NCBI RefSeq assembly: GCF_037038585.1
Contig: NC_092524.1
Location: forward strand, 71,510,552 to 71,574,551
DNA: 64,000 nt
Source: Patagioenas fasciata
Lineage: Eukaryota; Chordata; Aves; Columbiformes; Columbidae
Direction of reading: 5' to 3'
Position 1 is the stretch's first letter; every line of letters starts with the position of its first letter. Of the stretch, positions 1 to 64,000 are shown piece by piece. Made by a program: the position numbers and the translations under genes. Under the pieces are notes generated by a model. That model was not told where the DNA came from. It searched no databases and saw only the letters and a program-made list of their open reading frames with translations.

Positions 1-1210
1 CCCAGGAAAAGGGGAAGAGGATGGTGGGGGGAAACGGCCTGGTTGATCACAAGACTCCCCCAAAAACCACAAGAGGGTGGCAGGGGGAACGCCCTAAGGG
101 GTCAAGAGGTTCCAAGAAATCCAGCAGGAGGACGGCGAGGGGGAGCGCTCCAGCAGGCCGAGATTGTACTAAAGAAAGGCAAAAGGACAGCAGGAGGAGA
201 GACCCAGTGGGTCAAGAGGTCCCAAGAAATCCAGTAAGAGGACAACAGGGAGGAGTGCTCTGGCAGGCCAAAATCTCAGTGAAGAAAGGCAAGAGGACAG
301 CAGGGGGGAGTGCTCCAGTTCTTCAAGTGACTTCCCAGGTAGAAGGCAGAAGGACGGTGGGGTAGCGCTGGGACAGGTCGAGAATTCTCAATCTGGCAAT
401 AGGACAGCAGGGAGGAGCATCCAGCGGGACAGGAGCGCCCTGAAAATAGGCAAGACAAGGGTGAGTGAGAGCACTCCGACGTGTCAAGAAGTGTCAAAAA
501 ATCTGGTAAAGGATGGCAGGGGGGAGTGCTGTGGATATTCAAGAGACTCCCCAGTAAAAGGCAAGAGGACGTCGCGGGGAAGTGCTCCAGCACGTCAAGA
601 TCGCACTGAAGAAAGGCAAGGTCACAGTGGGGGGGAGCATTCCCGTTGTTCAATGGTTCAAAAGGTCCCAAGAAATCCAACAAGAGAACTGCGAGGGGGA
701 GCGCTCTGGCAAGTCAAGCGGTGTCAATAACCCCAGCAAGGCAACGGCGGAGAGCGCTCTGGTGAGTCACGAGACTCCCCTACAAAGGACGAGAGGATGG
801 TGGAGGGGAGCCCACCAGTGGTTCAAGCAGCACTCAGGAAAAGGGGAGGAGGCTGACGAGGGGTAGGCCTCTGGCGGGCCAAGATCGCTGAGGGAAGGTG
901 CGGGGGAGCTTGCTGGTGGCTCAAGAGACCTCTAGAAAAAGGTAAGAGGGCGGCGGGGGGTGGGAGGGCGCCTCAGCTGGTGAAGAGGAACCCCGAAAAC
1001 AAGGCAAGAGAATGTTGGTGGGGGGAGCGCTCTGGCGGTTCCAGAGGCTCCCCGAGATCCGCTCAGACGGCAGCGGGTAACGCGGCAGCTCAGCGTCAAT
1101 CAAAGAAGAACAGGAAGGCGGTTGACCTGCAATTCCAGAGCGAGGAGGAAGACTGGCAACCCGAACGAGGAGCAGCAGAACTTGGCATGGCCTCTGAAAT
1201 CCTCCTTTAA
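1..1210 (+). repeat. 55-bp minisatellite array, terminal part of a unit cut by the window edge
   Basis: Degenerate tandem repeat of about 50-57 bp, most often 55. Each unit carries a purine-rich core (AATCCAGCAAGAGGAC type), a G-run, the palindrome GAGCGCTC or a variant, and a GGTCAAGAGGTCCC-type end. The same segment recurs at 33,620-34,830 and 47,091-48,301. The last 230 bases (980-1,210) hold a 76-codon ORF ending ASEILL-stop, identical in the copies at 34,600 and 47,888-48,301. I recognise no protein family. It is followed by a good 5' splice-like site at 1,222 (CAG then GTAAGC). Because the repeat unit is not a multiple of three, the many ORFs here are expected by-products. Confidence 0.9.
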
Positions 1211-1221
1211 TCTGGGCTCAG

Positions 1222-2079
1222 GTAAGCTGGAAGCAGGGGACATAGGCTGGGGTTTGGGAGGTGGGCAGGTGAGAAATGATCCGCATTTTTGATCTCCTGA
1301 GTGACTGAAGCGCCTGGGAGTTCATTTGGAGTCGTTGCCTTACTTGATTTTACACTGACTTTTGCATTATATTTTAATGACGTAGAATTTTCCGTTTTGA
1401 CATCGAAACCTAAACTTCTTTGGAAATTCATCCTCTGTCCCTTCAGTCTCAGCTCGTGGCACTTCCACTGTCTCGTGGCCCGCGTTTCAATGTACATTAG
1501 ATCGCTTCCTGGGCCTTGGATTTTAACTAATGGTCAGTCACAAGTTTGTTTTTCTTGTCCTTAACAGGCAGCTTTGAGAGCTCTCTAAGGAAAAGTGATA
1601 TCTTTTTACCTTGTTATTGCTCTTTCCATGTTACGAGCAGCCACCCTCTTTATGATCAGTCTCATGCTTTTCTTCCTTTCTTGCCCAGGTTCAGAAGACC
1701 GGGAATTCCAAGCTTCAAGTTTCCTGTGGAACATTGCGGGAGACCTTGATAACGTGGCAATGAGGGAGGTGATGAAGAGGAACAATACCTGTTCCTTTCC
1801 CATTTCAAGACGTTATTTTTTACCTTCCTGGTAGCTGTGAGATGATTTGCAATCTTGCGCTAGCATCTGCCTGAAAGAGAACACGGACCCTTTGGGTGCC
1901 TCCTCAAGAAATACTTGCTCTATGGTTCTGGCGATGTCCAGGCTTCAAGGGTGGGGCATAGGGGAGTGTAAATCTTAGGGGGCCTCCCGGGATGTCTGCA
2001 GGTTTGGGTGACCCGTGGCTGGGACGGGGACGCCGAGGTTGTCAATCTTGCCCTGAATCTCTCGCTCCCTCTCTTGCAG
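1222..2079 (+). other. Inter-array spacer with splice-like signals
   Basis: Single-copy-looking DNA within each unit, bounded by a donor-like GTAAGC at 1,222 and an acceptor-like CTCTTGCAG ending at 2,079. A second acceptor-like CTTGCCCAG ends at 1,688 and is followed by a short open stretch to 1,834. The spacer is conserved at 34,842-35,699 and 48,313-49,170 with very few differences. One difference changes R to Y in the short open stretch of the third copy. No known gene seen. Confidence 0.55.
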
Positions 2080-2092
2080 CACCTGAGACCGA

Positions 2093-2347
2093 GTGGAGGA
2101 GCAAGTGTACGGGAAGTTCCTGCGCCACGACACAGATCACATTTATCGCTCTCGCCCTGAGAGACCCGGAGAACCAAACCGTTCCCATCGTGCCTTGAAG
2201 CAGCCTCTGCTCACACGCTTCTCCGAGGGAGAAGGCAGAATGGCAGTAGCTCGCCACGTTATACCACAGGGTGCACACTCTGCAGCTTTCAAGCCCAGCT
2301 CTGTGTTAGCTCACACCTGCGATTTTGCGCCACACACGCAAATTTGA
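2093..2347 (+). CDS. Unrecognised 84-residue ORF, copy 1 of 4
   Basis: Small basic ORF that starts 13 bases after an acceptor-like TTGCAG ending at 2,079. It contains the stretch GKFLRHDTDHIY near residues 7-18 and RPGEPNRSHRALKQPLL near residues 24-40. No domain, signal peptide or membrane segment is visible and I do not recognise a family. Copies with the same length and stop lie at 25,467, 35,713 and 49,184. The start codon is assumed; if the upstream splice-like site is used, the frame could begin in another exon. Whether it is translated is unknown. Confidence 0.3.
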   Translation: MEEQVYGKFLRHDTDHIYRSRPERPGEPNRSHRALKQPLLTRFSEGEGRMAVARHVIPQGAHSAAFKPSSVLAHTCDFAPHTQI

Positions 2348-3277
2348 GTTGTCGCTGGTTGTTGCAGCGTTTGGCTTTGGTGAGGACAGCGTGTGTTTGT
2401 CAGCAGTTGGTGTAGGGTGGAATCTTGAGGAGAAAGTGATATTTCCGTGCCAAAACTGGTTGGTGTTTGCATGGTATTGTGGTAGTTGTTCCCACAGGTG
2501 ATCAGTGCTGGAGTGTTATTGCAGGATGAGGGGATTTTGAAGGCTTGTCTGTGAGATGCAGTAGAGGCAGCAGTTGAAAGCGAAAGGCTGAGATTTGGAG
2601 AGTTTGTCGGTGGGTTTTGGACAGTTGTCAGTTGAAGAGTTGGTTGTTTGCAGGTGAGGTGTAGGGCAGAGGGTGAAGCTGACTTTGCCTGGGCGGCGCA
2701 ACTGGATGGGTGTGCAGAGCTGAGGAGAGCGGGCTTCTGCGGGTGACCCTAAAGCTGGAGAACCAGCCGGCAGCTCCAGACAGTCCCGCAGGGCCGGGCA
2801 GGGCCAGTGTCCTGGGGCACAGCGAGCGTGACCCTCCGCAAGCACCAAACAGCAGGTGAGGACCGTGGGGATTTGTACTGAGCTATGATATCTCTAACCC
2901 ATGAAATTGGGGTCCAGCCTGAGCAGGGCATGTGCGGAAGCTGTGCTGCAGCGGAGGGGCAGAGCTGAGGGGAAGGGCTGTGTGAGGGGCCGGGGCCAAG
3001 GCAAGGCGGGCACGCTGTGGGGTGTGGGGAGGTGTCAGCCCCTAGATTCAGCCCCCGTCTGACTGTAGTGCCCTGGGGCTGATGTAGCTCAGTCCTCTGT
3101 GTGTTTCTCTTCAGGTGGAGCCGTGTGCAAAGGAAAAGCAAGGAAGGAGGCGAACCTGTGAGGAAGAGTGATCGAGAAAGAGGATTGGAGGGCACCTGTG
3201 AGTCAAGAGGGATCAAGAAAGAAGACAACGGTGGTGGAACCGCAGGTCAGGAGAGCTCAAGGAAGGAGAAAGGTGAT
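2348..3277 (+). other. Lys/Glu-rich module with 3' splice-like site, copy 1
   Basis: About 760 bases without a gene, then a strong acceptor-like TTTCTCTTCAG ending at 3,114. Next comes an open stretch rich in Lys, Arg, Glu, Ser and Gly, with about three imperfect 42-45-bp repeats of a GATCAAGAAAGA type. The class II ERV begins directly at 3,278. Related modules lie at 25,722-26,485 plus 27,466-29,216, and at 35,968-36,731 plus 37,712-39,462, 49,439-50,368 and 63,441-63,579. An exon is possible but unproven. Confidence 0.45.
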
Positions 3278-3622
3278 TGTGGCAGTATTCTGACATTGGG
3301 CCTATGAGAAACTGTGAGAGTTGACAGCGTGAGAGCAATCATTAGTGGAATAACAGAAGAAGCAAGTACTGTATGCTACGTGATTCATCGAGGACAGAGG
3401 GATTGGTACAGGAATGATACATCAAGGGGGATGACGGGGGTAGCTTGTGGTATAGACAACGATGCTTTTATGGCAGTAACAATATATCACTTATGTTATG
3501 ACGAACTTACCAAATCAGCAAATGCTTGAGCAAGCATCATAGCGAGTATAAATGCAAACCTGAGTTTGTAACAAATGTCTCTTGTCTCACCTTAAAAGAG
3601 AGTCGGTGCCACATTCACTACA
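3278..3622 (+). repeat. 5' LTR of class II ERV, copy 1
   Basis: 345-bp LTR starting TGTGGCAGT and ending CACTACA, so TG...CA. Its ends were set by alignment to the minus-strand LTR at 27,109-27,465, which is bounded by a target duplication. A TATAAAT box lies at 3,547-3,553. The primer-binding site starts two bases after the LTR. Confidence 0.8.
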
Positions 3623-3624
3623 AA

Positions 3625-3642
3625 TGGCACCCGAACAGGGAC
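3625..3642 (+). promoter_or_regulatory. Primer-binding site, tRNA-Lys type
   Basis: TGGCACCCGAACAGGGAC differs at one base from the 18-nt site complementary to tRNA-Lys3. It lies two bases after the LTR end, where a reverse-transcription primer site belongs. Confidence 0.85.
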
Positions 3643-3774
3643 TTTGAGTGCGGCTGTAAAGGCAGCAGCCGTTCTGGTGGCAAAGCCCAATTGAACAAGG
3701 ACAGGGAAACAGAGCCAGGAAACAGAAACCACAGCGTGCGCCCATCAGCAAGAAAAGATGAGCAATTTGGAACC

Positions 3775-5361
3775 ATAGGAGGGAAGTTATCCCTTGAACC
3801 AAACAAACCCTAGATGTCCTTCAACTTTTATTAAGAAAGCAAAATCACAATGTACCAGTAGTCCGATTAATGACTTTATAAGAAAGGCTTGCTGATCATG
3901 TGCTGGACTTTCCTACAACTGGTACATTTTAGTTGGAGGCATGGCAGAAAGTTGAACGAGAATTATATGAACAGGCAGCAACTGGAGATAAAGCTGCTTG
4001 TGAATATTTATCTACTTGGGCAAAAATTATGTCTACTTTAATAGCGACTCAGAAGGAAGTAGTTGCGTGGGTTGCAACTAATTGTGAACCTTCTGCTCCT
4101 CCCTTGCCAGGGAAGGAGGGGGATCCTGTAGGTAGATCAGGCAAAAATGCACTGACCACAGGTGTAGTAGTGGATAAAGGATTGGCTGATAACAAAGCCC
4201 CTGCATGTACACTACAGTGAACACTTTTGGCAAATGATGGTTTGTGGGAGTCGCCTGACAAGCCCCTTGATCCTGGCCCGACGGACCCAGAGTAAGAGCC
4301 TGATTTATTCCCCCCGGATGTTACTTTGCAACTGAAAGTGCACACTAATTAAACCATGTGGGATAAATGTAGAGAAGAGGCTTTGAAAACAGGAGACTCG
4401 AAAGTGGTTACGGCATGGCCAGTGATCTGTTGTGAACAGCAATCTCCAGGCTTTCAGCAGCTACCATATGATGTTGTAAAGGAATTACCAACATTAGCTA
4501 AAGAAAATGGGGTTACTTTATCATTTGTTATACATTTTTGAAGCATTAAGCTCCTCTTACGAACTTACTCCACATGACTGGCGTTCTTTGTTGAAAATGA
4601 TCTTAACCATACGGTATATTGACTAGTAGTTATCTGATTTTTGGGAGAACTGTACTATAGAGACCGTTGATAATGCATATTGGATGAGATGGATTGATTG
4701 CAGTCCTTTAGCTGGGGAATGTGCCCGTGCTTTGCCAGATAATCAAGTTGCGTAACCCAGAGAGATATATATGTGGTGTAATAGCAAAACTAGCAATGAA
4801 AGTGGTTCGGAAGTTACTGGAGGTTGGGAGAGATGCCAATACGTGCTTTTCAAAAATCTTGCAAAGATCACAGGAACCTTATGCGCTGTTTTTAGACCGC
4901 TTGCAAACTGCTTTGGAGAGACAAATTGATAATGACACAGCGCATGAGTTGTTACTAAAATAATTGGCTTTTGAGAATGCTAATGCTGATTGTCAGCGTG
5001 TGTTGCAGGATTTGGGGAATAGGGAAAGGTGTACTATAGCAGATATGAGAGTGTGTCAAAACATAATGCAACTGAACATTATACCAGCTCTCTAGCTGCT
5101 GCTTTAGCAGCACAGTTACAAGTATTGGGAACAGAACTGAAATCGAATTGTTTTTGTTGTGGGACACTGGGTCGTGTAAAGAAAGATTACACAAAGTATG
5201 CACGCCAGGCTTCAAAGGCTGTACCTCCTAGAGATCGTCCAAAATGGGGAAAGGGCAAGCACTGTGTGAGTGAACATCATTCAAGGGTTAATGTAAAGGG
5301 GGAGCCAATTAACCCTTCCCAGGAGGTGGGGGACAGGACTTCCCCCACCCCCATCAAATAA
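3775..5361 (+). pseudogene. gag: ERV gag remnant, copy 1
   Basis: The expected start codon at 3,775 reads ATA; the related minus-strand element has ATG at the same place, followed by a myristoylation-type N-terminus. Several frame breaks follow. The capsid part (4,721-4,963) contains the major homology region around 4,862-4,909, with pattern Q-x-x-x-EP-x-x-x-F-x-x-RL; its conserved Gly is Arg here but Gly in the copy at 51,812. Nucleocapsid (5,029-5,361) has a degenerate zinc knuckle near 5,149-5,190 in which the His and last Cys are replaced. Non-functional. Confidence 0.8.
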
Positions 5362-5465
5362 ATTCAAGTCTAAACTCATGACCCGAGATCTCTTCCCTGG
5401 AACAGCTGGAAGTGCAGGGCTGGACTTGGCTGCCAGCCCGTCAGTGATGATAATTAATTACTGCT

Positions 5466-5705
5466 GTGGTATTGCTTATTCCCAGAGGAGTGTGGGGGCC
5501 TTTAGTGCCTAGTGTGCATGCTTTGTTAATAGGTTGGTCATCTACTACCAAATTGGGTTTGTTTGTTTTACCTGGAGTAATTGACTCTGATTATCAAGGT
5601 GAAATCAAAATTATGGCATGGACACCTGTGCCACCTTGCTACATCCTGAGGATGCCCCCAGATTTGCATTTTGTGTTCCTTCACTTAATCAAGAGGAGCC
5701 TATGA
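5466..5705 (+). pseudogene. pro: ERV dUTPase (pro) remnant, copy 1
   Basis: 79-codon open stretch with the dUTPase signature [11 protein letters not shown] around residues 37-47, a conserved active-site segment of trimeric dUTPases. In betaretroviruses the dUTPase domain is fused upstream of protease, which fits its place between the zinc knuckle and RT. No recognisable protease DTG motif is seen before the frame ends. The fragment supports the class II assignment. Confidence 0.65.
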
Positions 5706-5739
5706 AGAGATAGCATTGGGTGGTATCACCACAAGGGAT

Positions 5740-7412
5740 GAGAAATAGTCCAACCATTTGCAAGACAGTAGTTGCAGCAGCTGTACAACCTGTGAGGAAG
5801 CTGTACCCCTCAGCTTGTATCTGTCGTTATATGGATGATATCTTGCTTGTCATGTTATAAGAGCAGGAACTACAACAAGTAATGCAAGTCCTATGTAACG
5901 CTATACAAAAGGCTAGATTACAAATTGCACAAGAAAAAATTCAGAAAACTGCTTCATGGAAATATTTGGGGTGGCAAATAACAGAACAAGAAATCATTCC
6001 TTAGCCAGTAACTCTTAAATTCCATAATATCATGACCTTAAATGACTTACAAAATTGCTAGGAGCCATAAATTGGCTCCGACCTATTTTGGGCATTGCCA
6101 CAGAGGAACTGTGTCTACTTTTTACACTTTTGAAAGGAGACCTGAATTTATTGTCTACTCAGGTATTGGATGACAAAGCTCAGCAGGCCATATAGAAAGT
6201 ATTCGAAGCTGTTGAACAAAAATAGGGATGGGGACGCAATTTGCAGCTGCCAGTTTGGCTGGCACTCATAGCCAATACCGTCCAACCGTTTGCAGTACCG
6301 TTTCAATGGGACAAGTCATTAAGTGATTCTTTAAGAGTTGGAATGGGTTTTTCTAGCTCACACACCAATGAAAACAGTTTGGATAATAAAAGAAATGTAT
6401 GCAAACCCAATAATTAAAGGCAGAGAATGTTTGTATGCTATGTATGGGACAGACTTTGAATGTATATTTATTCCTACAACAAAGGAGAATTTGCAATGGT
6501 AATTAACTGAAGATGTGAATTTCCAGATTGCATTGGCAACATATGCAGGGAACATATCAGTTTATTACCCCCAACATAAACTGTGGGCTGAAATTGGTAA
6601 TTTACCGTTGTAGGGCAAATGCTGCTGTCAGCAACGACCAGTAAGTGACAAGACTGTATTTACTGATGCCTTTGGTCGCTCACGTAAAGTTGTAATTATG
6701 TGGCTAAACTCAGATACCCAGTGTTCCAAACACAAGGTAGAAAAAGGAGACCAAGGGTCAAACAAGTTCTTGAGCTGACAGCTGTTAGGATCGCTTTTGA
6801 GTGTTCTGTAATGAGCCTTTGAATGTTGTAACTGACTCATTATGCAGCTGGCATACTTAACCGCCTGGAAGCTTCTTTTCTTAAGGAAGAGGATGATCCT
6901 CTTTTGATGGCTGGATTGAGAATGCCATGGTTCCTAATAAATCATAGACGTCATGGTTTTTATGCAGCGCACATCCGCTCTCGCGCTGCCCTTCCAGGAC
7001 CTCTTGCGGAAGGCAATAGGAGGGCCGATGCACGAGCTGTGCCGCTTACTGTGCCTAAAGCCTTGGAGCAAGCTAAATTATCACATAAACTCTTTCACCA
7101 GAATGCAAAGTCGTTAAAACGACAATTTCAAATTACAACGGATCAGGCCAGGAGCGTTCTTATGTCCTGCCCTGATTGCCAACAGTCGGCACCCGTGCCA
7201 TCCAAAGAGGGTGTTAATCCAGGAGGGATTACTGACAAGTACGGCCAGCTGATGTAACGCGTTGTTCTGAATTGGGTAAATACGTATGTGTTTCTGTAGA
7301 CGCTCATTCCAGATTTCTCGTTGCGGCTGCACGCACTGGTGAAAGAGCACGGGACGTCTGTAAACAGTGGTTGGCGTGTTTTGCTGTTTCAGGAGTTCCA
7401 GGATATGTAAAA
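5740..7412 (+). pseudogene. pol: ERV pol remnant (RT, RNase H, integrase), copy 1
   Basis: RT catalytic YMDD is encoded at 5,828-5,839, with an LGWQI-type motif downstream. RNase H is seen as an FTDA motif near 6,656-6,670 and as the HIRS...LPGPLAEGN segment near 6,970-7,020. The integrase zinc domain (His-x3-His ... Cys-x2-Cys) lies near 7,080-7,185. The first catalytic Asp of the integrase core (DVT) is at 7,251. A frame change separates the zinc domain from the core, several stops interrupt RT, and the core ends near 7,412 before the second Asp and the Glu. Non-functional. Confidence 0.85.
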
Positions 7413-7790
7413 CCAGAGGAAAGCGGAACGCACGCTGGATTAGAGGAGCGATCCCCCGAGTGCCCAGCGCGCCGTAATAAAAGTGCCTGCTTTTTAACAC
7501 TTTCAAAACAGTGTTAAAGAGTCTGTTTGCCGACTTTTCGGTATCGTTTTCTGGCGACGAGGATGGGATAATCTGCCTGACCTCCCGTGGACCCCAGGAT
7601 CTCTGGGACCTTGTGCCGGCACCGGGGAATTCCCGGAAGGGATCACGGATCCTCGGGCCAGCTCGGGACGTGGGTAAAACCCCATCAATGAGATAAGGCA
7701 CTTTCATAGTCTGGTTTGTTTGCAGGCTGCCTGCGCGAGACGTGGGCGACACCAGCGCGTTGGGTCTGCGCGTTTTGGTAAATTGGGTAA
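7413..7790 (+). mobile_element. Fragment of a second ERV: LTR 3' part, primer site and leader, copy 1
   Basis: Begins where class II pol stops. It carries an AATAAA signal at 7,476 and an R-U5-like segment resembling the end of the LTR at about 61,420-61,935 (shared AACACTTTCA...GAGTCT...GCCGACTTTT...GGTATC). A primer-binding site and a GC-rich leader follow. An A-rich stretch comes after 7,770. It is joined to integrase without a visible target duplication, so either a nested insertion or a deletion made the junction. The 212-codon minus-strand ORF across it is spurious. Confidence 0.6.
7552..7569 (+). promoter_or_regulatory. Primer-binding site, tRNA-Ser(GCT) type
   Basis: TGGCGACGAGGATGGGAT is a perfect 18-nt complement of the 3' end of vertebrate tRNA-Ser(GCT), including CCA, as I recall that tRNA. 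It sits just after an R-U5-like segment. The identical site is at 54,634-54,651. Confidence 0.7.
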
Positions 7791-9440
7791 ATTAAAAAGA
7801 AATAAAAAACTAAAGAGGAAAATGAGAAAACAATAAATAAAAGAGAAAAACAAGGGAACAGTAATTTGATAAAGGTACCTTTAGTGATTTTGCTGTTTGT
7901 GCCTTAGCAATTGTATAATTGTTTGTGTCTTTAGTGATTTGTTGTTACTTGTGTCTTGGGTGATTTTATAGTCCAATACTTACGGTTAACCAATTGTTTG
8001 TTATTGTGATTGTGAAATAGGTAGTGGACAAGGGACAGGAGGGATTCGAAAGAAGTCCCCCCCGGCTGTATTTTGTGACATTGGAAAAGGATCGTTTGAC
8101 TCCCTGGGGAAAGCTACCAGGGGGAATCTGATTGAATATTGTAATTAATGGCGGCCACTGTAAAGAATATTAATATGCTGCACAGGTCTGGGTGGGTATA
8201 CCTTGAGATGTGTAGTATAGCAATGCACTACATGTAATATATAGTAAGATATATGTTTTAAATAATATATTGTCTATTATATAATGCATATTACACAATA
8301 CAAAATGTTACATACGCATTGTATTTGAAAAAGGACAATCAGGGAAAGAAATTGAAACCAGTAAAAGGTTTGTTGACGAACAGATATTGGTGTAGAATAC
8401 ACAGAGAACATTAGATCAGGATTGTCCCTTGGTGAATGCAGGGTGGCATCCTGATGTCCTTATATCGGGGGACAGGCTGAATTGGTATGGACAGTGCATT
8501 TTATACGGGATTGGACACGCTGTGCCTAAAGCTGTAAATACGCCAAAGCCTTCTGAGGTAAAACAGGATCGTCTGTGCCTCATTTGCTACACCCCTTTAC
8601 CTGTTTCCCAAATTGATTTAGACTGTATTTACCATTGTAAAAATAGAGCTTTCCCCCTTTAATTTTTGTCATGTATTGTAATTCATAGAGATATTGGAGC
8701 CCGTCCTACCTAAACTGTAGAAAAGACAGCAGCCATGTGTATTTTTAAATAAAGATTAAATCAAGTCTGCTAGCCCATTATCTCTAAGCGTTCTACTGTG
8801 ATCACCTCCCTCCCAAGGTTTTGTGTCTATTGTATCAGGGCCTGACACCCACGGCCACAGTGGATGAATCGCCATGGGCACAGCACCAGGACCCGCTTGT
8901 TGGTGTCCAGGGTATCCACTCCAGCAGACACTGTTAGTAAAAGAGCACATCATGGAACTGGAGAACCATCTAATTGTGTCATTATACACATTCACTGCTC
9001 TTTTTTCTGCTTTATACCCCTGGTAGCTTTTTAAAATGGCACAGTTTGAAAAGGATTTCTGTTTTGGCCCTGCACACGGAGGCTGATTTTCCTTTTCTAG
9101 GGCCTCCCACCCGGTTCACCGCACCCGTGTGATCACTGCGCTGCACGTGGGCAAAATCAGCTGTGCCCTGTGTTTCTCCCGTAAAATAGTAAGAACGCTA
9201 ATACAATCGTGCCAGGAACTACCTTCACTGTGAATATTTGAAGGAACCCACTGCTAATGTATTGTTAATTGGTACTTGCATTGTGGATTAGATGCAACAA
9301 AAATCCATACTTTCTTTTATCCTTTGCTGTACAGGAGGTGGTTGAACTTTTCTATAGCAGATTCAATCACCTGTTGTAAAGCGAGATGGTTGTCTCCTGT
9401 GAGGAAGCAGGGTAGATTTACCCATGCTCTATAAGCACCA
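7791..9440. other. Unassigned AT-rich stretch after the ERV fragments
   Basis: AT-rich DNA, possibly internal remains of the second ERV. A 77-codon ORF at 8,429-8,662 is unrecognised and is cut short by a small change in the copy at 55,504-55,698, so it is probably not maintained. AATAAA at 8,747 could be a polyadenylation signal. From about 8,760 to 9,440 I see nothing identifiable. Confidence 0.4.
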
Positions 9441-10228
9441 TGGATGAGCTATATAGAGTAACAGCTTAAAAACAAACCAACCAGCAACAAGAAGCTAACG
9501 ATCAAAACAACAAAAGGAAAAAAAACCCAAACAAACCAACCCAAAAGCGCAGAGGCTCCTGAACGCCCCCTCTCAGTGCTGTGATGTCCGTTTCCAGGGA
9601 GCCCGTGCGGTGTCCCCACAACCGCAGACACAGGTGACCCGGCTGGGTGGTGCCAGCAGAGAACAGTTGGTGTGACCCAGCCCGCTGCGCTGCCCTGGGA
9701 AAGCCGGGGACAAAGGGCCGGGCCGGGGCATGGGGAGGTTGGTTCCAGCTCACGGATCAGCTCACAGCGACTGCGGAAACAGCCCCGAGCCGGGACGGGC
9801 CCGGCCGTGTGCTCCTGTCCCCCCGCCGCGGGGTCCTGGCTCTGGACATCGTTGCACAGGATCGTTTGAGAACCGTTCCTGAAGGATGCGCAGCGCCCAG
9901 AGCAGCAGCGCCTGCCCGGCTGCTGCTCAGCCGAGGGTAAGGGCTGGAACTGACCCTGTAGCAGCAGCAGAGCTGCCACAGCTGCGGGCGAGCCGAGTTA
10001 CTGCTGCAGACAAGACACGGGGCACAGGGAGAGGCAATGTATTTTATTAGGACAGAAGGCATCTTTAGGAAAAAAACACATTTTAGCAATGTCGGGCTAT
10101 TATCTTTTATCAGTGTGTCTGCCATGTGCGCGGCTCTGGGAAAGCGCGTTCGGGGAGCTCAGGCTGCCCGCGGGTCAAGAAAAAGCGCCCGCGCTGCGGG
10201 GCCCGGGGGCGCTGCGTGACCGCGCTCG

Positions 10229-10264
10229 GTGCTGCCGTCTGGTGGCCACAGCCCGGAACTGCAG
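10229..10264 (-). promoter_or_regulatory. CTCF-like bipartite site
   Basis: On the minus strand an upstream module TGCAGTTCC is followed after six bases by a core TGGCCACCAGACGGCAGC. This matches the known two-part CTCF motif closely. The same site is at 57,288-57,323. Confidence 0.6.
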
Positions 10265-10726
10265 CTGGGGAGCGGCGCCCGGTGCCCGTGCCGCGGGTAA
10301 GAGGGGGGCGCTGCCGCTGCGACCGAGGTCGTGCCCGTCAGAAAGGGGGGGCAACGGTCGGACGAGCCGCCGGGAAAAAAAGAGGCGCCCGGCTCTCCCG
10401 GGGCGGCCCCGCTGCGAGAGGAACGGGCGAGGCGGCAGCAGGAGGAGGCGGCGTCTCCTCAGTCCCGGGCACAGGGGAGAGAAACCTGCCGGCCGGAGCT
10501 CCTTAGGGCTCTCTCTGTTCACAATGAATTTAAGGGTAGGTGACCACCCGCCCCCCTTGTCAGCGTAAAGCAAAGGAGCGCGGTTTGTTGTTCCCTTTCA
10601 AACGCGGCTGCTGGAAGCCGCGCGGGCAAAGGGCGTGGGGGGCCCGGCAGGGCGGAGAGCAGACGGGTGAGGGTGCAGAGCGGGCCAATCAGATGGCGCG
10701 GGAAGGCTGGGGGGGGGGGCGGATCG

Positions 10727-11046
10727 CTGATAGGCTGCCAAGGCACGTCAATTGCCATTCTGTCCGCCAATCAGATTGCCGGAGGGGCGGGTGTCGGACG
10801 CTCTGTACTGCGCAAGCGCAAACTGCGAGTACTGATGGGCCAAGAGAATGATGATTGACTTGTCTTCGGCAGCCAATCGTGTTGCGGAAAGGGGCGGGTG
10901 CTGCTCTCTCCCTACTGCGCCTGCCCTCACTGCGAGCTCTGATAGGCGGAGAAAATGGTGATTGACGTGCCTAGGCAGGCTATCATTTTGCCGGAGGGGC
11001 GGGCGTTGCGGGCCTCTGGGCGCCGGACGGAGCATCCAATAGGAGG
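10727..11046 (+). repeat. Triplicated ~106-bp promoter-like unit
   Basis: Three diverged tandem units start at 10,727, 10,832 and 10,939, each beginning CTGATRGG. Each carries a TGACGT/TTGACTT-like element, a CCAAT or diverged CCAAT box, and GGGGCGGG, in the same order. Units one and two also share a TACTGCGC segment. Copy at 57,786-58,105. Confidence 0.6.
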
Positions 11047-11159
11047 ACAGCGTGGTGGGGTGGAAAGCAGCCAATCAGCGCGGGTCCTGGCGAGCGGGTC
11101 CGTGGTGTCTCGGGGTGGGTACCGGGAATTAACGGGAACGGGGGTCGGGACGGCTGCGG

Positions 11160-11378
11160 AGCGGTTGCTGCAACCGGTACCCGGAGACCTGGAGGCAGTC
11201 GGCTCAGGGCAGCCCTTCGTGAGGTCCCCGGAGGCGGCAGAAAGGAAGGAGGCGACAGAAAGGCAGAGGGGGCCTCCCGCCGCGGAGGTCTCCGGGGCGC
11301 GGCGGGTGTCGGTGCCCGCGGAGCCCGGCGGGACGGTGGGAGAGTGCGAGGGGAACGGAGCGGCGAAAGAGGCGGCAG
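11160..11378 (+). other. Putative first exon with strong 5' splice site
   Basis: GC-rich segment downstream of the promoter-like cluster, ending at 11,378 in GGCAG followed by GTGAGT. The start is not defined. The long ORF through it is broken in the duplicate by a TAG at about 58,268, so it is probably untranslated. Copy ends at 58,437. Confidence 0.4.
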
Positions 11379-11808
11379 GTGAGTGCGTCCGCGGCGAGGG
11401 TGACCGTGCCGTTGGAACGGGGGGGAGTGGGATGGGCCGGCGCGGTGAGGAGGCGTTCGGTTCAGTTTCCCCCCTGCCCTTACGGCCGAGCTGGCGAAGC
11501 CGGTGGGAGGTGTGTGACCCCGAGCCGTGTGTCCCTCCGGGAGCGGCGCAGCCCCCGTTAGTCGGGGGGAGACGTTTCAAACCAGAGCTAAGGCGCGGTG
11601 GCAGGCTCGGTGGCGTGGCGGGTCGGGCGCCGCTTTGGCGGGAGCTCGGGGCGAGGCCCGGCGGGTTCTGTGTCCTGTACGCGCGGCTTTCGTTCCGCGG
11701 CTCTCTGTGTGCGTTTTTGTTTCGTTGCGTTTGTTTTCTGGGGTTTATTTTGCGGGGTTCCCGCGAAACGCGGCACGACCGCTCGCCCGGGGCTGCCGCG
11801 GCGGTCTC

Positions 11809-11846
11809 AGTGCTGCCGCCCTGTGGCGAAACTCGGGTACTGCAGC
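11809..11846 (-). promoter_or_regulatory. CTCF-like bipartite site
   Basis: On the minus strand TGCAGTACCC is followed by a short spacer and a core CGCCACAGGGCGGCAGCA. It has the same two-part layout and orientation as the sites at 10,229 and 18,013. Copy at 58,914-58,953. Confidence 0.5.
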
Positions 11847-11989
11847 GCACGGCCGGGGGAAGAGGCGCCGTTTGACCCGAAGCGGTCAGAAGTGCCAGAA
11901 ACCAACGCCAGAACCGGCAGGAGCTCCGGCAGGAGCTCCGGCAGGAGCTGCGGCTTCGCAGTTCTGTCAGCATTGATCTTAGGACTCTG

Positions 11990-12900
11990 ATTTTGATGCT
12001 AGTCGTTTTTACTTACATTACGCTACAGTGTTCTGTTTGGTACTGCTAGTGGGTAACAAATAATTGTGCTGTACCACAACGCGAGAGGATAATATTTCAT
12101 AGATTTATACTGCCAAAGAGTTTGCAAGTATATTGAAAAGGGGGGAATTCAAGAGAAGCTACCAAGTTAATGTATACTGCGATGAAGTTATAGAAGATGT
12201 ACCCTTCATTAACCGGTTCACGTGGGGTAAATGCTTTCTGACCGCCTGCACGATGAGGGGATGTTTTTCACCTTTTAGATCCTTCTGCATGACAAGAGGG
12301 AGACAGAAGATTTAATAACACATTGTTTAGAAGCTGAGAGCTTAGTTTATATTTAACTAATAGATGTGTTGTCAGTGAGAAACTAAACATTTATAACTAA
12401 CTTCATCAATTATTTCTTAGGCTAGATATATTGTATGTTCAAAATTTAAAACAATTGTAATTAATATGTAGCAACTGTGTGATTATAAGCAATGCAAGAG
12501 CATCCAGTCGTGGGAGCACTTACAGAGGACGACCCCCAGAGCTCCCCAGTGCAGATGAAAGAAACATTGCCTGCTTAACGGTGTAATTGACTCTGCTGTC
12601 AAGCTTATTTCTCCGTTTCAGTACGAGCCCATCCCGTGGCCTCACAGGGCTGTGTCCTGTGGCGGTGCTGTGGGGAAGGGGCGAGATGCTTTCCTGCACC
12701 GCTGGATGTGTTTGCTTTTATGCTGAGCGTGTCCTAAACGGTGTCAGTTTGTCTTAATGCTGTCTGGCGTTGCTGCAGTTGCTCTGGTTTTTTGAGGATG
12801 CCTTGTGTTTTGAGGTGGCCCGTTTCCCTCGAATCCTCCGTTAGCTCAGCTGCTCTCCTGTCCCTTCTTCTGACTAATTCCTCTGCTTTCTCCTGCTCTA
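11990..12900. other. AT-rich spacer between CpG island and GC-rich exons
   Basis: No gene supported. A 60-codon ORF at 12,133-12,315 recurs at 59,215, but in the third copy (from about 62,210) it is interrupted by a stop after the VINQLT stretch, so I treat it as non-coding. The 3' end is a polypyrimidine run leading into the acceptor at 12,910. Confidence 0.4.
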
Positions 12901-12910
12901 CTTTTTTCAG

Positions 12911-13885
12911 AGGCTGAACTCTAATTTGGAATTTCTGTGTTTCTGAGGGGGGGCTGTGAACGCCCGATGCTCAGCAGACCCCCCAGCCCAGGCGGGGAAT
13001 GGAACCTGGGGAGCAGCGCCCAGGTGGGAGACGCGGCGCCGTCCTCCGTCCCCAGCGTGCGGCAGAGGAGCAGGAGGCGACAGCCGGCCGGGGGCAGATG
13101 CCGGGTGCGTCCCCAGCTCGCCAGAGCTCCCCCCGAGCCTCCTCCCGCGGCCCCGCTCGCCCCGTGCAGCCGCTCCCAGCTCCGGCAGCTCCTGCGAACC
13201 CGTCCCGTGTTCCTGGGCCGCTCCCGAGCCCCGTCGTGAAGGCGGCAAGCCGGCCCTCGGCACCTCTCCGGTGGCCCCTGCGGAAGGAGCAGGCTGGGGC
13301 AGGGGTGAGCTACGGTGCTAACGGCCGCTGCTTCTTCTCTCCCTCTCCCAGAGGCCGCGCTGAGGATGTGGCCGTTCGCTCCCAGCCCGGGGGATGCCGT
13401 TGGCTGCGCCCGCCTCGGGCTGGCAAGGCTCGTCTGGCAGCGTGGCGGGAGAAGGGACAGGGGTGCACGTCCCGTGCGTGGACGGGGGCTGCTGCTGCTG
13501 GAGCCAGAGAGGTTGGGGAGAGGTAAAGAGGAAGAAATGCGGGGCCGTCGGCCCAACGTCCGCTTCCTGCGGCGGGCGAGAGAGCGAGCCCCTCTCTCCG
13601 GGTGGCGAAGGCTCCCTCTGCGCGGCGTGCGGCGGGCCGGGGTCCAACGTGCGCGGCAGGGTCCGTGCGCGTATCCTGGAGCGGGACGGCTGCCTGGCGA
13701 GCGAGCCAGCGAGGCTCCATGTCCCCGAAGCCTCGTCTCGTAGGAGCCCTGACACCCCACCGTGTTCTCCTAGGCTGAGGACGGCCGAGCGCCCCGAGTT
13801 ACCGGAGAGGAAGGGAGGAGAGAAGGAGACGGGAGCGTCTGAGCTGTTAGAAGCCTCCTGGCAGGCACCGAAAGCGAGAGCCGCT
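12911..13885 (+). other. GC-rich putative exons of an unrecognised transcript, copy 1
   Basis: Splice-like signals suggest exons: acceptor TTTTTTCAG ending at 12,910; acceptor CCCTCTCCCAG ending at 13,351; donor at 13,523 (GAG then GTAAAG); acceptor TTCTCCTAG ending at 13,773; donor at 13,886 (GCT then GTGAGT). A frame open from 12,999 to the 13,522 donor continues in phase into 13,774-13,885. All these signals persist in the duplicate (12,911 corresponds to 59,993; 13,352 to 60,434; 13,774 to 60,856). The predicted protein is Pro/Ala/Arg/Gly-rich and matches nothing I know. In DNA this GC-rich, long open frames arise by chance. Confidence 0.3.
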
Positions 13886-13955
13886 GTGAGTCCCTGGCCC
13901 TCGGGGCCTCGTCCCCGGCTTGTGTGTCCTGGTGCCTCCCTGCCCCTCCTTGGTG

Positions 13956-14790
13956 GTGGTTTTGGTTTATTATTATTATTTTAAAATTTTGCTTCCCTAT
14001 ACCTCTCCTTTTCTCTCTGTTTTTGTGTCCTGCTCCATCTTCTATGGCTGTTTTTCCCTTTTCCATATCTTTGTCTTGATCTGCATCAGTCTCTTTTTTT
14101 CCCCACAGTTTCTCTGGCCTGTTCCCTGCTGTTCTTTTCTTCTCAGTACCTGTACGTGCAGTTCTTATCTCCCACCTTCCTATCTCTTCTTCCTTCCTTG
14201 CCCTTCTCTCTCTATTCGTTTGTCTCGCTCACTGTTGCTGGCGTTTTTTGTTCAGCATCTCAGCGTTCCATTCCTCCTTCCTGTTCATCTCTTATTCTTT
14301 CTGACCTTTAATGCTGCTCCCTGTCCCATTGTTTCTCGCTGTATCCCTGTGTCCTGCTCCCTACCCACAGTCATATTCTTCCCTGTCCTGTTGGCCATCC
14401 CAGGTTTCTTCCGCCATCTCCATCCTCGCCCCATCTCTTGGTCCTGCTCCCTACCCACCCCGGTTCCTGTTTCTCTGCCCTTCTCCTTGTCTTACTCCTG
14501 GTTTCTCTGTCCTCTTCCCTCTTTGTTTTTGTTTCTCTGTCGCTCTGCCCTGCTCCCTGTCACTGCGTTTCCTCCTTCCTGTCTCTGTCCCGCAGCCCGG
14601 CGCCCACTTCTCCTTTGTCTGTCTCTCCCACTGCCCATTCTAGGATTTTTCCCACCGTCTCTGTCTCCTGCTCCTTGTCTCTCATTTTGGCCTCTTCTTC
14701 CCTTTGCCCTGCTCCCTGGCCCTCTTGCCCCTCTCTCTGTGTCACCTTGTCTTGCTCCCTGTCCCTATCTTTCTCTGGCAAGCTTACCCT
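13956..14790 (+). repeat. Pyrimidine-rich degenerate repeat tract
   Basis: C/T-rich DNA with recurring CTGCTCCCTGTCC-type blocks. It is related to 61,033-61,419 and 61,936-62,200; for example the block near 14,346-14,430 corresponds to 61,980-62,060. A 341-codon ORF through it (13,920-14,945) is only Leu/Ser/Pro/Cys-rich repeat translation and is not called as a gene. Confidence 0.6.
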
Positions 14791-15227
14791 CCTTTTCAAA
14801 GGAATCACAAAATCACTTTGTTGGAAAAGATAACTGCAATTTAAAATATCTTTTCCCTTTGAAGAAACAGCCTGGAAAAGATAATTTTTTTTTTTTTCAG
14901 TGGGGCGGTTCACGAGGACGGATGGGCTGCTGGGCTCTTCAGTGACAGCATCCAGGGCGAGGAAGGAAATCTTGGCTATACTTGGGTGATATCTGTGTCT
15001 GTGTTCTGTGTGTATCTGGGAAAATTTGTTCTAGGGAACTCAGACTGCCAATGAGTCAAAAATGGCCTGGTTATCCAAAAAACGCAAACACTCCAGTGGC
15101 CGTATCAACAGCTGTACTGAAGATGGTGCAAAATACTTTTTTCTCCACTCAGCTGTAGCCTTCGCAAGAAAAAAGGAAGTGTCAGGTTCCTATCCAGCCT
15201 TGTTCTGAAGGGCTTTTCCTCTTTCAG

Positions 15228-15326
15228 CTGGATGTCTGCTGCCACCGTTTCACCGCGGTTGCCCCGTCTTCTGCTACAGAAGTACCAGACAGGCAGAAGG
15301 AATCCAGAGCGGTCTGCCCGTACAAG
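15228..15326 (+). other. Candidate 33-codon exon, unrecognised
   Basis: Strong acceptor CTTTTCCTCTTTCAG ends at 15,227 and a good donor follows (AAG then GTACGG). The 99 bases between are open in phase 0-0 and read LDVCCHRF...VCPYK. No family recognised. It could be an exon of an unknown gene, a pseudo-exon or chance. Confidence 0.3.
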
Positions 15327-15680
15327 GTACGGCTAGGACGCGTGTCTGCACTTTTCCTGAGGTACTTGTAGAGTGGACTTTAAAGTTAACATTAAGAATG
15401 CACCGACTCTCCTTCTATATTTTTAATACGAAATATTTTACCAGGAGTACTAAAAATAAGGTCTGTTCTGGAGCACGGTACACCTGTGCAGAGCTCACCT
15501 CCCTCTGGTTATTTTCTCTTCCTGAAAGCGTAATCTTCTGTTTCTGTGGGCTTACTATTGAATGGTACTATGGAAATGATTTTGTACTAGAAGAGGAAAG
15601 GAGGTGTTTGTAAGAGTTCAGATGTCCAGAAGAAACAACCTGATTCAATGACAAATGCTTTGTTCTTTTTCACTCAATAG

Positions 15681-15808
15681 GTTTTTAAAATATCTTAGAA
15701 CAGTACTCAAAAAGCTGACAGAGATACAGGCACCTGGGCAAATCGGTTTTGTTCTGCGTGTTTGCCAGGTGTTCCCAAGAAGCACTTTCAGCCTTGTAAC
15801 TGGTGGCG
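15681..15808 (+). other. Candidate exon, unrecognised
   Basis: Preceded by TTTTTCACTCAATAG and followed by a strong donor (GGCG then GTGAGT). The open frame reads FLKYLRTVLKKLTEIQ near its start. Its phase does not match the exon candidate at 15,228-15,326, so a direct join is not supported. Confidence 0.25.
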
Positions 15809-15842
15809 GTGAGTCCATGTGTGGTTTGGATGAGTTGTTGTT

Positions 15843-16070
15843 TCAATAGTGACTTTTTTCTCTTGACCTACAGTGTGTAGTTCTGACTTCAGTTGGTAAG
15901 AAATCTTCCAAAACGGCAGCATTCCTCATTCCAAGAAGCTGCATTTGATGAACCTGCCCTCCGAGTGGATCTTCCCAGGTGATGTAGTGGGCAGTGGCCT
16001 CATCAACAACAGGACTGTTCATTTTCTTTGAAACAACCAACCAAAGTCCATTTCCTTCCGCAGAGCCCAG
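15843..16070 (-). other. Minus-strand coding-like stretch, unrecognised
   Basis: The C-terminal two thirds of a 113-codon minus-strand ORF have protein-like composition (for example ATAHYITWEDPLGG and MRNAAVLEDFLPTE). The N-terminal third looks like noise. No family recognised. It may be a fragment of a gene or retrocopy. Confidence 0.25.
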
Positions 16071-16619
16071 CACAGCAGGCCTGGCAAAGGTTGGTGGCAC
16101 CGCTGGGCTTTGGGTTCCCGGGTGCGACAGTCGAGCTGTCACGGTCACAGAAACGTGTTCCCCTGTGTGCTGCAGTGCAGCCAAAAGTGTTCGTGAGTCT
16201 GACGCTCCTTTTTCGTAGCCTTATGCTGCACTGCAGGAATGGGGATATTTATTTATTTTTTAAAGTAAACCCATGTCTTCTATCTCAGTGATTTTCCTAT
16301 CAATGAAACTTAAAGCAAATGGTCTAATTTACATGTTGACTTCCATAGTTAAGAGTAATTGTTGAGTAGGTGCAGCATATAATTTATTAGGTGTACTTAA
16401 GCAGATGGGTATTTGTTCTAAAAATTGAAAAAGAGAGGCAACTGGATGCGATGAGTGTTTCCCCAATATCTGACAGCGTGCTCTGACGTACTTTGTTTCT
16501 GTCTGCCTCTCAGTGGCGCTTTTCCCTGGCAGGTCGGGGTGTCCCTCGTGCTTGAGCCGTGCAGCTGGCCACGTGTCACTGCTCATCGTGCCACACGCCA
16601 AGTGTGAATCGATAGCTCT

Positions 16620-16930
16620 GTCTAAATATACATAAATGTAATAATATGATTGTAACAATATGCCAACATCTGCAAGTCTAGAAAGATATTTGTGTCCAAA
16701 GAGAAGGCTAAACAGGTGCGTAAGTATAAATGGATATTCTAGATAATAAGTGGTGATATATATAAGCATAAACAGATATTCTGTATAAGTTTAAGCAGAT
16801 ATATACATGTAAATGCATACGCAAGTGTGTAGATGTCTAAGTAGATATATATTACAGTGGAAATAGATGATATATATGAATCAAATATATTCCCTAAATA
16901 CATACGTATGTGTAAAAAGAGACATAGGTG
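16620..16930. repeat. AT-rich degenerate simple repeat
   Basis: Recurring GATATAT, TAAGTATA and AAATACATA-type words give a diverged short tandem structure. No coding potential. Confidence 0.5.
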
Positions 16931-17463
16931 TCAATGTCAGTGATGTACAAGGTTTTTAAAATGCAAAGAAATTCTGTTTATAGAAAGGATTAAAAAACTC
17001 ATTCTTACCCGGAAATGTCTCTGGCGGGTGCACTTGAGGGAAAGGCCTGAGCTGCCCCCAGGGAGCAGAACGGCACCCGCACCTGGTCAGCGGTGGGAGC
17101 AGGGGCTGGGGGGCTCTGTGTGCGAGCCAGACGCTTCGTTCCATAACTGCGGCAGCCGGGGAGCTGCTGCGAGCTCTCTGCTGAGTGACTGACTGTGTGG
17201 TGATGGTTTTTACTACTCACAGGGCACTGGGCAAGCCCAATTTAGTTTTCTTGTAATCTAACTTAAGTAAAAGCGTACTGAATAGAATTAATCACCCGAC
17301 TTACAAGGCTGTGTGTCGTCTTTGTGTTTGTGGGTTGTTTTTTTTTTTTTTGAATACGCTCTCTGCTTCATGTTGCTGGGAAAACCGTGTGCTGTAAAGT
17401 TCTGCTCATATTTACCAAAAGCAGCTGCAGGTTACACTGGACATCTGTGAGATCAGGTGTGGT

Positions 17464-17575
17464 TTGTACTTCGCAGGGAAAGAAACAGAAAACAGGAAAA
17501 GAAATAGAACGAGAATTAATAGAAGTAGAAATAATAGAAATAGATGGGGTCGAATAGAAACAGAACAGAGCAGAG
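17464..17575 (+). repeat. Purine-rich simple repeat (AGAAATAGAA-type)
   Basis: Runs of AGAAACAG and AGAAATAG-like words on the plus strand, directly upstream of the octamer-containing CpG island. The 72-codon ORF here is a repeat translation. Confidence 0.6.
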
Positions 17576-17584
17576 CGTCGTGCC

Positions 17585-18120
17585 GGATATGCAAATCTCC
17601 TCGGGGCTTGGGCAGGGAGGTGAGTAGGCGGGGAGAATGCAAATTGAGATTCGAAGCCTGCAAATCAGATTGCGAGAGATAAGAGGAGGGGCGGGGCGCG
17701 TGGGAACGACAGGCGGGGCGAGGATGGGGCGGAGAAATGCAAATCAGAGGCGTGGCTACGCAAATAGGGCACTAGAGAGCTCGAACGGGCCGCCGGGAGG
17801 TTCCGCCGAGGAGGGTTCTCTGGGTGGGGTGGTTCTCTAGAGCGGATTTTCTGTTCCGCGTTGTCCCGGGTGACTCGTTTGCTGTGGGTGATCCCGGGTG
17901 GTCACCCCGGTGCAGGTCACCCCCGCACACACGCGCACGTTCAGCCCCGGTTCCGCGCATGCGCGGTGGCGCCCCGGTGCTCCCGCGGTGCACCGCCCGC
18001 CGGGTGTCGCTGGTGCTGCCGCCCGGTGGCCACAGCGCGGTACTGCAGCCCGGCGCGGGGAGTGCGGCATCGGGCTCAAACCAGAGCTCAAGCCCTGCGC
18101 TTGTGGGACGGCCTAGTAGA
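17585..18120 (+). promoter_or_regulatory. CpG island with octamer, GC-box and NRF-1 motifs
   Basis: Perfect octamers ATGCAAAT at 17,589, 17,637 and 17,737, with 7/8 matches at 17,658 and 17,758. GC boxes lie between them (GAGGGGCGGGGCG near 17,685). A perfect GCGCATGCGC (NRF-1 type) lies at 17,955-17,964. Octamers recruit POU/OCT factors and are typical of histone, snRNA and lineage-specific promoters. The gene driven is not evident; a CR1 and an AATAAA signal at 19,723 lie downstream. Confidence 0.55.
18013..18048 (-). promoter_or_regulatory. CTCF-like bipartite site
   Basis: On the minus strand TGCAGTACC, a six-base spacer, then core TGGCCACCGGGCGGCAGC. It is a close match to the two-part CTCF motif and almost the same as the site at 10,229, although the surroundings are otherwise unrelated. 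Confidence 0.6.
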
Positions 18121-18427
18121 GCTGGGCTTCGGTTTGGAGGAGTTTTAATGCACGTGTTAAATTCCAGAGGAAAACTTTGTCTAGTCAGTTAATTGATACG
18201 GTTTTAGTGGCATGTTTTACATGTTAATATACAAAGCAGGGTTACAGTGTTCTGTAACATGCATAGGAGGACGTATATTTAAGACAATTCTAGATGTAAA
18301 CAAGCATTATGGTTCTTATTGGGATATTTTGGCATCTAAACTCTTAAATGGGGGAAAACGTGTGAAGCTCCTGCTAGAACCGCTGCAGGGTGGTGAAGAA
18401 TGAATGTGGGACAGATCACGTTTAGAT

Positions 18428-19260
18428 CACAGTATCACAGTATCACAGTATGTTTGGGATTGGAAGGGACCTCAAAAGATCATCCAGTCCAATCCCCCTG
18501 CTGGAGCAGGAACGCCTAGGTGAGGTCGCACAGGAATGTGTCCAGGCGGGCTTTGAATGTCTCCAGGGAAGGAGACTCCACAACCTCCCTGGGCAGCCTG
18601 TTCCAGTGCTCTGTTACCCTCACTGAGAAGAAGTTCTTTCTCAAATTTAAGTGGAACCTCTTGTGTTCCAGCTTGATCCCATTGCCCCTTGTCCTATCAT
18701 TGTTTGCCACTGAGAAGAGCCTGACTCCATCCTCATGGCACTCACCCTTTATATATTTATAAACATTAATAAGGTCACCCCTCAGTCTCCTCTTCTCCAA
18801 ACTAAAGAGCCCCAGCTCCCTCAGCCTTTCTTCATAAGGGAGCTGCTCCACTCCCTTAATCATCTTTGTTGCCCTACGCTGGACCCTCTCCAGCAGTTCC
18901 CTGTCCTTCTTGAACTGAGGGGCCCAGAACTGAACACAATATTCCAGATGGGGTCTCACCAGGGCGGAGTAGAGGGGAAGGAGGACCTCTCTCGATCTAC
19001 TGACCACCCCCCTTCTAATACACCCAAGGATGCCATTGGCCTTCCTGGCCACAAGGGCACAGTGCTGGCTCATGGTCATCCTGTTGTCCACCAGGACCCC
19101 CAGGTCCCTTTCCCCTACACTGCTCTCTAATAGGTCATGCCCCAACCTATACTGGAACTTGGGATTGTTCCTGCCCAGATGCTTCACTCCTGTCACTTTC
19201 AGTCCATAAGGAAGCCAAATAACATGCTTGTGATTTATAAACGTTACTTTAATGTTCATG
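18428..19260 (-). mobile_element. CR1 LINE, 5'-truncated 3' end
   Basis: On the minus strand a 247-codon uninterrupted ORF (19,259-18,516) covers the C-terminal part of the CR1 reverse-transcriptase protein, with [17 protein letters not shown] and [11 protein letters not shown] segments. The short 3' UTR ends in three 8-base tandem repeats (ATACTGTG) at 18,428-18,451, the CR1 hallmark. The absence of stops suggests a fairly young insertion. The 5' boundary, between about 19,170 and 19,260, is uncertain. Strong marker of a sauropsid, probably bird, genome. Confidence 0.9.
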
Positions 19261-20135
19261 GTTTTTGCAGGTCACACATCCCAGGGTCTCAGCTGCTGCA
19301 GTTCACATAATGTACAGTGAACAGGAGGCACTGGGTGTCCCCAAAGCGCGCTTCAAATCTGTAGGGTACTCTTACCTGGAACCCTCATTTGACATTTACC
19401 ATCTTTGGTTTTCTGAGTGTATTCAACTAAGTAGTAGTTTATTTTTAATGCATCATATTCAATTTATGTTAAAACACTTTCTTTCTAATCTGTGAAAGTA
19501 TGCAATATGTTTGAATTGTAATTATTTGCCAGGTGACACGTAGTGGAAATAATCTTTATTATGATAGTGATGTTTTTGTCAAGGATTTTGCTAAGAAAAG
19601 CGAATTTCTCAGATTAAATGGGTAGAAGTCAGCCAATACCTTTTTCAAAGAATGTGAGTTTGTCTCTACCTCTGTGACTAGTTGGAAGTATTCGGGTGTA
19701 CATAATGTATACATTAAAAACAAATAAAGGCATCACTGATGTTCTGTTGTTGTGTATGGGTGTTTTTTCCTGTTGCTTCATAGTGGTCCAGACAAACTAA
19801 ACAGAACACAACAGCAGAGTATGAGTCAGTGCACCTGGAGCTGGATCGTGTCATCTTGATCTTTATCACAAGAGACGTGTGATTCAATCACACTAAAAGA
19901 ATATTACCAAATTGATATATGTCCACCTGTAAAATAATCGCTACATGCTTCGGTACAGTCTGTGTAGTTATGACAACATAATTTAGATAGCAGCAATTTT
20001 TAACCTGTTTTTTCCCTGGTAAATAATTTGTGAAGATAGAATGGAAGAAAAAGATTAACAAAAGTTCATAAAAAAAAAAATAGATTTTGTTATGATTTCC
20101 ATTCAATTTCTGATCTGTTTACTTTTGTTTTACAG

Positions 20136-20203
20136 TTATCTCAAAATTCCTGGATACAGAGCAACTACTTTCCATTTCGGCACAGGTTCCAAAGCAGGAT
20201 AAG
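20136..20203 (+). other. Candidate 68-bp exon, unrecognised
   Basis: Acceptor-like TTTTGTTTTACAG ends at 20,135 and a donor follows (AAG then GTATGT). One frame is open and reads ISKFLDTEQLLSISAQV, with protein-like composition. No match recognised. Confidence 0.3.
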
Positions 20204-21451
20204 GTATGTTTCAAAATGCACCTTAGATGAGCAGTTACCTGGCTATATATAAGTGTGGCACCTATGCATGATATGGTAGGAAAAAGACTGCGCCTTACAA
20301 AGACACGGACTAATGTTGTCATAGTCTGAGAGTGTATCTTATTGTACAGCAGCAGGAGATTCTATAGGAAAACATTAGAAACATTTGGGTTTGCTTCAAT
20401 ATCAGGTTTATCTTAATTTATACAAACTGACTGCAAAAGCTGTTGACTTTTTCATCACTCCCCACTCTCATTCTCTGTAAATGTTCATCCTGTTTGACAG
20501 TACCAGGATGAGAGAGGAATTTTCTTCACATCAGCATAAAAGGAAAAAGTGTTAACAGACATTTACTCTCTTATTTTTGGAGGTTAATACAATTTTTAAT
20601 AGCCAAAAGAAAATTAGGCATCTTTCTTACTAGAAATTAAATACTTTCTTAGCTTTTAGGTAAGACAAATTAAGATAAATCAGTCTTTATTGTCTAGAAA
20701 GATCATTTTGAAAATGGTTCTCAAGAAGCACTCTTGACCTGGCTCAGCTGTGCTTGTAATGCAGATAAACCTGTATCGATCACTGAGTCAGCTGTGTGAA
20801 CACGCGAGGTCAGCGATGGGACGTGGCTGTCGGTTCCCGTGACACAGACGCTGCACGAGCCAAGCGCAGGTTTTTCGTGCCGATGTTCCGTGTTCCCCCC
20901 GCACAGCACCGGACAGAAAACGAAGCACGTCCTGGCAGAGCATCAGCCAGAACAGTGTCTGGCAGCCCCTTCTGCGGGCGGTTCTCACCTCGGCCCGTGC
21001 TTTTCTGCTGGGCTGTGAATGCAAGGAGCAGCAATGTAGTGAAGAACTGATTCCTGTGAAGTTTTCCCAGGGTCCTGTCTTAGGGATTAAAAGAGTGCCC
21101 TGCTCTTATCTGTCACCTTCAATCACATGTCTTACCAGGTGCACCAAAATGAAATGTGGATAAAAGCGCTTATTGCTAAAAGCATAAATAGACAATAGAG
21201 CTATAAATGCTTATAACAAGATAGTTTCCTTGAAGGACAAGCAATAGTTGGTGTGTTGATGTTAAAGCTTCATCAGGAAGGCATTTTCTCGCTCAGCGCA
21301 GGTTCAGTCTGTGAGCGCGTTGTGCCCCGTGTTGCAGCCCCTGGAGCCTCAGGAGCTGGTGAACAGGGGAGGCTCCGTCACAGAGCGCCCGGGAGAGCTA
21401 CTGAATGTTCTTCAGGTTCATGTTCCTTACAACCCCCTCTTTCCCCCTCAG

Positions 21452-21633
21452 GATTTATAGAGAATTTCACCTCTGAAGTCTTCTGGGAGCTGGAGACAGA
21501 CAGAATCTTTGCCTTGAAAATCACTCCAGTGATCACTTCAGGATCTTTCAGAGAGAGATTTTGTTCATCAGACCTTGTCTTGTATATTGATCTGTACGTT
21601 AACACGTGCACTACAAATATCAAACCAAGATAA
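21452..21633 (+). other. Candidate terminal exon, unrecognised
   Basis: Strong acceptor CCCTCTTTCCCCCTCAG ends at 21,451. The following frame stays open for about 60 codons to a stop at 21,631 and reads FIENFTSEVFWELETDRI near its start. Looks protein-like but I cannot name it. It needs phase 1, which does not match the 20,136-20,203 candidate directly. Confidence 0.3.
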
Positions 21634-23569
21634 ACACGTGTAGCTCACTACTGGATCTGGGTTAGACCAGACACAGCAGTAACCGCTGTGCGCCTGAGGC
21701 AGCGGAACCTCAGCTTTTTTCTACCAAGCATATTGTAACCGTTCCATTATAAGTTGCATTTGCCTGCTGTACCTGAGTAGGATATTTCTGCCAATGCGTT
21801 GGAGGCTTCTGCTTGCCTGTGTTCGTGCTGGTGTGCCAGCATCCTAGGGACTTACAACTTTGTCACCTCTCCGTGTCTTCTCGCGGGCTGACTTGACTGC
21901 TTCCTCAATGACTTATCTAATGCCAGTTAAAGCAATCAGGTACAGGCTCGGTCAAGGTTGTAGTAAATGCAGAAAAATCTCTTTAATGACACATCAGAAA
22001 GCTGAATGTTTGTTGCTCCCAGCTTTCATTGCAGAGATCTGTAACACGAAGGAAAGATCAGGTGTGTGACTAAAGCTGGCTGGATGTCTTCGTGTATACA
22101 GAGGACCATGCACACCGAACTTGTAACTGCGCTGTTTCCAATCGCAACTGGCCACAATATAGCAGAGCATGTTATCAATGTTAATTCAAGAGCTAACTCC
22201 GTTGCTTTTATTAAATGCTGGATTGACCTATTCAGTGTGTTCCCCTCTCCATACAAGTTTTCATTGCAGAACGTCCCCAGCTGTCCGTGTGTGGGGAGGT
22301 GACTCCGATTCAGGTCCCCTTAGTTAGAAAAGAGTATATGGGGTACTCAAGGACCATAAACAAAAAAACCCCAACACCTTTTACTTTGCAGCTTGGCCCA
22401 ATTAGCAGGAAGATTTACGCTGCTTAAGCCAAATTGGTGAACAGTTTAACAGCCAAAGGGTTTACACAAAGGAGTTTTGTGGCTCTAAGCCTTAGGTTAT
22501 ACTGCTCATAGAGGGAGAGGAGATGAAATAAGGGTGTAGGAAAGGAAAAGAGAAGCAAAGAAGGAGAACGAAAGGCCCGTCCCCTCCCCTGTCAGCCCGC
22601 GGCCTTTGTCTGCGGGCCTCGGCTGGTGTTGGGAGGTAAATCGCGATTCACCTTCTCCTGAGTGCCCCATCTGCTGCTGGACACGGTGTCCATACGGGAT
22701 TGTTTTCGCTCTGAGTGACCCATTGCTGCGGGATGAGCTGTTGTTGCCATAATGTCTGAGACATAATTCTGTTGAGTCTCTGGCGCAGGAGGCAGATGGT
22801 GCTTGTCTGAAAAACCCCCAGTTTCAATCACTACAAGTGTTCATGGTTTGTTCAACATGAACGTTCTCTCATCCTAAGGGGGACTGTCAATTGGCAATCT
22901 TGGTGAGATGCGTTACTGGAGAAATCGTGTCATCGGTGAAATCAAGTGCTTCCTCTTATGAAATCTGTGTATATAAGCAAATTAAAGGTATCTGGACAAA
23001 ACAAAACATCCTTAAGAGACCCTCCTGTCTCAGTCATTCTGGCTGGGGTCTGAGTGGCTGGAACATGAGGGTGGGCAGGATCAGGGCAGTGAGCAGCAGG
23101 GAACACCAAGAGTCACTCATCCTTTCTTCTCAGGACAGCACCGCACTGTGATCATCTGCAGTGCTCAGAATCCTGTGATTTAACAGCACAAATTCTTCTA
23201 TCATGCAATAGTTCCCACATCTGGTATCTTCTCAGCCAGGAACAAGATGGGTTTAGGGAGGGGATTGCAGATGTAAAGCGTTACCTGCAGTGTGTGGAAA
23301 GAAGATGCTCAGAGCCATGAACTGGTTGAGAACTGGGGGTCCCCGGTCTGCAGTTGGTGTTTTGTCTGCTCATCAGACACTGGCGCTAAGTGCTCAAGCA
23401 AACTTTCCTTTCCACAGCCAGGCCCACCTGGGAGTTGGTTGAATGCATGAGCTGTCTTTAAAGAACACGTGAATTTATCTGATTCTCCGCTGGATTTTTT
23501 TCCCCCGTAGCTTTATGCCACCAGATTTGTTGCATTAATATGTTACTTACGGAGGGGGAGCCCCCGTAG

Positions 23570-23723
23570 TGACACAGGACAGAGGGAGGAAAGCGAGCGG
23601 GAGGGGGCAGCGGCGGGTCGGGAGCGCCAAGGGGGGGCGCGAGGGGCGGGGGGGGCCGGGAACGGAGGGAGCGGCGGAGGAACCTGAGGGCGGGACGGCG
23701 CGGGAGGAGCTTAGGCGGGAAAA
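23570..23723 (+). other. G-rich lead-in to the 52-bp minisatellite
   Basis: CpG- and G-rich DNA with many runs of 3-8 Gs (for example near 23,630-23,670), giving high G-quadruplex potential. It grades directly into the first repeat unit at 23,724. No gene seen. Confidence 0.5.
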
Positions 23724-25283
23724 GCTGAGGTACCTCGGGGAGGGGATGATATCGGGGGAGGCTTTGACAGGAAAGGCTGAGGTACCTCAGGGAGGGGATG
23801 ATATCGGGGGAGGCTTTGACAGGAAAGGCTGAGGTACCTCGGGGAGGGGATGATATCGGGGGAGGCTTTGACGGGAAAGGCTGAGGTACCTCAGGGAGGG
23901 GATGATATCGGGGGAGGCTTTGACAGGAAAGGCTGAGGTACCTCGGGGAGGGGATGATATCGGGGGAGGCTTTGACGGGAAAGGCTGAGGTACCTCAGGG
24001 AGGGGATGATATCGGGGGAGGCTTTGACAGGAAAGGCTGAGGTACCTCGGGGAGGGGATGATATCGGGGGAGGCTTTGACAGGAAAGGCTGAGGTACCTC
24101 GGGGAGGGGATGATATCGGGGGAGGCTTTGACAGGAAAGGCTGAGGTACCTCGGGGAGGGGATGATATCGGGGGAGGCTTTGACGGGAAAGGCTGAGGTA
24201 CCTCAGGGAGGGGATGATATCGGGGGAGGCTTTGACGGGAAAGGCTGAGGTACCTCGGGGAGGGGATGATATCGGGGGAGGCTTTGGCGGGAAAGGCTGA
24301 GGTACCTCAGGGAGGGGATGATATCGGGGGAGGCTTTGACAGGAAAGGCTGAGGTACCTCAGGGAGGGGATGATATCGGGGGAGGCTTTGACAGGAAAGG
24401 CTGAGGTACCTCAGGGAGGGGATGATATCGGGGGAGGCTTTGACAGGAAAGGCTGAGGTACCTCGGGGAGGGGATGATATCGGGGGAGGCTTTGACAGGA
24501 AAGGCTGAGGTACCTCAGGGAGGGGATGATATCGGGGGAGGCTTTGACAGGAAAGGCTGAGGTACCTCGGGGAGGGGATGATATCGGGGGAGGCTTTGAC
24601 AGGAAAGGCTGAGGTACCTCGGGGAGGGGATGATATCGGGGGAGGCTTTGACAGGAAAGGCTGAGGTACCTCGGGGAGGGGATGATATCGGGGGAGGCTT
24701 TGACAGGAAAGGCTGAGGTACCTCGGGGAGGGGATGATATCGGGGGAGGCTTTGACAGGAAAGGCTGAGCTACCTCGGGGAGGGGATGATATCGGGGGAG
24801 GCTTTGACAGGAAAGGCTGAGCTACCTCAGGAAGGGGATGATATCGGGGGAGGCTTTGACAGGAAAGGCTGAGGTAGCTCAGGGAGGGGATGATATCGGG
24901 GGAGGCTTTGACGGGAATGGCTGAGGTACCTCAGGGAGGGGATGATATCGGGGGAGGCTTTGACGGGAAAGGCTGAGGTACCGCAGGGAGGGGATGATAT
25001 TGGGGGAGGCTTTGACGGGAAAGGCTGAGGTACCTCAGGGAGGTGATGACATCGGGGGAGACTTTGGCGGGAAAGGGTGAGGGACTTAAAGGAGAGGACG
25101 GAAGGGAGAGAGGTTTTGGTGGTAAAGGCTGAGGTACCTCAGGGAGGAGATGGCATCGCAGAGGCTGCAGTGGGAAATGCTGAGGTAGCTCTGGGACGGG
25201 ATGGCACTAAGGTGTGGTTTCAAAGGGAAATGCTGAGGTACTTTGAGGAAAGGATGCTGGGCTAGGAACTATGAACACATCAG
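23724..25283 (+). repeat. 52-bp minisatellite, about 30 units
   Basis: Units of 52 bp start GCTGAGGTACCTC and contain GGGGAGGGGATGATATC and GGGGGAGGCTTTGAC. The period is constant (23,724, 23,776, 23,828 and on). Central units are nearly identical; units from about 24,900 decay steadily until the last recognisable one at 25,232. Most units contain a GGTACC word. Intact spacers are absent, so this is not a CRISPR array. Confidence 0.95.
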
Positions 25284-25455
25284 ATCGGTTAAGAGAATGT
25301 TGATGACAGAAATTTCTACAGTTAAGTATTCCAGCAAAGACAGGGAGATGAGCAAAACTTATATCAGGCCTCCTAGGATTCCTGCAGGTTAGGGGTCAGG
25401 GATGATGAGGTTGTTAACTCGGTCCTAACTTTTTCTTTCTCTCCCTCTCTTGCAG
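25284..25455. other. Junction between 52-bp minisatellite and first large unit
   Basis: No gene. The last ~110 bases resemble, at low identity, the spacer end before the other 84-codon ORFs (GGCCTCC..GG..TCTGCAGG and a CTCTTGCAG acceptor), so this is probably the diverged edge of the array. Confidence 0.5.
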
Positions 25456-25466
25456 CACCAGACTGA

Positions 25467-25721
25467 ATGGAGAAGCAAGTGGATGGGAAGTTCCTACGCC
25501 ACGACACAGACCACATTTATTACTCTCGCCCTCCGAGACCCGGAGAACCGAACCGTTCTCATCGTGCCTTGAAGCAACCTCTGCTCATGCGCTTCTCCCA
25601 GGGAGAAGGCAGAATGGGAGTGCCTCGCCACGTTAAACAACAGGGTGTACACTCCACAGCTTTCAAGCCCAGCTCTGCGTTAGCTCACCCCTGCAATTTT
25701 GCACCGCCCACGCAAATTTGA
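25467..25721 (+). CDS. Unrecognised 84-residue ORF, copy 2 (diverged)
   Basis: Same length, start and stop as the ORF at 2,093 but with about a dozen amino-acid changes, concentrated in the first 65 residues. By eye I count roughly 11 replacement and 5 silent changes against the 35,713 copy, close to a neutral ratio. The last ~20 codons are identical, suggesting a conversion boundary near 25,660. Function unknown. Confidence 0.3.
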   Translation: MEKQVDGKFLRHDTDHIYYSRPPRPGEPNRSHRALKQPLLMRFSQGEGRMGVPRHVKQQGVHSTAFKPSSALAHPCNFAPPTQI

Positions 25722-26485
25722 GTTGTCGCTGGTTGTTGCAGCGTTTGGCTTTGGTGAGGACAGCGTGTGTTTGTCAGCAGTTGGTGTAGGGTGGAATCTT
25801 GAGGAGAAAGTGATATTTCCGTGCCAGAACTGGTTGGTGTTTGCATGGTATTGTGGTAGTTGTTCCCACAGGTGATCAGTGCTGGAGTGTTATTGCAGGA
25901 TGAGGGGATTTTGAAGGCTTGTCTGTGAGATGCACTAGAGGCAGCAGTTGCAAACGAAAGGCTGAGGTGTGGAGAGTTTGTCGGTGGGTTTTGGACAGTT
26001 GTCAGTTGAAGAGTTGGTTGTTTGCAGGTGAGGTGTAGAGCAGAGGGTGAAGCTGACTTTGCCTGGGCGGCGCAACTGGATGGGTGTGCAGAGCTGAGGA
26101 GAGCGGGCTTCTGCGGGTGACCCTAAAGCTGGAGAACCAGCCAGCGGCAGCTCCAGACAGTCCCGCTGCCGAGCTTGGCCGTGTAGGGCCAGTGTCCTGG
26201 GGCACAGGGAGTGTGACCCTCCGCAAGCACCAAACAGCAGGTGAGGACTGTGGGGATTTGTACTGAGCTATGATATCTCTAAGGCATGTGCGAGGGGCCG
26301 GGGCCAAGGCAAGGTGGGCTCGTTGTGGGGTGTGGGGAGGTGTCAGCCCCCGGACTCAGCCCCTGTCTGATTGTAGTGCCCTTGGGCTGGTGTAGCTCAG
26401 TCCTCTGTGTGTTTCTCTTCAGGTGGAGCAGCGTGCAAAGGAAAAGCAAGGAAGGAGAGGAAGGTGGTGAACCTATGAGGAAGAG
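25722..26485 (+). other. Lys/Glu-rich module 1 of unit A1, split by an ERV
   Basis: Homologous to 2,348-3,170. Acceptor-like TTCTCTTCAG ends at 26,422. The open Lys/Glu-rich stretch is interrupted at 26,486 by a minus-strand ERV and resumes at 27,466 after the repeated GAAGAG. Confidence 0.5.
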
Positions 26486-26691
26486 TGTAGCGAATCTGGT
26501 GTGGACTCACGGTAAGGTGCCATGAGAGACATTTATTACAAACTCAGGTTTGCATTTATACTCGCTATGATGCTTGCTCAAGCATTTGCTCTTTAGCTAA
26601 GTTAGACATTACATGAGCGATGTAACTGCCATATACGCATTTTTTTCTATAGTAAGCTGTCCCTCTGTCCCTGATGTATCAGTCCTGTATC
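26486..26691 (-). repeat. Truncated 3' LTR of the minus-strand ERV, unit A1
   Basis: About 206 bp matching the 3' portion of the LTR and ending GCTACA. Its 5' part was lost in the deletion; the junction at 26,684-26,697 shows a tandem CCTGTAT. Confidence 0.75.
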
Positions 26692-26964
26692 CTGTATCTT
26701 AGTAGTCACAATTTTTCCCCAAGTAGATGAATATTTGCAAGCAGCTTTATCTCCAGTCGTTACCTGTTCATATAATTCTCATTCATCTTTGTGCCATGTC
26801 TCCAACTGAAATGTACCAGTTGTAGGAAAGTCTAGCACATGATTAGCAATCCATTCTAATAAACTCACCAATCAGACCCCTGATACATCCTGATTTTGCG
26901 TTTGTAGCGCATGTTGAAGGACATCCAGGGTTTGTCTTTGCTTAAGGGATAACTTCCCTCCCAT
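26692..26964 (-). pseudogene. gag: gag 5' remnant in the minus-strand ERV, unit A1
   Basis: An ATG at 26,962-26,964 (minus strand) opens a Gag-type N-terminus beginning MGGKLS, a myristoylation-type signal. The frame stops after about 20 codons and gag DNA continues only to about 26,692, where it joins the 3' LTR. Non-functional. Confidence 0.7.
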
Positions 26965-27086
26965 GGTTCCCAATCGCTCACCTTTCGTTGGTGGTGGGCG
27001 CGCACTGTCCTGGTTCCCGGTCCTGTTTCCTGGTTCGATTGGGCTTCGCTACCAGAGCGGCTACTGCCTTTATAGGCACGCTGAAA

Positions 27087-27106
27087 GTCCCTGTTCCAGG
27101 GCGCCA
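27087..27106 (-). promoter_or_regulatory. Primer-binding site, Lys-type with 2-bp insertion
   Basis: On the minus strand TGGCGCCCTGGAACAGGGAC equals the Lys3 site with an extra TG. It lies two bases after the LTR. Confidence 0.7.
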
Positions 27107-27108
27107 TT

Positions 27109-27465
27109 TGTAGCGAATGCGGTACGGACTCTCTTTTAAGGTGCAATGAGAGATGTTTATTACAAATTCAGGCTTGTGTTTATACTCGCTATGATACTTG
27201 CTCAAGCATTTGTTGATTAGCTAAGTTAGTCATTACATGAGTGATGTGTTTTGTGTTCCCACCAAAGTCACTGCCATAAACACCTTTTTTGTCTATCACA
27301 AGCTGTCCCTCTGTCCTTGATGCATCAATCCTGTATCAACTCCTCTGTCCTTGATGTATCACATAGCATACAGTCCTTTGTTCTTGTATTTTTCCACTAA
27401 TGCTTGTTCTCATGCTGTTGACTCTTGCAGTTTCTCATGTGCCCGGTCTTCCGTGTACTGACACA
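27109..27465 (-). repeat. 5' LTR of the minus-strand ERV, unit A1
   Basis: 357 bp, begins TGTGTCAGT and ends GCTACA on the minus strand. Homologous to the plus-strand LTR at 3,278-3,622 but diverged. A TATAAA-type box is present on the minus strand. Confidence 0.8.
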
Positions 27466-29216
27466 GAAGAGCGATCACGAAAGAGGATTGGAGCGCACCT
27501 GTGAGTCAAGCAGAGTCAAGAAAGAAGATGACAGTGGTGGACCTGTGAGTCAGGAGGGGACAAAAGAGGAGAAAGGTGATGGAGCTACGAGTCAAGAGTG
27601 AGGAGGAAGATGGGCAGCCTGAGCCAGCGAGAAGGAGAATGTATCCTTAAGCACAGGGAACGATCTGTGATTAGTGCGTCCCCCTCCCACCCCTAGAAAC
27701 TGTGCTCGGGGGTAAAGTGGTAAAATGGGAGCAGGGGCTGTTGGCTGTGTTTTGGGAGGTGGGGGTGGTGAGCAGGGGCTGGGCTCTTGGACTTGGGAGC
27801 AGTTAAGGGAGCAGGGTGGTCATCCCTTGGGAGGTGTCTGTCTGCCAGCAGGTAAAGGAGGGGGAAGAGGATCCTGCCGGGGTGAGGGCCTGGCCAGCTC
27901 TCCACTCCCAGGGCTCTTGATGCTGGTGTGGTGTGTTGCTGTAAGTGCCAGGGGTGACTGGCAAAGAAAGTCTTTGTGGGGTGCATGCTGGGAAACTGTG
28001 CTGCTACGGAGGGGCTGGGTTGGTGGGAAGGCCTGTGTGGGGGGCCGGGGCCAAGGCAAGGTGGCCTTGTGGTGGGGTGTGGGGATGCGTCAGCGACCGG
28101 ACTCGCCCCCTCGTGTGACTGTACGGGCCTGGGGTGGGTATATTTTTGTTTTCTGTGCATCTCTGTTCGGGTGGAGCAGCTCGCAAAGGTGAAAGCAAGA
28201 AAGAAGAGGAAGGTGGTGAACCTACGAGGAAGAGCGATCAAGAAAGAGGATTGGAGTGCATCTGCAAGTCAACAGGGATCAAGAAAGAAGATGACGGTGG
28301 TAGACCTGCGAGTCAGGAGGGATCAAGAAAGAAGAGGAGGAAGGTGATGGAGCTGTGAGTCAGGAGTGAGGAGGAAGAAAATGTCCCCCTTGGGACAGGG
28401 ACCTCCCTGTAATCAGGACTGCGCCCTCCCACCCCTGGAAACTGCTCAGGGGCTCAGACATCCATGGGAAGGTTGTGTCCGACAACACGAGCCAGATCTT
28501 CAGCACTGGCTGCTGTTCAGCTGGGACCAGGGGCTGCTGGTGGGGTTTTGGGAGGCGGGGTGGGTGAGTAGAGGCTGGGCTTTTGTACTCATGAGTGGTT
28601 GAGAGAGAGGGCTGGACACCTCTTGGGAGGTGTCTTGTCTGTCTGCCATCAGCTAAAGGAGGGGGAAGAGGATCCTGCTGGGGTGAGGGCCTGGCCAGCT
28701 CTCCACTCCCAGGGCTCTTGATGCTGATGTGGTGTGTTGCTGTAAGTGCCAGGGGTGACTGGCAAAGAAAGTCTTTGTGGGGTGCATGCTGGGAAACTGT
28801 GCTGCTACGGAGGGGCTGGGTTGGTGGGAAGGCCTGTGCGGGGGGCCGGGGCCAAGGCAAGGTGGGCTTGCTGTGGGATGTGGGGATGCGACAGCGACCG
28901 GACTCACCCCCTATGTGACTGTACGGGCTTGGGGTGGGTGTATTTCTGTCTTCAGGGCATTTCGGTTTGGGTGGAGCAGCTCACAAAGGCGAAAGCAAGA
29001 AAGGAAAGTAAGGTTGTGAACTTACGAGAAAGAGTGATCAAGAAAGAGGATTTGAGTTCATCCGGGAGTCGAGGGATCAAGAAAGAAGAGGAGGAAGGTG
29101 ATGGACGTGCACATTGAAAATGAGAGGGAAGATGGGCAACCTGAAGCATGGAGCAAGGGAATGTCTCCTAGAACAAAGGGACCTTTCTGTAATCAGAGAT
29201 CCCCCCTCCTACCCTA
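27466..29216 (+). repeat. Lys/Glu-rich modules 2-3 of unit A1 (tandem ~800-bp repeats)
   Basis: After the rest of module 1 (to about 27,620) come two ~800-bp tandem modules; for example a block at 27,976 recurs at 28,777. Each has a G-rich part then a Lys/Glu/Arg-rich open stretch with 42-45-bp GATCAAGAAAGA repeats. Module 3 has an acceptor-like TCTGTCTTCAG near 28,958; in module 2 the matching AG has become GG. Module 3 runs into the 55-bp array. Protein product, if any, unknown. Confidence 0.6.
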
Positions 29217-29712
29217 CAAACTGAACAAAGAGGACTGCGAGAGGGAGCGCTCTGACAGGACAAGAGGTATCAGTAAATCTGGCAAGAGGACAGTGGGGGA
29301 AGCGCTCTGGCGGATCAACAAGTCTCAATATATGTGGCAAGAGGATGATGGGGGAGAGTTCACCAGTGGTTCAAAAGTCACCCAGAAAAAGGGGAAGAGG
29401 ATGTCAAGGGGGGAGCGCTCTGGTCGATCACAAGACTCTCCTAAAAAACACAACAGGATGGTGGGGGGGGGGAATGTCCTATATGGGACAAGGGGTCCCG
29501 AGAAATCCAGCAAGAGGATGGTGGGGGGGAGCACTCCAGCAGACCAAGAATGTACTAAGGAAAGGCAAAAGGACGGCAGGAGGAGAGACCCAGTGGGTCA
29601 AGAGGTACCGAGAAATCCAGCAAGAGGACGACAGGGAGGAGCTCTTTAGCAGGCCAAAATCCCACTGAGGAAAGGCAAGAGGACAGCGGGGGAGAGCGCT
29701 CCAGTTCTTCAA

Positions 29713-31322
29713 GTGACTTCCCAGGCAGAAGGCAGGAGCATGGCGGGGCAGGACTGCGGCAGGTCAAGAATTCTCAGTCTGGCAATAGGATGGCGGGGAG
29801 GAGCGTTCCAGCGGGAGAAGAGCGCCCTGACTAGAGGCAAGACAAGGGTGAGGGAGAGCACTCGGACGTGTCAAGAAGACTCCCCCAAAAAGTGCAAGAG
29901 GAAGGCCGGTGGGGAGAGCAATCCAGCAGATCAGGAAGTCTCAATAAATGCGGTAAGAAGGTGGCAGGTGGGAGCTCCCCAGTGGTTCAAGAGGTCCCAA
30001 GATATCCAGCAAGAGAACTGTGAGGGGGAGCGCTCCAACAGGTCAAGCGGTGTCAAGAAATCCAGCAAGACAATGGTGGAAAACGCTCCGGTGAGTCACA
30101 AGATTCCCCCAAAAAAAGGCAAGAGAATGGTGCAGGGGAGCACTCTGGTGGATCAAGAAGCACCCAGGAAAAGGGGAAGAAGATGGTGGGGGGGAGCACT
30201 CTGGTTGGTCACAAGACTCCCCCAGAAAACACAAGAGGGTGGCAGGGGGAACGCCCTAATGGGTCAAGAGGACCCAAGAAATCCAGCAAGAGGACGGTGA
30301 GGGGGAGCGCTCCAGCAGATCAGGAAGTCTCGATAAATGCGGTAAGAGGATGGCGGGTGGGAGCCCCCCCAGTGGTCCAAGAGGTCCCAAGAAATCCAGC
30401 AAGAGGACGGCGAGGGGGAGCGCTCTGGCAGATCAGGACGTCTCAATAAATGCGGTAAAAGGATGGTGGGTGGGAGCCCCTCAGTGGTTCGCAAGGTTCC
30501 AGGAAATCCAGCAAGAGGACGGCGTGGGGGAGCGCTGTGGCAGATGAAGAACCCTCAGTACATCTGGCAAGAGGACGGTGAGGGGGTGCTCTGATGGGTC
30601 AAGGTTGCTCTGAAAAAAGCCCAAGAGGGTGGTAAGGAGAAGCTCACCGGTGATTCACGAATCACCCAGAAAAAAGGGAAGAGGACAGTGCGGGGGAGCT
30701 CTTCAGTTGTTGAAGAGAATCCCCAGAAAAAGGCAGGAGGATGATGAGGGGGAACACTCTGGCGGGTCAAGAAGTCTCGATAAGTCCGGCAAGAAGACGG
30801 TGGGGAGGAGAGCTCGTGTGGGTCAAGAGGTCCCAAGAAACCCAGCAAGAGGACAGCAGGGGCGAGCGCTCCGGCAGATCAGGAAATCTCGATAAATGCA
30901 GTTAGAGGATGGGTGTGAGCCCCTCAGTTGTTTAAGACGTCCCAAGAAATCCAGCAAGAGAACTGCGAGGGGGAGCGCTCCGGCAGGTCAAGCGATGTCA
31001 AGAAATCCAGCAAGACAATGGTGGAGAACTCTCCGGCGAGTCACAAGACTCTCCCAAAAAAGGCAAAAGAATGGTGCAGGGGAGCACTCTGGTGCATCAA
31101 GAAGCACCCAGGAAAAGGGGAAGAGGATGGTGGGGGGAAACGGCCTGGTTGGTCACAAGACTCCCCCAAAAACCACAAGAGGGTGGCAGGGGGAACGCCC
31201 TAATGGGTCAAGAAGTCCCAAGAAATCCAGCAAGAGGACGACAGGGAGGAGCTCTTTAGCAGGCCAAAATCCCACTGAGGAAAGGCAAGAGGACAGCGGG
31301 GGAGAGCGCTCCAGTTCTTCAA
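29713..31322 (+). repeat. ~1,612-bp higher-order unit 1 of A1
   Basis: 1,610 bp; start placed at the CAAGTGACTTCCCAGGCAG block for convenience. It recurs at 31,323. Confidence 0.85.
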
Positions 31323-32926
31323 GTGACTTCCCAGGCAGAAGGCAGGAGCATGGCGGGGCAGGACTGCGGCAGGTCAAGAATTCTCAGTCTGGCAATAGGA
31401 TGGCGGGGAGGAGCGTTCCAGCGGGAGAAGAGCGCCCTGACTAGAGGCAAGACAAGGGTGAGGGAGAGCACTCGGACGTGTCAAGAAGACTCCCCCAAAA
31501 AGTGCAAGAGGAAGGCCGGTGGGGAGAGCAATCCAGCAGATCAGGAAGTCTCAATAAATGCGGTAAGAAGGTGGCAGGTGGGAGCTCCCCAGTGGTTCAA
31601 GAGGTCCCAAGATATCCAGCAAGAGAACTGTGAGGGAGAGCGCTCCAACAGGTCAAGCGGTGTCAAGAAATCCAGCAAGACAATGGTGGAAAACGCTCCG
31701 GTGAGTCACAAGATTCCCCCAAAAAAAGGCAAGAGAATGGTGCAGGGGAGCACTCTGGTGGATCAAGAAGCACCCAGGAAAAGGGGAAGAAGATGGTGGG
31801 GGGGAGCACTCTGGTTGGTCACAAGACTCCCCCAGAAAACACAAGAGGGTGGCAGGGGGAACGCCCTAATGGGTCAAGAGGACCCAAGAAATCCAGCAAG
31901 AGGACAGCGAGGGGGAGCGCTCCAGCAGATCAGGAAGTCTCGATAAATGCGGTAAGAGCATGGTGGGTGGGAGGCCCCCAGTGGTTCAAGAGGTCCCAAG
32001 AAATCCAGCAAGAGGGCGGCGAGGGGGAGCGCTCTGGCAGATCAGGACGTCTCAATAAATGCGGTAAAAGGATGGTGGGTGGGAGCCCCTCAGTGGTTCG
32101 CAAGGTTCCAGGAAATCCAGCAAGAGGACGGCGTGGGGGAGCACTGTGGCAGATGAAGAACCCTCAGTACATCTGGCAAGAGGACGGTGAGGGGGTGCTC
32201 TGATGGGTCAAGGTTGCTCTGAAAAAAGCCCAAGAGGGTGGTAAGGAGAAGCTCACCGGTGATTCACGAATCACCCAGAAAAAAGGGAAGAGGACAGTGC
32301 GGGGGAGCTCTTCAGTTGTTGAAGAGAATCCCCAGAAAAAGGCAGGAGGATGATGAGGGGGAACACTCTGGCGGGTCAAGAAGTCTCAATAAGTCCGGCA
32401 AGAAGACGGTGGGGAGGAGAGCTCGTGTGGGTCAAGAGGTCCCAAGAAACCCAGCAAGAGGACAGCAGGGGCGAGCGCTCCGGCAGATCAGGAAATCTCG
32501 ATAAATGCAGTTAGAGGATGGTGGGTGTGAGCCCCTCAGTTGTTTAAGACGTCCCAAGAAATCCAGCAAGAGAACTGCGAGGGGGAGCGCTCCGGCAGGT
32601 CAAGCGATGTCAAGAAATCCAGCAAGACAATGGTGGAGAACTCTCCGGCGAGTCACAAGACTCTCCCAAAAAAGGCAAAAGAATGGTGCAGGGGAGCACT
32701 CTGGTGGATCAAGAAGCACCCAGGAAAAGGGGAAGAGGATGGTGGGGGGAAACGGCCTGGTTGGTCACAAGACTCCCCCAAAAACCACAAGAGGGGGAAC
32801 GCCCTAATGGGTCAAGAAGTCCCAAGAAATCCAGCAAGAGGACGACAGGGAGGAGCTCTTTAGCAGGCCAAAATCCCACTGAGGAAAGGCAAGAGGACAG
32901 CGGGGGAGAGCGCTCCAGTTCTTCAA
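31323..32926 (+). repeat. ~1,612-bp higher-order unit 2 of A1
   Basis: 1,604 bp; a short deletion near 32,790 (in the GGGTGGCAGGGGG stretch) and a 3-bp addition near 32,520 distinguish it from unit 1. The same deletion marks the last full unit of A2. Confidence 0.85.
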
Positions 32927-33590
32927 GTGACTTCCCAGGCAGAAGGCAGGAGCATGGTGGGGCAGGACTGTGGCAGGTCAAGAATTCTCAGTCTGGCAAT
33001 AGGATGGCGGGGAGGAGTGTTCCAGCGGGAGAAGAGCGCCCTGACTAGAGGCAAGACAAGGGTGAGGGAGAGCGCTCGGATGTGTGAAGAAGACTCCCCC
33101 AAAAAAGTGCAAGAGGAAGGCCAGGGGGAGAGCAATCCAGCAGATCAGGAAGTCTCAATAAATGCGGTAAGAGGATGGCGGGTGGGAGCCCCCCAGTGGT
33201 CCAAGAGATCCCAAGAAATCCAGCAAGAGGACGGCAAGGGGGAGCGCTCCAGCAGATCAGGAAATCTCGATAAATGCGGTTAGAGGATGGTGGGTGGGAG
33301 CCCCACAGTTGTTTAAGGCATCCCAAGAAATCCAGCAAAAGGACGGCGAGGGGGAGCGCTCTGGCAGATCAGGACGTCTCAATAAATGCGGTAAGAGGAT
33401 GGCGGGTGGGAGCCCCCCAGTGGTTCAAAATGTCCCAAGATATCCAGGAAGAGAACTGTGAGGGGGACCGCTCTGGCAGGACAAGCGATGTCAACAAATC
33501 CAGCAAGACAATGGTGGAGAACGCTCCGGTGAGTCACAAGACTCCACCAAAAAAGGCAAGAGAATGGTTAGAGGATGGTAACAGGCAGCT
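32927..33590 (+). repeat. Partial higher-order unit, A1
   Basis: Truncated third unit that passes into the array tail. Matches 46,397-47,060 in A2. Confidence 0.75.
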
Positions 33591-34841
33591 TTGAGAGCAC
33601 TCTGGTGGATCAAGAAGCACCCAGGAAAAGGGGAAGAGGATGGTGGGGGGAAACGGCCTGGTTGATCACAAGACTCCCCCAAAAACCACAAGAGGGTGGC
33701 AGGGGGAATGCCCTAAGGGGTCAAGAGGTTCCAAGAAATCCAGCAGGAGGACGGCGAGGGGGAGCGCTCCAGCAGGCTGAGATTGTACTAAAGAAAGGCA
33801 AAAGGACAGCAGGAGGAGAGACCCAGTGGGTCAAGAGGTCCCAAGAAATCCAGTAAGAGGACAACAGGGAGCAGTGCTCTGGCAGGCCAAAATCTCAGTG
33901 AAGAAAGGCAAGAGGACAGCAGGGGGGAGTGCTCCAGTTCTTCAAGTGACTTCCCAGGTAGAAGGCAGAAGGACGGTGGGGTAGCGCTGGGACAGGTCAA
34001 GAATTCTCAATCTGGCAATAGGACAGCAGGGAGGAGCATCCAGCGGGACAGGAGCGCCCTGAAAATAGGCAAGACAAGGGTGAGTGAGAGCACTCCGAGA
34101 TGTCAAGAAGTGTCAAAAAATCTGGTAAAGGATGGCAGGGGGGAGTGCTGTGGATATTCAAGAGACTCCCCAGTAAAAGGCAAGAGGACGGCGCGGGGAA
34201 GTGCTCCAGCACGTCAAGATCGCACTGAAGAAAGGCAAGGTCACAGTGGGGGGGAGCATTCCCGTTGTTCCAATGGTTCAAAAGGTCCCAAGAAATCCAA
34301 CAAGAGAACTGCGAGGGGGAGCGCTCTGGCAAGTCAAGCGGTGTCAATAACCCCAGCAAGGCAACGGCAGAGAGCGCTCTGGTGAGTCACGAGACTCCCC
34401 TACAAAGGACGAGAGGATGGTGGAGGGGAGCCCACCAGTGGTTCAAGCAGCACCCAGGAAAAGGGGAGGAGGCTGACGAGGGGCAGGCCTCTGGCGGGCC
34501 AAGATCGCTGAGGGAAGGTGCGGGGGAGCTTGCTGGTGGCTCAAGAGACCTCTAGAAAAAGGTAAGAGGGCGGCGGGGGGTGGGAGGGCGCCTCAGCTGG
34601 TGAAGAGGAACCCCGAAAACAAGGCAAGAGAATGTTGGTGGGGGGAGCGCTCTGGCGGTTCCAGAGGCTCCCCGAGATCCGCTCAGACGGCAGCGGGTAA
34701 CGCGGCAGCTCAGCGTCAATCAAAGAAGAACAGGAAGGCGGTTGACCTGCAATTCCAGAGCGAGGAGGAAGACTGGCAACCCGAACGAGGAGCAGCAGAA
34801 CTTGGCATGGCCTCTGAAATCCTCCTTTAATCTGGGCTCAG

Positions 34842-35699
34842 GTAAGCTGGAAGCAGGGGACATAGGCTGGGGTTTGGGAGGTGGGCAGGTGAGAAATGAT
34901 CCGCATTTTTGATCTCCTGAGTGACTGAAGCGCCTGGGAGTTCATTTGGAGTCGTTGCCTTACTTGATTTTACACTGACTTTTGCATTATATTTTAATGA
35001 CGTAGAATTTTCCGTTTTGACATCGAAACCTAAACTTCTTTGGAAATTCATCCTCTGTCCCTTCAGTCTCAGCTCGTGGCACTTCCACTGTCTCGTGGCC
35101 CGCGTTTCAATGTACATTAGATCGCTTCCTGGGCCTTGGATTTTAAGTAATGGTCCGTCACAAGTTTGTTTTTCTTGTCCTTAACGGGCAGCTTTGAGAG
35201 CTCTCTAAGGAAAAGTGATATCTTTTTACCTTGTTACTGCTCTTTCCATGTTACGAGCAGCCACCCTCTTTATGATCAGTCTCATGCTTTTCTTCCTTTC
35301 TTGCCCAGGTTCAGAAGACCGGGAATTCCAAGCTTCAAGTTTCCTGTGGAACATTGCGGGAGACCTTGATAACGTGGCAATGAGGGAGGTGATGAAGAGG
35401 AACAATACCTGTTCCTTTCCCATTTCAAGACGTTATTTTTTACCTTCCTGGTAGCTGTGAGATGATTTGCAATCTTGCGCTAGCATCTGCCTGAAAGAGA
35501 ACACGGACCCTTTGGGTGCCTCCTCAAGAAATACTTGCTCTATGGTTCTGGCGATGTCCAGGCTTCAAGGGTGGGGCATAGGGGAGTGTAAATCTTAGGG
35601 GGCCTCCCGGGATGTCTGCAGGTTTGGGTGACCCGTGGCTGGGACGGGGACGCCGAGGTTGTCAATCTTGCCCTGAATCTCTCGCTCCCTCTCTTGCAG
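34842..35699 (+). other. Inter-array spacer, end of A1
   Basis: Copy of 1,222-2,079 with the same donor- and acceptor-like sites. No gene recognised. Confidence 0.55.
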
Positions 35700-35712
35700 C
35701 ACCCGAGACCGA

Positions 35713-35967
35713 ATGGAGGAGCAAGTGTACGGGAAGTTCCTGCGCCACGACACAGATCACATTTATCGCTCTCGCCCTGAGAGACCCGGAGAACCAAACC
35801 GTTCCCATCGTGCCTTGAAGCAGCCTCTGCTCACACGCTTCTCCCAGGGAGAAGGCAGAACGGCAGTAGCTCGCCACGTTATACCACAGGGTGCACACTC
35901 CGCAGCTTTCAAGCCCAGCTCTGCGTTAGCTCACCCCTGCAATTTTGCACCGCCCACGCAAATTTGA
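35713..35967 (+). CDS. Unrecognised 84-residue ORF, copy 3
   Basis: Almost identical to the ORFs at 2,093 and 49,184. Preceded by the acceptor-like TTGCAG ending at 35,699. No domain recognised; translation unproven. Confidence 0.3.
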   Translation: MEEQVYGKFLRHDTDHIYRSRPERPGEPNRSHRALKQPLLTRFSQGEGRTAVARHVIPQGAHSAAFKPSSALAHPCNFAPPTQI

Positions 35968-36731
35968 GTTGTCGCTGGTTGTTGCAGCGTTTGGCTTTGG
36001 TGAGGACAGCGTGTGTTTGTCAGCAGTTGGTGTAGGGTGGAATCTTGAGGAGAAAGTGATATTTCCGTGCCAGAACTGGTTGGTGTTTGCATGGTATTGT
36101 GGTAGTTGTTCCCACAGGTGATCAGTGCTGGAGTGTTATTGCAGGATGAGGGGATTTTGAAGGCTTGTCTGTGAGATGCACTAGAGGCAGCAGTTGCAAA
36201 CGAAAGGCTGAGGTGTGGAGAGTTTGTCAGTGGGTTTTGGACAGTTGTCAGTTGAAGAGTTGGTTGTTTGCAGGTGAGGTGTAGAGCAGAGGGTGAAGCT
36301 GACTTTGCCTGGGCGGCGCAACTGGATGGGTGTGCAGAGCTGAGGAGAGCGGGCTTCTGCGGGTGACCCTAAAGCTGGAGAACCAGCCAGCGGCAGCTCC
36401 AGACAGTCCCGCTGCCGAGCTTGGCCGTGTAGGGCCAGTGCCCTGGGGCACAGGGAGTGTGACCCTCCGCAAGCACCAAACAGCAGGTGAGGACTGTGGG
36501 GATTTGTACTGAGCTATGATATCTCTAAGGCATGTGCGAGGGGCCGGGGCCAAGGCAAGGTGGGCTCGTTGTGGGGTGTGGGGAGGTGTCAGCCCCCGGA
36601 CTCAGCCCCTGTCTGATTGTAGTGCCCTTGGGCTGGTGTAGCTCAGTCCTCTGTGTGTTTCTCTTCAGGTGGAGCAGCGTGCAAAGGAAAAGCAAGGAAG
36701 GAGAGGAAGGTGGTGAACCTATGAGGAAGAG
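35968..36731 (+). other. Lys/Glu-rich module 1 of unit A2
   Basis: Copy of 25,722-26,485, with the acceptor-like site ending at 36,668. Split by the ERV at 36,732. Confidence 0.5.
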
Positions 36732-37711
36732 TGTAGCGAATCTGGCGTGGACTCACGGTAAGGTGCCATGAGAGACATTTATTACAAACTAAGGTTTGCA
36801 TTTATACTCGCTATGATGCTTGCTCAAGCATTTGCTCTTTAGCTAAGTTAGACATTACATGAGCGATGTAACTGCCATATACGCATTTTTTTCTATAGTA
36901 AGCTGTCCCTCTGTCCCTGATGTATCAGTCCTGTATCCTGTATCTTAGTAGTCACAATTTTTCCCCAAGTAGATGAATATTTGCAAGCAGCTTTATCTCC
37001 AGTCGTTACCTGTTCATATAATTCTCATTTATCTTTGTGCCATGTCTCCAACTGAAATGTACCAGTTGTAGGAAAGTCTAGCACATGATTAGCAATCCAT
37101 TCTAATAAACTCACCAATCAGACCCCTGATACATCCTGATTTTGCGTTTGTAGCGCATGTTGAAGGACATCCAGGGTTTGTCTTTGCTTAAGGGATAACT
37201 TCCCTCCCATGGTTCCCAATCGCTCACCTTTCGTTGGTGGTGGGCGCGCACTGTCCTGGTTCCCGGTCCTGTTTCCTGGTTCGATTGGGCTTCGCTACCA
37301 GAGCGGCTACTGCCTTTATAGGCACGCTGAAAGTCCCTGTTCCAGGGCGCCATTTGTAGCGAATGCGGTACGGACTCTCTTTTAAGGTGCAATGAGAGAT
37401 GTTTATTACAAATTCAGGCTTGTGTTTATACTCGCTATGATACTTGCTCAAGCATTTGTTGATTAGCTAAGTTAGTCATTACATGAGTGATGTGTTTTGT
37501 GTTCCCACCAAAGTCACTGCCATAAACACCTTTTTTGTCTATCACAAGCTGTCCCTCTGTCCTTGATGCATCAATCCTGTATCAACTCCTCTGTCCTTGA
37601 TGTATCACATAGCATACAGTCCTTTGTTCTTGTATTTTTCCACTAATGCTTGTTCTCATGCTGTTGACTCTTGCAGTTTCTCATGTGCCCGGTCTTCCGT
37701 GTACTGACACA
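36732..37711 (-). mobile_element. Internally deleted class II ERV, unit A2
   Basis: Copy of 26,486-27,465 with the same ends, the same GAAGAG target duplication and the same deletion junction (36,930-36,943). LTR at 37,355-37,711, truncated LTR at 36,732-36,937, gag start codon at 37,208-37,210 on the minus strand. Copied with the unit, not a new insertion. Confidence 0.85.
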
Positions 37712-39462
37712 GAAGAGCGATCACGAAAGAGGATTGGAGCGCACCTGTGAGTCAAGCAGAGTCAAGAAAGAAGATGACAGTGGTGGACCTGTGAGTCAGG
37801 AGGGGACAAAAGAGGAGAAAGGTGATGGAGCTACGAGTCAAGAGTGAGGAGGAAGATGGGCAGCCTGAGCCAGCGAGAAGGAGAATGTATCCTTAAGCAC
37901 AGGGAACGATCTGTGATTAGTGCGTCCCCCTCCCACCCCTAGAAACTGTGCTCGGGGGTAAAGTGGTAAAATGGGAGCAGGGGCTGTTGGCTGTGTTTTG
38001 GGAGGTGGGGGTGGTGAGCAGGGGCTGGGCTCTTGGACTTGGGAGCAGTTAAGGGAGCAGGGTGGTCATCCCTTGGGAGGTGTCTGTCTGCCAGCAGGTA
38101 AAGGAGGGGGAAGAGGATCCTGCCGGGGTGAGGGCCTGGCCAGCTCTCCACTCCCAGGGCTCTTGATGCTGGTGTGGTGTGTTGCTGTAAGTGCCAGGGG
38201 TGACTGGCAAAGAAAGTCTTTGTGGGGTGCATGCTGGGAAACTGTGCTGCTACGGAGGGGCTGGGTTGGTGGGAAGGCCTGTGTGGGGGGCCGGGGCCAA
38301 GGCAAGGTGGCCTTGTGGTGGGGTGTGGGGATGCGTCAGCGACCGGACTCGCCCCCTCGTGTGACTGTACGGGCCTGGGGTGGGTATATTTTTGTTTTCT
38401 GTGCATCTCTGTTCGGGTGGAGCAGCTCGCAAAGGTGAAAGCAAGAAAGAAGAGGAAGGTGGTGAACCTACGAGGAAGAGCGATCAAGAAAGAGGATTGG
38501 AGTGCATCTGCAAGTCAACAGGGATCAAGAAAGAAGATGACGGTGGTAGACCTGCGAGTCAGGAGGGATCAAGAAAGAAGAGGAGGAAGGTGATGGAGCT
38601 GTGAGTCAGGAGTGAGGAGGAAGAAAATGTCCCCCTTGGGACAGGGACCTCCCTGTAATCAGGACTGCGCCCTCCCACCCCTGGAAACTGCTCAGGGGCT
38701 CAGACATCCATGGGAAGGTTGTGTCCGACAACACGAGCCAGATCTTCAGCACTGGCTGCTGTTCAGCTGGGACCAGGGGCTGCTGGTGGGGTTTTGGGAG
38801 GCGGGGTGGGTGAGTAGAGGCTGGGCTTTTGTACTCATGAGTGGTTGAGAGAGAGGGCTGGACACCTCTTGGGAGGTGTCTTGTCTGTCTGCCATCAGCT
38901 AAAGGAGGGGGAAGAGGATCCTGCCGGGGTGAGGGCCTGGCCAGCTCTCCACTCCCAGGGCTCTTGATGCTGATGTGGTGTGTTGCTGTAAGTGCCAGGG
39001 GTGACTGGCAAAGAAAGTCTTTGTGGGGTGCATGCTGGGAAACTGTGCTGCTACGGAGGGGCTGGGTTGGTGGGAAGGCCTGTGCGGGGGGCCGGGGCCA
39101 AGGCAAGGTGGGCTTGCTGTGGGATGTGGGGATGCGACAGCGACCGGACTCACCCCCTATGTGACTGTACGGGCTTGGGGTGGGTGTATTTCTGTCTTCA
39201 GGGCATTTCGGTTTGGGTGGAGCAGCTCACAAAGGCGAAAGCAAGAAAGGAAAGTAAGGTTGTGAACTTACGAGAAAGAGTGATCAAGAAAGAGGATTTG
39301 AGTTCATCCGGGAGTCGAGGGATCAAGAAAGAAGAGGAGGAAGGTGATGGACGTGCACATTGAAAATGAGAGGGAAGATGGGCAACCTGAAGCATGGAGC
39401 AAGGGAATGTCTCCTAGAACAAAGGGACCTTTCTGTAATCAGAGATCCCCCCTCCTACCCTA
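37712..39462 (+). repeat. Lys/Glu-rich modules 2-3 of unit A2
   Basis: Copy of 27,466-29,216 with very few differences. Confidence 0.6.
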
Positions 39463-39958
39463 CAAACTGAACAAAGAGGACTGCGAGAGGGAGCGCTCTG
39501 ACAGGACAAGAGGTATCAGTAAATCTGGCAAGAGGACAGTGGGGGAAGCGCTCTGGCGGATCAACAAGTCTCAATATATGTGGCAAGAGGATGATGGGGG
39601 AGAGTTCACCAGTGGTTCAAAAGTCACCCAGAAAAAGGGGAAGAGGATGTCAAGGGGGGAGCGCTCTGGTCGATCACAAGACTCTCCTGAAAAACACAAC
39701 AGGATGGTGGTGGGGGGGAATGTCCTATATGGGACAAGGGGTCCCGAGAAATCCAGCAAGAGGATGGTGGGGGGGAGCACTCCAGCAGACCAAGAATGTA
39801 CTAAGGAAAGGCAAAAGGACGGCAGGAGGAGAGACCCAGTGGGTCAAGAGGTACCGAGAAATCCAGCAAGAGGACGACAGGGAGGAGCTCTTTAGCAGGC
39901 CAAAATCCCACTGAGGAAAGGCAAGAGGACAGCGGGGGAGAGCGCTCCAGTTCTTCAA

Positions 39959-41568
39959 GTGACTTCCCAGGCAGAAGGCAGGAGCATGGCGGGGCAGGAC
40001 TGCGGCAGGTCAAGAATTCTCAGTCTGGCAATAGGATGGCGGGGAGGAGCGTTCCAGCGGGAGAAGAGCGCCCTGACTAGAGGCAAGACAAGGGTGAGGG
40101 AGAGCACTCGGACGTGTCAAGAAGACTCCCCCAAAAAGTGCAAGAGGAAGGCCGGTGGGGAGAGCAATCCAGCAGATCAGGAAGTCTCAATAAATGCGGT
40201 AAGAAGGTGGCAGGTGGGAGCTCCCCAGTGGTTCAAGAGGTCCCAAGATATCCAGCAAGAGAACTGTGAGGGGGAGCGCTCCAACAGGTCAAGCGGTGTC
40301 AAGAAATCCAGCAAGACAATGGTGGAAAACGCTCCGGTGAGTCACAAGATTCCCCCAAAAAAAGGCAAGAGAATGGTGCAGGGGAGCACTCTGGTGGATC
40401 AAGAAGCACCCAGGAAAAGGGGAAGAAGATGGTGGGGGGGAGCACTCTGGTTGGTCACAAGACTCCCCCAGAAAACACAAGAGGGTGGCAGGGGGAACGC
40501 CCTAATGGGTCAAGAGGACCCAAGAAATCCAGCAAGAGGACGGTGAGGGGGAGCGCTCCAGCAGATCAGGAAGTCTCGATAAATGCGGTAAGAGGATGGC
40601 GGGTGGGAGCCCCCCCAGTGGTCCAAGAGGTCCCAAGAAATCCAGCAAGAGGACGGCGAGGGGGAGCGCTCTGGCAGATCAGGACGTCTCAATAAATGCG
40701 GTAAAAGGATGGTGGGTGGGAGCCCCTCAGTGGTTCGCAAGGTTCCAGGAAATCCAGCAAGAGGACGGCGTGGGGGAGCGCTGTGGCAGATGAAGAACCC
40801 TCAGTACATCTGGCAAGAGGACGGTGAGGGGGTGCTCTGATGGGTCAAGGTTGCTCTGAAAAAAGCCCAAGAGGGTGGTAAGGAGAAGCTCACCGGTGAT
40901 TCACGAATCACCCAGAAAAAAGGGAAGAGGACAGTGCGGGGGAGCTCTTCAGTTGTTGAAGAGAATCCCCAGAAAAAGGCAGGAGGATGATGAGGGGGAA
41001 CACTCTGGCGGGTCAAGAAGTCTCGATAAGTCCGGCAAGAAGACGGTGGGGAGGAGAGCTCGTGTGGGTCAAGAGGTCCCAAGAAACCCAGCAAGAGGAC
41101 AGCAGGGGCGAGCGCTCCGGCAGATCAGGAAATCTCGATAAATGCAGTTAGAGGATGGGTGTGAGCCCCTCAGTTGTTTAAGACGTCCCAAGAAATTCAG
41201 CAAGAGAACTGCGAGGGGGAGCGCTCCGGCAGGTCAAGCGATGTCAAGAAATCCAGCAAGACAATGGTGGAGAACTCTCCGGCGAGTCACAAGACTCTCC
41301 CAAAAAAGGCAAAAGAATGGTGCAGGGGAGCACTCTGGTGGATCAAGAAGCACCCAGGAAAAGGGGAAGAGGATGGTGGGGGGAAACGGCCTGGTTGGTC
41401 ACAAGACTCCCCCAAAAACCACAAGAGGGTGGCAGGGGGAACGCCCTAATGGGTCAAGAAGTCCCAAGAAATCCAGCAAGAGGACGACAGGGAGGAGCTC
41501 TTTAGCAGGCCAAAATCCCACTGAGGAAAGGCAAGAGGACAGCGGGGGAGAGCGCTCCAGTTCTTCAA
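39959..41568 (+). repeat. ~1,612-bp higher-order unit 1 of A2
   Basis: Equivalent of 29,713-31,322. Confidence 0.85.
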
Positions 41569-43180
41569 GTGACTTCCCAGGCAGAAGGCAGGAGCATGGC
41601 GGGGCAGGACTGCGGCAGGTCAAGAATTCTCAGTCTGGCAATAGGATGGCGGGGAGGAGCGTTCCAGCGGGAGAAGAGCGCCCTGACTAGAGGCAAGACA
41701 AGGGTGAGGGAGAGCACTCGGACGTGTCAAGAAGACTCCCCCAAAAAGTGCAAGAGGAAGGCCGGTGGGGAGAGCAATCCAGCAGATCAGGAAGTCTCAA
41801 TAAATGCGGTAAGAAGGTGGCAGGTGGGAGCTCCCCAGTGGTTCAAGAGGTCCCAAGATATCCAGCAAGAGAACTGTGAGGGAGAGCGCTCCAACAGGTC
41901 AAGCGGTGTCAAGAAATCCAGCAAGACAATGGTGGAAAACGCTCCGGTGAGTCACAAGATTCCCCCAAAAAAAGGCAAGAGAATGGTGCAGGGGAGCACT
42001 CTGGTGGATCAAGAAGCACCCAGGAAAAGGGGAAGAAGATGGTGGGGGGGAGCACTCTGGTTGGTCACAAGACTCCCCCAGAAAACACAAGAGGGTGGCA
42101 GGGGGAACGCCCTAATGGGTCAAGAGGACCCAAGAAATCCAGCAAGAGGACAGCGAGGGGGAGCGCTCCAGCAGGTCAGGAAGTCTCGATAAATGCGGTA
42201 AGAGCATGGTGGGTGGGAGGCCCCCAGTGGTTCAAGAGGTCCCAAGAAATCCAGCAAGAGGGCGGCGAGGGGGAGCGCTCTGGCAGATCAGGACGTCTCA
42301 ATAAATGCGGTAAAAGGATGGTGGGTGGGAGCCCCCCAGTGGTTCACAAGGTTCCAGGAAATCCAGCAAGAGGACGGCGTGGGGGAGCGCTGTGGCAGAT
42401 GAAGAACCCTCGGTACATCTGGCAAGAGGACGGTGAGGGGGTGCTCTGATGGGTCAAGGTTGCTCTGAAAAAAGCCCAAGAGGGTGGTAAGGAGAAGCTC
42501 ACCGGTGATTCACGAATCACCCAGAAAAAAGGGAAGAGGACAGTGCGGGGGAGCTCTTCAGTTGTTGAAGAGAATCCCCAGAAAAAGGCAGGAGGATGAT
42601 GAGGGGGAACACTCTGGCGGGTCAAGAAGTCTCGATAAGTCCGGCAAGAAGACAGTGGGGAGGAGAGCTCGTGTGGGTCAAGAGGTCCCAAGAAACCCAG
42701 CAAGAGGACAGCAGGGGCGAGCGCTCCGGCAGATCAGGAAATCTCGATAAATGCAGTTAGAGGATGGTGGGTGTGAGCCCCTCAGTTGTTTAAGACGTCC
42801 CAAGAAATCCAGCAAGAGAACTGCGAGGGGGAGCGCTCCGGCAGGTCAAGCGATGTCAAGAAATCCAGCAAGACAATGGTGGAGAACTCTCCGGCGAGTC
42901 ACAAGACTCTCCCAAAAAAGGCAAAAGAATGGTGCAGGGGAGCACTCTGGTGGATCAAGAAGCACCCAGGAAAAGGGGAAGAGGATGGTGGGGGGAAACG
43001 GCCTGGTTGGTCACAAGACTCCCCCAAAAACCACAAGAGGGTGGCAGGGGGAACGCCCTAATGGGTCAAGAAGTCCCAAGAAATCCAGCAAGAGGACGAC
43101 AGGGAGGAGCTCTTTAGCAGGCCAAAATCCCACTGAGGAAAGGCAAGAGGACAGCGGGGGAGAGCGCTCCAGTTCTTCAA
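41569..43180 (+). repeat. ~1,612-bp higher-order unit 2 of A2
   Basis: 1,612 bp; lacks the A-for-C variant (GGCAAGAAAAGG) that marks the next two units. Confidence 0.85.
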
Positions 43181-44792
43181 GTGACTTCCCAGGCAGAAGG
43201 CAGGAGCATGGCGGGGCAGGACTGCGGCAGGTCAAGAATTCTCAGTCTGGCAATAGGATGGCGGGGAGGAGCGTTCCAGCGGGAGAAGAGCGCCCTGACT
43301 AGAGGCAAGAAAAGGGTGAGGGAGAGCACTCGGACGTGTCAAGAAGACTCCCCCAAAAAGTGCAAGAGGAAGGCCGGTGGGGAGAGCAATCCAGCAGATC
43401 AGGAAGTCTCAATAAATGCGGTAAGAAGGTGGCAGGTGGGAGCTCCCCAGTGGTTCAAGAGGTCCCAAGATATCCAGCAAGAGAACTGTGAGGGAGAGCG
43501 CTCCAACAGGTCAAGCGGTGTCAAGAAATCCAGCAAGACAATGGTGGAAAACGCTCCGGTGAGTCACAAGATTCCCCCAAAAAAAGGCAAGAGAATGGTG
43601 CAGGGGAGCACTCTGGTGGATCAAGAAGCACCCAGGAAAAGGGGAAGAAGATGGTGGGGGGGAGCACTCTGGTTGGTCACAAGACTCCCCCAGAAAACAC
43701 AAGAGGGTGGCAGGGGGAACGCCCTAATGGGTCAAGAGGACCCAAGAAATCCAGCAAGAGGACAGCGAGGGGGAGCGCTCCAGCAGGTCAGGAAGTCTCG
43801 ATAAATGCGGTAAGAGCATGGTGGGTGGGAGGCCCCCAGTGGTTCAAGAGGTCCCAAGAAATCCAGCAAGAGGGCGGCGAGGGGGAGCGCTCTGGCAGAT
43901 CAGGACGTCTCAATAAATGCGGTAAAAGGATGGTGGGTGGGAGCCCCCCAGTGGTTCACAAGGTTCCAGGAAATCCAGCAAGAGGACGGCGTGGGGGAGC
44001 GCTGTGGCAGATGAAGAACCCTCGGTACATCTGGCAAGAGGACGGTGAGGGGGTGCTCTGATGGGTCAAGGTTGCTCTGAAAAAAGCCCAAGAGGGTGGT
44101 AAGGAGAAGCTCACCGGTGATTCACGAATCACCCAGAAAAAAGGGAAGAGGACAGTGCGGGGGAGCTCTTCAGTTGTTGAAGAGAATCCCCAGAAAAAGG
44201 CAGGAGGATGATGAGGGGGAACACTCTGGCGGGTCAAGAAGTCTCGATAAGTCCGGCAAGAAGACAGTGGGGAGGAGAGCTCGTGTGGGTCAAGAGGTCC
44301 CAAGAAACCCAGCAAGAGGACAGCAGGGGCGAGCGCTCCGGCAGATCAGGAAATCTCGATAAATGCAGTTAGAGGATGGTGGGTGTGAGCCCCTCAGTTG
44401 TTTAAGACGTCCCAAGAAATCCAGCAAGAGAACTGCGAGGGGGAGCGCTCCGGCAGGTCAAGCGATGTCAAGAAATCCAGCAAGACAATGGTGGAGAACT
44501 CTCCGGCGAGTCACAAGACTCTCCCAAAAAAGGCAAAAGAATGGTGCAGGGGAGCACTCTGGTGGATCAAGAAGCACCCAGGAAAAGGGGAAGAGGATGG
44601 TGGGGGGAAACGGCCTGGTTGGTCACAAGACTCCCCCAAAAACCACAAGAGGGTGGCAGGGGGAACGCCCTAATGGGTCAAGAAGTCCCAAGAAATCCAG
44701 CAAGAGGACGACAGGGAGGAGCTCTTTAGCAGGCCAAAATCCCACTGAGGAAAGGCAAGAGGACAGCGGGGGAGAGCGCTCCAGTTCTTCAA
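43181..44792 (+). repeat. ~1,612-bp higher-order unit 3 of A2
   Basis: 1,612 bp; carries GGCAAGAAAAGGGTGAGG at about 43,305 in place of the usual GGCAAGACAAGGGTGAGG. Confidence 0.85.
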
Positions 44793-46396
44793 GTGACTTC
44801 CCAGGCAGAAGGCAGGAGCATGGCGGGGCAGGACTGCGGCAGGTCAAGAATTCTCAGTCTGGCAATAGGATGGCGGGGAGGAGCGTTCCAGCGGGAGAAG
44901 AGCGCCCTGACTAGAGGCAAGAAAAGGGTGAGGGAGAGCACTCGGACGTGTCAAGAAGACTCCCCCAAAAAGTGCAAGAGGAAGGCCGGTGGGGAGAGCA
45001 ATCCAGCAGATCAGGAAGTCTCAATAAATGCGGTAAGAAGGTGGCAGGTGGGAGCTCCCCAGTGGTTCAAGAGGTCCCAAGATATCCAGCAAGAGAACTG
45101 TGAGGGAGAGCGCTCCAACAGGTCAAGCGGTGTCAAGAAATCCAGCAAGACAATGGTGGAAAACGCTCCGGTGAGTCACAAGATTCCCCCAAAAAAAGGC
45201 AAGAGAATGGTGCAGGGGAGCACTCTGGTGGATCAAGAAGCACCCAGGAAAAGGGGAAGAAGATGGTGGGGGGGAGCACTCTGGTTGGTCACAAGACTCC
45301 CCCAGAAAACACAAGAGGGTGGCAGGGGGAACGCCCTAATGGGTCAAGAGGACCCAAGAAATCCAGCAAGAGGACAGCGAGGGGGAGCGCTCCAGCAGGT
45401 CAGGAAGTCTCGATAAATGCGGTAAGAGCATGGTGGGTGGGAGGCCCCCAGTGGTTCAAGAGGTCCCAAGAAATCCAGCAAGAGGGCGGCGAGGGGGAGC
45501 GCTCTGGCAGATCAGGACGTCTCAATAAATGCGGTAAAAGGATGGTGGGTGGGAACCCCCCAGTGGTTCACAAGGTTCCAGGAAATCCAGCAAGAGGACG
45601 GCGTGGGGGAGCGCTGTGGCAGATGAAGAACCCTCAGTACATCTGGCAAGAGGACGGTGAGGGGGTGCTCTGATGGGTCAAGGTTGCTCTGAAAAAAGCC
45701 CAAGAGGGTGGTAAGGAGAAGCTCACCGGTGATTCACGAATCACCCAGAAAAAAGGGAAGAGGACAGTGCGGGGGAGCTCTTCAGTTGTTGAAGAGAATC
45801 CCCAGAAAAAGGCAGGAGGATGATGAGGGGGAACACTCTGGCGGGTCAAGAAGTCTCAATAAGTCCGGCAAGAAGACGGTGGGGAGGAGAGCTCGTGTGG
45901 GTCAAGAGGTCCCAAGAAACCCAGCAAGAGGACAGCAGGGGCGAGCGCTCCGGCAGATCAGGAAATCTCGATAAATGCAGTTAGAGGATGGTGGGTGTGA
46001 GCCCCTCAGTTGTTTAAGACGTCCCAAGAAATCCAGCAAGAGAACTGCGAGGGGGAGCGCTCCGGCAGGTCAAGCGATGTCAAGAAATCCAGCAAGACAA
46101 TGGTGGAGAACTCTCCGGCGAGTCACAAGACTCTCCCAAAAAAGGCAAAAGAATGGTGCAGGGGAGCACTCTGGTGGATCAAGAAGCACCCAGGAAAAGG
46201 GGAAGAGGATGGTGGGGGGAAACGGCCTGGTTGGTCACAAGACTCCCCCAAAAACCACAAGAGGGGGAACGCCCTAATGGGTCAAGAAGTCCCAAGAAAT
46301 CCAGCAAGAGGACGACAGGGAGGAGCTCTTTAGCAGGCCAAAATCCCACTGAGGAAAGGCAAGAGGACAGCGGGGGAGAGCGCTCCAGTTCTTCAA
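44793..46396 (+). repeat. ~1,612-bp higher-order unit 4 of A2
   Basis: Shares the GGCAAGAAAAGG variant with unit 3 in its first part, and the deletion near 46,265 with A1 unit 2 in its last part. It therefore looks like a recombinant of a duplicated unit and the ancestral last unit. Confidence 0.8.
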
Positions 46397-47060
46397 GTGA
46401 CTTCCCAGGCAGAAGGCAGGAGCATGGTGGGGCAGGACTGTGGCAGGTCAAGAATTCTCAGTCTGGCAATAGGATGGCGGGGAGGAGCGTTCCAGCGGGA
46501 GAAGAGCGCCCTGACTAGAGGCAAGACAAGGGTGAGGGAGAGCGCTCGGATGTGTGAAGAAGACTCCCCCAAAAAAGTGCAAGAGGAAGGCCAGGGGGAG
46601 AGCAATCCAGCAGATCAGGAAGTCTCAATAAATGCGGTAAGAGGATGGCGGGTGGGAGCCCCCCCAGTGGTCCAAGAGATCCCAAGAAATCCAGCAAGAG
46701 GACGGCAAGGGGGAGCGCTCCAGCAGATCAGGAAATCTCGATAAATGCGGTTAGAGGATGGTGGGTGGGAGCCCCACAGTTGTTTAAGGCATCCCAAGAA
46801 ATCCAGCAAAAGGACGGCGAGGGGGAACGCTCTGGCAGATCAGGACGTCTCAATAAATGCGGTAAGAGGATGGCGGGTGGGAGCCCCCCAGTGGTTCAAA
46901 ATGTCCCAAGATATCCAGGAAGAGAACTGTGAGGGGGAGCGCTCCGGCAGGTCAAGCGATGTCAACAAATCCAGCAAGACAATGGTGGAGAACGCTCCGG
47001 TGAGTCACAAGACTCCACCAAAAAAGGCAAGAGAATGGTTAGAGGATGGTAACAGGCAGC
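46397..47060 (+). repeat. Partial higher-order unit, A2
   Basis: Matches 32,927-33,590 with few differences. Confidence 0.75.
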
Positions 47061-48312
47061 TTTGAGAGCACTCTGGTGGATCAAGAAGCACCCAGGAAAA
47101 GGGGAAGAGGATGGTGGGGGGAAACGGCCTGGTTGATCACAAGACTCCCCCAAAAACCACAAGAGGGTGGCAGGGGGAACGCCCTAAGGGGTCAAGAGGT
47201 TCCAAGAAATCCAGCAGCAGGACGGCGAGGGGGAGCGCTCCAGCAGGCTGAGATTGTACTAAAGAAAGGCAAAAGGACAGCAGGAGGAGAAACCCAGTGG
47301 GTCAAGAGGTCCCAAGAAATCCAGTAAGAGGACAACAGGGAGCAGTGCTCTGGCAGGCCAAAATCTCAGTGAAGAAAGGCAAGAGGACAGCAGGGGGGAG
47401 CGCTCCAGTTCTTCAAGTGACTTCCCAGGTAGAAGGCAGAAGGACGGTGGGGTAGCGCTGGGACAGGTCGAGAATTCTCAATCTGGCAATAGGACAGCAG
47501 GGAGGAGCATCCAGCGGGACAGGAGCGCCCTGAAAATAGGCAAGACAAGGGTGAGTGAGAGCACTCCGAGATGTCAAGAAGTGTCAAAAAATCTGGTAAA
47601 GGATGGCAGGGGGGAGTGCTGTGGATATTCAAGAGACTCCCCAGTAAAAGGCAAGAGGACGGCGCGGGGAAGTGCTCCAGCACGTCAAGATCGCACTGAA
47701 GAAAGGCAAGGTCACAGTGGGGGGGAGCATTCCCGTTGTTCCAATGGTTCAAAAGGTCCCAAGAAATCCAACAAGAGAACTGCGAGGGGGAGCGCTCTGG
47801 CAAGTCAAGCGGTGTCAATAACCCCAGCAAGGCAACGGCGGAGAGCGCTCTGGTGAGTCACGAGACTCCCCTACAAAGGACGAGAGGATGGTGGAGGGGA
47901 GCCCACCGGTGGTTCAGGCAGCACCAAGGAAAAGGGGAGGAGGCTGGCGAGGGGTAGGCCTCTGGCGGGCCAAGATCGCTGAGGGAAGGTGCGGGGGAGC
48001 TTGCTGGTGGCTCAAGAGACCTCTAGAAAAAGGTAAGAGGGCGGCGGGGGGTGGGAGGGCGCCTCAGCTGGTGAAGAGGAACCCCGAAAACAAGGCAAGA
48101 GAATGTTGGTGGGGGGAGCGCTCTGGCGGTTCCAGAGGCTCCCCGAGATCCGCTCAGACGGCAGCGGGTAACGCGGCAGCTCAGCGTCAATCAAAGAAGA
48201 ACAGGAAGGCGGTTGACCTGCAATTCCAGAGCGAGGAGGAAGACTGGCAACCCGAACGAGGAGCAGCAGAACTTGGCATGGCCTCTGAAATCCTCCTTTA
48301 ATCTGGGCTCAG

Positions 48313-49170
48313 GTAAGCTGGAAGCAGGGGACATAGGCTGGGGTTTGGGAGGTGGGCAGGTGAGAAATGATCCGCATTTTTGATCTCCTGAGTGACTGAA
48401 GCGCCTGGGAGTTCATTTGGAGTCGTTGCCTTACTTGATTTTACACTGACTTTTGCATTATATTTTAATGACGTAGAATTTTCCGTTTTGACATCGAAAC
48501 CTAAACTTCTTTGGAAATTCATCCTCTGTCCCTTCAGTCTCAGCTCGTGGCACTTCCACTGTCTCGTGGCCCGCGTTTCAATGTACATTAGATCGCTTCC
48601 TGGGCCTTGGATTTTAAGTAATGGTCCGTCACAAGTTTGTTTTTCTTGTCCTTAACGGGCAGCTTTGAGAGCTCTCTAAGGAAAAGTGATATCTTTTTAC
48701 CTTGTTACTGCTCTTTCCATGTTACGAGCAGCCACCCTCTTTATGATCAGTCTCATGCTTTTCTTCCTTTCTTGCCCAGGTTCAGAATACCGGGAATTCC
48801 AAGCTTCAAGTTTCCTGTGGAACATTGCGGGAGACCTTGATAACGTGGCAATGAGGGAGGTGATGAAGAGGAACAATACCTGTTCCTTTCCCATTTCAAG
48901 ACGTTATTTTTTACCTTCCTGGTAGCTGTGAGATGATTTGCAATCTTGCGCTAGCACCTGCCTGAAAGAGAACACGGACCCTTTGGGTGCCTCCTCAAGA
49001 AATACTTGCTCTATGGTTCTGGCGATGTCCAGGCTTCAAGGGTGGGGCATAGGGGAGTGTAAATCTTAGGGGGCCTCCCGGGATGTCTGCAGGTTTGGGT
49101 GACCCGTGTCTGGGACGGGGACGCCGAGGTTGTCAATCTTGTCCTGAATCTCTCGCTCCCTCTCTTGCAG
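48313..49170 (+). other. Inter-array spacer, end of A2
   Basis: Copy of 1,222-2,079. No gene recognised. Confidence 0.55.
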
Positions 49171-49183
49171 CACCCGAGACCGA

Positions 49184-49438
49184 ATGGAGGAGCAAGGGTA
49201 CGGGAAGTTCCTGCGCCACGACACAGATCACATTTATCGCTCTCGCCCTGAGAGACCCGGAGAACCAAACCGTTCCCATCGTGCCTTGAAGCAGCCTCTG
49301 CTCACGCGCTTCTCCCAGGGAGAAGGCAGAATGGCAGTAGCTCGCCACGTTATACCACAGGGTGCACACTCTGCAGCTTTCAAGCCCAGCTCTGCGTTAG
49401 CTCACCCCTGCAATTTTGCACCGCCCACGCAAATTTGA
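49184..49438 (+). CDS. Unrecognised 84-residue ORF, copy 4
   Basis: As the ORF at 2,093 with a few replacements (for example V to G at residue 5). No domain recognised. Translation unproven. Confidence 0.3.
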   Translation: MEEQGYGKFLRHDTDHIYRSRPERPGEPNRSHRALKQPLLTRFSQGEGRMAVARHVIPQGAHSAAFKPSSALAHPCNFAPPTQI

Positions 49439-50368
49439 GTTGTCGCTGGTTGTTGCAGCGTTTGGCTTTGGTGAGGACAGCGTGTGTTTGTCAGCAGTTG
49501 GTGTAGGGTGGAATCTTGAGGAGAAAGTGATATTTCCGTGCCAGAACTGGTTGGTGTTTGCCTGGTATTGTGGTAGTTGTTCCCACAGGTGATCAGTGCT
49601 GGAGTGTTATTGCAGGATGAGGGGATTTTGAAGGCTTGTCTGTGAGATGCACTAGAGGCAGCAGTTGCAAACGAAAGGCTGAGGTGTGGAGAGTTTGTCG
49701 GTGGGTTTTGGACAGTTGTCAGTTGAAGAGTTGGTTGTTTGCAGGTGAGGTGTAGAGCAGAGGGTGAAGCTGACTTTGCCTGGGCGGCGCAACTGGATGG
49801 GTGTGCAGAGCTGAGGAGAGCGGGCTTCTGCGGGTGACCCTAAAGCTGGAGAACCAGCCGGCAGCTCCAGACACTCCCGCAGGGCCGGGCAGGGCCAGTG
49901 GCCTGGGGCACAGTGAGTGTGACCCTCCGCAAGCACCAAACAGCAGGTGAGGACCGTGGGGATTTGTACGGAGCTATGATATCTCTAACCCATGAAACTG
50001 GGGTCCAGCCTGAGCAGGGCATGTGCGGAAGCTGTGCTGCAGCGGAGGGGCAGAGCTGAGGGGAAGGGCTGTGTGAGGGGCCGGGGCCAAGGCAAGGCGG
50101 GCACGCTGTGGGGTGTGGGGAGGTGTCAGCCCCTAGATTCAGCCCCCGTCTGACTGTAGTGCCCTGGGGCTGATGTAGCTCAGTCCTCTGTGTGTTTCTC
50201 TTCAGGTGGAGCCGTGTGCAAAGGAAAAGCAAGGAAGGAGGCGAACCTGTGAGGAAGAGTGATCGAGAAAGAGGATTGGAGGGCACCTGTGAGTCAAGAG
50301 GGATCAAGAAAGAAGACAACGGTGGTGGAACCGCAGGTCAGGAGAGCTCAAGGAAGGAGAAAGGTGAT
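49439..50368 (+). other. Lys/Glu-rich module before ERV copy 2
   Basis: Copy of 2,348-3,277 with the acceptor-like site ending at 50,205. Confidence 0.45.
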
Positions 50369-50865
50369 TGTGGCAGTATTCTGACATTGGGCCTATGAGA
50401 AACTGTGAGAGTTGACAGCGTGAGAACAATCATTAGTGGAATAACACAAGAAGCAAGTACTGTATGCTACGTGATACATCGAGGACAGAGGGATTGGTAC
50501 AGGAATGATACATCAAGGGGGATGACGGGGGTAGCTTGTGGTATAGACAACGATGCTTTTATGGCAGTAACAATATATCACTTATGTTATGACGAACTTA
50601 CCAAATCAGCAAATGCTTGAGCAAGCATCATAGCGAGTATAAATGCAAACCTGAGTTTGTAACAAATGTCTCTTGTCTCACCTTAAAAGAGAGTCGGTGC
50701 CACATTCACTACAAATGGCACCCAAACAGGGACTTTGAGTGCGGCTGTAAAGGCAGCAGCCGTTCTGGTGGCAAAGCCCAACTGAACAAGGACAGGGAAA
50801 CAGAGCCAGGAAACAGAAACCACAGCGTGCGCCCATCAGCAAGAAAAGATGAGCAATTTGGAACC

Positions 50866-52452
50866 ATAGGAGGGAAGTTATCCCTTGAACCAAACAAACC
50901 CTAGATGTCCTTCAACTTTTATTAAGAAAGCAAAATCACAATGTACCAGTAGTCCGATTAATGACTTTATAAGAAAGGCTTGCTGATCATGTGCTGGACT
51001 TTCCTACAACTGGTACATTTTAGTTGGAGGCATGGCAGAAAGTTGAACGAGAATTATATGAACAGGCAGCAACTGGAGATAAAGCTGCTTGTGAATATTT
51101 ATCTACTTGGGCAAAAATTATGTCTGGTTTAATAGCGACTCAGAAGGAAGTAGTTGCGCGGGTTGCAACTAATTGTGAACCTTCTGCTCCTCCCTTGCCA
51201 GGGAAGGAGGGGGATCCTGTAGATAGATTAGGCAAAAATGCACTGACCACAGATGTAGTAGTGGATAAAGGATTGGCTGATAACAAAGCCCCTGCATGTA
51301 CCCTACAGTGAACACTTTTGGCAAATGATGGTTTGTGGGAGTCGCCTGACAAGCCCCTTGATCCTGGCCCGACGGACCCAGAGTAAGAGCCTGATTTATT
51401 CCCCCCGGATGTTACTTTGCAACCGAAAGTGCACACTAATTAAACCATGTGGGATAAATGTAGAGAAGAGGCTTTGAAAACAGGAGACTCGAAAGTGGTT
51501 ACGGCATGGCCAGTGATCTGTTGTGAACAGCAATCTCCAGGCTTTCAGCAGCTACCATATGATGTTGTAAAGGAATTACCAACATTAGCTAAAGAAAATG
51601 GGGTTACTTTATCATTTGTTATACATTTTTGAAGCATTAAGCTCCTCTTACGAACTTACTCCACATGACTGGCGTTCTTTGTTGAAAATGATCTTAACCA
51701 TACAGTATATTGACTAGTAGTTATCTGATTTTTGGGAGAACTGTACTATAGAGACCGTTGATAATGCATATCGGATGAGATGGATTGATTGCAGTCCTTT
51801 AGCTGGGGAATGTGCCCGTGCTTTGCCAGATAATCAAGTTGCGTAACCCAGAGAGATATATATGTGGTGTAATAGCAAAACTAGCAATGAAAGTGGTTCG
51901 GAAGTTACTGGAGGTTGGGAGAGATGCCAATACGTCCTTTTCAAAAATCTTGCAAGGATCACAGGAACCTTATGCGCTGTTTTTAGACCGCTTGCAAACT
52001 GCTTTGGAGAGACAAATTGATAATGACACAGCGCATGAGTTGTTACTAAAATAATTGGCTTTTGAGAATGCTAATGCTGATTGTCAGCGTGTGTTGCAGG
52101 ATTTGGGGAATAGGGAAAGGTGTACTATAGCAGATATGAGAGTGTGTCAAAACATAATGCAACTGAACATTATACCAGCTCTCTAGCTGCTGCTTTAGCA
52201 GCACAGTTACAAGTATTGGGAACAGAACTGAAATCGAATTGTTTTTGTTGTGGGACACTGGGTCGTGTAAAGAAAGATTACACAAAGTATGCACACCAGA
52301 CTTCGAAGGCTGTACCTCCTAGAGATCGTCCAAAATGGGGAAAGGGCAAGCACTGTGTGAGTGAACATCATTCAAGGGTTAATGTAAAGGGGGAGCCAAT
52401 TAACCCTTCCCAGGAGGTGGGGGACAGGACTTCCCCCACCCCCATCAAATAA
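50866..52452 (+). pseudogene. gag: ERV gag remnant, copy 2
   Basis: Same broken frames and lost start codon (ATA) as copy 1. The capsid ORF 51,812-52,054 keeps the Gly of the major homology region that copy 1 lost. The zinc knuckle near 52,240-52,281 is degenerate. Non-functional. Confidence 0.8.
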
Positions 52453-52556
52453 ATTCAAGTCTAAACTCATGACCCGAGATCTCTTCCCTGGAACAGCTGG
52501 AAGTGCAGGGCTGGACTTGGCTGCCAGCCCGTCAGTGATGATAATTAATTACTGCT

Positions 52557-52796
52557 GTGGTATTGCTTATTCCCAGAGGAGTGTGGGGGCCTTTAGTGCC
52601 TAGTGTGCATGCTTTGTTAATAGGTTGGTCATCTACTACCAAATTGGGTTTGTTTGTTTTACCTGGAGTAATTGACTCTGATTATCAAGGTGAAATCAAA
52701 ATTATGGCATGGACACCTGTGCCACCTTGCTACATCCTGAGGATGCCCCCAGATTTGCATTTTGTGTTCCTTCACTTAATCAAGAGGAGCCTATGA
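52557..52796 (+). pseudogene. pro: ERV dUTPase (pro) remnant, copy 2
   Basis: Identical 79-codon stretch with the [10 protein letters not shown] dUTPase signature. Confidence 0.65.
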
Positions 52797-52830
52797 AGAG
52801 ATAGCATTGGGTGGTATCACCACAAGGGAT

Positions 52831-54494
52831 GAGAAATAGTCCAACCATTTGCAAGACAGTAGTTGCAGCAGCTGTACAACCTGTGAGGAAGCTGTACCCC
52901 TCAGCTTGTATCTGTCGTTATATGGATGACATCTTGCTTGTCATGTTATAAGAGCAGGAACTACAACAAGTAATGCAAGTCCTATGTAACGCTATACAAA
53001 AGGCTAGATTACAAATTGCACAAGAAAAAATTCAGAAAACTGCTCCATGGAAATATTTGGGGTGGCAAATACCAGAACAAGAAATCATTCCTTAGCCAGT
53101 AACTCTTAAATTCCATAATATCATGACCTTAAATGACTTACAAAATTGCTAGGAGCCATAAATTGGCTCCGACCTATTTTGGGCATTGCCACAGAGGAAC
53201 TGTGTCTACTTTTTACACTTTTGAAAGGAGACCTGAATTTATTGTCTACTCAGGTATTGGATGACAAAGCTTAGCAGGCCATATAGAAAGTATTCGATGC
53301 TGTTGAACAAAAATAGGGATGGGGACGCAATTTGCAGCTGCCAGTTTGGCTGGCACTCATAGCCAATACCGTCCAACCGTTTGCAGTACCGTTTCAATGG
53401 GACAAGTCATTAAGTGATTCTTTAAGAGTTGGAATGGGTTTTTCTAGCTCACACACCAATGAAAACAGTTTGGATAATAAAAGAAATGTATGCAAACCCA
53501 ATAATTAAAGGCAGAGAATGTTTGTATGCTATGTATGGGACAGACTTTGAATGTATATTTATTCCTACAACAAAGGAGAATTTGCAATGGTAATTAACTG
53601 AAGATGTGAATTTCCAGATTGCATTGGCAACATACGCAGGGAACATATCAGTTTATTACCCTCAACATAAACTGTGGGCTGAAATTGGTAATTTACCGTT
53701 GTATGGCAAGTGCTGCTGTCAGCAACGACAAGACTGAATTTACCGATGCCTCTGGTTGCTCACGTAAAGTTGGAATTACATGGCTAAACTCAGATACCCA
53801 GTGTTGCAAACACAAAGTAGAAAAAGGAGACCAGGGGTCAAACAAGTTCTTGAGCTGACAGCTGTTAGGATCGCTTTTGAGTGTTCTGTAATGAGCCTTT
53901 GAATGTTGTAACTGACTCATATTGTGCAGCTGGCATACTTATCCGCCTGGAAGCTTCTTTTCTTAAGGAAGAGGATGATCCTCTTTTGATGGCTGAATTG
54001 AGAATGCTATGGTTCCTAATAAATCATAGACGTCATGGGTTTTATGCAGCGCACATCCGCTCTCGCGCTGCCCTTCCAGGACCTCTTGCGGAAGGCAATA
54101 GGAGGGCCGATGCACGAGCTGTGCCGCTTACTGTGTCTAAAGCCTTGGAGCAAGCTAAATTATCACATAAACTCTTTCACCAGAATGCAAAGTCGTTAAA
54201 ACGACAATTTCAAATTACAACGGATCAGGCCAGGAGCGTTCTTATGTCCTGCCCTGATTGCCAACAGTCGGCACCCGTGCCATCCAAAGAGGGTGTTAAT
54301 CCAGGAGGGATTACTGACAAGTACGGCCAGCTGATGTAACGCGTTGTTCTGAATTGGGTAAATACGTATGTGTTTCTGTAGACGCTCATTCCAGATTTCT
54401 CGTTGCGGCTGCACGCACTGGTGAAAGAGCACGGGACGTCTGTAAACAGTGGTTGGCGTGTTTTGCTGTTTCAGGAGTTCCAGGATATGTAAAA
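52831..54494 (+). pseudogene. pol: ERV pol remnant, copy 2
   Basis: YMDD at 52,919-52,930. RNase H has FTDASG near 53,742-53,759. A 152-codon open stretch at 53,881-54,339 joins the last RNase H part (with TDS...AAG) to the integrase zinc domain; in copy 1 this stretch is interrupted by a small deletion near 6,843. RT still has stops and the integrase core is truncated, so it is non-functional. Confidence 0.85.
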
Positions 54495-54870
54495 CCAGAG
54501 GAAAGCGGAACGCACGCTGGATTAGAGGAGCGATCCCCCGAGTGCCCAGCGCGCCGTAATAAAAGTGCCTGCTTTTTAACACTTTCAAACCCATGTTAAA
54601 GAGTCTGTTTGCTGACTTTTCGGTATCGTTTTCTGGCGACGAGGATGGGATAATCTGCCTGACCTCCCGTGGACCCCAGGATCTCTGGGACCTTGTGCCG
54701 GCACCGGGGAATTCCCGGAAGGGATCACGGATCCTCGGGCCAGCTCGGGACGTGGGTAAAACCCCATCAATGAGATAAGGCACTTTCATAGTCTGGTTTG
54801 TTTGCAGGCTGCCTGCGCGAGACGTGGGCGACACCAGCGCGTTGGGTCTGCGCGTTTTGGTAAATTGGGT
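54495..54870 (+). mobile_element. Fragment of the second ERV, copy 2
   Basis: Duplicate of 7,413-7,790, with AATAAA near 54,558 and the tRNA-Ser(GCT)-type primer site at 54,634-54,651. Confidence 0.6.
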
Positions 54871-56500
54871 AAATTAAAAAGAAATAAAAAACCAAAGAGG
54901 AAAATGAGAAAACAATAAATAAAAGAGAAAAACGAGGGAATAGTAATTTGGTAAAGGTACCTTTAGTGATTTTGCTGTTTGTGCCTTAGCAATTGTATGA
55001 TTGTTTGTGTCTTTAGTGATTTGTTGTTGTTGTTACTTGTGTCTTGGGTGATTTTGTAGTCCAATACTTATGGTTCACCAATTGTCTGTTATTGTGATTG
55101 TGAAATAGGTAGTGGACAATGGACAGGAGCGATTCGGAAGAAATCCCCCCCGGGCTGTGTTTTGTGACATTGGAAAAGGATCGTTTGACTCCCTGGGGAA
55201 CAGCAACCAGGGAATATTGTAATTAATGGTGGCCACTGTAAATAATATTAATATGCTGCACAGGTCTGGGTGGGTATACCCGAGATGTGTAGTATAGTAA
55301 TGCACTACATGTAATATATAATGAGATATGTTTTAAATCATATATTGTCTATTATATAATGCATATTACACAATACAAAATGTTACATACGCATTGTATT
55401 TGAAAAAGGACAATCAGGGAAAGAAATTGAAACCAGTAAAAGGTTTGTTGACGAACAGATATTGGTGTAGAATACACAGAGAACATTAGATCAGGATTGT
55501 CCCTTGGTGAATGCAGGGTGGCATCCTGATGTCCTTATATCGGGGGACAGGCTGAATTGGTATGGACAGTGCATTTTATACGGGATTGGACACGCTGTGC
55601 CTAAAGCTGTAAATACGCCAAAGCCTTCTGAGATAAAACAGGATCGTCTGTGCCTCATTTGCTACACCCCTTTATCTGTTTCCCAAATTACGATTTAGAC
55701 TGTATTTACCATTGTAAAAATAAAGCTTTCCCCCTTTAATTTTTGTCATGTATTGGAGCCCGTCCTACCTAAACTGTAGAAAAGACAGCAGCCATGTGTA
55801 TTTTTAAATAAAGATTAAATCAAGTCTGCTAGCTCATTATCTTTAAGCGTTCTACTGTGATCACCTCCCTCCCAAGGTTTTGTGTCTATTGTATCAGGGC
55901 CTGACACCCACGGCCACAGTGGATGAATCACCATGGGCACAGCACCAGGACCCGCTTGTTGGTGTCCAGGGTATCCACTCCAGCAGACACTGTTAGTAAA
56001 AGAGCACATCATGAAACTGGAGAACCATCTAATTGTGTCATTATACACATTCACTGCTCTTTTTTCTGCTTTATACCCCTGGTAGCTTTTTAAAATGGCA
56101 CAGTTTGAAAAGGATTTCTGTTTTGGCCCTGCACACGGAGGCTGATTTTCCTTTTCTAGGGCCTTCCACCCGGTTCACCGCACCCGTGTGATCACTGCGC
56201 TGCACGTGGGCAAAATCAGCTGTGCCCTGTGTTTCTCCCGTAAAATAGTAAGAACGCTAATACAATCGTTCCAGGAACTGCCTTCACTGTGAATATTTGA
56301 AGGAACCCACTGCTAATGTATTGTTAATTGGTACTTGTATTATGGATTAGATGCAACAAAAATCCATACTTTCTTTTATCCTTTGCTGTACAGGAGGTGG
56401 TTGAACTTTTCTATAGCAGATTCAATCACCTGTTGTAAAGCAAGATGGTTGTCTCCTGTGAGGAAGCAGGGTAGATTTACCCATGCTCTATAAGCACCAT
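54871..56500. other. Unassigned AT-rich stretch, copy 2
   Basis: Copy of 7,791-9,440 with several small indels. The ORF at 55,504-55,698 is shorter than its partner. No gene supported. Confidence 0.4.
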
Positions 56501-57287
56501 GGATGAGCTATATAGAGTAACAGCTTAAAAACAAACCAACCAGCAACAAGAAGCTAACGATCAAAACAACAAAAGGAAAAAATCCCCAAACAAACCAACC
56601 CAAAAGCGCAGAGGCTCCTGAACGCCCCCTCTCAGTGCTGTGATGTCCGTTTCCAGGGAGCCCGTGGGGTGTCCCCACAACCGCAGACACAGGTGACCCG
56701 GCTGGGTGGTGCCAGCAGAGAACAGTTGGTGTGACCCAGCCCGCTGCGCTGCCCTGGGAAAGCCGGGGACAAAGGGCCGGGCCGGGGCATGGGGAGGTTG
56801 GTTCCAGCTCACGGATCAACTCACAGCGACTGCGGAAACAGCCCCGAGCCGGGACGGGCCCGGCCGTGTGCTCCTGTCCCCCCGCCGCGGGGTCCTGGCT
56901 CTGGACATCGTTGCACAGGATCGTTTGAGAACCGTTCCTGAAGGATGCGCAGCGCCCAGAGCAGCAGCGCCTGCCCGGCTGCTGCTCAGCCCAGGGTAAG
57001 GGCTGGAACTGACCCTGTAGCAGCAGCAGAGCTGCCGCAGCTGCGGGCGAGCCGAGTTACTGCTGCAGACAAGACACGGGGCACAGGGAGAGGCAATGTA
57101 TTTTATTAGGATAGAAGGCATCTTTAGGAAAAAAAAACATTTTAGCAATGTCGGGCTATTATCTTTTATCAGTGTGTCTGCCATGTGCGCGGCTCTGGGA
57201 AAGCGCGTTCGGGGAGCTCGGGCTGCCCACGGGTCAAGAAAAAGCGCCCGCGCTGCGGGGCCCGGGGGCGCTGCGTGACCGCGCTCG

Positions 57288-57323
57288 GTGCTGCCGTCTG
57301 GTGGCCACAGCCCGGAACTGCAG
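57288..57323 (-). promoter_or_regulatory. CTCF-like bipartite site, copy 2
   Basis: Identical to 10,229-10,264. Confidence 0.6.
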
Positions 57324-57785
57324 CTGGGGAGCGGCGCCCGGTGCCCGTGCCGCGGGTAAGAGGGGGGCGCTGCCGCTGCGACCGAGGTCGTGCCCGTCAG
57401 AAAGGGGGGGCAGCGGTCGGACGAGCCGCCGGGAAAAAAAGAGGCGCCCGGCTCTCCCGGGGCGGCCCCGCTGCGAGGGGAAAGGGGGAGGCGGCAGCAG
57501 GAGGAGGCGGCGTCTCCTCAGTCCCGGGCACAGGGGAGAGAAACCTGCCGGCTGGAGCTCCTTACGGCTCTCTCTGTTCACAATGAATTTAAGGGTAGGT
57601 GACCACCCGCCCCCCTTGTCAGCGTAAAGCAAAGGAGCGCGGTTTGTTGTTTCCTTTCAAACGCGGCTGCTGGAAGCCGCGCGGGCAAAGGGCGTGGGGG
57701 GCCCGGCAGGGCGGAGAGCAGACGGGTGAGGGTGCAGAGCGGGCCAATCAGATGGCGCGGGAAGGCTGGGGGGGGGGGCGGATCG

Positions 57786-58105
57786 CTGATAGGCTGCCAA
57801 GGCACGTCAATTGCCATTCTGTCCGCCAATCAGATTGCCGGAGGGGCGGGTGTCAGACGCTCCGTACTGCGCATGAGCAAACTGCGAGTACTGATGGGCC
57901 AAGAGAATGATGATTGACTTGTCTTCGGCAGCCAATCGTGTTGCGGAAAGGGGCGGGTGCTGCTCTCTCCCTACTGCGCCTGCCCTCACTGCGAACTCTG
58001 ATAGGCGGAGAAAATGGTGATTGACGTGCCTAGGCAGGCTATCATTTTGCCGGAGGGGCGGGCGTTGCGGGCCTCTGGGCGCCGGACGGAGCATCCAATA
58101 GGAGG
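57786..58105 (+). repeat. Triplicated ~106-bp promoter-like unit, copy 2
   Basis: Copy of 10,727-11,046. Confidence 0.6.
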
Positions 58106-58913
58106 ACAGCGTGGTGGGGTGGAAAGCAGCCAATCAGCGCGGGTCCTGGCGAGCGGGTCCGTGGTGTCTCGGGGTGGGTACCGGGAATTAACGGGAACGG
58201 GGGTCGGGGCGGCTGTGGAGCGGTTGCTGCAACCGGCACCCGGGGACCTGGAGGCAGTCGGCTCAGGGTAGCCCTTCGTGAGGTCCCCGGAGGCGGCAGA
58301 AAGGAAGGAGGCGACAGAAAGGCAGAGGGGGCCTCCCGCCGCGGAGGTCTCCGGGGCGCGGCGGGTGTCGGTGCCCGCGGAGCCCGGCGGGACGGTGGGA
58401 GAGTGCGAGGGGAACGGAGCGGCGAAAGAGGCGGCAGGTGAGTGCGGCCGCGGCGAGGGTGACCGTGCCGTTGGAACGGGGGGAGTGGGATGGGCCGGCG
58501 CGGTGAGGAGGCGTTCGGTTCAGTTTCCCCCCTGCCCTTACGGCCGAGTTGGCGAAGCCGGTGGGAGGTGTGTGACCCCGAGGGCAGGTGCGCCGAAGGC
58601 TTACGGTCTGGAGCCGTGTGTCCCTCCGGGACAGCAGTCGCTCCGGGAGCGGCGCAGCCCCCGTTAGTCGGGGGGAGACGTTTCAAACCAGAGCTAAGGC
58701 GCGGTGGCAGGCTCGGTGGCGTGGCGGGTCGGGCGCCGCTTCGGCGGGAGCTCGGGGCGAGGCCCGGCGGGTTCTGTGTCCTGTACGCGCGGCTTTCGTT
58801 CCGCGGCTCTCTGTGTGCGTTTTTGTTTCGTTGCGTTTGTTTTCTGGAGTTTATTTTGCGGGGTTCCCGCGAAACGCGGCACGACCGCTCGCCCGGGGCT
58901 GCCGCGGCGGTCT

Positions 58914-58953
58914 CAGTGCTGCCGCCCTGTGGCGAAACTCGGGTACTGCAGCG
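58914..58953 (-). promoter_or_regulatory. CTCF-like bipartite site, copy 2
   Basis: Identical to 11,808-11,847. Confidence 0.5.
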
Positions 58954-59071
58954 CACGGCCGGGGGAAGAGGCGCCGTTTGACCCGAAGCGGTCAGAAGTG
59001 CCAGAAACCAACGCCAGAACCGGCAGGAGCTGCGGCTTCGCAGTTCTGTCAGCATTGATCTTAGGACTCTG

Positions 59072-59992
59072 ATTTTGATGCTAGTCGTTTTTACTTACAT
59101 TACGCTACAGTGTTCTGTTTGGTACTGCTAGTGGGTAACAAATAATTGTGCTGTACCACAACGCGAGAGGATAATATTTCATAGACTTATACTGCCAAAG
59201 AGTTTGCAAGTGTATTGAAAAGGGGGGAATTCAAGAGAAGCTACCAAGTTAATGTATACTGCGATGAAGTTATAGAAGATGTACCCTTCATTAACCGGTT
59301 CACGTGGGGTAAATGCTTTCTGACCGCCTGCACGATGAGGGGATATTTTTCACCTTTTAGATCCTTCTGCATGACAAGAGGGAGACAGAAGATTTAATAA
59401 CACATTGTTTAGAAGCTGAGAGCTTAGTTTATATTTAACTAATAGATGTGTTGTCAGTGAGAAACTAAACATTTATAACTAACTTCATCAATTATTTCTT
59501 AGGTTAAATATATTGTATGTTCAAAATTTAAAACAATTGTAATTAATATGTAGCAACTGTGTGATTATAAGCAATGCAAGAGCATCCAGTCGTGGGAGCA
59601 CTTGCAGAGGACGACCCCCAGAGCTCCCCAGTGCAGATGAAAGAAACATTGCCTGCTTAACGGTGTAATTGACTCTGCTGTCAAGCTTATTTCTCCGTTT
59701 CAGTACGAGCCCATCCGGTGGCCTCACAGGGCTGTGTCCTGTGGCGGTGCTGTGGGGAAGGGGCGAGATGCTTTCCTGCACCGGTGGATGTGTTTGCTTT
59801 TATGCTGAGCGTGTCCTAAACGGTGTCAGTTTGTCTTAATGCTGTCTGGCGTTGCTGCAGTTGCTCTGGTTTTTTGAGGATGCCTTGTGTTTTGGGGTGG
59901 CCCGTTTCCCTCGAATCCTCCGTTAGCTCAGCTGCTCTCCTGTCCCTTCTTCTGACTAATTCCTCTGCTTTCTCCTGCTCTATTTTTTTCAG
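59072..59992. other. AT-rich spacer, copy 2
   Basis: Copy of 11,990-12,910. No gene supported. Confidence 0.4.
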
Positions 59993-60967
59993 AGGCTGAA
60001 CTCTAATTTGGAATTTCTGTGTTTCTGAGGGGGAGCTGTGAACGCCCGATGCTCAGCAGACCCCCCAGCCCAGGCGGGGAATGGAACCTGGGGAGCAGCG
60101 CCCAGGTGGGAGACGCGGCGCCGTCCTCCGTCCCCAGCGTGCGGCAGAGGAGCAGGAGGCGACAGCCGGCCGGGGGCAGACGCCGGGTGCGTCCCCAGCT
60201 CGCCAGAGCTCCCGCCGAGCCTCCTCCCGCGGCCCCGCTCGCCCCGTGCAGCCGCCCCCAGCTCCGGCAGCTCCTGCGAGCCCGTCCCGTGTTCCTGGGC
60301 CGCTCCCAAGCCCCGTCGTGAAGGCGGCAAGCCGGCCCTCGGCACCTCTCCGGTGGCCCCTGCGGAAGGAGCAGGCTGGGGCAGGGGTGAGCTACGGTGC
60401 TAACGGCCGCTGCTTCTTCTCTCCCTCTCCCAGAGGCCGCGCTGAGGATGTGGCCGTTCGCTCCCAGCCCGGGGGATGCCGTTGGCTGCGCCCGCCTCGG
60501 GCTGGCGAGGCTCGTCTGGCAGCGTGGCGGGAGAAGGGACAGGGGAGCACGTCCCGTGCGTGGGCGGGGGCTGCTGCTGCTGGAGCCAGAGAGGTTGGGG
60601 AGAGGTAAAGAGGAAGAAATGCGGGGCCGTCGGCCCAACGTCCGCTTCCTGCGGCGGGCGAGAGAGCGAGCCCCTCTCTCCGGGTGGCGAAGGCTCCCTC
60701 TGCGCGGCGTGCGGCGGGCCGGGGGCCAACGTGCGCGGCAGGGTCCGTGCGCGTATCCTGGAGCGGGACGGCTGCCTGGCGAGCGAGCCAGCGAGGCTCC
60801 ATGTCCCCGAAGCCTCGTCTCGTAGGAGCCCTGACACCCCACCGTGTTCTCCTAGGCTGAGGACGGCCGAGCGCCCCGAGTTACCGGAGAGGAAGGGAGG
60901 AGAGAAGGAGACGGGAGCATCTGAGCTGTTAGAAGCCTCCTGGCAGCCACCGAAAGCGAGAGCCGCT
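59993..60967 (+). other. GC-rich putative exons of an unrecognised transcript, copy 2
   Basis: Every splice-like signal of 12,911-13,885 is kept: acceptors ending at 59,992, 60,433 and 60,855; donors after 60,604 and 60,967. The frame open from 60,081 again joins in phase across 60,604/60,856. No family recognised. Confidence 0.3.
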
Positions 60968-61032
60968 GTGAGTCCCTGGCCCTCGGGGCCTCGTCCCCGG
61001 CTTGTGTGTCCTGGTGCCTCCCTGCCCCTCCG

Positions 61033-61419
61033 TCTCCTTTTTCCCCACGCTTTCTCTGGCCCGTTCTTTTCCCTGCCATTAGTTTCCTCTCTGTGTCTGT
61101 ATGTGCTGCTCTGTCTCTTTCCTTCCTCCCTCCCTTCGCCGTCTCTCTCTCTGTGCCTTTGTCGTGCTCGGCGTTGCCGGCTTTCTTCATTCCGTACGGC
61201 GCTGTTCCCGTCCTCGTTCACGTTCTGAGCCTTTGTGCCGCCCCGTTTTTTTTTCTCTCTTTTTATTTTCTTTTTTCCTGTCCTCCGTCTCTCCGCGGGG
61301 CTCCTCATTCCTCTCTTTCTTCCTCCAAGCCCCTGTGTTCCCCGCGGTCTCTCGCTCTGCCATCGTTTTTGCCTGTTGCCCTCTCTCTTGCTTCCCGTTG
61401 ATAGGAGGAACAAAAATCT
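61033..61419 (+). repeat. Pyrimidine-rich tract, copy 2, first part
   Basis: Diverged homologue of about 14,090-14,300. It is GC-richer than its partner, which often has T where this copy has C. Confidence 0.5.
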
Positions 61420-61935
61420 TGTAGAAAGTCCTTGGCATAAGGCAGCAAGACCAGGCCTAACGGAACAGAAACCTAACAGAGAAACACTAGCTCTGTAGGG
61501 ACTGGAGGTGGGGCAAAGCGGGATGTCGTTGGCTCGCAGGCTGGGAAAATGGGACGTTCCACTAAATGGAGAAGGAGCTACTTGAGTAGCAGCACAAAAT
61601 GACAGCGGGCGTGCTCAAGACATGAGGTCGAGGAGCCAACACCGGGGCAGGGGGCACCGGGCTGCAGGGGCACCGGGGACCGCTGGAGACCCTTGATGGA
61701 CACTGGCATACCAGAGATGGACTGCCAGCGAAGGGTGGGGTTATGGAAAGAACTTCTGTTTAATGCACTAACTAAGCGGTAGAAGCAAATGAATATGCAA
61801 TAGGTGTATGTAAAGAATACCAAGAAGCGTGAATCACACGTACGCTCAAATACAGGGGCCATCCTCTGAGCGTGCGGTGCGCTGTATTGAAATTGCCCGC
61901 CGTTCAACACTTTCAGAACAGCGTTAGAGAGTCTT
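61420..61935 (+). mobile_element. Probable solo LTR of the second ERV type
   Basis: Starts TGTAGAAAGTCC inside the pyrimidine-rich tract and ends near GGTATC. Its last ~50 bases match the R-U5-like segment before the tRNA-Ser primer site at 7,552. The pyrimidine-rich tract resumes beyond it, as expected for an insertion. Exact 3' end and target duplication are uncertain (a 4-bp ATCT is possible). Confidence 0.5.
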
Positions 61936-62205
61936 TTTTGCCGACTTTTTGGTATCTCTCCGCGTCCCGTGGTTCCTCGCCGTGTCCCCGTGTCCCGCTC
62001 CCTGCCCGTGGTCGCGTTCCTCTCTGTCCCGTTGACCGTGCCGGGTTTTTTTCCTCCGTCTCCGCGCCGCTGCCGCCGCGCCGATTTGTTTCTTTCTGTG
62101 CCCTGTTCCTGGTGCTCTTCCGGCCTCTTTTCCTCTGTCCCCCCCGCTGCTTTGATCTCTGCCTTGTTTTTTCAGAGCCCTGTCCCTTTTTTCTCTTCTC
62201 GCTTT
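61936..62205 (+). repeat. Pyrimidine-rich tract resumed, third copy region
   Basis: Clear homology to 14,330-14,440 (GTGTCC.GCTCCCT.CCC block and the following CCGTCTCC). Confidence 0.5.
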
Positions 62206-62480
62206 TGAAGAGAAGCTGCCAAGTTAACGTATACTGCGATGAAGTTATAGAAGGTGTACCCGTCATTAACCAGTTGACATGAGGTAAATGCTTTCTGACC
62301 GCCTGCACGATGAGGGGATATTTTTCACCTTTTAGATCCTTCTGCACGACAAGAGGGAGATGGAAGGTTAAGTAACACGTTGTTTAGAAGCTGAGAGCTT
62401 AGTTTATATTTGACTAATAATTAACAGATGTATTGTCAGCGAGAAACTAAACAATTATAACTAACATCGTCAAATGAAAT
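62206..62480 (+). repeat. Third copy of the AT-rich spacer segment
   Basis: Homologous to about 12,145-12,410 and 59,230-59,490 with more differences. It directly abuts the pyrimidine-rich tract, so the order differs from the other two copies. Confidence 0.7.
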
Positions 62481-63250
62481 AAAGAACGTGGCTTAGCAGT
62501 GCTGCTGACTCTGCCGTCCCGTTTCTTTCCCCGTTTCAGGCGGTGAGCCAGCCGGAGGACCCGCTCTGTCCGGCCGCAGGGCCCGTGGAGCTGAGGACTC
62601 TCTTGGCGCACCCCGGGGATGTCTCTGGAGAGACTCCTCGTCTCGGTCGGATCGCCGCGGGGACGGACGAGGACCTCTGGTGAGAAGTCTTTCTTCTCTG
62701 AAATTTGGGACCGGTCACGTGCTCGCGAACTGTCCGTAAGTCGTGGTACGGAATTTCGGCAGGATAGCGTGGACGGGGTTGCGAGCACCTTAGAGGTATA
62801 CAGTAGTTGCTGTGGAGTTGTTTGTGCGGCCAGCTTTTGGTGTTGGTTGTTCCCGTGCTCCGTTGTGGTGCAAAGCTGGCTCTGTATGTAGCCGTGAAGC
62901 GTACCGTAGTTGGGTTTAATTCTTGGATGTGCCTTGGTTCTGACTATGCACTTGAACACCGAAAACTACAGCAGGAGCTGCTGTGGCTTTAACTTGCAAG
63001 GAGTGTGAGCGTTGTGGAGCCATCTGTGTTGCAGAGTGTCCTAATTGCGGTGCTGAGTGTTAGAGAGATTTGAGCTGGGTACCGGAATTGTTTTGTTTTG
63101 GAGACGGTGGGATAAACTTGGAGTACAACTTGTGAGGGCGGTGTGTCGTGGGTAGGTTTGAGTATTATCTGTGGAGTACTGCTGTAGGTGTTAATAGTTA
63201 TTTGCTCGTATTTGTTACAAGATGAGCCGTGTCGTTCCGTGTGACGCGTA
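62481..63250 (+). other. Unassigned DNA upstream of an ERV gag, possible leader
   Basis: Contains a donor-like CTCTGGTGAGAAG near 62,676. A cysteine-rich open stretch (about 62,965-63,062) has seven Cys in CxxC/CxxxC spacing before a stop and no ATG start. The position before gag suggests retroviral leader DNA. LTR ends were not found. Confidence 0.35.
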
Positions 63251-63440
63251 ATGGGAGGACGGCGTAGTAGCGGTATTCTGAAAAAGAGCCCGTTCGGGTG
63301 TATTTTAGCTCACAGGAAAGAGATTGAGGAACCACCTGGTGATAATGTGAATAGAGAAACCTTGATGAAATCTTGTGAGCAGAGGCCATTGTATAAATTG
63401 GACAAGGAAGGAAAGCCTGTGCGCAAAGCGCGGTGCTGCA
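63251..63440 (+). pseudogene. gag: ERV gag matrix N-terminus (gammaretrovirus-like), fragment
   Basis: ATG at 63,251 opens about 63 codons beginning MGG (myristoylation type) and including GILKKSPFGCILAH and a later PLYKLD, which I recognise as the matrix start of avian ERVs unlike the class II element. It runs into Lys/Glu-module DNA near 63,440 and stops at 63,461. Only a fragment; non-functional. Confidence 0.5.
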
Positions 63441-63579
63441 CCCGGAAGGAGGCGAACCTGTGAGGAAGAGTGATCGAGAAGGAGGGTTGGAGCGCACCTG
63501 TGAGTCAAGAGGGCCCCAGAAAGAAGACACGGGTGGTGGAACCACAGGTCAGGAGAGCTCAAGGAAGGAGAAAGGTGAT
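63441..63579 (+). other. Lys/Glu-rich module, third plus-strand ERV locus
   Basis: Homologous to about 3,139-3,277 (GGAGGCGAACCTGTGAGG onward). Ends at the same base where ERV copies 1 and 2 begin. Confidence 0.6.
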
Positions 63580-64000
63580 TGGGGCAGTATGGGTTTTTCT
63601 AGCTCACGCGCTAATGGAAACAGTTTGGATAATAAAAGAAATGTATTCAAAACCAATAATTAAAGGCAGGGAATGTTTATATGCTATGTATTGGATAGAC
63701 CTGAAGGTGTATTTGTTCCTAGAACAAAGGTGAAGTTACAATGGTAATTAACTGAAGATGTGAATTTCCAGATTGCATTGGCAACATACGCAGGGAACAT
63801 ATCAGTTTATTACCCTCAACATAAACTGTGGGCTGAAATTGGTAATTTACCGTTGTATGGCAAGTGCTGCTGTCAGCAACGACAAGACTGAATTTACCGA
63901 TGCCTCTGGTTGCTCACGTAAAGTTGTAATTACATGGCTAAACTCAGATACCCAGTGTTGCAAACACAAGGTAGAAAAAGGAGACCAAGGGTCAAACAAG
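63580..64000 (+). mobile_element. Class II ERV, copy 3, with large internal deletion
   Basis: Only the first 11 bases of the LTR remain (63,580-63,590). They are joined directly to pol DNA equivalent to 6,343 onward. The window ends within the RNase H region; an FTDASG-type motif lies near 63,895. Same insertion site as copies 1 and 2. Non-functional remnant. Confidence 0.8.

Follow-up and report, generated by a model that had tools for sequence, protein, structure and literature searches.

The window analysed here, a 64,000-nucleotide stretch of a Patagioenas fasciata assembly (C5:71510552-71574551 of 71,669,782), stops 95 kb short of its contig end and is built of tandem repeats set one inside another (Table 1). 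The smallest element is a monomer spaced in the arrays at a mode of 56 and a mean of 55.6 bp, close to the degenerate 55-bp repeat of a preliminary description of this DNA; autocorrelation at 56 reaches 0.456 in the array of block A and 0.471 in that of block B, whereas one copy of the B array with its bases shuffled does not exceed 0.296, and both arrays have a purine fraction of 0.657 on the + strand. Twenty-nine monomers make up a unit of 1,612 bp, which bears out the middle level proposed at about that length, and complete units number two in block A and four in block B. By self-BLAST the blocks start at 25434 and 35678, with a further copy from 49147, so that they measure 10,244 and 13,469 bp; the first length is as originally given, the second replaces a figure of 13,471 bp, and their difference, put at 3,224 bp or exactly two units, comes to 3,225 bp (2 x 1,612 + 1). 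The two blocks are 99.22% identical in their 5' part and 99.34% in their 3' part. The nesting itself stands, with a level more than the three first counted: self-BLAST reveals a fourth, in which positions 1-13949 match 47091-61031 at 97.8% identity over 14,010 aligned columns, and a third copy at this level (gamma) begins near 63444 and continues downstream past the window.

Table 1. Repeats, units, CpG islands and marker in the window
Feature	Position	Strand	Remarks
Fourth-level copy alpha	1..13949	+	56-bp array end, block start, ERV-bearing part, CpG islands
Fourth-level copy beta	47091..61031	+	97.8% to alpha
Large block A	25434..35677	+	10,244 bp; self-BLAST offset 10,244; 2 complete units
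Large block B	35678..49146	+	13,469 bp; 4 complete units
56-bp monomer array, block A	29224..34495	+	98 monomers counted, 29228 to 34653
56-bp monomer array, block B	39470..47965	+	156 monomers counted, 39474 to 48124
Unit A1	29405..31015	+	first ~209 bp unlike A2 and B2-B4
Unit A2	31016..32627	+	99.5% to B2; 8 differing sites between A2 and B2
Unit B1	39651..41261	+	3 differences from A1
Unit B2	41262..42873	+	
Unit B3	42874..44485	+	1 difference from B2
Unit B4	44486..46097	+	5 differences from B2
Direct repeat R (~400 bp) in A1	29605..30005, ends approximate	+	identity profiles, BLAST
Direct repeat R2 (~850 bp, block start), alpha copy	2058..2903	+	
R2 at start of block A	25434..26288	+	
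R2 at start of block B	35678..36534	+	
R2 at start of next copy	49147..49994	+	
Block-start marker, 34 bases	35785..35818	+	4 places in window
CpG island 1, alpha	9900..12150	+	o/e 0.89 and 1.05 in 1-kb bins 10 and 11
CpG island 1, beta copy	~56960-59230		
CpG island 2, alpha	12900..13949	+	CpG o/e, few CpG transitions
CpG island 2, beta copy	~59981-61031		

At the middle level each unit contains one copy of a direct repeat, R, and a further copy follows the last unit, which makes three in block A and five in block B. The stretches from 32628 and from 46098 onwards were considered as a diverged third unit of block A and fifth unit of block B and rejected: each shares about 600 bp with the unit, and beyond that length the identity profile of 32628-34218 shows similarity at background level only. 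R stands at the beginning and end of every unit string that was read (16 of 16: three on C5, 12 on contig C6, one on the presumed W chromosome). Ten of these strings hold one R-R interval, four hold two and two hold four; three intervals measure 1,499-1,500 bp and one 1,224, all the others 1,602-1,613. At the left end of contig C3, exact marker matches form strings of 5 and 11 in steps of 1,613 or 1,500 bp. The assembly thus holds what defines a macrosatellite, a tandem unit of at least 1 kb whose copy number varies between loci. R for the middle units and R2 for the large ones are likely the substrates of exchange, and the proposal of nested tandem repeats with a copy number that varies at the middle level gains support, with the likely points of exchange now tied to specific direct repeats.

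The recognizable ERV gene pieces, at 51803-54596, do not fall in the 10- to 13-kb blocks to which the preliminary description had assigned an ERV; the one element noted inside the blocks, at about 26486-27444, matches 3298-4037 in inverted orientation and may be LTR-like. When 40 ORFs were compared with Pfam, three pieces exceeded the curated cut-off, all of them retroviral. The array ORFs 41506-42189 and 39302-39892 matched no Pfam family, and a protein search with the 228-aa array ORF returned 227 candidates, none at E <= 0.001, from a database possibly poor in animal proteins. An Rfam search gave no match at gathering scores, a tRNA search found none, and a 23-base array word occurred at no place in viral and prokaryote contigs. 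ORFs had been noted within the large units; long frames do exist on the + strand and, together with the rarity of a frame as long as the longest in base shuffles (one of 500), would suit a gene in which a coding exon is repeated and still under selection. Shuffling the order of the monomers, however, equals or exceeds that frame in 187 of 500 trials, so that monomer composition accounts for the array frames; the spacings moreover keep no reading frame (mode 56, with 55, 54, 57, 58 and 53 also common), 1,612 is not divisible by three, and the array ORFs match no family. Pfam, the protein search and the shuffles gave no coding evidence for the repeat family, and a selected coding exon is extremely unlikely.

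The alpha and beta copies each carry two CpG islands, and CpG o/e is high in both. Comparison of alpha with beta shows CpG transitions at 12 of 646 sites in the islands. The ERV part has more, 17 of 313 (p = 0.004), and so do the compared non-island parts as a whole, with 34 of 733 (p = 0.004); non-CpG divergence is equal inside and outside the islands (1.14% and 1.11%). Such scarcity of CpG transitions is what germline-unmethylated DNA predicts, and to judge from sequence the islands would seem to escape methylation in the germline; they could plausibly be transcribed. They might accordingly be promoters of a selected gene or lncRNA amplicon whose copy number would be kept for expression, a reading modelled on the multicopy genes of chicken pericentromeric heterochromatin that are expressed in testis. 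The high o/e in both copies and the depletion of transitions would fit such an amplicon, as would acceptor-like sites that recur at the block start. Some of these sites are nevertheless missing between paralogous sub-copies, only retroviral ORF pieces passed the Pfam cut-off, the 228-aa ORF found no match and the array frames follow from composition; a selected amplicon is thus possible, if rather unlikely. Most of the family's DNA is probably without selected function.

Marker words searched across the 1.45-Gb genome (reversed controls, 0) place the family well beyond this locus. The block-start marker occurs at 633 places with up to three mismatches (reversed control, 0), the middle-unit marker at 541 and the CpG-island module marker at 134, with positions and orientations covering 100 places for each. 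Among the matches listed, most copies lie in the first 7.5 Mb of C6; for the CpG module, C6 accounts for 65 of the 100 listed places, and the remaining 35 are spread over 14 other ends. Outside C6, 14 chromosome ends, those of the presumed Z and W included, have listed copies at distances of 39-454 kb, and all 35 listed CpG-module places among these copies are on the - strand near a left end or on the + strand near a right end (p = 1.2e-4 if the 14 ends are taken as independent). The same polarity holds in listed non-C6 places for the block-start marker (14/14) and in further marker listings (12/12 and 28/28). The rule fails within C6, where copies face both ways and the strand changes several times over the first 7.5 Mb. 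TTAGGG-type telomere sequence is found in the genome, and neither the window nor the nine flanking or W loci checked showed a (TTAGGG)2 tract (TTAGGGTTAGGG or its complement).

These positions bear on a second proposal for the islands, by which they would be promoters of telomere-directed non-coding RNA, like human TERRA promoters. In the listed non-C6 copies the islands do lie at chromosome ends and keep one polarity, the + strand is G-rich (GC skew +0.164 over the window, up to +0.31 inside an island), and at the right end of C5 this strand heads for the contig end. Yet the listed non-C6 islands stand 39-437 kb from contig ends, far from terminal repeats, and skew is the sole pointer to promoter direction, which leaves TERRA-like promoters very unlikely.

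Copies on different chromosomes are closely alike. Sequence identity was taken from C5, C6 and W, the other ends being known by markers: the copies read on these three are 98 to 99.9% identical over 2-kb segments, with pairs differing at no more than 43 of 2,101 and 21 of 2,005 columns. Over some 2,001 columns, the W copy differs at 10 sites from block B on C5 and at 9 from the 7.47-Mb copy on C6. The surroundings of SPIN1 on the presumed W and Z, by contrast, align at only 67-84%. Two contigs bear SPIN1-family exons, and one of the two also has a DM-domain cluster; from the gene placements expected on Z and W, we take C48 to be Z and C47 to be W. These genes, a CR1-like ORF and the TTAGGG-type telomere sequence all point to a bird genome. 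Sex linkage of the family was considered and rejected, because the presumed Z and W ends carry copies alongside autosome ends, a warning that a W copy of a repeat is no proof of sex linkage.

Taken together, copies near many ends, fixed polarity and nested variable units make it highly probable that the window is part of a bird subtelomeric duplicon family with an exchange-driven internal macrosatellite. The term "satellite", used at first, suits the tandem part and is too narrow for the whole, a subtelomeric segmental-duplication family containing a macrosatellite. Misassembly could be blamed for the copy numbers and the nesting, given that contigs stop inside repeats (at the C5 end and the C6 start) and that C6 switches strand several times; the nesting recurs, however, at many ends, in copies that differ in unit number and carry SNVs of their own, and an artefact is therefore very improbable.

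For the duplicon family, two processes would account for what is observed. Chromosome ends may swap tips or copy one another ectopically, which would keep copies the same way round relative to the telomere and hold those on C5, C6 and W at their high identity. Within each copy, misaligned chromatids would gain or lose whole units at direct repeats, pairing at R on both ends of each 1,612-bp unit for the middle level and at R2 at the starts of successive blocks for the large units, with 1 to 11 middle units per string as the outcome. It is enticing to speculate further, as an unlikely elaboration, that the family is an end-homogenizing module whose germline-unmethylated islands would fire telomere-ward at many ends, on autosomes, Z and W alike. 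In such a module, transcription and a G-rich strand would promote recombination between ends and so refresh, by exchange with autosomes, the tip of a W that is old and degenerate elsewhere. Few descriptions exist of the repeats at the ends of bird chromosomes, which are difficult to assemble. With its hundreds of copies, its four repeat levels, direct repeats marking where exchange is likely and a polarity that is fixed at 14 ends, the present family could allow rates of unequal exchange and of end exchange, W versus autosomes included, to be measured from assemblies plus reads.

The kind of object is already known from subtelomeric duplicons and D4Z4-like macrosatellites; a literature search, with Repbase, Dfam and most subscription papers outside its scope, found no description of the present family. 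The crow repeat crowSat1 reportedly has a 1.2-kb subunit inside its large tandem unit, and so resembles the pigeon family as a bird repeat in which a large tandem unit holds a smaller one. Its unit is given as 14 kb (PMC6115840), and in this comparison by description the lengths differ. PO41 of chicken and quail is likewise an avian subtelomeric tandem repeat; its monomer is 41 bp as opposed to a mode of 56 here, and its abstract mentions no kilobase-scale nesting (PMC4301066). The testis-expressed amplicons of chicken similarly form multicopy arrays on several chromosomes and, according to the sections consulted, lie in pericentromeric heterochromatin and hold duplicated genes or lncRNAs (PMC9974502), whereas the present arrays are subtelomeric with fixed polarity. 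A survey of birds reports subtelomeric segmental duplications with interchromosomal bias, a general trend, with no account of this family in the accessible part of the source (PMC13431229). Like D4Z4 of human 4q/10q (PMC2323237; see also PMC3018141), the family has a kilobase-scale tandem unit within a subtelomeric duplicon; unlike D4Z4, its 1,612-bp unit sits in blocks of about 8.6-13.5 kb, and the two array ORFs compared carry neither a homeobox nor another Pfam domain where D4Z4 has a double homeobox. Internal telomere-like tracts lie mostly at the boundaries of human duplicons, where they are usual and not required, and were absent from the loci checked here. The human duplicons also differ in that nested tandem repeats lie inside the present ones and that most listed copies occupy the first 7.5 Mb of C6. 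Human subtelomeric duplicons are, in the available part of their description, segments no shorter than 1 kb and no less than 90% identical, common to ends within the distal 500 kb, with an orientation relative to the telomere that is maintained and tied to translocation of chromosome tips (PMC2323237); the pigeon copies read on C5, C6 and W exceed both the length and the identity limit, those on C5 and W lie within 500 kb of an end, and outside C6, though not within it, orientation is kept at all 35 listed CpG-module places.

Self-comparison of the window bears out the nested repeat structure put forward in the preliminary description and refines its dimensions. The degenerate monomer, given there as 55 bp, has a modal spacing of 56 and a mean of 55.6 bp (Tandem Repeats Finder, autocorrelation and a monomer model), and the proposed unit of ~1,612 bp is confirmed as one of 29 monomers. 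Under the monomer model, mean similarity among the monomers of one 1,612-bp unit is 62%, and the lag means (0.56–0.68) reveal no clear phase inside the unit. The larger units form two tandem blocks, A and B; the length first reported for block A is correct, but that of block B is two bases below the earlier figure of 13,471 bp, and the difference in length between the blocks, though two units as claimed, is 3,225 bp (two units plus one base) rather than 3,224. A fourth repeat level had been missed: two copies, alpha and beta, share 97.8% identity by self-comparison, and a third, gamma, runs on downstream of the window.

Coordinates of the repeat features in the window
Feature	Position	Length	Content
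Block A	25434–35677	10,244 bp	2 complete 1,612-bp units
Block B	35678–49146	13,469 bp	4 complete 1,612-bp units
R2, direct repeat at block starts	2058, 25434, 35678, 49147	~850 bp	
Fourth-level copy alpha	1–13949		
Fourth-level copy beta	47091–61031		
Fourth-level copy gamma	from near 63444		

The + strand of the arrays is purine-rich (fraction 0.657). A short way upstream of block A is a purine-rich (0.695) 52-bp minisatellite (window 23718–25152; 27.6 copies, 95% matches by Tandem Repeats Finder), and related sequence occurs beside the copy of the family on the putative W chromosome (L043). Broken ERV pieces lie on the + strand inside the fourth-level repeat (window 51803–54596), with gag p24 C-terminal, dUTPase and integrase zinc-binding pieces above the Pfam cut-off and gag zinc-finger and integrase core pieces below it. 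On the - strand, a 251-aa open frame at 18519–19271, without a Pfam match, resembles a CR1 reverse transcriptase fragment.

The boundaries of the units point to where their number may change. In identity profiles of both blocks and the W copy, each unit contains a direct repeat of ~400 bp (R), and one extra R follows the last unit; past this R, unit similarity drops to background. The first ~209 bp of the initial units, A1 and B1, are distinct, and A2, B2–B4 and the sequence that follows the final unit have another, common start. By BLAST of one R across the stretches analysed, this repeat flanks 16 of 16 unit strings at both ends (three on the window's contig C5, 12 on contig C6 and one on the W), and a one-unit string is therefore R-body-R. 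The strings hold one interval in 10 cases, two in four and four in two; 22 of the 26 R-to-R intervals measure 1,602–1,613 bp, three 1,499–1,500 bp and one 1,224 bp. The most diverged R is the last of each string (94.7–97.0% versus 98.2–100% for other R copies by BLAST). A single site in ~1,612 separates B2 from B3; the count is 5 between B4 and B2, 8 between A2 and B2 and 3 between A1 and B1, and the sequences flanking the arrays of blocks A and B diverge by 0.7–0.8%. Misaligned R copies could allow gain or loss of one 1,612-bp unit.

The window lies at C5:71510552–71574551, close to the right end of a 71,669,782-bp contig, and a first DNA search returned at least 58 matches on C5, C6 and C47, a lower bound from the 14 of 557 candidates that were scored. 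Genome-wide, word markers found 633 places for the block start and 134 for the CpG-island module (both ≤3 mismatches), 541 for the middle unit (≤1 mismatch) and 23 for a subfamily (0 mismatches), with 0 in every reversed control. Matches are listed in contig order, 100 each of the block-start, unit and CpG-module places, all without mismatch, and those of the first two reach only into C6.

Of the 100 CpG-module places listed, C6 accounts for 65, and the remaining 35 are spread over 14 chromosome ends elsewhere (left C1, C2, C3, C4, C5, C10, C13 and C47; right C2, C3, C5, C11, C12 and C48). The module is in - orientation at left ends and + at right ends in all 35 places outside C6, and the same polarity holds there for 14/14 block-start and 28/28 unit-marker places among the matches listed and for 12/12 subfamily-marker places; under random orientation per end, the chance of 14 ends agreeing is 1.2e-4. 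C6 is the exception, with copies over 0–7.5 Mb and several strand switches among the matches listed. This terminal multi-megabase region is rich in the repeat family, and the contig start falls inside the repeat.

Exact unit markers per string, among the matches listed outside C6, number 1 on C1, 1 and 1 on C4, 5 and 11 at the left and 1 and 1 at the right of C3, and 1 at the left and 2 and 4 at the right of C5, with none on C2; the marker misses some units, as in the block directly upstream of the window, which has a 1,499-bp R interval and no listed unit marker. Steps at C3 left are 1,613 or 1,500 bp, and the shorter class, which strings on C5 and C6 also contain, falls short of a full unit by about two monomers; the lowest level therefore seems to change in number as well. 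Along C6 the listed unit markers show spacings of 8,646 bp and a super-period of 34,416 bp. At C3 left the CpG module follows a separate tandem period of 10,170 bp (four steps of the same size, C3:39485–80200), and the matching window places, 53434 and 63589, are 10,155 bp apart. Window 60613–63445 recurs in L023, a stretch where contig C5 terminates in a repeat with an 8,573-bp step (99.6% over 1,429 bases).

Copies on different chromosomes are closely similar. The 2-kb 5' segment shows 1–21 pairwise differences among 14 copies (C5, C6 and W), and the 2.1-kb 3' segment 3–43 among 15; within C6, copies in inverted orientation at 6.27 and 6.81 Mb are each 1 site per unit from those at 4.37 Mb. 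DMRT1 is expected on Z, and SPIN1 on both Z and W. C48 (85.9 Mb) has SPIN1-family exons and three DM-domain hits clustered in ~102 kb, and C47 (70.5 Mb) carries SPIN1-family exons whose surrounding DNA aligns with C48 at 67–84%; on this gene content, C48 can be read as Z and C47 as W. Judging from the DNA around SPIN1, W seems to be old, and C47 seems large given such strong divergence from Z. In the 5' segment the W copy differs from the others at only 9–18 sites, which argues that it is recent or has been kept similar. Z also has the family at one end, so W could have received it by a pseudoautosomal route.

Between alpha and beta, the CpG islands show transitions at 12 of 646 CpG positions, fewer than the ERV part (17/313; p = 0.004) or all three parts compared outside the islands (34/733; p = 0.004), at equal non-CpG divergence (islands 1.14%, ERV part 1.11%); island 1 of the third copy has 7/436. 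Small as these counts are, they suggest that the islands are probably unmethylated in the germline. The + strand of the window is G-rich (GC skew +0.164); directly after CpG island 2, at ~14000–14500, it is C-rich (-0.44 and -0.52 in two 250-bp bins). Transcription from the islands toward the telomere is a reasonable hypothesis, for which human TERRA promoters (PMC12242772) would offer an analogue. No coding evidence for the repeat family was found by Pfam, protein search or array-frame shuffles.

The family is thus a real four-level nested subtelomeric duplicon with an internal macrosatellite; it has no demonstrated function, and is well suited to measuring exchange at chromosome ends. It adds a new case to an established class. 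Subtelomeric duplications in birds are biased to interchromosomal ones (PMC13431229). Human subtelomeric duplicons maintain their orientation, which PMC2323237 ties to translocation of chromosome tips; the present family resembles them in its maintained orientation at the 14 listed ends, whereas its C6 copies depart from it.
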